In this document: piece by piece, positions 1-27,434 of the stretch
How the letters are laid out: each line of letters opens with the position of its first letter
Position numbering within the stretch: the stretch's first letter is position 1
Virus record (IMG/VR): IMGVR_UViG_3300025889_000768
Coordinates: 1-27,434 of that record
Reading direction: 5' to 3' (one strand)
DNA length: 27,434 bases
Source: a virus
Position numbers and translations under genes: made by a program
Notes under the pieces: model-generated
The model's database searches: none
What the model saw: only the letters and a program-made list of their open reading frames with translations
Told to the model about the DNA's origin: nothing

Positions 1-79
1 ATATAACCGTTGAGACCATTCGCCAATGGCATCTTAAGCGTGGCTGGTCGGATATCGGCTACCACTATGTCATTTACTT
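1..79. repeat. Left copy of 79-bp terminal direct repeat
   Basis: Bases 1-79 are identical to 27356-27434. The amidase frame runs through the repeat without interruption when the ends are joined, so the repeat is best read as the overlap of a circular assembly. It lies wholly inside the amidase gene. A length of 79 equals one of the k-mer sizes used by a common metagenome assembler (MEGAHIT), which fits an assembly overlap better than a biological terminal repeat. Confidence 0.95.
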
Positions 80-359
80 GGATGGATCTATCCACAAAGG
101 CCGACCCATTGAGAAAGTGGGCGCACATACCTCTGGGCAAAATACTGGAAGTATAGGCATCTGCTATGTCGGAGGAGTTGAGAAAGATGGCAAGACCCCA
201 AAGGACACAATGACCGACTTGCAAGAAACGGCAATGGTAAACCTTATCAAGGCATTGCGTGAGGAGTATGGGCGTTTGAGTCTGCACGGACACAATGAGT
301 ATGCCGCGAAGGCTTGTCCTTCGTTTAAAGTTTACGAGAAATTTGATTGGTTATTATGA
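1..359 (+). CDS. N-acetylmuramoyl-L-alanine amidase (endolysin), 3' part
   Basis: This is the 3' part of a 137-aa endolysin whose first codons lie at 27301-27355. It should cleave the amide bond between N-acetylmuramate and L-alanine in peptidoglycan at lysis. It resembles T7 lysozyme (Amidase_2 family): zinc ligands His10, His116 and Cys124, Tyr39 in a GYHY motif, and Lys122 in KACPSF. The spacings H10-Y39 (29) and H116-C124 (8) equal those of T7 lysozyme H17-Y46 and H122-C130. No signal peptide or wall-binding domain is seen, so it needs a holin to reach the wall. The stop codon overlaps the next start (ATGA at 356). T7 lysozyme also inhibits its RNA polymerase; nothing here shows whether that role exists. 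Confidence 0.93.
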   Translation, partial: ITVETIRQWHLKRGWSDIGYHYVIYLDGSIHKGRPIEKVGAHTSGQNTGSIGICYVGGVEKDGKTPKDTMTDLQETAMVNLIKALREEYGRLSLHGHNEYAAKACPSFKVYEKFDWLL

Positions 360-454
360 GTGATTTAAACAACTGGATAGATGAACTTGAAGAATTACCC
401 GTTAACCCGTTATGCTCTATTGATGATGAGCATTGCGACTCTTGTGGGAGTTAG
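356..454 (+). CDS. Small 32-aa protein nested over the spanin start
   Basis: The ATG overlaps the amidase stop (ATGA), the coupling used throughout this genome. The product is acidic in its first half (NNWIDELEELP) and ends in a Cys-rich tail (C-S-I-D-D-E-H-C-D-S-C-G-S). From 381 to 454 it overlaps the spanin gene in another frame, covering that gene's signal peptide and lipobox. It may be a real peptide or simply a translated leader that delivers ribosomes to the spanin start 25 bases downstream. I do not recognise it. Confidence 0.45.
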   Translation: MSDLNNWIDELEELPVNPLCSIDDEHCDSCGS

Positions 455-791
455 TGGGTGCGGTGGTGCGAAAACGCTCCAAGAGAGTGTAATTGTTCGG
501 GACACAGTTGTAGTCACAAAGGAGAGGGTGATTCAAGACACCCTCGTCCTCCAAAGGGATACGACTATTTACCAAGATCGCGTAAAGCTTGAGGTTAGGT
601 ATCTGGAAGGAGAGAAGGTACTGGTGAGGGCTGAATGCCCTCCCGACACCATCCGAATAGAAACCATTAAGGTCATCCAACCGAGCGTTCCGGAGAAGCC
701 TAAAATGGCTTGGGAGGGTTTCTTGGGATGGGTGATTGCTATCCTCTGCTTGTTGGTTATTGTCCGAACAGTTGTCCAGAAACTCATTTAA
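381..791 (+). CDS. Probable unimolecular spanin (u-spanin)
   Basis: 136 aa. The N terminus is a lipoprotein signal: basic K4/R10, a hydrophobic stretch, then the lipobox V24-S25-G26 with Cys27 as the lipidation site. The middle is predicted beta-rich and periplasmic, with alternating D/T/V residues. A single C-terminal transmembrane segment (about residues 113-131, FLGWVIAILCLLVIV) ends the protein. An outer-membrane lipid anchor at one end and an inner-membrane helix at the other is the architecture of phage T1 gp11, the u-spanin that joins the two membranes and fuses them after peptidoglycan loss. Length (T1 gp11 is 131 aa) and position directly after the endolysin agree. An ordinary lipoprotein is possible, but the C-terminal helix argues against it. 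Confidence 0.68.
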   Translation: MNLKNYPLTRYALLMMSIATLVGVSGCGGAKTLQESVIVRDTVVVTKERVIQDTLVLQRDTTIYQDRVKLEVRYLEGEKVLVRAECPPDTIRIETIKVIQPSVPEKPKMAWEGFLGWVIAILCLLVIVRTVVQKLI

Positions 792-877
792 GGTGCTTTT
801 CGTGCGATTTAAGCCACTCAATATAGCGGAGTGGTATGTGCGTATAGGTCAATGGGAGAAAGCCTCTTAAATCAAAG

Positions 878-920
878 ATTTCCCAAGGCGATGCAAAAAG
901 CCTTTGGGGAATTTTTTTTT
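878..920 (+). terminator. Intrinsic terminator ending the late/lysis transcript
   Basis: A near-perfect hairpin pairs GATTTCCCAAGGC (877-889) with GCCTTTGGGGAAT (900-912), with one bulged T and a ten-base loop, followed by T9 (912-920). It lies after the last lysis gene and before the early operon. A smaller upstream hairpin (CCACTC 814-819 with GAGTGG 829-834) lies in the same untranslated tail. Otherwise 792-876 shows nothing I can name. Confidence 0.85.
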
Positions 921-928
921 AAAAATTA

Positions 929-960
929 TTTGGTGGATAGTACTTTGTTTCATATTTTTT
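929..960 (+). promoter_or_regulatory. Candidate Bacteroidota-type early promoter
   Basis: TTTG (929-932), a 20-nt spacer, then TATTTTTT (953-960) matches the Bacteroidota pattern TTTG-N19-21-TAnnTTTG at all but the final base. It lies just after the late terminator and faces the early genes, leaving a leader of about 80 nt that carries the C6/G6 hairpin. The region is A/T rich, so a chance match is possible. Confidence 0.5.
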
Positions 961-962
961 AC

Positions 963-1048
963 AACTTAAGTTATATATCTTAACTTACTTAACTTAACTA
1001 CCCCCCTTATAGGGGGGTATAGTATTAGTTAGTATATTTACTTAACTA
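963..1048. repeat. CTTAA repeat cluster and palindromes before the early operon
   Basis: AACTTAAGTT (963-972) is a perfect palindrome. From 979 to 1000 the sequence is built of CTTAA/CTTA/CTTAA/CTTAA/CTA units. ACTTAACTA occurs at 992-1000 and again at 1040-1048, flanking the hairpin at 999-1019 and running into the first start codon. This looks like an operator or iteron-like array, but no binding protein is known. Confidence 0.5.
999..1019. promoter_or_regulatory. Perfect C6/G6 hairpin in the early leader
   Basis: TACCCCCC (999-1006) and GGGGGGTA (1012-1019) form an 8-bp perfect stem with loop TTATA. No T tract follows (TATAGTATTAG), so it is not an intrinsic terminator. It lies 29 nt upstream of the first early ATG (1048). 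It may regulate translation, stabilise the leader mRNA, or act as a DNA structure at an origin. Confidence 0.6.
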
Positions 1049-1215
1049 TGACAAGAGAAGAAAAGATCAGACATTGGAACAAGATTGAGAAGGGTGAGAT
1101 ACCTGATGACTACCAAAATCCCTTCCTCTCGCATTTCGGATTTATGGACTACCCATTGGACTACCATCAAGAAAAAACAAGAGAACGTGCAAAAAGAAGA
1201 TACGGTTGCGAATGA
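1048..1215 (+). CDS. First early protein, unknown, 55 aa
   Basis: ATG 1048 is the first start after the regulatory region. The product is charged, basic at the C terminus (TRERAKRRYG), with an aromatic middle (FLSHFGFMDYPLDYHQ). No domain is recognised. Its stop overlaps the next start (ATGA at 1212). As the first gene after the promoter it could act on the host immediately after infection, but the sequence does not show how. Confidence 0.7.
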   Translation: MTREEKIRHWNKIEKGEIPDDYQNPFLSHFGFMDYPLDYHQEKTRERAKRRYGCE

Positions 1216-1577
1216 CCACCAAGGGTGGCATTTTATTTATTGGGATGAAAACCCTAACTTTACCAACGATGACACCAAAGTACTACATCGGAAAGCATAA
1301 GCAGATTGAAGCTTTTGACGTTGTCCTTGATTTCCAAGAGGACAACTACAACCTTGGCACGGCAATAACCTATTTGCTTCGTGCTGGTAAGAAGCCAAAC
1401 AACCCTATGGCACAAGATATCCGCAAGGCTATCGCCCACTTGGAAAAAGAACTGGAACATCAAACCCGTAAATCTGCCAACCACCTTGAGTACTTTGAAC
1501 ACCATACCTCATCCGCAAAAGTCAAACACGATGGAATGGCATTACTATACCAACAAGTCCACAAAGAGGAAGATTGA
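1212..1577 (+). CDS. DUF3310-like protein (phage nucleotide-kinase-like)
   Basis: 121 aa from ATG 1212, chosen for its ATGA overlap with the preceding stop; ATG 1245 or 1269 are alternatives nearer the conserved core. The core carries the family pattern: YYIGKHKQIEAFDVV, then the NLGTAITYLLRAGKK stretch, then DIRKAIAHLEKEL. DUF3310 proteins are small helical phage proteins, sometimes annotated as nucleotide kinases, with no proven reaction that I can cite. The C-terminal 30 residues overlap the next gene. Confidence 0.75.
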   Translation: MTTKGGILFIGMKTLTLPTMTPKYYIGKHKQIEAFDVVLDFQEDNYNLGTAITYLLRAGKKPNNPMAQDIRKAIAHLEKELEHQTRKSANHLEYFEHHTSSAKVKHDGMALLYQQVHKEED

Positions 1578-1728
1578 CAACCTCCTCCAAAAAGCTGCCG
1601 GGTTGTTCGCCAACTGCGAACCCACCTACGATGCCCGTCAGAAAGCTCTAAAGCAAGAGCAAGAGATCCTCAAACAAATCTATGACCTTGACCCCCACTT
1701 CGCAGAGCGATGCGGTTATAAGCGTTGA
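1531..1728 (+). CDS. Unknown small helical protein, 65 aa
   Basis: Starts at ATG 1531 inside the end of the DUF3310-like gene (47-nt overlap) and overlaps the resolvase start by another 47 nt. It begins MEWHYYTNKSTKRKIDNLL and is rich in K, E and Q, probably two or three helices. The same frame is open upstream of 1531, but that part only shadows the DUF3310 gene. Not recognised. Confidence 0.65.
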   Translation: MEWHYYTNKSTKRKIDNLLQKAAGLFANCEPTYDARQKALKQEQEILKQIYDLDPHFAERCGYKR

Positions 1729-2065
1729 GGTAGGCAAAGTCCCCTCCCTAAACTCCTTCTACGCATCCAAGCATTGGATAGTGCGTAAGAAGGCAAAGGA
1801 CAAATTCAAGGAGGAGATACTCGCCCAGCTTGATCATTACGACAAGGTCACCTTCCAATGCATCAGCGTAAAGGCATTGGTCAACTACCGCTACGATTTA
1901 GACAATTCTATTATGTGCGTCAAGTTTGCTCTTGATGCATTCAAGGACTGGGGGGGCATCCCCGATGACACCAAGTCCTATGTCTGCAAGGTCACCATCC
2001 AAGATGATGACACCTTGCCAAAGGACACCGCAAAAGTTTTTTTCATACCGCGTTTTGAATGTTGA
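1682..2065 (+). CDS. RusA-like Holliday junction resolvase
   Basis: 127 aa. RusA cuts four-way DNA junctions as a dimer using a cluster of aspartates. Here Asp72, Asp74 (in YDLDN) and Asp96 (in PDD) match E. coli RusA Asp70, Asp72 and Asp91 in number and spacing, and Lys81 may stand for Lys76. The N terminus VGKVPSLNSFYASKHW is also family-like. It would resolve recombination intermediates or branched DNA before packaging. ATG 1682 is the only ATG that keeps the whole domain, despite the 47-nt overlap with the gene before it. Confidence 0.85.
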   Translation: MTLTPTSQSDAVISVEVGKVPSLNSFYASKHWIVRKKAKDKFKEEILAQLDHYDKVTFQCISVKALVNYRYDLDNSIMCVKFALDAFKDWGGIPDDTKSYVCKVTIQDDDTLPKDTAKVFFIPRFEC

Positions 2066-2085
2066 TAAAGTTTTCCATATATTTG
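2054..2085 (+). promoter_or_regulatory. Bacteroidota promoter, exact consensus
   Basis: TTTG (2054-2057), 20 nt, TATATTTG (2078-2085) matches TTTG-N19-21-TAnnTTTG exactly. It straddles the stop codon of the RusA-like gene. Transcription would start at about 2090-2092, only a few bases before ATG 2096. It should drive the SSB-like gene and its two small upstream genes by the host primary sigma factor. Confidence 0.7.
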
Positions 2086-2095
2086 GGGAAACCAA

Positions 2096-2308
2096 ATGGA
2101 AAACAAAATGAAAACAAGAACACAATTGGACTACTGTCCACAAGGCTATCAAGACCTGATCGCCTACAAGGATGCCCGTATTGAGGCATTGCAAAAAGAA
2201 CTCAAGATGACACGATACTCTCTTGAGATAGCCTTGAAAGATTACGATAATGTCATCCAAGCTACTGACAAGACCATTGACTGGATGAATGAAAGGTTAA
2301 TGCGATGA
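2096..2308 (+). CDS. Unknown helical protein, 70 aa
   Basis: First gene after the promoter at 2054-2085. It is predicted largely helical and possibly coiled coil (DARIEALQKELKMTRYSLEI). ATG 2096 is used; an internal ATG at 2108 would fit a longer leader. The stop overlaps the next start (ATGA at 2305). No family recognised. Confidence 0.65.
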   Translation: MENKMKTRTQLDYCPQGYQDLIAYKDARIEALQKELKMTRYSLEIALKDYDNVIQATDKTIDWMNERLMR

Positions 2309-2439
2309 AGACAAAGGCATACATCTCTTGGCTTGAGGAGCGCGTAGTGCGCTTGGAGATAGAACTTGCCGAGAGCAAGAAACGAGAATTTATGAATCTA
2401 CAATTAAATCAATTCAATCAACAATGGCAAAAATCGTAA
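2305..2439 (+). CDS. Unknown coiled-coil protein, 44 aa
   Basis: ATGA overlap with the preceding gene and 16-nt overlap with the SSB-like gene. The product (KAYISWLEERVVRLEIELAE) shows heptad-like spacing of L, V and I, then a Gln/Asn-rich tail. It may pair with the similar small protein just upstream. No function can be assigned. Confidence 0.55.
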   Translation: MKTKAYISWLEERVVRLEIELAESKKREFMNLQLNQFNQQWQKS

Positions 2440-2834
2440 GCATCAACCCCACCGGACAATGGCAAGACCTCCACAAAATGGAAGTAAGCTTTGATGACGG
2501 ACAATCAGGAACGGCATTCTCCAAGACACCAACGCCTTGGTATAGCGTAGGCGATGAGGTAGAGTACTCCCTCAACGCTAAAGGATCGGTAAAGATTAGC
2601 AAAGGCACAAGCGGATACGCACCAAAGCCTTCCTATGGAGGAGGCTCTACCAACAAAGATGAGCAGATTGCCAAGAGCGTAGTCTTCAAAGGAGCTATTG
2701 ACTTGGCGTGTGCTGGTATGATCAAGGTCACGGACATCACCTCCTTTGTGGAGAAGTACACTCCCGTGCTTACTGGCGCAACCCAGCAAGGAGCAACACA
2801 CGCTCAACACTTTCCGCAAGAATCACCTTTCTAA
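2424..2834 (+). CDS. Putative single-stranded DNA-binding (OB-fold-like) protein
   Basis: 136 aa. The N-terminal 60 residues alternate hydrophobic and polar residues as a small beta barrel would (MAKIVSINPTG, KMEVSFDDGQSG, GDEVEYSLNAKGSVKIS). A Gly/Ser linker and a helix (AKSVVFKGAIDLACAG) follow. The C terminus ends HFPQESPF, recalling the Pro-Phe tip that bacterial SSB proteins use to recruit partners, though it is less acidic. It stands alone between an exact promoter and a strong terminator, directly before the helicase gene. The SSB call is inference from shape, tip and context, not from a confident family match. Confidence 0.45.
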   Translation: MAKIVSINPTGQWQDLHKMEVSFDDGQSGTAFSKTPTPWYSVGDEVEYSLNAKGSVKISKGTSGYAPKPSYGGGSTNKDEQIAKSVVFKGAIDLACAGMIKVTDITSFVEKYTPVLTGATQQGATHAQHFPQESPF

Positions 2835-2840
2835 CCAAAG

Positions 2841-2863
2841 CCCCTCTACGGAGGGGTTTTTTT
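2841..2863 (+). terminator. Intrinsic terminator with UACG tetraloop
   Basis: CCCCTC (2841-2846) pairs with GAGGGG (2851-2856) around the loop TACG, a stable UNCG-type tetraloop, followed by T7 (2857-2863). It follows the SSB-like stop by six bases. Together with the promoter at 2054-2085 it makes the 2096-2834 genes a separate unit and would limit read-through into the helicase. Confidence 0.9.
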
Positions 2864-2878
2864 ATTACCTTTCGGCAT

Positions 2879-3811
2879 ATGCTGAACCATCCACTCATTG
2901 CAAAAACTGGAGACATTATGTCCTACTTGGAGAAGGCACGGAAGAACCAACTTCCGGAGTCTTCCAAGTTTGGATATCCAGCCATTGATGACTACCTACG
3001 CTTTAAGAAGGGAAACCTTATTGTTGTCACGGGACACGCCAACGTAGGTAAGACCCATACCATCCTATTCCTGATGCTAAAGCATACGCTTACCAACGGA
3101 ACGCGGTGGTTAGTCTATTCATCAGAGAACGATGTAAGGAGTATCGTGCGTAAGCTCATTGAGTTCTTGGAGGGTAAGCAGATACAGTATATTGAGGAGG
3201 CGCGGTTCTACCGCCAATTGGATTTCATCAATGGGCATTTCCAGTTCATTGACAACGAAAACCTCTTTGATGTCTTCGGGCTGCTGGAGGCAGCAGAGCA
3301 GATGTATGATGAGTGGCAGTTTGACGGGTTCTTTATTGATCCCTACAATTCCCTGACTATCAACCAAAAGAAATTGGGCAAGGTATCCACCCACGAATAC
3401 CACTATGAGGCTACGAGCCACCTTCGGGTATTCTGCAAGAAGCTATCCTCAATGGTCATAGTAAACACCCACCCAGCAACGGAAGCCTTACGAAGATTGC
3501 ATTCGGGAAGCCATCCTTACAAGGGACATCCAATGCCCCCGATGGCAAGTGATGTAGAGGGCGGTGGTAAGTTCGTAAACCGAGCCGATGAATTCATTGT
3601 CATACACCGCTATACCCAGCACGAAACGGATTGGATATTCACGGACGTCCACGTCCGCAAAGTCAAGGAGCTGGAGACGGGAGGCCGACCAACGGCCTTG
3701 GAGCAACCCATTCGGATGGAGTCAATGAAATTCAATGTGGGTTTTATCATAAATTTGGAGAGCATCATCCCACACAAACCTATACAAAAGCAAGTAGATG
3801 TTCCCTTCTGA
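2879..3811 (+). CDS. DnaB/Twinkle-like replicative helicase (RecA-fold ATPase)
   Basis: 310 aa from ATG 2879; the frame is open further upstream, but that would cross the SSB-like gene and the terminator. Walker A is G52-HANVGK-T59, a catalytic Glu lies in SSEN (Glu83, as in DnaB SLE), Walker B ends FFID154, and VNTHP (about residue 199) occupies the sensor-histidine motif of Twinkle/T7 gp4 helicases. This is the RecA-like motor of a hexameric helicase. The protein lacks the DnaB N-terminal domain and any primase domain, so priming and loading must come from the host or other phage proteins. An AAA ATPase of related fold remains possible. Confidence 0.75.
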   Translation: MLNHPLIAKTGDIMSYLEKARKNQLPESSKFGYPAIDDYLRFKKGNLIVVTGHANVGKTHTILFLMLKHTLTNGTRWLVYSSENDVRSIVRKLIEFLEGKQIQYIEEARFYRQLDFINGHFQFIDNENLFDVFGLLEAAEQMYDEWQFDGFFIDPYNSLTINQKKLGKVSTHEYHYEATSHLRVFCKKLSSMVIVNTHPATEALRRLHSGSHPYKGHPMPPMASDVEGGGKFVNRADEFIVIHRYTQHETDWIFTDVHVRKVKELETGGRPTALEQPIRMESMKFNVGFIINLESIIPHKPIQKQVDVPF

Positions 3812-4118
3812 TCCCACCTTTAACGAGCTACACATCCGCGAGAAGCAGATGCTCCTATCTGCTCACCTCATTTGGCTGAACGATTTAGCCAATGTCCAAG
3901 AGACGGTAGATGACCAAAACGAGGTCATCAACAAGCTCATTGATTTGGTGGAGGTAGATAGGGTGCTTAACTATTTCATTGACTACGAGAGAAGCGTAAA
4001 CCGCTTCCTCAATGAGGCGCGTTTGGAAAACGCCAAACTGCGATACGAAAACCAAGAGATGAAACAAACGATAGACAACCTACAAAAAGCACTTGACAAT
4101 GCAGCATCAAGCTTGTAA
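3798..4118 (+). CDS. Unknown coiled-coil protein, 106 aa
   Basis: Overlaps the helicase end by 14 nt. Strongly helical: long stretches of E, N, L and K, with a likely coiled coil at the C terminus (ENAKLRYENQEMKQTIDNLQ). Being coupled to the helicase, it may be a helicase partner or loader, but no loader motif is visible. The DnaA-like protein two genes on also has a coiled-coil tail. Confidence 0.65.
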   Translation: MFPSDPTFNELHIREKQMLLSAHLIWLNDLANVQETVDDQNEVINKLIDLVEVDRVLNYFIDYERSVNRFLNEARLENAKLRYENQEMKQTIDNLQKALDNAASSL

Positions 4119-4368
4119 GAACTTCCAGCCCGGAGAACACCTCCGCAGTAATGCGGGAGAGGTGTTTGAGGTGGTGTCAAGAGAGACCTACTTCTGCAAA
4201 GGATGTGATTGTAAATTTCCCTACTTTTGTGATGAGATGAAGGAGCATACGATGCTCACCATCCGCAGTCAAAGAGGCGAATGGGAAATGTCTCTCAAGA
4301 CACTAAACGATAAGTACAACCTTGGAGCTATCCAAGAGGAAACCAAGATCCGAACAAAATGGAAATAA
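4099..4368 (+). CDS. Unknown Cys-containing protein, 89 aa
   Basis: ATG 4099 is used; TTG 4093 is also in frame. It holds a Cys cluster (C-K-G-C-D-C-K-F-P-Y-F-C) that could bind zinc, within a short beta-rich region, followed by a charged C terminus. It overlaps the preceding gene by 20 nt and the DnaA-like gene by 10 nt, so the three are probably translated together. No family recognised. Confidence 0.6.
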   Translation: MQHQACKNFQPGEHLRSNAGEVFEVVSRETYFCKGCDCKFPYFCDEMKEHTMLTIRSQRGEWEMSLKTLNDKYNLGAIQEETKIRTKWK

Positions 4369-4775
4369 GCGAACTCATCACTGCCAAAGAACTATTCTTC
4401 CGCAACAACAAGATACTGGATGACAACTCACGCAAACGTCCGGTGGTCTATGCGCGGACGGCTTTCTCCGCTGCCTTTAAAAAGGAGGGATGCGTTAAGA
4501 TTGGTAGAGTGCTGGGGCGTGACCACGCCTCCGTTGTCCACTATATGAAGAGCCACAACACGCTCATCCAATACAAGGACTACCGCGAACTCTACGAGAA
4601 GGCTCTTGAGTTCCGCAAGGCGTTTATGGAGGATGATGACTTGCCGATGATGTCGCACCAAGACCTGATCAAGGTCATCCAAGACCTACGTCAGGAGTTA
4701 AGAGAGGAAAAGGAAAAAGCCGACAAGTTGTATATTTACAAGCAGCAGATGGAAAATATAAAGCAGATGCTATGA
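4359..4775 (+). CDS. Stand-alone DnaA domain IV-like DNA-binding protein
   Basis: 138 aa. Residues 25-62 follow the DnaA domain IV pattern: basic R25/R27, the aRxxAxxxxxKE helix (32-43), then KIGRVLGRDHASVVHY (47-62), whose GRDHASVVH matches the DnaA-box-binding signature GRDHTTVLHA. DnaA domain IV binds DnaA boxes through this helix-turn-helix. The AAA+ domain III is absent; instead a Lys/Glu-rich coiled coil follows (about 98-138). It is coupled to the genes around it and lies between the helicase and the sigma factor. It could mark the phage origin, load the helicase, or occupy host DnaA boxes. Domain assignment is confident; the role is inferred. Confidence 0.78.
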   Translation: MEISELITAKELFFRNNKILDDNSRKRPVVYARTAFSAAFKKEGCVKIGRVLGRDHASVVHYMKSHNTLIQYKDYRELYEKALEFRKAFMEDDDLPMMSHQDLIKVIQDLRQELREEKEKADKLYIYKQQMENIKQML

Positions 4776-4915
4776 CGTTTAGAATAAGCCCCCTTGTTGG
4801 TATAATGTTTGGAATCAACTGGCTTGATTGGGGCGAAGATGGATACGAAGAGGTTGGACACCGCTATGAGTTGCAGATTGCCGTTGGTGTCTTTATCATT
4901 CAAGTTATATCGTAA
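4772..4915 (+). CDS. Unknown 47-aa protein, possibly membrane-associated
   Basis: ATGA overlap with the DnaA-like gene; its stop overlaps the sigma-factor start (TAATG at 4913). Two hydrophobic stretches (ISPLVGIMFGINWL and IAVGVFIIQVIS) flank an acidic loop, compatible with membrane association. Not recognised. Its tight coupling on both sides supports translation. Confidence 0.55.
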   Translation: MTFRISPLVGIMFGINWLDWGEDGYEEVGHRYELQIAVGVFIIQVIS

Positions 4916-5442
4916 TGCTTGAGGCTCTCGCACAAAAGCACGGAGACTGGCTAAAGATGCTACACTCCTTTGGATGCGAGACTCACCTTGCGGAGGACAT
5001 CGTGCAAGAGATGTACCTACGCCTACACAAATATGTGGATGACCCCGAAAGAATAATGTACGGGGAGGAGATAAACACCTACTTCGTTTATATCACCCTC
5101 CGCAATATGTACTCTACCATCCAGCGTATGAAGACCAAGGTGCGCTTTGTAAGCATTGAGGAGCTTCCTGATGAGCTTATTTACGAAGAGCCGAACATTC
5201 AGTCCCTTGAGGAATTTGACAACCTCATAGATACCATTTGGGAGAATGTGGAGGATTGGCATTGGTACGACAAGAAGCTATTTGAAATCTACCACAACTC
5301 ACCAATGAGCATCCGCAGCATTGCGGAAGAGACAAAAATCTCCGCACGTTCTATATTTAACACCTTAAAGAATGGCAAAGAAAGAATCCAAACCGACTGC
5401 AACCCAGCCTACCAAACGTGGAAGGAAGCCAAAGAAGGCTGA
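4915..5442 (+). CDS. Phage RNA polymerase sigma factor (ECF-like)
   Basis: 175 aa. Region 2 is visible as AEDIVQEMYLRLHKY (26-40) and INTYFVYITLRNMYSTI, as in ECF sigma factors. Region 4 is the helix-turn-helix MSIRSIAEETKISARSIFNTL (about 130-150). Such proteins redirect host RNA polymerase to new promoters. It sits at the end of the early block and probably switches on the late genes; the AGTTATTTAA motifs listed here are candidate targets. The C-terminal 23 residues overlap the next gene in another frame. No anti-sigma domain is seen. Confidence 0.75.
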   Translation: MLEALAQKHGDWLKMLHSFGCETHLAEDIVQEMYLRLHKYVDDPERIMYGEEINTYFVYITLRNMYSTIQRMKTKVRFVSIEELPDELIYEEPNIQSLEEFDNLIDTIWENVEDWHWYDKKLFEIYHNSPMSIRSIAEETKISARSIFNTLKNGKERIQTDCNPAYQTWKEAKEG

Positions 5443-5794
5443 AGGGTTAGGTGATACCATTGAGCAGATAACAACCGCCACGGGCATCAAGGCTGCGGTG
5501 GATTGGTTCGTTGATGCTACTGGTATTGATTGTGGCTGCGAAGCAAGAAAGGAGAAACTCAACAAGATGTTCCGCTATCGCAAACCCAACTGTATGATCA
5601 GGGAGGAATACGAGTTCTTTGCCGACTACCGCAAGAGGCGAACTGCCGTACTAAACGTCAAAGACCAAGAGGTACTTCTCAAAATGTATAACCGCATCTT
5701 CAATAGCAACGAGCAGCCCTCAAGCTGCGGATCGTGCTGGAAGGAGAGAATAAACCACTTGGATGCAGTATTCAATACCTACGAAGGAGAGTGA
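5372..5794 (+). CDS. Unknown phage protein with CGC-EARKEKLN and CGSC motifs
   Basis: 140 aa from ATG 5372, overlapping the sigma gene by 71 nt. The N terminus is Lys/Pro-rich and disordered (TKRGRKPKKAEG, AT-hook-like). A conserved-looking block (ATGIDCGCEARKEKLNKMF) and a later SSCGSC motif could bind metal together. I recall similar Cys motifs in small proteins of Bacteroidota phages, without a known function. The GRKP stretch suggests DNA contact. Confidence 0.65.
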   Translation: MAKKESKPTATQPTKRGRKPKKAEGLGDTIEQITTATGIKAAVDWFVDATGIDCGCEARKEKLNKMFRYRKPNCMIREEYEFFADYRKRRTAVLNVKDQEVLLKMYNRIFNSNEQPSSCGSCWKERINHLDAVFNTYEGE

Positions 5795-6164
5795 GCTTTT
5801 TGAGTTTGTAAAGGCAAACTTCCTAAAGGACTTGGCAATGAGCGAGTATAAATACTCGCGCTATGATTGCTATTCTTTGATGTATGGTATGGATATAGAA
5901 CTCAAGTGCCGGAGGGCGCACTACGACAATCTGATCATTGAGAGGGACAAGCACGATGCCCTCCTTGAGAGGAGCATTAAATTCGGAACAAGAGCCGTTT
6001 ACATCAACTCCACCCCCATAGGCGTATGGGCATTCTACATCAGCCGTATCCGCATAGATTGGGAGGAACGCCTCCTACCACGCAACACCGATTTCGGAGA
6101 CCGTAGGGACATCCCCAAGATGGTAGGTTATTTAAATATCAAAGACGGAACTAAACTTTTATGA
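5763..6164 (+). CDS. PD-(D/E)XK nuclease-like protein
   Basis: 133 aa, starting at ATG 5763 inside the end of the previous gene (32-nt overlap). YSRYDCYSLMYGMDIELKCR gives Asp35, then Glu46-x-Lys48, the D-xn-(E)xK core of PD-(D/E)XK nucleases. Tyr and Glu residues in YDNLIIERDKHDALLE fit the following helix, and RAVYINSTPIGVWAFYI a closing strand pair. The substrate is unknown; such small proteins can be phage recombination or packaging nucleases, or act on host DNA. First of three PD-(D/E)XK-type genes within 2.1 kb. Confidence 0.55.
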   Translation: MQYSIPTKESELFEFVKANFLKDLAMSEYKYSRYDCYSLMYGMDIELKCRRAHYDNLIIERDKHDALLERSIKFGTRAVYINSTPIGVWAFYISRIRIDWEERLLPRNTDFGDRRDIPKMVGYLNIKDGTKLL

Positions 6165-6165
6165 T

Positions 6166-6300
6166 ATGCCTATCCCTGAACCCACCCCCGCAGAAACCCA
6201 AGTAGATTTTATGGCTCGTTGTATGCACGAACTACAAGGGGAGTTCCCCGACAAGGAGCAACGCCTTGCCGTTTGCTATGCCTCTTGGAGAGGAGAATGA
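6166..6300 (+). CDS. Small protein with EFPDKEQRLAVCYASW motif, 44 aa
   Basis: ATG 6166 lies two bases after the previous stop. The protein has a Pro-rich start (PIPEPTPAE) and a helical C-terminal half with MARCMHELQGEFPDKEQRLAVCYASW. The FPDxxQRxAVCxxxW pattern is a short element I know from ends of larger phage head proteins of Bacteroidota phages; here it is free-standing. The gene at 7856 carries a related pattern. Function unknown. Confidence 0.6.
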   Translation: MPIPEPTPAETQVDFMARCMHELQGEFPDKEQRLAVCYASWRGE

Positions 6301-6307
6301 AAAAATA

Positions 6308-6340
6308 TTTTTTTATTTGTTGAAAAGTTTATACATTAGC
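6308..6340 (+). promoter_or_regulatory. Weak candidate Bacteroidota promoter
   Basis: TACATTAGC (6332-6340) differs by one base from the common TACATTTGC form of the -7 element. At the expected -33 distance there is only a T-rich stretch (TTTT at 6308-6311); a good TTTG (6316-6319) is too close, with a 12-nt gap. It lies in the 61-nt A/T-rich gap before the small membrane protein. Listed as a possibility only. Confidence 0.25.
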
Positions 6341-6361
6341 ATAAACCAACAACAAGTAAAA

Positions 6362-6478
6362 ATGAAAAAACCAACCACACTTGAAGACTACAAAGCTTAT
6401 GCTTTTGGCTTTGCAATGCTTACCGTCTTCTTCCTCGCCCCTTTCGCCATCATTAAACTCTTGAGCTATGTGTTCTGA
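6362..6478 (+). CDS. Small single-span membrane protein, 38 aa
   Basis: ATG 6362 follows a typical A-rich Bacteroidota leader; the frame is open upstream from 6266 but overlaps the preceding gene. A polar N terminus (MKKPTTLEDYKAY) precedes one strong transmembrane helix (FGFAMLTVFFLAPFAIIKLL). It lies far from the lysis genes, so a holin role is unlikely; small early phage membrane proteins often act in exclusion or host takeover, but nothing here proves that. Confidence 0.6.
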   Translation: MKKPTTLEDYKAYAFGFAMLTVFFLAPFAIIKLLSYVF

Positions 6479-6602
6479 ATTTGGGGCGATTGATCCATAC
6501 GATGCACCTGACCGTTGCGACTATTGCTATGCGGTCTTGAATTATCACGGCATTTGTAACGACTGCGACTACGAGGACTACAATGACCTTGACCGTGATT
6601 GA
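6468..6602 (+). CDS. Small acidic zinc-ribbon-like protein, 44 aa
   Basis: Overlaps both neighbours (11 and 20 nt). Two CxxC pairs (RCDYCY and ICNDCDY), 13 residues apart first Cys to first Cys, form a typical zinc-ribbon spacing, and the C terminus is very acidic (YEDYNDLDRD). It may bind zinc and a protein partner or DNA mimic target. No family recognised. Confidence 0.6.
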   Translation: MCSEFGAIDPYDAPDRCDYCYAVLNYHGICNDCDYEDYNDLDRD

Positions 6603-7362
6603 GCTACTAAACGGAGAGATGTGGGAGCAAGAGGCTATCCTTGAAAAGATGAAGGATGACTCTTTCTACTACGGGCATCTTGGAAAGTATGCACTCTCCT
6701 CCTCTGCTTGTAAGCAGATACTGGACTCACCCAAGAAGTATAGCTACATCACCAAGTATGGTCAGCAAGAAACGGACTCCCTAAACATCGGAAGACTCGT
6801 ACACCTAATGGCATTAGAGCCTCACCGTATGGAGGAGATAAATGTAGTGGAGGTACAGTCAAGGGTCACCAAGACCTTTAAGGAAGCCCCGGAGGGATCA
6901 ATCACCCGTAAGGAGTACAACGAGGCATCGCGCATAGCCGATGCTCTACTACGCAACGAGAGGGCTTTATCTTTCTTTGAGGGGTGTGAGTTTGAAGTAC
7001 CCGCCATTGGGATGTTGGGGGACTTACCCTTCCGCGCCAAAGCGGATATGTACGACCCTGATCAAAAGTTCATTTGCGATCTCAAGACAACCGCAGACCT
7101 CAAGGGCTTTGAGATATCCGCCAAGAAATACTCCTACGATCTACAAGCAGCCATCTACTGCCAACTCTTTGGCGTAAGCCCGGAGAGGTTTATTTTCATC
7201 GCCATTGACAAAGGCTCATTGGATGTGGGCATCTACACCATCACGCCCTCGTTTGTAGAACGGGGCGCGAAGAAGCTGCAAGAGGCGATTTCCCTTTACA
7301 AACGATTCTTCATAGAAGGAGAAGACATTGACTCATACACTATAATCGGACAACTGGAATGA
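6583..7362 (+). CDS. RecB/RecE-like PD-(D/E)XK exonuclease (DUF3799-like)
   Basis: 259 aa. Motifs in order: IGRLVHLMALEP with His74, Glu138, Asp155 in RAKADMYD, Asp166-Leu-Lys168 in CDLKTT, and YDLQAAIYC, whose Gln/Tyr pair is the RecB-type nuclease motif QxxxY. This is the arrangement of RecE, Cas4 and related 5'-3' exonucleases. In a phage it would resect DNA ends for recombination, probably with the SSB-like protein and the RusA-like resolvase. No separate RecT-like annealase was recognised. ATG 6583 lies inside the previous gene; the stop overlaps the next start. Confidence 0.8.
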   Translation: MTLTVIELLNGEMWEQEAILEKMKDDSFYYGHLGKYALSSSACKQILDSPKKYSYITKYGQQETDSLNIGRLVHLMALEPHRMEEINVVEVQSRVTKTFKEAPEGSITRKEYNEASRIADALLRNERALSFFEGCEFEVPAIGMLGDLPFRAKADMYDPDQKFICDLKTTADLKGFEISAKKYSYDLQAAIYCQLFGVSPERFIFIAIDKGSLDVGIYTITPSFVERGAKKLQEAISLYKRFFIEGEDIDSYTIIGQLE

Positions 7363-7859
7363 TACGTCTATCTATACCGTCAGAGCTAAAAACGCTATGC
7401 TGGGACTACGTTCAGAATAATAATATGGGAAACCGTTTTGATTTTAACGGGAACAAGGAACAACAGTATTTAGGCTTGATAGGTGAGAATATGGTTCGCA
7501 AGTATTATAATATGCCATATTCTTTCTCGGAAGGTTTTGATGGCGGTCACGACATAATACTTAACGGATATAAAATTGATGTCAAAACGATGGGTAGGAC
7601 GGTTGACCCACAACCGCACTACGCAAATAATTTCGTTGCCTATCAAAAAGAACTTGATTGTGATATCCTATACTTCACCTCCATAAATAAAAAAACCTCT
7701 ACAATCTTTTTTTGTGGCTGGACTTGGAAAAATGATTTTCTAAATGAAGCCCTATACTTTGAGCAAGATGCGATTCGGCATAGGGATGACGGAACAAATT
7801 TTAAAATACTTGCTCCTCTATATGAGATCAGCAACAAAAATTTAAATGAAATAAAATGA
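7359..7859 (+). CDS. PD-(D/E)XK endonuclease-like protein, A/T-rich
   Basis: 166 aa. GLIGENMVRKYYN supplies Glu43, GGHDIIL Asp65 and KIDVKTM Asp74-x-Lys76, a complete restriction-endonuclease-fold active site. A hydrophobic strand (DCDILYFTSI) and FFCGWTW complete the core. The coding sequence is clearly richer in A/T than its neighbours (AAA, AAT, TTT, ATA codons dominate), suggesting recent transfer. It could be a homing or interference nuclease, or one that degrades host DNA. Coupled by ATGA to the genes on both sides. Confidence 0.72.
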   Translation: MIRLSIPSELKTLCWDYVQNNNMGNRFDFNGNKEQQYLGLIGENMVRKYYNMPYSFSEGFDGGHDIILNGYKIDVKTMGRTVDPQPHYANNFVAYQKELDCDILYFTSINKKTSTIFFCGWTWKNDFLNEALYFEQDAIRHRDDGTNFKILAPLYEISNKNLNEIK

Positions 7860-7981
7860 AAGATCAATTTATGCGGATTGCTCTTGCGCGTTTACGCAAG
7901 GACTATCCATTCTACCCCCAGCGTATAGCGGTAGCTGCCAATATGTACCGCAGATGGCTTGACCGTCAGATAGCCCAATAA
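7856..7981 (+). CDS. Small basic protein, 41 aa, with QRIAVAANMYRRW motif
   Basis: ATGA overlap with the A/T-rich nuclease. One amphipathic basic helix pair: FMRIALARLRKDYPFYPQRIAVAANMYRRWL. The YPxxxQRxAVxxxxxxxW pattern resembles the FPDxxQRxAVCxxxW of the protein at 6166, without its cysteines. Function unknown. A G-rich and C-rich inverted repeat follows the stop. Confidence 0.55.
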   Translation: MKDQFMRIALARLRKDYPFYPQRIAVAANMYRRWLDRQIAQ

Positions 7982-7987
7982 AGGGGA

Positions 7988-8036
7988 GGAGGGGGTTTTG
8001 TTTATTATTGGTTTTGGTTTTTCTGCTGCCCCCTCC
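7988..8036 (+). other. Long-loop inverted repeat after 7981
   Basis: GGAGGGGG (7988-7995) is the exact reverse complement of CCCCCTCC (8029-8036), with a 33-nt T-rich loop. No T tract follows, so standard intrinsic termination is not supported. It may protect the 3' end of the early mRNA or act as a weak terminator. Confidence 0.5.
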
Positions 8037-8045
8037 AAACCTTTT

Positions 8046-8082
8046 CAAAGTGTAAGATAAAAGCATCACAAAGTGTAAAATA
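8046..8082. repeat. Two direct repeats CAAAGTGTAARATA, 23 bp apart
   Basis: CAAAGTGTAAGATA (8046-8059) and CAAAGTGTAAAATA (8069-8082) differ at one position. Their 23-bp spacing is about two helical turns, so a dimeric protein could bind both on one face. They lie in the 125-bp gap before the gene at 8107 and may be an operator or the promoter for the block leading into terminase. Confidence 0.55.
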
Positions 8083-8106
8083 GAAAACCTTTAACACCAA
8101 AGAGAA

Positions 8107-8262
8107 ATGAGCTACGTTGTTGTATACGATAAATTCCTTGAGGATAGTACTTGGCTACTAAACGCCCGGAAGCACTTCCCTACCCACCGAGAGGCAATCA
8201 CCTTCGCAAGAGATTGTGAACACTCCGCATACACCGCTAACGTAAAAATGTATGAACTATGA
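8107..8262 (+). CDS. Unknown 51-aa protein
   Basis: First gene after the 125-bp gap, with an A-rich leader (AAAGAGAA). Short strands and one helix are likely (SYVVVYDKFLEDS, then THREAITFARDCEHS, then NVKMYEL), giving a small alpha/beta fold. ATGA overlap with the following gene. Not recognised. Confidence 0.6.
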   Translation: MSYVVVYDKFLEDSTWLLNARKHFPTHREAITFARDCEHSAYTANVKMYEL

Positions 8263-8411
8263 GCATTGAAACCTTTAAGTATGTAGGTAGCGTTCATCTG
8301 CTACCCCACATCTCCATCACCTACGACTCTCGCATCTGCGATGGGTCTATCAACATCGGATGGCTATGGTGGGGCATTAGCTTTGTAAGCAAGAACGGGA
8401 TGCACCTATGA
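8259..8411 (+). CDS. Unknown 50-aa Trp-rich protein
   Basis: Linked by ATGA overlaps to the genes on both sides. Mostly beta-like residues with an aromatic segment (NIGWLWWGISFVS) that could be a membrane or interface element. No family recognised. Confidence 0.55.
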   Translation: MSIETFKYVGSVHLLPHISITYDSRICDGSINIGWLWWGISFVSKNGMHL

Positions 8412-8662
8412 AGAAACACACCAAAGTATATTTGCAAGGGATGGGGTACGACACTACCGACTGGATACCTTGCGAGGTGTGTAGCAAAACGGCAGTAGAC
8501 ATCCACCACATAGAGGCAAGAGGGATGGGTGGATCAGGAGAGCGAGATACGATAGAAAACCTAATGGCTCTATGTAGGGATTGCCATACCCGATACGGAG
8601 ACGTAAAGCACCACAAGGAGTGGTTGCAAGACATCCACGAAAGAAAGTTATTTAAGAGATGA
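8408..8662 (+). CDS. HNH endonuclease
   Basis: 84 aa. Zinc knuckle Cys22-x2-Cys25 and Cys56-x2-Cys59 frame the HNH core His33-His34, Asn51 and His60 (IHHIEARGMGGSG, then ENLMALCRDCHTRYG). Small HNH proteins near the terminase genes assist cleavage of packaged DNA in several phages (for example HK97 gp74), and its place just before the methyltransferase and terminase fits that. A free-standing homing nuclease is the alternative. The gene end carries an AGTTATTTAA motif. Confidence 0.88.
   Translation: MKKHTKVYLQGMGYDTTDWIPCEVCSKTAVDIHHIEARGMGGSGERDTIENLMALCRDCHTRYGDVKHHKEWLQDIHERKLFKR
8646..8655 (+). promoter_or_regulatory. AGTTATTTAA motif, copy 1
   Basis: AGTTATTTAA ending 3 nt before ATG 8659 of the methyltransferase gene, inside the last codons of the HNH gene. 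Core identical to the copies at 11273, 16329, 21577 and 24274. Candidate phage promoter or translation element. Confidence 0.35.
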
Positions 8663-9798
8663 AAGTAGATATCAAAAAGGTTATACCAAACCCCAGTAAC
8701 CCACGCATCATCAAGGATGATAAATTCAAGAAGCTGGTGAACTCCATAAAGGAGTTCCCTCAAATGCTTGAGCTACGTCCTATTGTAGTGGATAGCAATA
8801 TGGTAGTGCTTGGAGGGAATATGCGCCTTAAGGCATCTATTGCTGCTGGACTTCAAGAGGTGGATATCCTCATTGCTGATCAACTGACGGAGGAGCAGAA
8901 AGCCGAGTTTATCATCAAAGACAATGTGGGCTTTGGTGAGTGGGATTGGGATTTACTTGCTAACGAATGGGATGTAGATGCTTTAACGGAATGGGGATTG
9001 GAATTACCTTTTGATACTACGCCCGTATTGGAAGCGGAGGAAGATGACTATGAAATGCCGAGCGAGATACAAACCAATATCGTACTTGGTGATTTAATAG
9101 AGATAGGCCAACACCGATTGATATGTGGGGATAGTTCTGATTCCGACCTGATAGAAAAAGTCCTAAACGGACAAACAATAGACCTATTACTTACAGACCC
9201 TCCTTATGGTATTGACTATGGTAGTCAATTAGTAAATGGAGATGAGTATTCCGAAAAAACCAACAAGCACGGATGGAGAAACTTTGGTTCTCCTGATTGG
9301 GATAAAAAACGACCTGAAGAATCTCATCTGATTTATTTAACTCAAATAAGCGAAAATCAAATTATTTGGGGTGGTAATTACTTCACTGATTTTCTTCCGC
9401 CAAGTATGGGATGGCTTATTTGGGATAAAGGTCAAAGAGGATTTTCTCTTGCAGATGGGGAGATGGCTTGGACTTCTTTTAATAATGCACTACGAATTAA
9501 AGAATACGCTCGTGCTTTAGCAAATAGAGAAGAAAAGAATCACCCGACTCAAAAGCCCATTGAAATAATTAAATGGTGCTTTGAATATGCTGACCGACAC
9601 TCAAAGTCAAAAAACGAATTGACATTTGATGCATTTCTCGGAAGCGGCTCTACAATGGTAGCAGCACACCAACTCAACCGCAAGTGCTATGGTATGGAAC
9701 TTGACCCCAAGTACTGCCAAGTGATTGTAGACCGAATGCAGAAACTTGACCCAACGCTTGAAATCAAAATAAACGGTAAGCCGTATGGACAAAACTGA
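8659..9798 (+). CDS. ParB-like domain fused to DNA methyltransferase
   Basis: 379 aa. Residues 1-95 are a ParB/Srx-like domain (PNPSNPR, then VVLGGNMRLKASIAAG with the GxxRxxA motif). The rest is an N6-adenine or N4-cytosine methyltransferase: DPPYG at 180-184 precedes DAFLGSGST (324-332, the SAM-binding FxGxG), the beta-class order, with the target-recognition part between. It should methylate phage DNA, guarding against restriction or marking it for its own nucleases. DNA for residues about 175-320 is richer in A/T than the two ends, suggesting exchange of the target-recognition region. Confidence 0.88.
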   Translation: MKVDIKKVIPNPSNPRIIKDDKFKKLVNSIKEFPQMLELRPIVVDSNMVVLGGNMRLKASIAAGLQEVDILIADQLTEEQKAEFIIKDNVGFGEWDWDLLANEWDVDALTEWGLELPFDTTPVLEAEEDDYEMPSEIQTNIVLGDLIEIGQHRLICGDSSDSDLIEKVLNGQTIDLLLTDPPYGIDYGSQLVNGDEYSEKTNKHGWRNFGSPDWDKKRPEESHLIYLTQISENQIIWGGNYFTDFLPPSMGWLIWDKGQRGFSLADGEMAWTSFNNALRIKEYARALANREEKNHPTQKPIEIIKWCFEYADRHSKSKNELTFDAFLGSGSTMVAAHQLNRKCYGMELDPKYCQVIVDRMQKLDPTLEIKINGKPYGQN

Positions 9799-10123
9799 AC
9801 AACATAAAAAGGCAATGCTTGATGCTCTGGAGAAATCTTTGGGCGTTGTAACTGCCGCTTGTAAGGCGGTAGGTATTGGGCGCACTACGCACTACCTATG
9901 GATGCAAGAGGATGCCGAATACAAAAAGGCCGTAGAGGACTTAAACGATGTGGCTATTGACTTCGCAGAAAGTCAACTGCATAAGCAAATTAAAGACGGC
10001 AATTCCACCGCGACAATCTTCTACCTAAAAACAAAGGGTAAGAAGCGAGGTTATGTAGAACGCCAAGAGATAGAAGCTACCGGAGGTAAGATGTTCCAAA
10101 TAGAGATTCTTGGCGAAGATTGA
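9785..10123 (+). CDS. terS: Terminase small subunit
   Basis: 112 aa. An N-terminal helix-turn-helix (SLGVVTAACKAVGIGRTTHYLWM, residues about 18-40) is typical of TerS DNA-recognition domains, followed by an oligomerisation helix (VEDLNDVAIDFAESQLHKQI) and a tail GKKRGYVERQ. TerS binds the packaging site and regulates TerL. It overlaps the methyltransferase by 14 nt and TerL by 14 nt. Confidence 0.88.
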   Translation: MDKTEQHKKAMLDALEKSLGVVTAACKAVGIGRTTHYLWMQEDAEYKKAVEDLNDVAIDFAESQLHKQIKDGNSTATIFYLKTKGKKRGYVERQEIEATGGKMFQIEILGED

Positions 10124-11264
10124 AACCAATAAGGTATTCGGACACCTACTGCGCTCGGATAAGAAAATCATCGTAGAGCAAGGTGGTACTCGTAGTGGTA
10201 AGACCTACAATATCTTGCTATGGATCATCTTTAAGTATACCGAGCAAGAGACGGACAAAACCATAACCATCTGCCGTAAGACCTTCCCCTCCCTCCGGGC
10301 ATCGGTAATGAGGGACTTCTTTGATATATTAAGAATACACGACCTCTACATAGAGGAACACCACAACAAGTCCAACCACGAATACTACCTCAACGGAAAC
10401 CTCATTGAGTTTATCTCGCTTGATCAGCCTCAAAAGATTCGCGGTAGAAAGCGTAACCTACTTTTCATCAACGAAGCAAACGAGCTATTTTTAGAGGACT
10501 GGCAGCAGCTCGTATTCCGCACCGATGGGCGCATCATCCTTGACTACAACCCATCCGATTCCTTCCATTGGATCTACGATAGGGTGATACCCCGCGATGA
10601 CTGCGACTTCTTTCAAACAACCTATAAAGACAATCACTTTCTTGATCCAAGCATCAGGGAGGAGATTGAGAGGCTACGAGATACCGATGAGGACTACTGG
10701 CGTATCTATGGCTTGGGTGAGCGCGGTATGTCCCGCGCCACCATCTTCCAATTCCAAATAGCCGATGAGCCAAAGGGCAACCTCGTTTCGATGGGTCTTG
10801 ACTTCGGATTCACCAATGACCCTACCTCATTGGTCAAGGTCTACAAGGACGGTGATGACCTATACATCCAAGAGCTGCTCTACCATACCAACCTCACCAA
10901 CCAAGACATTAGCGACAAGTTCAGGGAGTTTGGCCTCACGCGGTATGATGAGATATGGGCAGATAGCGCAGAGCCAAAGAGCATTGAGGAACTGCATCGT
11001 ATGGGATGGAATGTAAAGCCCACCGCAAAGGGGGCTGACTCCGTAATGGCTGGGATAGACATCCTCAAGCGTCACCGCATCCACGTTGTTAAGGACTCTC
11101 TAAATGCTATCAAGGAATTCCAAAACTACAAGTGGCAAGAGGACAAGAACGGCAACCTTCTCAACCGCCCAATAGACGCATTCAATCACGCTATTGATGC
11201 CACGCGATACGCTACCTTTAACCGACTCTCCCGCCCTAACTACGGGCGGTATGCGATACGCTAA
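10110..11264 (+). CDS. terL: Terminase large subunit
   Basis: 384 aa, Terminase_3-type packaging motor. Walker A is G25-GTRSGK-T32; Walker B is LLFINEAN (117-124), with Glu122 catalytic; a Q-loop-like SLDQPQKIRGRKRN precedes it. The C-terminal RNase H-like nuclease shows GLDFGFTNDPTS (about 229-240) and the last Asp in DAFNHAIDATRY. Start: the only codon that gives a complete N terminus and couples to TerS is TTG 10110 (no ATG in frame before Walker A), an unusual start for this genome. It cuts concatemers or circles and drives DNA into proheads. Confidence 0.95.
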   Translation: MAKIETNKVFGHLLRSDKKIIVEQGGTRSGKTYNILLWIIFKYTEQETDKTITICRKTFPSLRASVMRDFFDILRIHDLYIEEHHNKSNHEYYLNGNLIEFISLDQPQKIRGRKRNLLFINEANELFLEDWQQLVFRTDGRIILDYNPSDSFHWIYDRVIPRDDCDFFQTTYKDNHFLDPSIREEIERLRDTDEDYWRIYGLGERGMSRATIFQFQIADEPKGNLVSMGLDFGFTNDPTSLVKVYKDGDDLYIQELLYHTNLTNQDISDKFREFGLTRYDEIWADSAEPKSIEELHRMGWNVKPTAKGADSVMAGIDILKRHRIHVVKDSLNAIKEFQNYKWQEDKNGNLLNRPIDAFNHAIDATRYATFNRLSRPNYGRYAIR

Positions 11265-11272
11265 CCCAAAAA

Positions 11273-11282
11273 AGTTATTTAA
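11273..11282 (+). promoter_or_regulatory. AGTTATTTAA motif, copy 2
   Basis: AGTTATTTAA (then GTAGAG) six bases before ATG 11289, in the 24-nt gap between terminase and the tail module. First of the copies that open a block of structural genes. Candidate late promoter or translation element. Confidence 0.45.
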
Positions 11283-11288
11283 GTAGAG

Positions 11289-11957
11289 ATGAATATCATA
11301 GTACCCAACCGCCTTGATGAGATCACCCTTGGTCAGTATCAACGCTTCCAAAAATTGGAAGGCGATGAGGACTTCTTGGGGCGTAAGATGGTAGAGATTT
11401 TCTGCGGTATAAAGATGGATGTCATCAAAAAGATGAAGGTGTCCTCCATCACCAAGATAAACGAGACCCTCCTCAAGGCGTTCTCCAAACGCCCGGAGTT
11501 CCAATCCACCTTCAAGATGGATGGTGTGGAGTACGGCTTTATCTCTAACCTTGATGAGATCACCTTCGGTGAGCTTCACGACATTGAGACCACCATCACG
11601 GACTGGCAACGGATGAACGAAACGATGGCGGTGCTATACCGCCCTATCGTGCAAAAGATGGGTAAGAGGTATCGCATTAAGGACTACGATGCGGATGCCC
11701 TACAAGCAGAGCTAATGCGTAAGATGCCTTTGAGTGCTGCAATGGGGGCTATGGTTTTTTTTTGCGATTTAGGGATGGATTTATCAAGAACTTTCCTGAC
11801 ATCTTTAGCGAAGGAGAAGCAGATCAGTTCAGCAGCGAGTCCCAGTTCTCAAGACGCTGGGGATGGTTTCCTTTATTCTACTCTCTTGCTCAAGGGGATG
11901 CTACCCGATTTGATGACGTTTCCAAACTCAACGCAGCCTTCGCACTCACCTACCTGA
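11289..11957 (+). CDS. Probable tail assembly chaperone, zero-frame product
   Basis: 222 aa as read straight through. Residues 1-158 look genuine (ITLGQYQRFQKLEGDEDF, then FGELHDIETTITDW, ending AAMGAMVFF). After T9 at 11755-11763 the zero frame becomes low-complexity and Ser/Pro-rich (SSAASPSSQDAG), while the -1 frame continues as a protein-like sequence. Tail assembly chaperones of many siphoviruses are made as a short form and a frameshifted long form (lambda G and GT). It is the first gene of the tail module, as expected. I read the zero-frame tail as either the short form's end or an artefact of an indel. Confidence 0.6.
   Translation: MNIIVPNRLDEITLGQYQRFQKLEGDEDFLGRKMVEIFCGIKMDVIKKMKVSSITKINETLLKAFSKRPEFQSTFKMDGVEYGFISNLDEITFGELHDIETTITDWQRMNETMAVLYRPIVQKMGKRYRIKDYDADALQAELMRKMPLSAAMGAMVFFCDLGMDLSRTFLTSLAKEKQISSAASPSSQDAGDGFLYSTLLLKGMLPDLMTFPNSTQPSHSPT
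11755..11763 (+). other. T9 slippery tract, probable -1 frameshift site
   Basis: GTT TTT TTT TGC in the zero frame allows re-pairing one base back on T runs; a -1 shift after codon 158 enters the frame 11762-12019. RNA polymerase slippage on the same tract would have the same effect. A homopolymer length error in the assembly is the other explanation. Confidence 0.6.
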
Positions 11958-12019
11958 CTTTTGAGAAAGACAAATTAGACACGGAAAATAAGATACTAAA
12001 GAAAAGCATTAAGCGATGA
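11762..12019 (+). CDS. Tail assembly chaperone, C-terminal part in the -1 frame
   Basis: 85 codons with no credible start of their own (first codon TTG inside the T tract). The sequence RDGFIKNFPDIFS, then WGWFPLFYSLAQGDATRFDDV, then LNAAFALTYLTFEKDK is well-formed protein, of a kind I know from the C termini of this phage protein family. Joined by a -1 shift to residues 1-158 of the upstream frame it gives a 243-aa protein. Its stop overlaps the next start (ATGA at 12016), so translation reaches the next gene from this frame. Confidence 0.7.
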   Translation: MRFRDGFIKNFPDIFSEGEADQFSSESQFSRRWGWFPLFYSLAQGDATRFDDVSKLNAAFALTYLTFEKDKLDTENKILKKSIKR

Positions 12020-12483
12020 GAAACTTCTACCTCGTATTGGAGAAAATAAAGGGAGTCCTTGAGGCTCACTCACAAGTCAATGTAGTCACCTACGGGGACA
12101 TCTTTGACGTTGACATCAACAAGCAAACCATCTTCCCCCTCTCCCATATTATGGTCAACTCCGCTACCATCGCTGGTCAAGTCATCCGCTTTAACATTTC
12201 GGTCATAGCTATGGATGTGGTGGATGAGACAAAGGAGGACATCCGAGACCAGCAAGAACCGTTCTATGGAACGAGCAACTTGCAAGACATCCTCAACACC
12301 CAACTGGCGGTATGCAATGCCGTAGTCAAGCAATTAGAGAAAGGGGACTTGCACTTTGACAAGTACCAACTGGAAGGCACTCCCCAATGCCTCCCCTTCC
12401 AAGACCGCTTTGAGAACCTCTTGGCGGGATGGAACTGCACCTTTGATGTCATCACACCCAATACCGAAATCTCTATCTGCTAA
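12016..12483 (+). CDS. Putative tail terminator / completion protein
   Basis: 155 aa. Pattern NVVTYGDIFDVDINKQTIFPLSHI, then IRFNISVIAMDVVD, then LQDILNTQLAVCNAVVKQL, then WNCTFDVITPN is known to me from flavobacterial phage tail modules. The alpha/beta layout (N-terminal helix, strands, long helix, strands) resembles tail terminator proteins such as lambda gpU. Position between the chaperone and an HK97 gp10-like gene supports this. Role is inferred. Confidence 0.5.
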   Translation: MRNFYLVLEKIKGVLEAHSQVNVVTYGDIFDVDINKQTIFPLSHIMVNSATIAGQVIRFNISVIAMDVVDETKEDIRDQQEPFYGTSNLQDILNTQLAVCNAVVKQLEKGDLHFDKYQLEGTPQCLPFQDRFENLLAGWNCTFDVITPNTEISIC

Positions 12484-13019
12484 TGATTTGGGAGAATACA
12501 AACGCCTACCTAACGGCCTTTGCAGATAGGGTGTTGCAACAAGCGCAATTAGAGCTTGGGGCATACCGTACTATTGACGGCAAGAGACGGAGGACGGACT
12601 CCTCCGGTAGGTTGCGCGAATCACTTCCGGGATCGTATACCCTAAAGACAATGGATAGCTCCATTGACCTCAAGTTTTTTGAGAACAACGATGCGTGGAA
12701 GACCTACGGCTATGTGGTAGACCAAGGGCGTAAGCCCGGCAAGGGCGTACCTCCTGATGCGTTGAAGGCGTGGATACGCCAAAAGCCTATCCGCTTGAGG
12801 GACTTGGAGACGGGAAGCTTTGTAAAAGCCACCGAAGCAAGAGTCAATTCATTAGCCTACCTGATCAACCGAAAGATTAAGCAAAAGGGCATTGCCCCTA
12901 CTTACTTCTTCCAAACACCCTTTAGAATAGCATTTGAACAACTACCGAAGGAAATCACAGAGCCATTTGGCTTGGACGTAGCGGACTTCCTTCGCTTCAC
13001 ATTAGGTAAAGAAAAATGA
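12483..13019 (+). CDS. HK97 gp10-like tail completion protein
   Basis: 178 aa. The N-terminal helix ENTNAYLTAFADRVLQQAQ, the conserved basic loop GRLRESLPGSYTLK, the VVDQGRKPGKGVPPDALKAWI segment and a final Phe-rich part with PTYFFQTPFR match the HK97 gp10 type of neck or tail-completion protein, which joins head connector and tail. TAATG overlap with the gene before and ATGA with the gene after. Confidence 0.6.
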   Translation: MIWENTNAYLTAFADRVLQQAQLELGAYRTIDGKRRRTDSSGRLRESLPGSYTLKTMDSSIDLKFFENNDAWKTYGYVVDQGRKPGKGVPPDALKAWIRQKPIRLRDLETGSFVKATEARVNSLAYLINRKIKQKGIAPTYFFQTPFRIAFEQLPKEITEPFGLDVADFLRFTLGKEK

Positions 13020-14287
13020 GTACACCCACTTTAGGCTATCCCGAAAGCCTACGCTTTAGCCGTAGCCCAATCTTTGTAACGGGCAAGAATAACGCTCTTG
13101 CTAACGACTCACTTGATAGTATGACGCTTGGCGTTAAGTTGTATACGGGGGCTAAAACAAGCCCCCCAGCTTCTAACAACTACTCATTGAGCAAGGCTTA
13201 CTCTATTGATGAGGTAATCAACTTTGAGATCAGCAATCTCACGCAAGACCAGTACTCCCATCCTATGGGCTTGTTCAATATTAGTACCTTTAGCGCAAGT
13301 GAGGTCGGTGAAGTTATTTGGGTTGCTATTGCTGGGGATTGGACGTATTCAGATAATGGCGCAACGCCCGTAACCGCCCCTTGGGGAACGGGTACTACCT
13401 ATGCGTTTCTTGCTACCGATGGATGGACAAAAAGAGGCGAGGCACAAAACCGAAAGTACGACTCGGCACGAATGACCATTGACCGCACCTATCAGGTATA
13501 TGCGTCTCACCGCCAATCTCTCGCTTCTCAATATGCTGCCTACACGGGACTAAACGGAGTGGTGTATAAGATTGACGGCACTAATTACTGGTATGTCCTT
13601 GCGGATGAGTTGGGCTTTTCAAACACATCTAACGAAAGCCAAAACAAGGTAATCTATATCCCAAGTGGAGTGCCTAACATTGAAGACTTGGTAGGAGTAA
13701 CGCCTACGACTACCTACTCAATTGGCCTGATCACTAACAACGAGGGCATTGACTACAAGGCGCGAGTAGAGGCAGACGGAGGCACGGTAGAGGGGTTCAC
13801 TTGCCTAATGAATGCCATTGAAGCTCTTGGAGGCGTAGATGCCGATACGCACAACTATGAGGTGGTGTGCGAAACGAAATATACTCCCGAAATAATCCAG
13901 TATGTCAATCGCTATGGAGTAAGTGATTACCTCACCTTCTTTAAGGTAAGCACGGAGCAAGGCACATTTACTAACGACCAATACAAGCGTAGCCTCTATG
14001 CTGATGCCTTTACCGAGCCGGACTTTAAGACGGCTCAATACCAAGATTTCAATGTCAATTCACGAAACACTATCACCCTAAATACGGGCTGGGTAGAGGA
14101 AGCCTATAAGGATGTGATTGAGGATATGCTGATGAGCGAGGATGTACGCATCTATGAGGGCGGTAGCTACCGAAGCGTAAATCCCCAACGCGGTACGATT
14201 GACTACCAAAAATCAGTCAACACCAAAAACATCAATTACACCATCACGTTTACCTACGGGCATAACGAGCGCAATTTGATCCGATGA
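13016..14287 (+). CDS. Structural tail protein, 423 aa
   Basis: Beta-rich with many Thr, Asn and Tyr, no signal peptide. Residues about 247-270 hold a short module (YKARVEADGGTVEGFTCL) that recurs twice in the small protein at 24303. The C-terminal part (DYQKSVNTKNINYTITFTYGHNERN) is predicted beta strands. It lies two genes before the tape measure, coupled to the large protein after it. It may be a tail tube or baseplate component; the family is not certain. Confidence 0.6.
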   Translation: MSTPTLGYPESLRFSRSPIFVTGKNNALANDSLDSMTLGVKLYTGAKTSPPASNNYSLSKAYSIDEVINFEISNLTQDQYSHPMGLFNISTFSASEVGEVIWVAIAGDWTYSDNGATPVTAPWGTGTTYAFLATDGWTKRGEAQNRKYDSARMTIDRTYQVYASHRQSLASQYAAYTGLNGVVYKIDGTNYWYVLADELGFSNTSNESQNKVIYIPSGVPNIEDLVGVTPTTTYSIGLITNNEGIDYKARVEADGGTVEGFTCLMNAIEALGGVDADTHNYEVVCETKYTPEIIQYVNRYGVSDYLTFFKVSTEQGTFTNDQYKRSLYADAFTEPDFKTAQYQDFNVNSRNTITLNTGWVEEAYKDVIEDMLMSEDVRIYEGGSYRSVNPQRGTIDYQKSVNTKNINYTITFTYGHNERNLIR

Positions 14288-16314
14288 ACCAAGTAGATAT
14301 TTACATCAACGACCAACGGCTTGACTTATTCCAAGATGAGGAAATAAGCATCAATTTGTCGGTGCAGAATGTCCAAGATATCTCAAAGGTATTTACGGAC
14401 TTCACGCAGTCATTCACCGTACCCGCCTCTCAAACCAACAATCAGATTCTTGCCCATTATTATAGGACGGACTTGACTGCTGGGGTTGACTTTCGCCTTC
14501 GGCAAGAGGCGAAGATTGAAATTAACTCTCTTCCCTTTCGTACTGGCGTAATGCAAATGGAAGCCGTACAACTAAAAGGTACGGAGCCTTATGCTTATAC
14601 CCTTTCGTTTTATGGGGACTTGGTAAACCTAACTGATCTATTCGGGGAGGACTACCTCTATGACTTGGACTTCAGCGCGTATGATCACGACTATAATGGG
14701 GCAACTATTCAACAAGGTTTTGATTCGGATGCACTTTTTAGCGGAGAGGTCTTTTATCCCCTAATGTCTCCCGTAAGAAATTGGGTGTACAATGTTAGCA
14801 GTTCCTCTGACCCGAGACACGAAGACGATATTCAGTTTGTAACGGGACACGCGGGACACCATCACGGGGTGAGATATGATGAGCTAAAACCTGCCGTTAA
14901 GGTCGTTAAGATTCTTGAGGCGATGGAAACCAAATACGGAATCAATTTCGTTGGGGACTTTATGAGCGATACGCAGTTTAATAAACTCTATTTGTGGGCG
15001 CATCGCTTTGAAGGATACTTGTATGATTCCTCAACGGCTATTGAATGGCAACTAATTAATTTCAATCGCTCTACGGGTGGAGGGTCAGAATTTAATCTAA
15101 CTACTGACACTTGGACGGTTGTAGATACGGACACCTATGAGCTGCGAATTACCTTGCAGAATGTAGGCACAAACTATGAGATAGGATTGTTCCAAAACGG
15201 CAATCAAATAGGCATAGCCCAAGAGAATGCTCATCCCGCCTCAAGCGTTCTCATCACTTTTCAGGGTTATATCTTTGATGCTGGAGATGAGGTACAAATC
15301 AAGATCCGCCCTCGTTCGGCAGCAACTTTCAACTACCAAGTAACGGATTACACGGCCTACGATGAATCTACAATCACTCAACGCTTTGAGGTAGATCAAA
15401 CGGCTTTCGCTACTTACACTTTTCAACTTGCTATGAGTCCTTTGATGCCTGAAATAAAGGTGAAGGATTTTCTCGCTGGTATCATAAAGATGCACAACCT
15501 TGTTATCACGCCTAATAGCACAACGGAGTTTAATCTACAAACCCTAAACGATTGGTATGCGGATGGCGTTAATCAAGATCTAACGACCTATATGGATATC
15601 AATGAGGTATCTATAAATCGCCCACAGTTATACCGAGAAATCAGCTTTGATTATCAAGATACGGAGCAGATATTAGGATACGAATACCAACGCGCAAATG
15701 CCGTTGGTTATGGTGATCTTAACGCCTTTTTCAACTGGGATGGTGATACATTCAATATCAACCTTCCTTTTGAATGCCCATTGTTTGAACGCCTAACGGA
15801 TATTGACAACGGAACACTCACCAACATCCTCGTATACAAATCCCAAACGCGGGAGTTTGATACGGATTATGAAAACCGCTTCCAGCCTTATGTGGGTGCG
15901 CCTATTTTGATTTACGGGGAGTTTTCAGTTGACATAAGCGCAAACCCCATATCGTTTGTAGATGAGGCAGACATTGAAACGCAAGTAAACAATGTTTGGT
16001 ATGCTAATGTATCAAGCACAAGTGTTGGAACGGGATTAGCTTATTCGCTATGCTGGGGAGCAGATACTGATCCCTTCTATTTCCTCCCCGTAGGCAAGAG
16101 CCTGTATCAAACCTATTGGGAGGACTACATCTCTGACTTATATGATTCCAAGCGTAGGATTGTCCAAGCAGAAGGCGTATTGCCTATTGGTAAGATCCTA
16201 AACCTACAACTCAACAACAAGCTTATTTGGAACAACCAAAGGTGGTTTGTAAATACCGCCAATGTAAATATGACTACTGGCAAGGTGAGTTTTGAATTAT
16301 TGAACGAGGTATGA
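14284..16314 (+). CDS. Large tail / baseplate protein, 676 aa
   Basis: The N terminus (VDIYINDQRLDLF, then DISKVFTDFTQSFTVPAS, then INSLPFRTGVMQMEAVQL) is a very typical start of a large tail protein of Bacteroidota siphophages. A middle beta-sandwich-like part (about 250-370, TDTYELRITLQNVG) could be a carbohydrate-binding insertion. The N-terminal part, ending in a FYGDLVNLTDLFGEDYL segment, resembles distal-tail or baseplate hub proteins. Directly upstream of the tape measure rather than downstream, as usual for this phage group as I know it. Confidence 0.65.
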   Translation: MNQVDIYINDQRLDLFQDEEISINLSVQNVQDISKVFTDFTQSFTVPASQTNNQILAHYYRTDLTAGVDFRLRQEAKIEINSLPFRTGVMQMEAVQLKGTEPYAYTLSFYGDLVNLTDLFGEDYLYDLDFSAYDHDYNGATIQQGFDSDALFSGEVFYPLMSPVRNWVYNVSSSSDPRHEDDIQFVTGHAGHHHGVRYDELKPAVKVVKILEAMETKYGINFVGDFMSDTQFNKLYLWAHRFEGYLYDSSTAIEWQLINFNRSTGGGSEFNLTTDTWTVVDTDTYELRITLQNVGTNYEIGLFQNGNQIGIAQENAHPASSVLITFQGYIFDAGDEVQIKIRPRSAATFNYQVTDYTAYDESTITQRFEVDQTAFATYTFQLAMSPLMPEIKVKDFLAGIIKMHNLVITPNSTTEFNLQTLNDWYADGVNQDLTTYMDINEVSINRPQLYREISFDYQDTEQILGYEYQRANAVGYGDLNAFFNWDGDTFNINLPFECPLFERLTDIDNGTLTNILVYKSQTREFDTDYENRFQPYVGAPILIYGEFSVDISANPISFVDEADIETQVNNVWYANVSSTSVGTGLAYSLCWGADTDPFYFLPVGKSLYQTYWEDYISDLYDSKRRIVQAEGVLPIGKILNLQLNNKLIWNNQRWFVNTANVNMTTGKVSFELLNEV

Positions 16315-16469
16315 CAAAGGGCTTTATTAGTTATTTAATTGAGGTACTCCAAGGTGATGACCACCTTGGCGTATCAGACAATGTAGAGATAGCAAAGGGA
16401 AAATATCACCTTCCAACCACTTGGGGTGAAGGTAAAAAATTGATACGCAGACAATGGCTGAACAAGTAG
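16311..16469 (+). CDS. Small 52-aa protein before the tape measure
   Basis: ATGA overlap with the preceding stop, and the 3' end overlaps the tape-measure start by 16 nt. The product begins MTKGFISYLIEVLQGDDHLG and ends in a basic tail (GKKLIRRQWLNK). Codons 7-10 contain the AGTTATTTAATT motif, which reads SYLI. The coupling on both sides suggests real translation. Function unknown. Confidence 0.55.
   Translation: MTKGFISYLIEVLQGDDHLGVSDNVEIAKGKYHLPTTWGEGKKLIRRQWLNK
16329..16343 (+). promoter_or_regulatory. AGTTATTTAATTGAG motif, copy 3
   Basis: Identical to the copy at 21577-21591 over 15 bases, plus the two T bases before. Here it lies inside the 52-aa gene, 110 nt before the tape-measure ATG, so it cannot be a ribosome-binding element for that gene. 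This position favours a promoter role. Confidence 0.4.
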
Positions 16470-18205
16470 AAGTAGAGATTAAAGTATCCTCCAATATTGG
16501 GGAGGCTGCTGGGGATGTAACCAGCGGAATTGATAGTATCAAAAGCTCTGCTAAAGAAGCCCAAGCAAGTGTTGTTGATATGGGGGAAAGCACGGACGGT
16601 GCTATCCAGCTTATTGATGAGGGCTTTGGTGGTATTGGAACGCGAATTAAAAACGTATACAAGGGCGCAACCGCATTAGGTAAAAACTTTGTTGCTTCCT
16701 TTAAGGCGGGTATCGCTGGTGCAAACGGGATGAAGAAAGCCCTCGTTGCTTCGGGCATTGGGGCTTTGGTCGTTGCACTTGGCTTGATCGTAGCCTATTG
16801 GGATGACATCTTGGGATTGGTCAATGGCGTAAGCTCTGCCCAAAAAGACCAATTAGCAGCAGCGGAGGCAAACGTAGCAGCACAAGAGGAGGCATCCGAG
16901 ATGCTCTCCTTGCAAGAAAACTCCTTGCGCCTTCAGGGCAAGAGTGAGCGTGAGATTCGGGATTTAAAAATCCAGCAGACCAACGAGACTATTGCTGCTC
17001 TTGAGGCTCAATTGGAAACCCAAAAGCAAATCAAGAAATCACAAGTAGAGGCTGCCAATCGCAACAAGGCCATCCTTCAAGGGATCATACGCTTTGTTAC
17101 CGCACCTATCACCTTGCTTCTTGCTGGTATTGATGCGGTAGGTAAAGCCTTTGGTAAGGACTTTGGTTTAGAGGAAGGCTTCTCCGGGGGAATTGCTGGA
17201 TTGGTATTTGATCCCGATGAGGTAGCAGCAGAGGGTGATGCTGCAATCAAAGAGACGGAAAAGAAACTTGCTCAACTCAAAAACACAAGGGACGGCTACC
17301 TTGTAGCCAATCAAAATGAAGAAAAGGTAGCAGCTAAATCCGCGCAAGATGCGCGAGATAAAGCGGGTGAGGAGCAATTAAGAAAGCAACAAGAGTTGCA
17401 AAATAAACTCCTTGAGTCCGAGGCCAACTACCAAAAGCAGTTGCAAGACACAAGGGACAAATTTGATGAGTTGGTATTGTCCCAGCAAGTATCTGCCGAG
17501 CAACAAGAAATCAATGCCGTCTATGACAAGTTCTTTGCTCTTGAAGAAGCCTATGCAAATAACGCGGAAGAACTCGCGCAGATAGAAGCGCAACGCAATA
17601 AGGAACTTGCAGCCATCAACGACAAGTACCGCAAGGAAGAGGCCGATGCCCAACAAGAAGACTTGGACAGGCAAAAAGCCTACCGCCAACAAATAAAAGA
17701 CCTTGCGGTGGATTCGGTAATGAGTACGTTTAGTTCCCTAAAGGAACTCAATAGTATCTATGACAAGGATAGCGAAGAGGCAGCCAAACGCGCCTTTATG
17801 CGCGAGAAAGCCTTGAGCCTTGCAGAGACCATTGTAAGCACTTATTCCTCTGCTCAAAAGGCATATGCCTCCCAGTTGATTCCGGGCGATCCTACGTCCG
17901 TTGTACGCGCTCAAATAGCTGCTGGTGTAGCCATTGCGGGTGGCCTCGCAAGAGCTGCCACCATCGCCTCTCAAAAGTTCCAATCTTCAAGTGAGAGTTC
18001 CACCGTACCTTCCGCGCCTTCTGCGCCAAGTGTGCAAGGCGTATCGCCTCAATTCAATATCGTAGGACAAGGAGGTACGAACCAACTGGCGCAAAGCATT
18101 GGTGCTAAATTTGACCAACCTATCCGCGCCTTTGTCGTAGGAGGCGATGTAACAACCTCTCAAGAGTTAGAACGCAAACGAATTAAAACCGCAACATTCG
18201 GATGA
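16454..18205 (+). CDS. Tail tape measure protein
   Basis: 583 aa, the second longest structural gene of the tail block. A Gly/Ala/Ser-rich N terminus (SSNIGEAAGDVTSGIDSIKSS), a hydrophobic segment (about 97-116, ALVASGIGALVVALGLIVAYW), then long coiled coils rich in Q, E, K and A (residues about 130-430), and a low-complexity C terminus (SSSESSTVPSAPSAPS). This is the usual plan of tape measure proteins, which set tail length and help DNA entry. At about 1.5 angstroms per residue the tail would be about 85-90 nm, a short siphovirus tail. Confidence 0.85.
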   Translation: MAEQVEVEIKVSSNIGEAAGDVTSGIDSIKSSAKEAQASVVDMGESTDGAIQLIDEGFGGIGTRIKNVYKGATALGKNFVASFKAGIAGANGMKKALVASGIGALVVALGLIVAYWDDILGLVNGVSSAQKDQLAAAEANVAAQEEASEMLSLQENSLRLQGKSEREIRDLKIQQTNETIAALEAQLETQKQIKKSQVEAANRNKAILQGIIRFVTAPITLLLAGIDAVGKAFGKDFGLEEGFSGGIAGLVFDPDEVAAEGDAAIKETEKKLAQLKNTRDGYLVANQNEEKVAAKSAQDARDKAGEEQLRKQQELQNKLLESEANYQKQLQDTRDKFDELVLSQQVSAEQQEINAVYDKFFALEEAYANNAEELAQIEAQRNKELAAINDKYRKEEADAQQEDLDRQKAYRQQIKDLAVDSVMSTFSSLKELNSIYDKDSEEAAKRAFMREKALSLAETIVSTYSSAQKAYASQLIPGDPTSVVRAQIAAGVAIAGGLARAATIASQKFQSSSESSTVPSAPSAPSVQGVSPQFNIVGQGGTNQLAQSIGAKFDQPIRAFVVGGDVTTSQELERKRIKTATFG

Positions 18206-19134
18206 AACTAATAGAACTGATCATAGATGAGAATGAATTCTTCTCCGGCATCAATGCCATCTCCCTTGTGGAGTACCCAGCCATTGAGGAGGACTTTATT
18301 GCCCTCTCCAAGCAGAAGGTAGAATTCGCTACCCAAAACGCAGAGAAGCGCATCCTTATGGGTGCTGCTCTCGTTCCCAACAAACCCATCTATCGCAAGG
18401 ACGGTGAGGAGGAGTTTTATGTCTACTTCACCAAAGACACCATCCGCAAGGCGAGTGAGATGTTCTTTCAAAAGGGCAACCAAAATAACTCCACCCTTGA
18501 ACACGAAGATAGCATTGACGGGATGAGCGTTGTGGAATCTTGGATCATTGAAGATGAGGAGAAGGACAAGAGCCGTATGTACGGCCTTGAGCTTCCAGTA
18601 GGCACTTGGATGGTATCTATGAAGGTCAACAACCCTGACATTTGGGAGAACTACGTCAAGACCAACAAGGTCAAGGGCTTTTCTATTGAAGGCTACTTTG
18701 CCGACAAGGTAAATATGAGTCGCAACCCCCTTGCCGAGATTGAAGAGCAAGAGGCTGCTCTGATCCTATCCTCCATCGTAGGTATCATCAAGCGAGACGG
18801 CAGACGCAAAAGCGGTAAGCGTTTGGAGATGGAATCCTACACCGACTACCCCGATGCGGTGAAGAACAATGCCAAGCGAGGCATTGAGCTAAACGAAAAG
18901 AACGGAAACAAGTGCGCTACTGATGTCGGCAAGATACGAGCGCAACAACTCGCACAAGGCAAACCCATAAGCGTAGAGACCATCACCCGTATGTATTCCT
19001 ATCTCTCAAGAGCCGAAGAGTACTACGATGAGAGCGACTCCTCTGCGTGTGGTACTATATCCTTCCTCCTATGGGGAGGGAAGGCTGGTAAACGATGGGC
19101 AGAATCTAAACTCAAAGAACTTGGTAAACTATGA
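18202..19134 (+). CDS. Prohead protease (XkdF-like) with extra C-terminal domain
   Basis: 310 aa. Residues 1-200 carry the XkdF-type serine protease signature: His101 in TLEHEDSI, VVESWIIEDEEKDKS, GTWMVSMKV, and the nucleophile Ser161 in VKGFSIEGYF. It would process scaffold and capsid during head maturation. Residues about 205-310 are a separate helical domain (DYPDAVKNNAKRGIELNEKNG, then ISVETITRMYSYLSR, then ISFLLWGGKAGKRWAE), an attachment I have met in other phage proteins but whose role is unclear. ATGA overlaps with both neighbours. Confidence 0.85.
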   Translation: MKLIELIIDENEFFSGINAISLVEYPAIEEDFIALSKQKVEFATQNAEKRILMGAALVPNKPIYRKDGEEEFYVYFTKDTIRKASEMFFQKGNQNNSTLEHEDSIDGMSVVESWIIEDEEKDKSRMYGLELPVGTWMVSMKVNNPDIWENYVKTNKVKGFSIEGYFADKVNMSRNPLAEIEEQEAALILSSIVGIIKRDGRRKSGKRLEMESYTDYPDAVKNNAKRGIELNEKNGNKCATDVGKIRAQQLAQGKPISVETITRMYSYLSRAEEYYDESDSSACGTISFLLWGGKAGKRWAESKLKELGKL

Positions 19135-19274
19135 AACCCCCTAAAGTAAACAACGCATCACCCAAAGGCTCAAAGCGTGGGTGCTTATGCAAGGACAAGA
19201 ACACCTACTCCCGTAAGTGCTGCGATGGTAGCCTATGGGCGCAAGGCGTGGGCAATGTAACCTTGCCCTCTTAA
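19131..19274 (+). CDS. Small Cys-rich protein, 47 aa
   Basis: ATGA overlap with the protease. The pattern GSKRGCLCKDKNTYSRKCC followed by DGSLWAQGVG occurs in small proteins of many Bacteroidota phages as I recall. Four cysteines (18, 20, 30, 31) could bind zinc or form a capsid-associated metal site. Its place between protease and scaffold suggests a head-assembly role. Confidence 0.65.
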   Translation: MKPPKVNNASPKGSKRGCLCKDKNTYSRKCCDGSLWAQGVGNVTLPS

Positions 19275-19326
19275 AAATGTAACAAAACATTCAAGCATAG
19301 TCATTTATTTAGAAGCAATTCAAATT

Positions 19327-19947
19327 ATGAAGGCACAAAACGTATTGAACAAAATCTTGACCGAACTCGCACAAATCCGCAAGGTAGAGTTCGCTCAAAT
19401 GAACCTTGAGAACGGTACTATTCTTGAGGCTGAAGAGTTCGCTCCTGAAAACGAAGTATTTATTATTTCGGGCGAGGAGCGTGTACCCGCACCAGTCGGG
19501 GAACACAAATTGGAAGATGGAAGCATCCTCGTTATTGTTGAGGAAGGCATCATCTCCGAGATCAAGGAGGCTGAAGCCCCCGAAGCAGAGGTAGAGGTTG
19601 AGATGCAATCCGAGGAAGCCGTAGCGGTTGCCGAGGAGGTTGCTGCTGACGTTGCTACGGAAGCTGCTGATGCAATCACCGAAGAGGTATCTGCTGCCAT
19701 TGAGGTTGCAGTTGCCGAAGCTCTTGCTCCCGTTGTTGAGGAAGTTGCTGCCGAGATGAAAAAGCTCCGCGAGGAGTTGTCATCTGCCAAGACGGAGATG
19801 GCTGCTATGGAGAAGAAGTTCTCTTCTCAATCTGCTGCCCGTCCTATCAAGCACAACCCATCCAAGCAAGAACCTAAACAAGCAATGTTCTCATCCAAGC
19901 GTCAACCCAACACGCTTGACCGAGTATTGGCAAAATTGAATAACTAA
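19327..19947 (+). CDS. Capsid scaffolding protein
   Basis: 206 aa. The N-terminal part is beta-like (GTILEAEEFAPENEVFIIS, then LEDGSILVIVEEG), followed by a long Ala/Glu/Val-rich helical region (about 80-165) and a basic, disordered C terminus (RPIKHNPSKQEPKQ, then TLDRVLAKLNN). Position between protease and major capsid, acidic coiled core and basic capsid-binding tail fit a scaffold that is removed by the protease. It has no ATGA overlap; the 52-nt gap contains a variant of the recurrent motif (AGTCATTTATTTAG, 19299-19312). Confidence 0.75.
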   Translation: MKAQNVLNKILTELAQIRKVEFAQMNLENGTILEAEEFAPENEVFIISGEERVPAPVGEHKLEDGSILVIVEEGIISEIKEAEAPEAEVEVEMQSEEAVAVAEEVAADVATEAADAITEEVSAAIEVAVAEALAPVVEEVAAEMKKLREELSSAKTEMAAMEKKFSSQSAARPIKHNPSKQEPKQAMFSSKRQPNTLDRVLAKLNN

Positions 19948-19965
19948 TTTTTTTCTTTTTTTAAA

Positions 19966-20892
19966 ATGGCTACGACCACTTCTATCACCACTTCATACGC
20001 TGGACAGTTTGCTGCCAAGTATGTATCTGCTGCTTTGTTGAGCGCAGACACGTTGGATAAAGGTCTCGTTGAGATCCTCCCCAACGTAAACTTCAAGTCA
20101 ACCTTGCAAAAGGTTGCTACCGATGACATCGTAAAAGATGCAACGTGTGACTTCACCCCTACCTCTACGCTGACGTTGACCGACCGCGTATTGGAGGTTG
20201 AGCCTTTCCAAGTTAACCTTCAGCTTTGTAAGAAGGACTACTACGATTCTTGGATTGGTTCTCAAATGGGCTACTCTGCTTACGATAGCATCCCCGCCTC
20301 TTTCAGCGATTTCTTGATTGCACACGTTGCTGCCAAGACCGCACAAAAGATTGAGCAAAACATTTGGCAAGGCGTTAACGCTACTGCTGGTGAGTTTGAC
20401 GGCTTCACTACTTTGATGGCTGCTGATGCTGACGTTGTAGACGTAACTGGTACTACCGTTACTGCTGCAAACGTCATCACCGAGCTTGGCAAGGTTGTAG
20501 ACGCTATCCCTTCTGCTCTTTACGGCAAGGAGGACTTGACCATCTACGTTCCTCAAAACGTAGCTAAAGCGTATGTTCGCGCTTTGGGTGGTTTCGGTAC
20601 TTCCGGTTTGGGTGCTAACGGTGTTGACAACAAAGGCACTATGTGGTACGGTCAAGGCGATTTGTTCTTTGATGGTATCCGCGTTGCTATGGTTAACGGT
20701 TTGGCTTCTAACAAGATGGTTGCTGCTCAATCTTCTAACTTGTTCTTCGGTACTGGCCTTGAGTCTGACCGCAACGAGGTGAAGGTTTTGGATATGGGCG
20801 ATCTTGATGGCTCAAACAACATCCGCGTTATCTTGCGCTTCTTGGCTGGTGTTCAGTATGGCATCGGTGCTGACTGTGTATTGTACGCCTAA
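19966..20892 (+). CDS. Major capsid protein
   Basis: 308 aa. Starts ATATTSITTSYAGQF and is rich in Ala, Val and Gly with preferred codons (GCT, GTT, AAC, ACT), as highly expressed genes are. Features include VEPFQVNLQLCKKDYYDSW, KTAQKIEQNIWQG and a DLTIYVPQNVAKAYVRALGG segment, in line with an HK97-fold capsid. It follows the scaffold and is followed at once by a strong terminator. The leader (TTTTTTTCTTTTTTTAAA) is free of structure. Confidence 0.85.
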   Translation: MATTTSITTSYAGQFAAKYVSAALLSADTLDKGLVEILPNVNFKSTLQKVATDDIVKDATCDFTPTSTLTLTDRVLEVEPFQVNLQLCKKDYYDSWIGSQMGYSAYDSIPASFSDFLIAHVAAKTAQKIEQNIWQGVNATAGEFDGFTTLMAADADVVDVTGTTVTAANVITELGKVVDAIPSALYGKEDLTIYVPQNVAKAYVRALGGFGTSGLGANGVDNKGTMWYGQGDLFFDGIRVAMVNGLASNKMVAAQSSNLFFGTGLESDRNEVKVLDMGDLDGSNNIRVILRFLAGVQYGIGADCVLYA

Positions 20893-20913
20893 TTGATTTG
20901 ATTGATTAACCTC

Positions 20914-20947
20914 AAGGGGGTGAGGGTTCTGCCCCACCCCCTTTTTT
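20914..20947 (+). terminator. Intrinsic terminator after the capsid gene
   Basis: GGGGGTGAGGG (20916-20926) pairs with CCCCACCCCC (20932-20941) with one bulged A, followed by T6. It ends the capsid transcript 20 nt after the stop and would reduce transcription of the next gene unless partly read through. Confidence 0.9.
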
Positions 20948-20959
20948 ATTTAAAAAGAT

Positions 20960-21508
20960 ATGGCTTGTAACTTAACCGCTGGACGTGCCATCCCTTGTAA
21001 AGACGTTGTTGGTGGCATCAAAGCTGCCTACTTCGTTAACTACGGGGATTTGGGTACACTCACCTTGACAAACGATGAGGTGACAGATATGAGTGGAACT
21101 TTCTCCGCTTACAAATACGAACTAAAAGGTGCTTCTAACTTGGAGCAATCTTTCAACTCAAGCCGTGAGAACGGCACTACCTTCTTTGAGCAGACGTTGA
21201 CTTTGCAGTTCACCAAGCTCACGAAGGAAGACAACAAGGAGTTGAAGTTGATGGCTTACGGACGCCCTCACGTTGTAGTTCAGGACTACAATGACAACTG
21301 CTTCTTAATGGGTGCATATCACGGTGCAGAGGTTACTGGTGGCTCAATTGTTACTGGTACTGCTATGGGTGATTTGTCGGGTTATACCTTAACTTTGACG
21401 GCTCAAGAAGTTCTTCCCGCAAACTTCATCGCAAGTCCTACGGCATCTGATCCATTTAACGGTATGGCAAGTGCTACGGTAACGATTGTTGAGGGTACGA
21501 ACTCCTAA
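20960..21508 (+). CDS. Probable major tail tube protein
   Basis: 182 aa. Starts MACNLTAGRAIPCKDVVGGI, a start I recognise in structural proteins of Bacteroidota phages. A beta-barrel-like body (SAYKYELKGASNLEQSF, then FFEQTLTLQFTKL, then MGAYHGAEVTGG, then GDLSGYTLTLTAQEVLPANF) recalls tail tube proteins. It uses the same preferred codons as the capsid gene and is enclosed between two strong terminators, as expected of an abundant product. Alternative: a head decoration protein. Confidence 0.55.
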   Translation: MACNLTAGRAIPCKDVVGGIKAAYFVNYGDLGTLTLTNDEVTDMSGTFSAYKYELKGASNLEQSFNSSRENGTTFFEQTLTLQFTKLTKEDNKELKLMAYGRPHVVVQDYNDNCFLMGAYHGAEVTGGSIVTGTAMGDLSGYTLTLTAQEVLPANFIASPTASDPFNGMASATVTIVEGTNS

Positions 21509-21530
21509 CATTTCTTTCATTTGGTAGGGA

Positions 21531-21556
21531 GAGGGGGCGTAAGCCCCCTTTCTTTT
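21531..21556 (+). terminator. Intrinsic terminator with GUAA tetraloop
   Basis: GGGGGC (21533-21538) pairs with GCCCCC (21543-21548) around the loop GTAA, a GNRA tetraloop, extended by A/T pairs and followed by TTTCTTTT. It ends the tail-tube transcript. A copy of the recurrent motif lies 21 bases further on. Confidence 0.88.
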
Positions 21557-21576
21557 GGAATAAACTTTGGCATTTT

Positions 21577-21591
21577 AGTTATTTAATTGAG
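21577..21591 (+). promoter_or_regulatory. AGTTATTTAATTGAG motif, copy 4
   Basis: Directly before ATG 21592 and just after the terminator at 21531-21556. Transcription must restart here or read through, which makes this copy the best single argument for a promoter role. Confidence 0.5.
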
Positions 21592-21951
21592 ATGCATATA
21601 ATAACACCCACACAAGGTCAAGAAATTCGGTTTATCCCACGGGTGGCGGTGGCTTCGCCCAACACTCAAATTATTGATGAGAGCCGAAACAAAGACATTA
21701 CCTCCGAGATATTAAACCAATCGGGATCGTATACAAACGGGATAACAACCTTGTTTCTAAATTTCAAGGAAGGAAAATTCCCCGTAGAGGGAAGGTTCTA
21801 TACCTTCAAGGCATACAACATTGCTACGGGAGATGTTTACTACCGAGGCCGTTTGTTCTGCACCGCCCAAACTATCTTTGACAAGTACACCGTCAACGAG
21901 GGGGTATATACCGAAGAAGATTCTTTTGACAATGAATTCGTGATCATATGA
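21592..21951 (+). CDS. Conserved-type structural protein, 119 aa
   Basis: Beta-rich: ITPTQGQEIRFIPR, then TLFLNFKEGKFPVEGRFYTFKAYN, then GDVYYRGRLFCTAQTIFDKY. Proteins of this pattern occur next to portal genes in Bacteroidota phages as I recall; a role in the head or connector is likely. ATGA overlap with the portal gene. Confidence 0.55.
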   Translation: MHIITPTQGQEIRFIPRVAVASPNTQIIDESRNKDITSEILNQSGSYTNGITTLFLNFKEGKFPVEGRFYTFKAYNIATGDVYYRGRLFCTAQTIFDKYTVNEGVYTEEDSFDNEFVII

Positions 21952-23723
21952 GCAAATTCCATTTTGTAAATCTATCAAGCTACACCTCCCCGGAGATCAG
22001 GGAGGTAAGCAACCGCGATTGGGTGGAGTACGGAGAGGATAACAATTACTTTCAATTCCTGATAGACCGCTTTCAAGGAAGCCCTACTAATAACGCCATC
22101 ATCAATGGCATCTCCGAACTGATCTATGGAAAGGGCTTGGATGCTACGGATTCAGCGCGTAAGCCCGAAGCCTACGCTCAAATGAAGTCCCTCTTTAGTA
22201 AGCAATGCCTTCGCAATGCGTCTTCGGATTTTAAGATGCTTGGGCAATGTGCTTTTCAAGTCATCTACTCCCAAGACCACTCCGCTATCACGGAGGTATA
22301 CCATATGCCCGTTGAGAGCCTACGAGCCGAGAAGTGCAACGAGGAAGGCGAGATTGAGGCGTACTACTACGCCAAGGATTGGAGTGATGTAAAAAATAAT
22401 AAAGAAACGCCTCAACGCATTCCCGCTTTTGGATTTTCCAACGAAGGCATTGAAATCCTATACGTCAAGCCCTACCGCGCTGGATTCTATTACTACGCCC
22501 CCGTGGACTATCAGGGAGGCATTCAATACGCAGAGCTTGAGGAGGAGGTAGCCAACTACCACCTCAACAACATCAAGAACGGGATGTCCCCCTCTATGCT
22601 TATTAACTTCAACAACGGAGTACCTACGGAGGAGGAGCGTTACATCATTGAGAACAAGGTAGCGGAGAAGTTCTCCGGAACTTCCAACGCTGGTAAGTTC
22701 ATCTTGGCATTTAACGACAACAAGGAGATGGCTGCGGATATCACGCCCGTTCAGCTCTCCGATGCTTCCCAGCAATATCAGTTCTTGGCTGACGAGGCAA
22801 TGCGTAAGATTATGGTTGCCCACCGCGTTACCTCTCCTATGCTTTTGGGCATCAAAGACCAAAGCGGATTGGGTAACAATGCGGATGAGCTTATGACGGC
22901 TTCGCAGTTGTTTGACAACATCGTAATCCGTCCGATGCAAGAGACCATCCTTGATGGCTTGGACAAGATCCTCGCCTACAACGATATCTCTTTGAACTTA
23001 TACTTCAAGACCCTCCAGCCTATTGAGTTCACCGATGCAACGGTGACCAATCAAGCTATCATTGAAGAAGAAACTGGCGTTAAGATGTCAAGCGACATCC
23101 CATCCTTTAGCAAAGAGGAGGAATCTGCTTGGATTGAAGAACTGCGGGGAAAGGGTGAGGTCATTGATTTAAACGAATGGGAACTCATCTCTGATGAGGT
23201 AGTCAATGACCCCGACAACGAGGATTCCCACCTCTCCAAGCAATATAATTTTGGCGTTGAGGACTACTCCAATGCTGACGGAGATAGCAAATACGATAGT
23301 GGCCTTTACAAGGTACGTTATGCATATACTCGCAACTTGAGTGCTAACTCCCGCCTCTTTTGTCAAGAGATGGTTTCGGCAGCCAATAGTGGGGTGGTAT
23401 TCCGCAAGGAAGACATTGATATGATGTCTTTTTCGGGTGTCAATGGACAGTTCGCACCAAAAGGGCGTAATGTCTACTCCATTTGGAAGTGGAAGGGTGG
23501 CGTTTACTGCCACCACGCTTGGAGGCGTTTGGTCTACTTCCGCAAGAGAAATAATAAAGGGGAGTTCTTGCCCGATGCTGGTCTTGAGAATGACAAGGTG
23601 GTAAGCACCGAAGCAGCAATCAAGGCTGGTGTGCCAAGCAAGAAATTAGTTCCAACGGCTTGGGATGAAGCCCAAACACGACCAATTGACACACCTAATA
23701 GAGGCTCACTAAAAAATAGATAA
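21948..23723 (+). CDS. Portal protein with C-terminal accessory domain
   Basis: 591 aa. Residues 1-400 are portal-like: NNAIINGISELIYGKGLD (48-65), RNASSDFKMLGQCAFQVIY, PVESLRAEKC, and the stem/wing part HRVTSPMLLGIKDQSGLGNN (292-311). The portal forms the ring through which DNA enters and leaves the head. Residues about 452-535 are a separate domain with the signature SRLFCQEM, FRKEDIDMM, SGVNG, SIWKWKGG, CHHAWRRL. I have seen it on other Bacteroidota phage head proteins; its function is unknown. The portal lies after the capsid gene and far from the terminase. Confidence 0.85.
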   Translation: MSKFHFVNLSSYTSPEIREVSNRDWVEYGEDNNYFQFLIDRFQGSPTNNAIINGISELIYGKGLDATDSARKPEAYAQMKSLFSKQCLRNASSDFKMLGQCAFQVIYSQDHSAITEVYHMPVESLRAEKCNEEGEIEAYYYAKDWSDVKNNKETPQRIPAFGFSNEGIEILYVKPYRAGFYYYAPVDYQGGIQYAELEEEVANYHLNNIKNGMSPSMLINFNNGVPTEEERYIIENKVAEKFSGTSNAGKFILAFNDNKEMAADITPVQLSDASQQYQFLADEAMRKIMVAHRVTSPMLLGIKDQSGLGNNADELMTASQLFDNIVIRPMQETILDGLDKILAYNDISLNLYFKTLQPIEFTDATVTNQAIIEEETGVKMSSDIPSFSKEEESAWIEELRGKGEVIDLNEWELISDEVVNDPDNEDSHLSKQYNFGVEDYSNADGDSKYDSGLYKVRYAYTRNLSANSRLFCQEMVSAANSGVVFRKEDIDMMSFSGVNGQFAPKGRNVYSIWKWKGGVYCHHAWRRLVYFRKRNNKGEFLPDAGLENDKVVSTEAAIKAGVPSKKLVPTAWDEAQTRPIDTPNRGSLKNR

Positions 23724-24223
23724 TGGCAACGGCATTATTCATTACACGACAAGACATTGTCCGCAATACGGCTCTTGGGGGCAATGTGGACACGGACAAG
23801 TTTATCCAGTTCATTAAGATTGCTCAAGAGATCCACATCCAAAACTATTTGGGTAGTAAGCTCTACGACAAGATTGCAGCGGATATCCTTGCTGGAACGC
23901 TCACGGGCAACTATCTGACATTGGTAAACACCTATGTGCAGCCTATGCTGATTCACTTTGCTATGATGGAGTATATGCCCTTTGCAGCATATACCATTGG
24001 CAACGGAGGGGTGTATAAGCACCAAAGCGAGAACTCTGCGAGTGTAGACAAGACGGAGGTGGATTTCTTGATTGAGAAGGAGCGTAAGATTGCGGAGTTC
24101 TACGTCCGCAGATTTGTGGACTATATGACCTACAACCAATCGTTGTTCCCGGAGTACTACGCCAATGTCAACGATGATATGTATCCCGATCAAGATGTAC
24201 AATATAGCGGATGGGTACTATGA
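23723..24223 (+). CDS. Head-tail connector protein (DUF6712-like)
   Basis: 166 aa. An all-helical protein with FIQFIKIAQEIHIQNYLGSKLYDKI, then ITPL-type helix LIHFAMMEYMPF, then VDKTEVDFLIEKERKIAEFY. The YLGxKLYDKI pattern and helical bundle fit head-tail adaptor proteins of the HK97 gp6 / DUF6712 kind, which bind below the portal ring. Position immediately after the portal supports this. Confidence 0.65.
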   Translation: MATALFITRQDIVRNTALGGNVDTDKFIQFIKIAQEIHIQNYLGSKLYDKIAADILAGTLTGNYLTLVNTYVQPMLIHFAMMEYMPFAAYTIGNGGVYKHQSENSASVDKTEVDFLIEKERKIAEFYVRRFVDYMTYNQSLFPEYYANVNDDMYPDQDVQYSGWVL

Positions 24224-24306
24224 GCAAGAAGCGAAACTACGAACCCAAGAAGGTGAACGTATTAAAGCTTAAAAGTTATTTAATTAGGAAAGAAGCAAAG
24301 AAATGA
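24220..24306 (+). CDS. Small basic peptide, 28 aa
   Basis: Linked by ATGA overlaps to the genes before and after. Very basic (MSKKRNYEPKKVNVLKLKS, then RKEAKK). Codons 19-22 (SYLI) are the AGTTATTTAATT motif. It may be a real peptide or only a coupling frame. Too short for the usual gene finders. Confidence 0.45.
   Translation: MSKKRNYEPKKVNVLKLKSYLIRKEAKK
24274..24285 (+). promoter_or_regulatory. AGTTATTTAATT motif, copy 5
   Basis: AGTTATTTAATT followed by AGGAAAGAAGCAAAGAA before ATG 24303, 17 nt away. Lies inside the 28-aa frame. Opens the fibre and lysis block. Confidence 0.45.
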
Positions 24307-24623
24307 GTAATCTAATAAATTGGGGGGCGATATACTGCGAAAGCTGGTGGGGCGATACTGACCTAACTACGCTTTCTATTCAGAATGAGAGCGCACCTCC
24401 TTGCTTTGCTCCTACCAATGATATTGCTATTGCTTTCCAAGAGCGTGTAGAGGCCGATGGTGGTACACTTGAGGGCTACGATTGCTTGGTAGCTGCCTTG
24501 CAAGATCTTGGAGAAGATAACTATTATGAATTGTGGGACACCTACATTTTGAGAATGACAAACGATGGGGCAACGATAGAAGCAGAAGATTGCCTAATTG
24601 ACCAACTATTTAACTTGAATTGA
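24303..24623 (+). CDS. Small structural protein with two RxxxDGGTxE modules
   Basis: 106 aa. Two tandem copies of one short module: residues 48-69 (RVEADGGTLEGYDCL, then AALQDL) and 84-105 (RMTNDGATIEAEDCL, then DQLFNL). A third copy lies in the 423-aa tail protein (residues 250-270). The N terminus holds an aromatic and Cys-rich stretch (YCESWWGD). It directly precedes the fibre gene and may be a fibre adaptor. No family name known to me. Confidence 0.6.
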   Translation: MSNLINWGAIYCESWWGDTDLTTLSIQNESAPPCFAPTNDIAIAFQERVEADGGTLEGYDCLVAALQDLGEDNYYELWDTYILRMTNDGATIEAEDCLIDQLFNLN

Positions 24624-24624
24624 T

Positions 24625-26394
24625 ATGAGTTTTTTTGATAGCGCCTCATTGGTACAAATTCCTTCGGGAGTGAAGGATGGGGTTTTGTATAGTGTCAAGC
24701 CTATTGATGGTAGTGGCGATTTGACTTTTAGTCGTGGTAGCGATATTGAGGCCACGAGGGTGGCAAGTAACGGCTACATTGAGAAAGCCAAAGTAAATCT
24801 ATTGACCTACTCCAATACTTTTAGCAATGCGGCTTGGAGTAAAACCCGTTCTTCACTTGTTGGCGGTCAAGCGGGATACGATGGCTCAAATGATGCTTGG
24901 GCTTATGTAGACACTACAGACAATAGCACGCACTTATTATATCAAGCGTTAACGCTTGGCGCACAAGTAGCAACCTTTAGCGTTTATGCAAAGGCGGCAG
25001 CGGTTGACTTTTTAGTATTCCGTTTTGAGGGTGCTACGGGCGTAGATTACGCCTACTTCAACTTGAGCAACGGAACGCTTGGTACTATCGATGCGGACTA
25101 CATTGATACAAAAATAACTAATGTAGGCGGAGGGTGGTACCGATGCGAAGCAACGCGTTTGCTGGGCGCAAGCGGAAATCAAGCCATCATTTTATCTGCT
25201 GAAGCGGACAACGACCCTACCTACGCTGGTGCTGGTACTACGGCTCTTTACCTACAAGACGCCCAAATCAACTACGGCCTTGTAGCGCAGGACTATGTAG
25301 AAACCACGACCACGAGCGTAGTAAGTGGGATTACCAATGACCTTCCCCGCCTTGACTATTCGGGGGGTGCTTCGTGTCCTTCGCTTTTGTTGGAGCCGAG
25401 CAGACAAAATTTGGTAACGCAGTCAGAATACATTGGCTCTTTGACTCCAGAAAGAGCAACAATAACATCTAACGCAGATACATCACCCGAAGGCGTTGTA
25501 AATGCAACATCATTTGTTGAAGATAGTACAACGGGAAGGCATAGAACATCGTTTTTTCAATCTGTAACAAGTGGTACAACTTATACCTTTTCAATGTTCG
25601 CTAAAATAAAAAGCGGTACACGATTACTTTGCATAAACAATGCGTCGACCATTGGCGCAAGAGCATATTTTGATTTAGTAAATGGTAATGTGGAAGGTGT
25701 TGACGCTGGAACAGCATCTATTCAAGCGTTTGCAAATGGCTGGTATAGATGCTCTGTTACTGCTACATCATCTGTTACTGGTAATGCTACAACATACTTC
25801 GGTTTAGAGGATGGTACTGCTGATAATGGATATGCTGGAGATGGCACAAGTGGGCACTATTGGTATGGTCTACAACTCGAAGCGGGTTCATATAGCACAA
25901 GTTACATCCCCACCTATGGAACCTCCGCCTCGCGCACGGCCGATGCGTGTAGCAAAACGGGCATTTCTTCTTTGATTGGGCAGACGGAGGGAACTTTCTT
26001 TGCGGAGGTTGACTTTACCGATACAAATTCAGACCAAATGTATTTAACGCTTTCCGATGGAACCACAAACAATAGAATACACATTGGGTTTAGTGATGCT
26101 TCTAATTGGATTTACTGCAATATTCGTTCGGGTGGGGCATCTCAAGGTTTATTGACTCTATCTTCCCCTTCTACTGGAATCAAAAAAATAGCCGTAGGAT
26201 ACAAGTTAAACGACTATGTTTTGTATATAAATGGGGATGAAATCGCGGTAGATACTTCCGCACTTGTTCCAGCTTGTAGCCGTCTTGATGTTGGCGGTTA
26301 TTTAACGGCTGGACAAGAATATCCCATAAAACAAGCTCTACTATTCAAGACCCGCCTTTCAAACGCTGACCTTGCAACCTTAACCACCCTTTAA
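24625..26394 (+). CDS. Receptor-binding tail fibre with lectin-like domains
   Basis: 589 aa. A short attachment part (1-55: LTFSRGSDIEATRVASNGYIE) is followed by two tandem copies of a carbohydrate-binding-module-like beta sandwich: about 57-226 and 260-438. Shared landmarks are FSVYAKA/FSMFAKI, AYFNLSNG/AYFDLVNG, GWYRCEAT/GWYRCSVT and the closing QINYG/QLEAGSYS strands. Residues about 453-589 form a concanavalin/LamG-like domain (GTFFAEVDFTD, KIAVGYKLNDYVLYINGDEIA, IKQALLFKTRLSNADLA). It should bind host surface glycans. DNA at about 25,430-25,870 is richer in A/T than the rest, consistent with domain exchange. Confidence 0.8.
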   Translation: MSFFDSASLVQIPSGVKDGVLYSVKPIDGSGDLTFSRGSDIEATRVASNGYIEKAKVNLLTYSNTFSNAAWSKTRSSLVGGQAGYDGSNDAWAYVDTTDNSTHLLYQALTLGAQVATFSVYAKAAAVDFLVFRFEGATGVDYAYFNLSNGTLGTIDADYIDTKITNVGGGWYRCEATRLLGASGNQAIILSAEADNDPTYAGAGTTALYLQDAQINYGLVAQDYVETTTTSVVSGITNDLPRLDYSGGASCPSLLLEPSRQNLVTQSEYIGSLTPERATITSNADTSPEGVVNATSFVEDSTTGRHRTSFFQSVTSGTTYTFSMFAKIKSGTRLLCINNASTIGARAYFDLVNGNVEGVDAGTASIQAFANGWYRCSVTATSSVTGNATTYFGLEDGTADNGYAGDGTSGHYWYGLQLEAGSYSTSYIPTYGTSASRTADACSKTGISSLIGQTEGTFFAEVDFTDTNSDQMYLTLSDGTTNNRIHIGFSDASNWIYCNIRSGGASQGLLTLSSPSTGIKKIAVGYKLNDYVLYINGDEIAVDTSALVPACSRLDVGGYLTAGQEYPIKQALLFKTRLSNADLATLTTL

Positions 26395-26395
26395 G

Positions 26396-26788
26396 ATGAA
26401 ACTACGCAAATACGCCTTTACCCCATCACAATGGGCCACCGCAAAGGCCAAGATACAAGTAAGTAACACCGACACCGAAGGTAATGAGGTGGTCGGTTGG
26501 GACACCTCAAAGGTGGTAGCGGTGGTGGAACTTGGAAACCTCGTAACCGCTCCCGCCGTTTATGACGAGGAGGGGAACGAAACAACACCCGCCACTTATT
26601 CCGACAAGTATAGCGTGGACATTCTTTGGAAGGGTGAACCCCTAACAACCTCCTTCGCCTCGTATGAGGTATGGTGTGCGCCTATGGGCGTTCACGCTAT
26701 GGGTGGGCAGAAAGTCCGCGAGGAATGGGTAGAAACTTGTAAGAGCAAGAAGCCCGAATTGTTCCCCGATCCAAATGATGTTGAATAA
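26396..26788 (+). CDS. Fibre-associated protein, 130 aa
   Basis: Follows the fibre by one base. Residues KVVAVVELGNLVTAPAVYDE, then YSVDILWKGEPLTTSF, then YEVWCAPMGVHAMGG form a small beta-rich protein ending in a helix (EEWVETCKSKKP). Proteins of this pattern often follow fibre genes in Bacteroidota phages as I recall; a chaperone or fibre-tip role is possible. TAATG overlap with the holin-like gene. Confidence 0.6.
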   Translation: MKLRKYAFTPSQWATAKAKIQVSNTDTEGNEVVGWDTSKVVAVVELGNLVTAPAVYDEEGNETTPATYSDKYSVDILWKGEPLTTSFASYEVWCAPMGVHAMGGQKVREEWVETCKSKKPELFPDPNDVE

Positions 26789-26964
26789 TGACACGCACCG
26801 AATCCATTAGCGCAACCTTTCTATCAACGGCAATCAGTTGGTTGACCCTTGACATCAACCCGATGCTCTCGGCAATCGCCTCTTTGTTTGCTATTGTCTT
26901 ATCTGCGTTCCTTATCTACAAGACCTACCTTGAGATTAAGATTCGTAAAAATCAACTGAAATGA
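26788..26964 (+). CDS. Holin-like membrane protein, 58 aa
   Basis: A first weakly hydrophobic stretch (SATFLSTAISWLTLDI) and a clear transmembrane helix (MLSAIASLFAIVLSAFLIY), then a basic tail (KIRKNQLK). Small size, membrane helix and location at the head of the lysis cassette suggest a holin or antiholin. Overlaps the next membrane protein by ATGA, a pairing often seen for holin/antiholin sets. Confidence 0.55.
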   Translation: MTRTESISATFLSTAISWLTLDINPMLSAIASLFAIVLSAFLIYKTYLEIKIRKNQLK

Positions 26965-27176
26965 CTTGGATTAAAAACCTATTTAGCGAAGGTGATGCCG
27001 TAAGCTCAAAGCGTTTCATTGGCATCTTGGGTGCGGTGACCCTTGTGGTGATGTTTATCATCAACTCTTTTAGCCCTACGACCATCGGGCCATCTGATGG
27101 CTTGGTAAATGCCGTTTTAGTATTGACGCTTGGTTGCTTTGGTTTTACTTCTTTGGATAAGTTCGCTCGTAAGTAA
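26961..27176 (+). CDS. Putative holin, 71 aa
   Basis: Begins with an amphipathic part (MTWIKNLFSEGDAVSSKRF), then two transmembrane helices (IGILGAVTLVVMFIINSF and LVNAVLVLTLGCFGFTSL) and a short basic end (DKFARK). This is a familiar layout in flavobacterial phages next to the endolysin. It would form the pores that release the amidase, which lacks its own signal. Either this or the preceding 58-aa protein could be the antiholin. Confidence 0.65.
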   Translation: MTWIKNLFSEGDAVSSKRFIGILGAVTLVVMFIINSFSPTTIGPSDGLVNAVLVLTLGCFGFTSLDKFARK

Positions 27177-27304
27177 TGGCTAAAGGTCAAACAACTACCT
27201 CTTATGTAAGTAAGAGCAAGAAGCGAGGTAAACACTCCAAGCAAGAGAGCAAGAACAAAGCCTCCAAGAATTATAGCAAACCCTACAAAGGTCAAGGACG
27301 ATGA
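27176..27304 (+). CDS. Small Lys/Ser-rich basic protein, 42 aa
   Basis: TAATG start overlap with the holin gene and ATGA overlap with the amidase. Composition is dominated by K, S and G (SKSKKRGKHSKQESKNKASK, then PYKGQGR). Basic proteins of this kind precede lysis genes in other Bacteroidota phages as I recall. It may bind nucleic acid or anionic lipid; function unknown. Confidence 0.65.
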   Translation: MAKGQTTTSYVSKSKKRGKHSKQESKNKASKNYSKPYKGQGR

Positions 27305-27434
27305 GGCCGTTAGATAAGATTATATTGCATTGCTCTGCTACGAGAGAGGGGCAACATATAACCGTTGAGACCATTCGCCAATGGCATCTTAAGCGTGGCT
27401 GGTCGGATATCGGCTACCACTATGTCATTTACTT
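27301..27434 (+). CDS. N-acetylmuramoyl-L-alanine amidase, 5' part
   Basis: ATG 27301 starts the endolysin (MRPLDKIILHCSAT with zinc ligand His10, and GYHY with Tyr39). The frame continues across the artificial end into base 1 and stops at 359: 55 unique bases here plus 359 give 137 codons and a stop. The start overlaps the stop of the basic 42-aa gene. See the entry at 1-359 for the active site and role. Confidence 0.93.
   Translation, partial: MRPLDKIILHCSATREGQHITVETIRQWHLKRGWSDIGYHYVIY
27356..27434. repeat. Right copy of 79-bp terminal direct repeat
   Basis: Identical to 1-79. Collapse the two copies to get the circular genome of 27,355 bp. Confidence 0.95.

Follow-up and report, generated by a model that had tools for sequence, protein, structure and literature searches.

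The recurrent 10-mer AGTTATTTAA in this viral DNA (27,434 nt, hereafter the window) very probably represents the -10 part of late promoters read by an ECF-type sigma factor of the phage itself. The motif was found to be one half of a two-part putative promoter, composed of a -35-like ATG[CT]AA[AC]A box and a -10-like GTTATTTA box, with the first base of the former 24 bases upstream of the TTA in the latter. A late-promoter class read by the phage sigma had been proposed in the preliminary description of this DNA, and the proposal is supported by the conservation of the motif, the -35 box at a fixed spacing, and the joint change of sigma and motif. We infer that the sites act as promoters in the cell, when they fire and where their transcripts start, and the sigma encoded at 4915-5442 is their presumed reader. 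The phages concerned are probably a family with small genomes and Bacteroidota hosts.

Five copies of AGTTATTTAA, all on the + strand, were present in the window (starting at 8646, 11273, 16329, 21577, and 24274), compared to an expectation of 0.05, and none of the 100 dinucleotide shuffles gave five. The motif also ranked top in a blind 9-mer ranking of the window. The five coordinates and the strand in the preliminary description were exact, and its estimate of less than one expected copy agreed with this count. The three extended copies and the identical pair that it reported were recovered as AGTTATTTAATT (16329, 21577, and 24274) and as a 15-base identity, AGTTATTTAATTGAG. Its weaker form at 19299, AGTCATTTA, is a member of the putative promoter set, and the terminator that it placed before one copy corresponds to a strong hairpin at 21526-21555, preceding the copy at 21577. 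The gaps between the 10-mer and the next ATG were 3, 6, 115, 5, and 19 nt in the order of the copies, the 115-nt gap running to the tape-measure gene at 16454. The values of 17 and 110 in the preliminary description were slightly low. It had also overlooked the upstream -35 box, the sigma's ECF class, a cultured relative, and the short ORFs that enclose the copies at 8646, 16329, and 24274. A shorter form, GTTATTTAA, also occurs within genes at 6127 and 26297, away from gene starts.

Table 1. Sigma gene, putative promoter elements, and terminator-like hairpins in the window
Feature	Position	Strand	Description
Phage-encoded ECF-type sigma factor	4915..5442	+	175 aa; sigma region 2 and region 4 HTH
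Putative late promoter	8624..8655	+	TTGCAAGA ... AGTTATTTAA; 3 nt upstream of ParB-methyltransferase gene
Putative late promoter	11251..11282	+	ATGCGATA ... AGTTATTTAA; 6 nt upstream of post-TerL gene (11289)
-10-like element	16329..16338	+	Within 52-aa ORF upstream of tape-measure gene
Putative late promoter	19277..19307	+	ATGTAACA ... AGTCATTTA; upstream of scaffold-like ORF and major capsid gene
Terminator-like hairpin	20914..20943	+	3' of major capsid gene; -23.3 kcal/mol, z -4.2
Terminator-like hairpin	21526..21555	+	Directly upstream of 21555-21586 site; -22.9 kcal/mol, z -4.4
Putative late promoter	21555..21586	+	TTGGAATA ... AGTTATTTAA; 5 nt upstream of gene opening portal block
-10-like element	24274..24283	+	19 nt upstream of ORF at 24303 (fibre block); overlaps small ORF

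The -10 box has the form [ACG]GTTATTTA, and in hexamer notation the two boxes read TGnAAn, 17 bases, TTATTT. In most aligned copies, the GTTATTTA box ended 3-7 bases upstream of the start codon. The same -35 box was found at the same offset in two phage groups whose sigmas are 28-31% identical (the four best offsets of each group were left out of the background). When the window genome was scanned by itself, only the sites at 21577 (21.1, the highest two-box score), 11273 (17.5), and, barely, 19303 exceeded chance, the best score across 20 simulated windows being 16.1. The 19277..19307 site scored 16.1 as given in Table 1 and 16.6 with the -10 box placed at 19303. At 8646, 16329, and 24274, half of the six sites in the window, the -35 box was weak or out of place; its form was ATG[CT]AA[AC]A in two groups and AACAAA in the cultured phage P12024S. 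Neither hairpin in Table 1 appeared in the list from the terminator consensus scan. A scan for E. coli-type sigma-70 promoters listed none of the sites and gave fewer matches than shuffled sequence (14 versus 27.8).

The individual sites were then compared with those at homologous gene starts in related phages. At the post-TerL gene, GTTA[TA]TT was kept in 21/21 related phages (the starts of G031, G032, G033, and G037 were excluded), and before the portal block in 18/18. The preliminary description had named conservation between related phages as a test, and the motif was indeed conserved at these homologous starts. The -35 box of the post-TerL site overlaps the TerL coding sequence. At the scaffold site, the leading G was missing in 19/19, and the -35 box averaged 7.5 of 8 at offset -24 (8 sites). 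Upstream of the ParB-methyltransferase gene, GTTA[TA]TT was present in 9/14 genomes and 5/14 starts were without the motif; the window site overlaps the end of an HNH ORF, and its -35 box scored -0.9 and was absent from the best offsets in three sites. The sequences show that, from one phage to another, the motif at this start is kept in a different frame of the upstream ORF.

At 16329 and 24274, no -35 box is well placed (ATGACAAA at 16311 is nearer than the usual spacing by 4 nt, and GGTGAACG at 24252 is poor), but these copies look conserved as DNA. The position homologous to 16329 carried GTTA[TA]TT in 17/19 relatives. In the codon test at this copy, from which G001 was excluded for want of the peptide, the Ser/Gly codon was AGT/GGT in 18/18 tested, or 9/9 after dereplication, compared to 1.4 expected. 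The copy at 24274 was kept in 9/11 relatives, with four mis-assigned starts excluded (G007, G010, G026, and G029), and lay in a different reading frame in G001. Given the codon result and the altered frame, it is improbable that these two copies are by-products of coding.

Across 160 related loci, the 10-mer occurred in 72 forward and 2 reverse copies, 54 loci having a copy, while the reversed-pattern control gave 5 forward and 8 reverse copies. An ATG lay within 8 nt downstream of 53 of the 72 forward copies (background, 0.19). The motif ranked first in the blind 9-mer ranking of G008 and G009 as well, but it was outranked by other repeats in most other genomes, and homologous gene starts were therefore used instead. 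There, TTA[TA]TT was kept in 17/19 genomes, most of the relatives being non-independent lineages. Starts were shifted to the conserved ATG for the pre-portal gene in G003, G011, G025, and G026 and for the scaffold gene in G008 and G009. No motif precedes the major capsid gene or the next gene, and both starts are A-rich.

Divergence of the sigma is accompanied by a joint change of the motif at several gene starts. For G008 and G009, CGTTATATA came top in the blind k-mer scan, with 5 and 6 forward copies, respectively, and no reverse copy, and four copies in each genome sit 3 nt upstream of the ATG of homologous genes. A permutation test was run on 21 selected representatives, and for each pair both sites were present in 12 of them. 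Sites of different genes were more alike within a phage than across phages (0/2000 permutations; control stretch, 960/2000). One of the three pairs, post-TerL/scaffold, showed no excess (6.75 versus 6.80), nor did the -35 zone (935/2000). A promoter read by the sigma would predict both the fixed-spacing -35-like box and the motif change along the sigma lineage.

The sigma gene is situated in the arm preceding the late genes. Its product matched the NCBIfam model TIGR02937 (sigma70-ECF) over residues 19-159 with an E value of 1.2e-10, although the 41.3 bits were just below the cut-off of 42.9. A PHROG sigma factor was also matched (E 3.9e-5), and the three PDB sequence matches were all ECF SigE (E 0.002). 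The best 23 Foldseek matches of its AlphaFold model were ECF sigma factors (E 0.004-0.1); none reached E <=0.001, and the TM-scores were about 0.3-0.4. Pfam Sigma70_r2 remained below threshold (18.4 versus 24 bits). Of the 34 sigma family members, 32 matched TIGR02937 (E up to 0.01), 17 Sigma70_r2, and 3 Sigma70_r4_2; for G043-G046, the profile alignment covered mainly the HTH half. The protein contains sigma regions 2 and 4 and little else, as is characteristic of the ECF class. Among the matches listed, the sigma gene was kept in 13/13 records of at least 20 kb with the family TerL or portal, one of them cut by the contig end. Where they could be checked, none of the refuting observations named in the preliminary description was made. 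The sigma gene was seen in 0/10 records below 20 kb, which is indistinguishable from truncation. A tblastn search of phage records with the window sigma gave no match, and with the G009 sigma as query a single record, from a faecal phage, was weakly matched (E 2e-3). Since tblastn missed the P12024S relative, absence by this method means little.

A distant relative of the sigma, 24% identical, was found in the cultured Nonlabens (Persicivirga) phages P12024S and P12024L (Inhavirus). Like the window phage, they have a homologous portal and post-terminase gene and an ORF with Sigma-70 region 2 upstream of the terminase; their 35.7-kb genome sets them apart. The sigma of P12024S is P12024S_33, and its host is Persicivirga/Nonlabens sp. 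IMCC12024. P12024S likewise has two-box sites upstream of genes, although its boxes are CGTTAATA (-10) and AACAAA (-35). AACAAA-N13-14-CGTTAATA occurred five times (expected, 0.00), each 4 nt upstream of an annotated CDS. In record JQ823122, the CGTTAATA boxes lie at 3019, 5400, 23949, 25189, and 26790. Host-type TAnnTTTG boxes were seen, by eye only, upstream of two P12024S genes. The Flavobacterium phage FPSV-S2 (TerL 38% identical) served as a rough control; no sigma is named in its annotation. CGTTA within 22 nt of a start was found at 0/59 FPSV-S2 and 7/59 P12024S starts, and the looser GTTA[AT][TA][TA] at 2/59 and 6/59, respectively.

Reading of the sites by a host sigma, whether sigma-A as the primary one or one of the ECF type, is improbable. 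PMC9723704 ascribes a promoter class of F. psychrophilum with a CGT box at -10 to host ECF sigmas, and the P12024S sites carry CGTTAATA. Nevertheless, the -10 box varies between phage lineages along the sigma lineage, and the sigma gene is retained in the longer records described above. The F. psychrophilum sigma-A box is given as TAnnTTTG in the same text (PMC9723704); the window contained 19 matches to it, compared to 21 expected, and none lay on a site, which does not fit Bacteroidota sigma-A promoters.

A role of the motif as an mRNA signal for translation initiation is highly improbable, although its position just upstream of start codons in most aligned copies would suit one, and F. johnsoniae relies, close to the start codon, on A-rich signals that are not of the Shine-Dalgarno type (PMC6847099). 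Such a signal does not account for a second box at a constant distance of about 24 bases upstream, for the motif-free, A-rich starts of the major capsid gene and its neighbour, or for the two window copies 19 and 115 nt from an ATG. A sigma-unrelated operator or protein site (e.g., for the ParB-domain methyltransferase), or in part a by-product of a conserved Ser-Tyr-Leu peptide, which the copies at 16329 and 24274 do encode in small ORFs, has hardly any likelihood: the motif is non-palindromic, nearly one-stranded, and bound to gene starts, the codon choice at 16329 is far from usage, and the motif at 24274 and 8646 survives in other reading frames.

The putative sigma-read promoters can be compared with known systems. 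ECF promoters combine an AAC-type -35 with a short -10 element, as in the B. subtilis SigW/SigX consensus. The window sigma matches bacterial ECF sigmas over both sigma domains; an AAC-type -35 core (TGTAACA, AACAAA) may be shared, and a CGT-like -10 is shared in two phage groups. Here the sigma is phage-borne and the sequence following in the -10 is GTTATTTA, GTTATATA, or GTTAATA. The SM6 promoter class of F. psychrophilum (PMC9723704) is a further comparison among bacterial ECF promoters. In T4, late promoters (TATAAATA) are read by gp55 and are not known to have a -35 box. T4 resembles the present case in that its late genes depend on a small sigma of the phage and on a -10 motif rich in A/T, whereas a -35 box is present here. 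The closest precedent is coliphage phiEco32, with SU10 and 7-11, in which the phage sigma gp36 (annotated ECF in SU10) serves middle and late promoters with tAATGTATAtA, 6-8 nt upstream of transcript starts (PMC4281155, PMC4331800). As here, a phage-encoded sigma goes with few copies of a conserved -10-like motif heading late blocks (PMC4281155, PMC4331800). The present phages share with phiEco32 an ECF-like phage sigma and an own motif at late block heads, the sigma being the presumed reader of that motif. They are different phages, with presumed Bacteroidota hosts, a GTTATTTA/GTTATATA/CGTTAATA motif, a -35 box, and sites almost on the start codon; phiEco32 has gp73, an inhibitor of the host sigma-70 polymerase.

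In the proposed scheme, the genes before 8600, including the sigma gene, would be transcribed early by the host polymerase. The phage sigma would then direct the host core polymerase to the sites that head the methyltransferase/terminase, tail, scaffold-capsid, portal, and fibre blocks. In most cases the -10 box stops 3-7 bases short of the start codon, and transcription would therefore be expected to begin at or next to that codon, leaving very short leaders or none. We tentatively suggest, as a possibility somewhat short of even, that these phages form a natural series of co-evolving sigma/promoter pairs, in which the -10 boxes (GTTATTTA, GTTATATA, and CGTTAATA, perhaps also GGTTAACC and CTATATATA) shifted with the sigma while the -35 box stayed, and in which late mRNAs are leaderless or nearly so. 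In the open-licence literature searched, nothing was found that describes a sigma of a Bacteroidota phage together with its promoters. If the reading is true, it would lay out the transcription programme of a phage family that is common among the collected viral contigs, as the number of TerL and portal matches suggests, and a testable example of late genes expressed from nearly leaderless mRNAs in a phylum that lacks Shine-Dalgarno signals and has few known leaderless mRNAs. The similar layout in cultured P12024S/L makes a direct test possible, and a reader/target pair that varies across lineages would be useful for understanding how ECF sigmas recognise -10 sequences.

The 10-mer AGTTATTTAA was found at 8646, 11273, 16329, 21577 and 24274 of the window, all on the + strand, exactly as listed in the preliminary description, while 0.05 copies were expected by dinucleotide shuffling of the window. 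The second part of the window contains all five copies and the first arm none; GTTATTTAA, a shorter form, is additionally present at 6127 and 26297, both within genes. The virus record (27434 bases) carries an exact 79-base terminal direct repeat (1-79 and 27356-27434), so the assembly is probably complete and circular. At the window start, an open reading frame continues across the join. Every gene that could be named is carried by the + strand.

Named genes of the window
Feature	Position	Strand	Basis
DnaB-like protein, weak DnaA-C-like protein, sigma gene, DUF3799 nuclease-like protein	first arm	+	
HNH protein, ParB-methyltransferase, terminase, tape measure, protease-like protein, portal, tail protein	second part	+	
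Scaffold-like ORF	19327		position and product
Major capsid ORF	19966		position and product; PHROGs gave only a weak virion-structural match

The best 80 loci of a TerL scan and the best 80 of a portal scan of the viral collection were searched for the 10-mer. These 160 loci held 72 forward and 2 reverse copies, compared to 5 and 8 for the reversed pattern, with at least one copy in 44/80 TerL loci and 10/80 portal loci, counts that are not independent since many loci are short and closely related. An ATG was present within 8 nt downstream of 53 of the 72 forward copies (background, 0.19). The motif search in related phages called for by the preliminary description showed that, within the GTTATTTA group of 21 genomes, GTTA[TA]TT was kept upstream of the post-TerL gene in 21/21, of the portal-block opening gene in all 18 genomes where this gene was found, and of the methyltransferase in 9/14. 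The weaker form at 19299, also reported there, proved to be the site of the scaffold-like ORF, upstream of which TTA[TA]TT, without the leading G, was found in 17/19 genomes of the group.

When the sites were aligned on TTA, an ATG[CT]AA[AC]A box with its first base 24 bases upstream of TTA was observed in both the GTTATTTA group (32 sites) and the GTTATATA group (12 sites). With a sliding box, offset -24 reached a mean of 7.5 of 8 at the scaffold site (8 sites) versus 3.2 elsewhere, and 6.75 versus 3.0 in the GTTATATA group (8 dereplicated sites). It was less marked at the post-TerL site (5.4 versus 2.5; 5.2 at offset -17), whose box partly overlaps the TerL coding sequence, was not clean at the portal-block site (5.0 at -21 and 4.8 at -24), and was absent from the best offsets of three methyltransferase sites. 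In their two-box geometry, the putative sites match a promoter read by a sigma factor. A two-box matrix of 49 training sites, from which the window and the related genomes G002 and G040 were left out, ranked 21577 (21.1), 11273 (17.5) and 19303/19299 (16.6/16.1) highest in the window. Since the best scores of 20 simulated windows ranged from 10.9 to 16.1 with this matrix, 8646 (14.0) was not distinguished by the scan.

The role of copies 16329 and 24274 is less certain, and a -35 box at the usual spacing was absent at both. These copies look conserved as DNA. Copy 16329 sits within an ORF of 52 aa, where it coincides with a conserved Ser/Gly-Tyr-Leu whose first codon was AGT or GGT in 18/18 relatives tested. 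In nine dereplicated lineages it was AGT/GGT in 9/9, where codon usage predicts 1.4; the chance probability of all nine is 2.6e-8, a value that makes the case look stronger than it is because shared ancestry remains. Copy 24274 was kept in 9/11 relatives, and the relative G001 keeps it in another reading frame.

The 175-aa product of the sigma gene matched the ECF sigma superfamily model across both domains, the window protein falling just below the curated cut-off, and 32/34 relatives matched this model. The family profile gave three matches among PDB sequences, all ECF SigE (E 0.002). The 23 best Foldseek matches of the AlphaFold model (mean pLDDT 86.5, pTM 0.45) were ECF sigma factors (E 0.004-0.1), with TM-scores of about 0.3-0.4, consistent with a different placement of the two domains. 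Among 23 records reached via TerL or portal, sigma was found in 13/13 of at least 20 kb (one partial, at a contig end) and in 0/10 of those below 20 kb. A profile search found it in 37/38 genomes, the 38th being the record with the partial gene at the contig end, though 24/38 had been picked through sigma and 11 sequences built the profile, so that this count is not independent. Shortly upstream of the sigma gene, the small protein encoded at 4359-4775 weakly matched the DnaA C-terminal (HTH) model (E 1.6e-4, under the Pfam cut-off). At about 955-1045, early in the first arm, lies an AT-rich stretch that contains CTTAACTTA-type repeats and may represent an origin or an early control region; tandem AGTTAGTTA repeats occur on the reverse strand of two relatives, G006 (L201) and G007 (L204), in a non-coding-looking stretch.

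The sigmas of the related phages G008 and G009 share 28-31% identity with that of the window. In these two phages the top blind 9-mer was CGTTATATA, which occurs 5 and 6 times, respectively, in the forward direction and never in reverse. In each phage, four copies precede the ATG of homologous genes by exactly 3 nt, and the remainder are within genes or unplaced. The same places are occupied in other lineages by GGTTATTT, GTTAATTA and, less certainly, GGTTAACC and CTATATATA. Sites of different genes were more alike within one phage than between phages (observed value reached in 0/2000 permutations), with one of three site pairs giving no excess. A control stretch further upstream showed no within-phage likeness (960/2000), and the -35 zone no within-phage excess (935/2000), consistent with a -35 box common to all lineages. 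A shared trans-acting reader would explain the likeness of the sites, and the phage sigma is the most evident candidate for it; lineage base composition is only partly controlled.

When the portal and post-TerL genes were compared with 50,697 phage records, only the Nonlabens phages P12024S/L, each listed twice, were matched. Both carry an ORF annotated with Sigma-70 region 2 about 0.9 kb upstream of the terminase, which is 24% identical to the window sigma and matched the family profile with E 1e-11 in a one-sequence search. AACAAA-N13-14-CGTTAATA occurs five times in P12024S, all on the + strand (expected, 0.00). All five copies lie 4 nt upstream of an annotated CDS, one of these being the gene that precedes portal; the site was absent before the post-TerL gene. 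Two of the seven CGTTAATA in this phage are on the opposite strand, within genes. Host-like TAnnTTTG boxes, TACATTTG and TATATTTG, were seen by eye before two genes of P12024S (L344, near 16313 and 19644), which would fit transcription of early genes with the host sigma. P12024S/L infect a marine Persicivirga strain, which belongs to the Bacteroidota, so hosts from this phylum are likely for the whole phage family. The TerL of the relatives G044 (L328-L329) and G046 (L332-L333) has one internal TAG within the reading frame, which may reflect TAG recoding in that lineage.

No earlier description of a phage sigma with its promoters in Bacteroidota phages was found among the open-licence papers searched. 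In phiEco32 and its relatives, a phage sigma annotated as ECF goes with a motif 6-8 nt upstream of late/middle transcript starts (PMC4281155, PMC4331800). As far as testable here, the window system functions like that group. Points of difference are the phage family, the inferred hosts, the motif, the -35 box and how near the sites lie to the start codon.

Most probably, the first arm, sigma included, would be transcribed by the host polymerase, and the phage sigma would bring the core enzyme of the host to the late sites. At 20914-20943 and 21526-21555, terminator-like hairpins may separate blocks, with a putative new promoter after the second. Leaderless mRNAs made up 5.5% of those examined in F. 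psychrophilum (PMC9723704), and 87% of predicted leaders exceeded 10 nt in F. johnsoniae (PMC6847099). In the phages, the -10 box ended 3-7 bases upstream of the start codon in 31/32 and 8/8 sites, and transcripts are therefore predicted to start at this codon or close to it.

Follow-up and report, generated by a model that had tools for sequence, protein, structure and literature searches.

Probable programmed -1 recoding at a conserved T-run in a tail gene of phages of Flavobacteriia

A run of nine T residues (T9) in a tail gene of a phage of Flavobacteriia is most probably a site of programmed -1 recoding, whichever machine slips, and the probability of this reading is put at about 0.85. 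The gene lies in the window, that is, the whole stretch of 27,434 nucleotides analysed (IMG/VR virus record IMGVR_UViG_3300025889_000768, positions 1 to 27,434). As the T-run is conserved in hundreds of related phages, it almost certainly represents a deliberate frame slip rather than a sequencing error. Comparison of the sequences shows a conserved tract, a conserved extension in the -1 frame, constraint on both frames beyond the tract, and no start codon from which the extension could be translated independently. In the proposed mechanism, the zero frame would be kept in most decoding and would end at 11957 to give a G-like protein of 222 amino acids, while a minority of decoding would shift at U_UUU_UUU to give a product of 243 amino acids, in which the same 158 N-terminal residues are followed by a helical C-terminal domain. 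We infer that both proteins are made, in some ratio of short to extended form. By analogy with G and GT of phage lambda, the role of the short form would be to coat the tape measure protein, and that of the extended form to recruit the tail tube protein. The features concerned, all on the plus strand, are as follows.

10110..11264, +, terminase large subunit (TerL), directly upstream of the gene (Pfam Terminase_3, E=1e-22; PHROG 2, E=9e-45)
11289..11957, +, zero-frame product, 'G-like', 222 aa (open reading frame; PHROG 32199, E=1.7e-18)
11289..12019, +, predicted extended product of a -1 shift, 'GT-like', 243 aa (computed join after FF)
11755..11763, +, T9 tract (zero-frame codons GTT TTT TTT TGC)
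11756..11762, +, candidate slippery heptamer T_TTT_TTT, in frame (third base of GTT and two TTT Phe codons)
11762..12019, +, -1 frame extension, putative 'T-like' domain, 85 codons and stop
11764..11957, +, segment probably coding in both the zero and the -1 frame (from open-frame length and third-position divergence)
11770..11772, +, TAG closing the third (+1) frame directly after the tract (read from the sequence)
12016..12019, +, ATGA overlap of the extended product's stop (TGA 12017-12019) and the start of the next gene (ATG 12016-12018)
16454..18205, +, tape measure protein, downstream (PHROG 24676, tail length tape measure protein, E=3e-12)

The positions of the tract, the 222-aa zero frame, the -1 frame reaching 12019 and the 243-aa join are all as given in the initial annotation of this DNA. 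The peptide quoted there, WGWFPLFYSLAQGDATRF, is indeed encoded in the -1 frame, which is open from within the tract to its TGA, and the coupling of this stop to the next gene was likewise borne out. A T9 tract by itself is not rare, as two are found in the window against 1.05 expected by chance, and it is therefore the conservation of the tract that counts. The second T9 of the window (912-920) lies outside the listed longer genes and may be the tail of a terminator.

Scans of viral contigs and bacterial genomes yielded 473 loci of the family. The 318 distinct junctions compared come from related contigs, viral or prophage, and include the isolate genome of Nonlabens phage P12024S. The T domain is found in the -1 frame at 317 of the 318 distinct junctions, which gives strong support to the suggestion of the initial annotation that two products are made; its question of whether homologues are split or read in a single frame is answered by the same count, the split falling at the T-run. 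The sequence signature of -1 recoding, one gene with a short and an extended product, is thus present at all junctions but one. The longest T run at the site is T9 at 298 of the distinct junctions, T10 at 17 and T8 at 2, and T9 or T10 occurs in all of the first 174 loci that cover it. The conserved site reaches down to about 20-30% protein identity. At every junction checked codon by codon T_TTT_TTT is in frame, and in the window it forms the in-frame X_XXY_YYZ heptamer of a ribosomal -1 frameshift exactly at the frame transition. The two Phe codons of the tract are invariably TTT; among the other Phe codons of the same gene in the window's close group, TTC:TTT is 59:26 (TTC in 59 of 85). Other T9 runs in about 840 kb of related loci do not occur within coding regions, and most are located in the spacer between TerL and the gene. 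On this comparative evidence the slip site is selected as DNA.

Two exceptional loci were encountered, one (L326) in which T9 is kept and a small indel lies downstream, and one (L395) in which the site is missing through a deletion; each is probably an assembly error or a defective copy. In Nonlabens phage P12024S, at about 30% identity, T9 is found at the same place, and a homologue was also found in the sister phage P12024L; the gene pair annotated in these phages as gp38 and gp39 conceals the same join as two unjoined halves. A scan of genome contigs with a single sequence as query returned no loci, and a profile search used in its place returned six loci in genomes of Flavobacteriia. Related loci are distributed amongst genome bins of Winogradskyella and Flavobacterium and in Flavobacterium sp. 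MFBS3-15, indicating that the hosts of this phage family are Flavobacteriia. In many relatives the spacer between TerL and the gene carries a short G/C-rich stretch followed by T8-T9 (L083:712-720, L062:3946-3954, L014:3950-3990 and similar loci). It resembles an intrinsic terminator or attenuator placed in front of the tail genes and is missing from the window; these spacer runs account for most of the other T9s in the related loci.

Sequencing errors are frequent in homopolymers, and one more T would join the two frames. The initial annotation accordingly offered, besides two products, the possibility that the assembly has lost one T from a true T10, and a broken pseudogene would look much the same. 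The loss of a base is excluded, since hundreds of assemblies made independently of one another, and two isolate genomes, show the same T8-T10 site, with the frames out of register at 317 of 318 distinct junctions; the pseudogene reading is contradicted by purifying selection on both frames, and the two together keep a negligible probability. Slightly more credible, and still very improbable, is that the -1 frame is a separate gene which starts inside or just after the tract and is never fused to the upstream part. A TTG codon is present at 11762, and a separate gp39 is annotated at the same place in P12024S and P12024L; the annotated start of gp39, however, falls deep within the conserved domain. 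In only 4 of 140 relatives does an ATG occur in the interval from the upstream stop to codon 25 of the -1 open reading frame, and its positions are scattered. The upstream stop in the -1 frame lies a median of 47 nt before the tract, so that conservation sets in at the slip site, and the heptamer would not be conserved under independent initiation.

The zero frame was said in the initial annotation to lose its protein character after the T9 tract, which proved to be wrong. Its open stretch continues to 11957, and beyond the tract it is still matched by the PHROG 32199 profile (residues 1-167), with 68.4 bits against 60.7 for the join. Measured in 140 distinct relatives, the open stretch of the zero frame after the tract has a median length of 166 nt, compared with 19 nt after synonymous shuffling of the codons of the -1 frame. 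Third-position divergence was compared in 41 non-overlapping close pairs: for the -1 frame it is 0.19 within the overlap and 0.27 where that frame alone is read (p=3e-7), the corresponding value for the zero frame upstream of the tract being 0.36 in the same pairs. Synonymous divergence drops right at the tract and recovers about 55 codons further on, where the zero frame stops. The lowered divergence in the overlap and the long open zero frame thus indicate constraint on both frames over 50-75 codons in most members of the family. The length varies, the zero-frame tail being shorter in some clades (22-122 nt) and measuring 76 nt in P12024S. The distance from the slip site to the zero-frame stop averages 26 nt in the SEA-PHAGES training data (PMC10885494), which represent known cases of the mycobacteriophage type, and the 50-75 codons of dual-frame selection found here are much longer than in annotated phage cases.

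All 41 relatives searched match PHROG 32199, a family with no assigned function. The AlphaFold model of the zero-frame protein has a mean pLDDT of 80 and a pTM of 0.71 and contains a long predicted helix (residues 148-182) that spans the slip site, beyond which confidence falls. The -1 domain is predicted to be a small helical unit (pLDDT 74.5), the two parts having been modelled separately and not as a joined protein. Among 33 diverse relatives the -1 extension is conserved, with a WGW motif and L65 nearly invariant. Sequence searches of the PDB found no relative of either the zero-frame protein or the -1 domain, and a fold search of the PDB with the zero-frame model gave no match at E<=1. 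In BFVD the same model matches many uncharacterised phage proteins, including one of Flavobacterium phage 6H (E=8.5e-4), and one protein named as a tail assembly chaperone (E=0.02, probability 0.99), the other strong matches being uncharacterised. Several remote viral proteins, 226-267 aa long, match the G model and the T model alike within one open reading frame; judged from these model matches, the two parts appear to form one uninterrupted protein in remote relatives, which speaks for the joined product being a real architecture.

The structurally related gene of Flavobacterium phage 6H was left out of the family comparison: although it ends at T_TTT_TTC, the -1 frame there runs straight into a stop, and a T domain could not be recognised. 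The 6H protein lies at L317:9501-10927 on the minus strand and is probably AGN89393.1 (191 aa), the T_TTT_TTC being located shortly before its stop.

A function as tail assembly chaperone, the name given in the initial annotation, is plausible by analogy and from weak tail matches, and no named chaperone family was matched. PHROG 166, 'tail protein', is matched weakly by 15 of the 41 relatives (best E=5e-4). Searches of Pfam with the 41 family members found no known tail assembly chaperone family. A tblastn search of phages with the T domain of the window found no match, and a second tblastn search with the T domain found weak matches to P12024 alone. The gene adjoins TerL and is separated by four genes from the tape measure gene, and so does not occupy the position between the major tail protein and tape measure genes that marks lambda G/GT. 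In pairs of that type the tape measure protein is bound by the short form and the tail tube protein by the extension, and neither form is part of the virion.

As to which machine slips, mainly ribosomal slippage, which we infer as the leading mechanism, is given about an even chance, mainly RNA polymerase slippage distinctly less than that, and a joint action of both less again. The remark of the initial annotation that the tract would also favour polymerase slippage is a fair one. In the polymerase reading, which is possible but the less favoured of the two, RNA polymerase would slip on the T9 template and add one U in some transcripts, and the U10 message would be translated normally into the extended product, so that the ratio would be set in transcription. 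In bacterial transcription, slippage on nine consecutive A or T is efficient (PMC5009743), the homopolymer threshold for transcriptional slippage is eight (PMC3711429), and slippage insertions are mostly of single bases and increase exponentially as the run lengthens (PMC5574713); the gain of one U gives exactly the -1 frame. An A/T homopolymer of this kind, about eight or more and conserved in length, is what is found here, as T8-T10 at all but one of the distinct junctions, although any T9 also contains an in-frame heptamer and the conserved tract therefore fits ribosome and polymerase alike. No member of the family has T7 or shorter, though the ribosome would need no more than a T7 heptamer. 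The run also slides in phase (0, 1, 2) while its length stays at 8-10; the flanking T residues, however, are equally explained by a hydrophobic residue before the tract (NTT) and by Leu or Phe in the -1 frame after it. At six loci, which amount to few independent events, the Phe codon that follows the two TTTs is always TTC, where TTT would make a run of 11 or 12, and in the one case worked through (L036) the change from TTC to TTT after the tract is silent in both frames.

No RNA stimulator was detected at the site, which favours the polymerase, but the P2 tail gene shifts on a T-rich heptamer without one, and a stimulator is optional for -1 frameshifting in phage tail genes. Predicted RNA folding upstream and downstream of the tract in 47 relatives is no better than that of shuffled sequences (mean z +0.15 to +0.58), and the value at the tract of the window is z -0.28. 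Rfam gave no match at the site, and a Shine-Dalgarno-like element upstream occurs in 10 of 140 relatives against 13% in the control, with no excess. The apparently bounded length of 8-10 and the lack of a stimulator mean that polymerase slippage may contribute, and the pattern of lengths hints that the length of the T-run is itself selected. The third frame is closed within 24 nt of the tract in 140 of 140 distinct relatives; this early stop was considered as a sign of polymerase slippage and was dropped, because such closure is common by chance, at 61% of other positions.

In lambda, standard translation gives G and a small share of ribosomes shifts by -1 to give GT; the ratio of G to GT is important for assembling the tail, and the tail tube protein is bound through the T part (PMC5009743). 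As read from its sequence, the present gene resembles lambda G/GT in that two products would share an N-terminus, the longer one gaining a C-terminal T domain by a -1 shift, and in having a tape measure gene downstream. It is unlike lambda G/GT in using T9 in place of a mixed heptamer, in a zero frame that continues for 50-75 codons where the short product of lambda or P2 ends soon after the site, in the lack of detectable sequence homology, and in its place beside TerL rather than directly before the tape measure gene. In P2, E/E+E' is produced by a -1 shift at TTTTTTG without RNA structure (PMC3091744). That case shares with the present one the direction of the shift, a T-rich heptamer, the absence of a downstream RNA structure, and a short and an extended tail protein, but its heptamer has six T followed by G where an uninterrupted T8-T10 is found here, no family relation was detected, and the long dual-coding overlap is particular to the present gene. 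Genes expressed by transcriptional slippage include Shigella spa13 and mxiE, Thermus dnaX and Citrobacter tssM (PMC5009743, PMC4256274), which likewise have an A or T homopolymer of about nine or more in the coding region and yield one protein in two lengths. None of them is a phage tail gene, and the T-run here also forms an in-frame ribosomal slip heptamer. The closest counterparts are gp38 of Nonlabens phage P12024S and its P12024L homologue (PHROG 32199), which belong to the same family and have the T9 site and the -1 extension, although their annotation as two hypothetical proteins leaves the join unrecognised. On the simplest reading, by analogy, the working principle would be of the lambda G/GT and P2 E/E+E' kind. 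The literature searched contained neither a description of the T-run site nor a tail gene using transcriptional slippage.

Several other features of the window were observed. The products of 18202-19134 and 19327-19947 both match PHROG 24921, at positions 13-184 and 224-277 of 349, and from these matches it seems that two genes here share what is elsewhere a single protease/scaffold protein. The order of genes in 16454-23723 is unusual, with the tape measure gene ahead of the protease, capsid, tail-tube-like and portal genes; the candidate for the tail tube protein is encoded at 20960-21508. Two otherwise different proteins, encoded at 13016-14287 and 24303-24623, have the motif VEADGGT.EG..CL in common, which suggests a small repeated module. 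Finally, a ParB-like nuclease domain is fused to a DNA methyltransferase at 8659-9798, just before the terminase genes.

Programmed recoding at the T-run would add a large unannotated phage family, with hundreds of contigs and listed under 'unknown function' in PHROGs, to the users of -1 recoding, and would provide an annotation rule for its members, namely to join the two frames across the T-run. The long dual-coded overlap raises the question of what role is played by the short form's own tail. As no stimulator accompanies a run whose length is kept at 8-10, the family also offers a natural comparison of ribosomal with transcriptional slippage. It is a tentative and rather unlikely proposal that the ratio of short to extended form is set by polymerase slippage on the length-conserved T9 and that the zero-frame product carries a functional, dual-coded C-terminal tail; if true, the gene would be the equivalent of lambda G/GT at the level of transcription.
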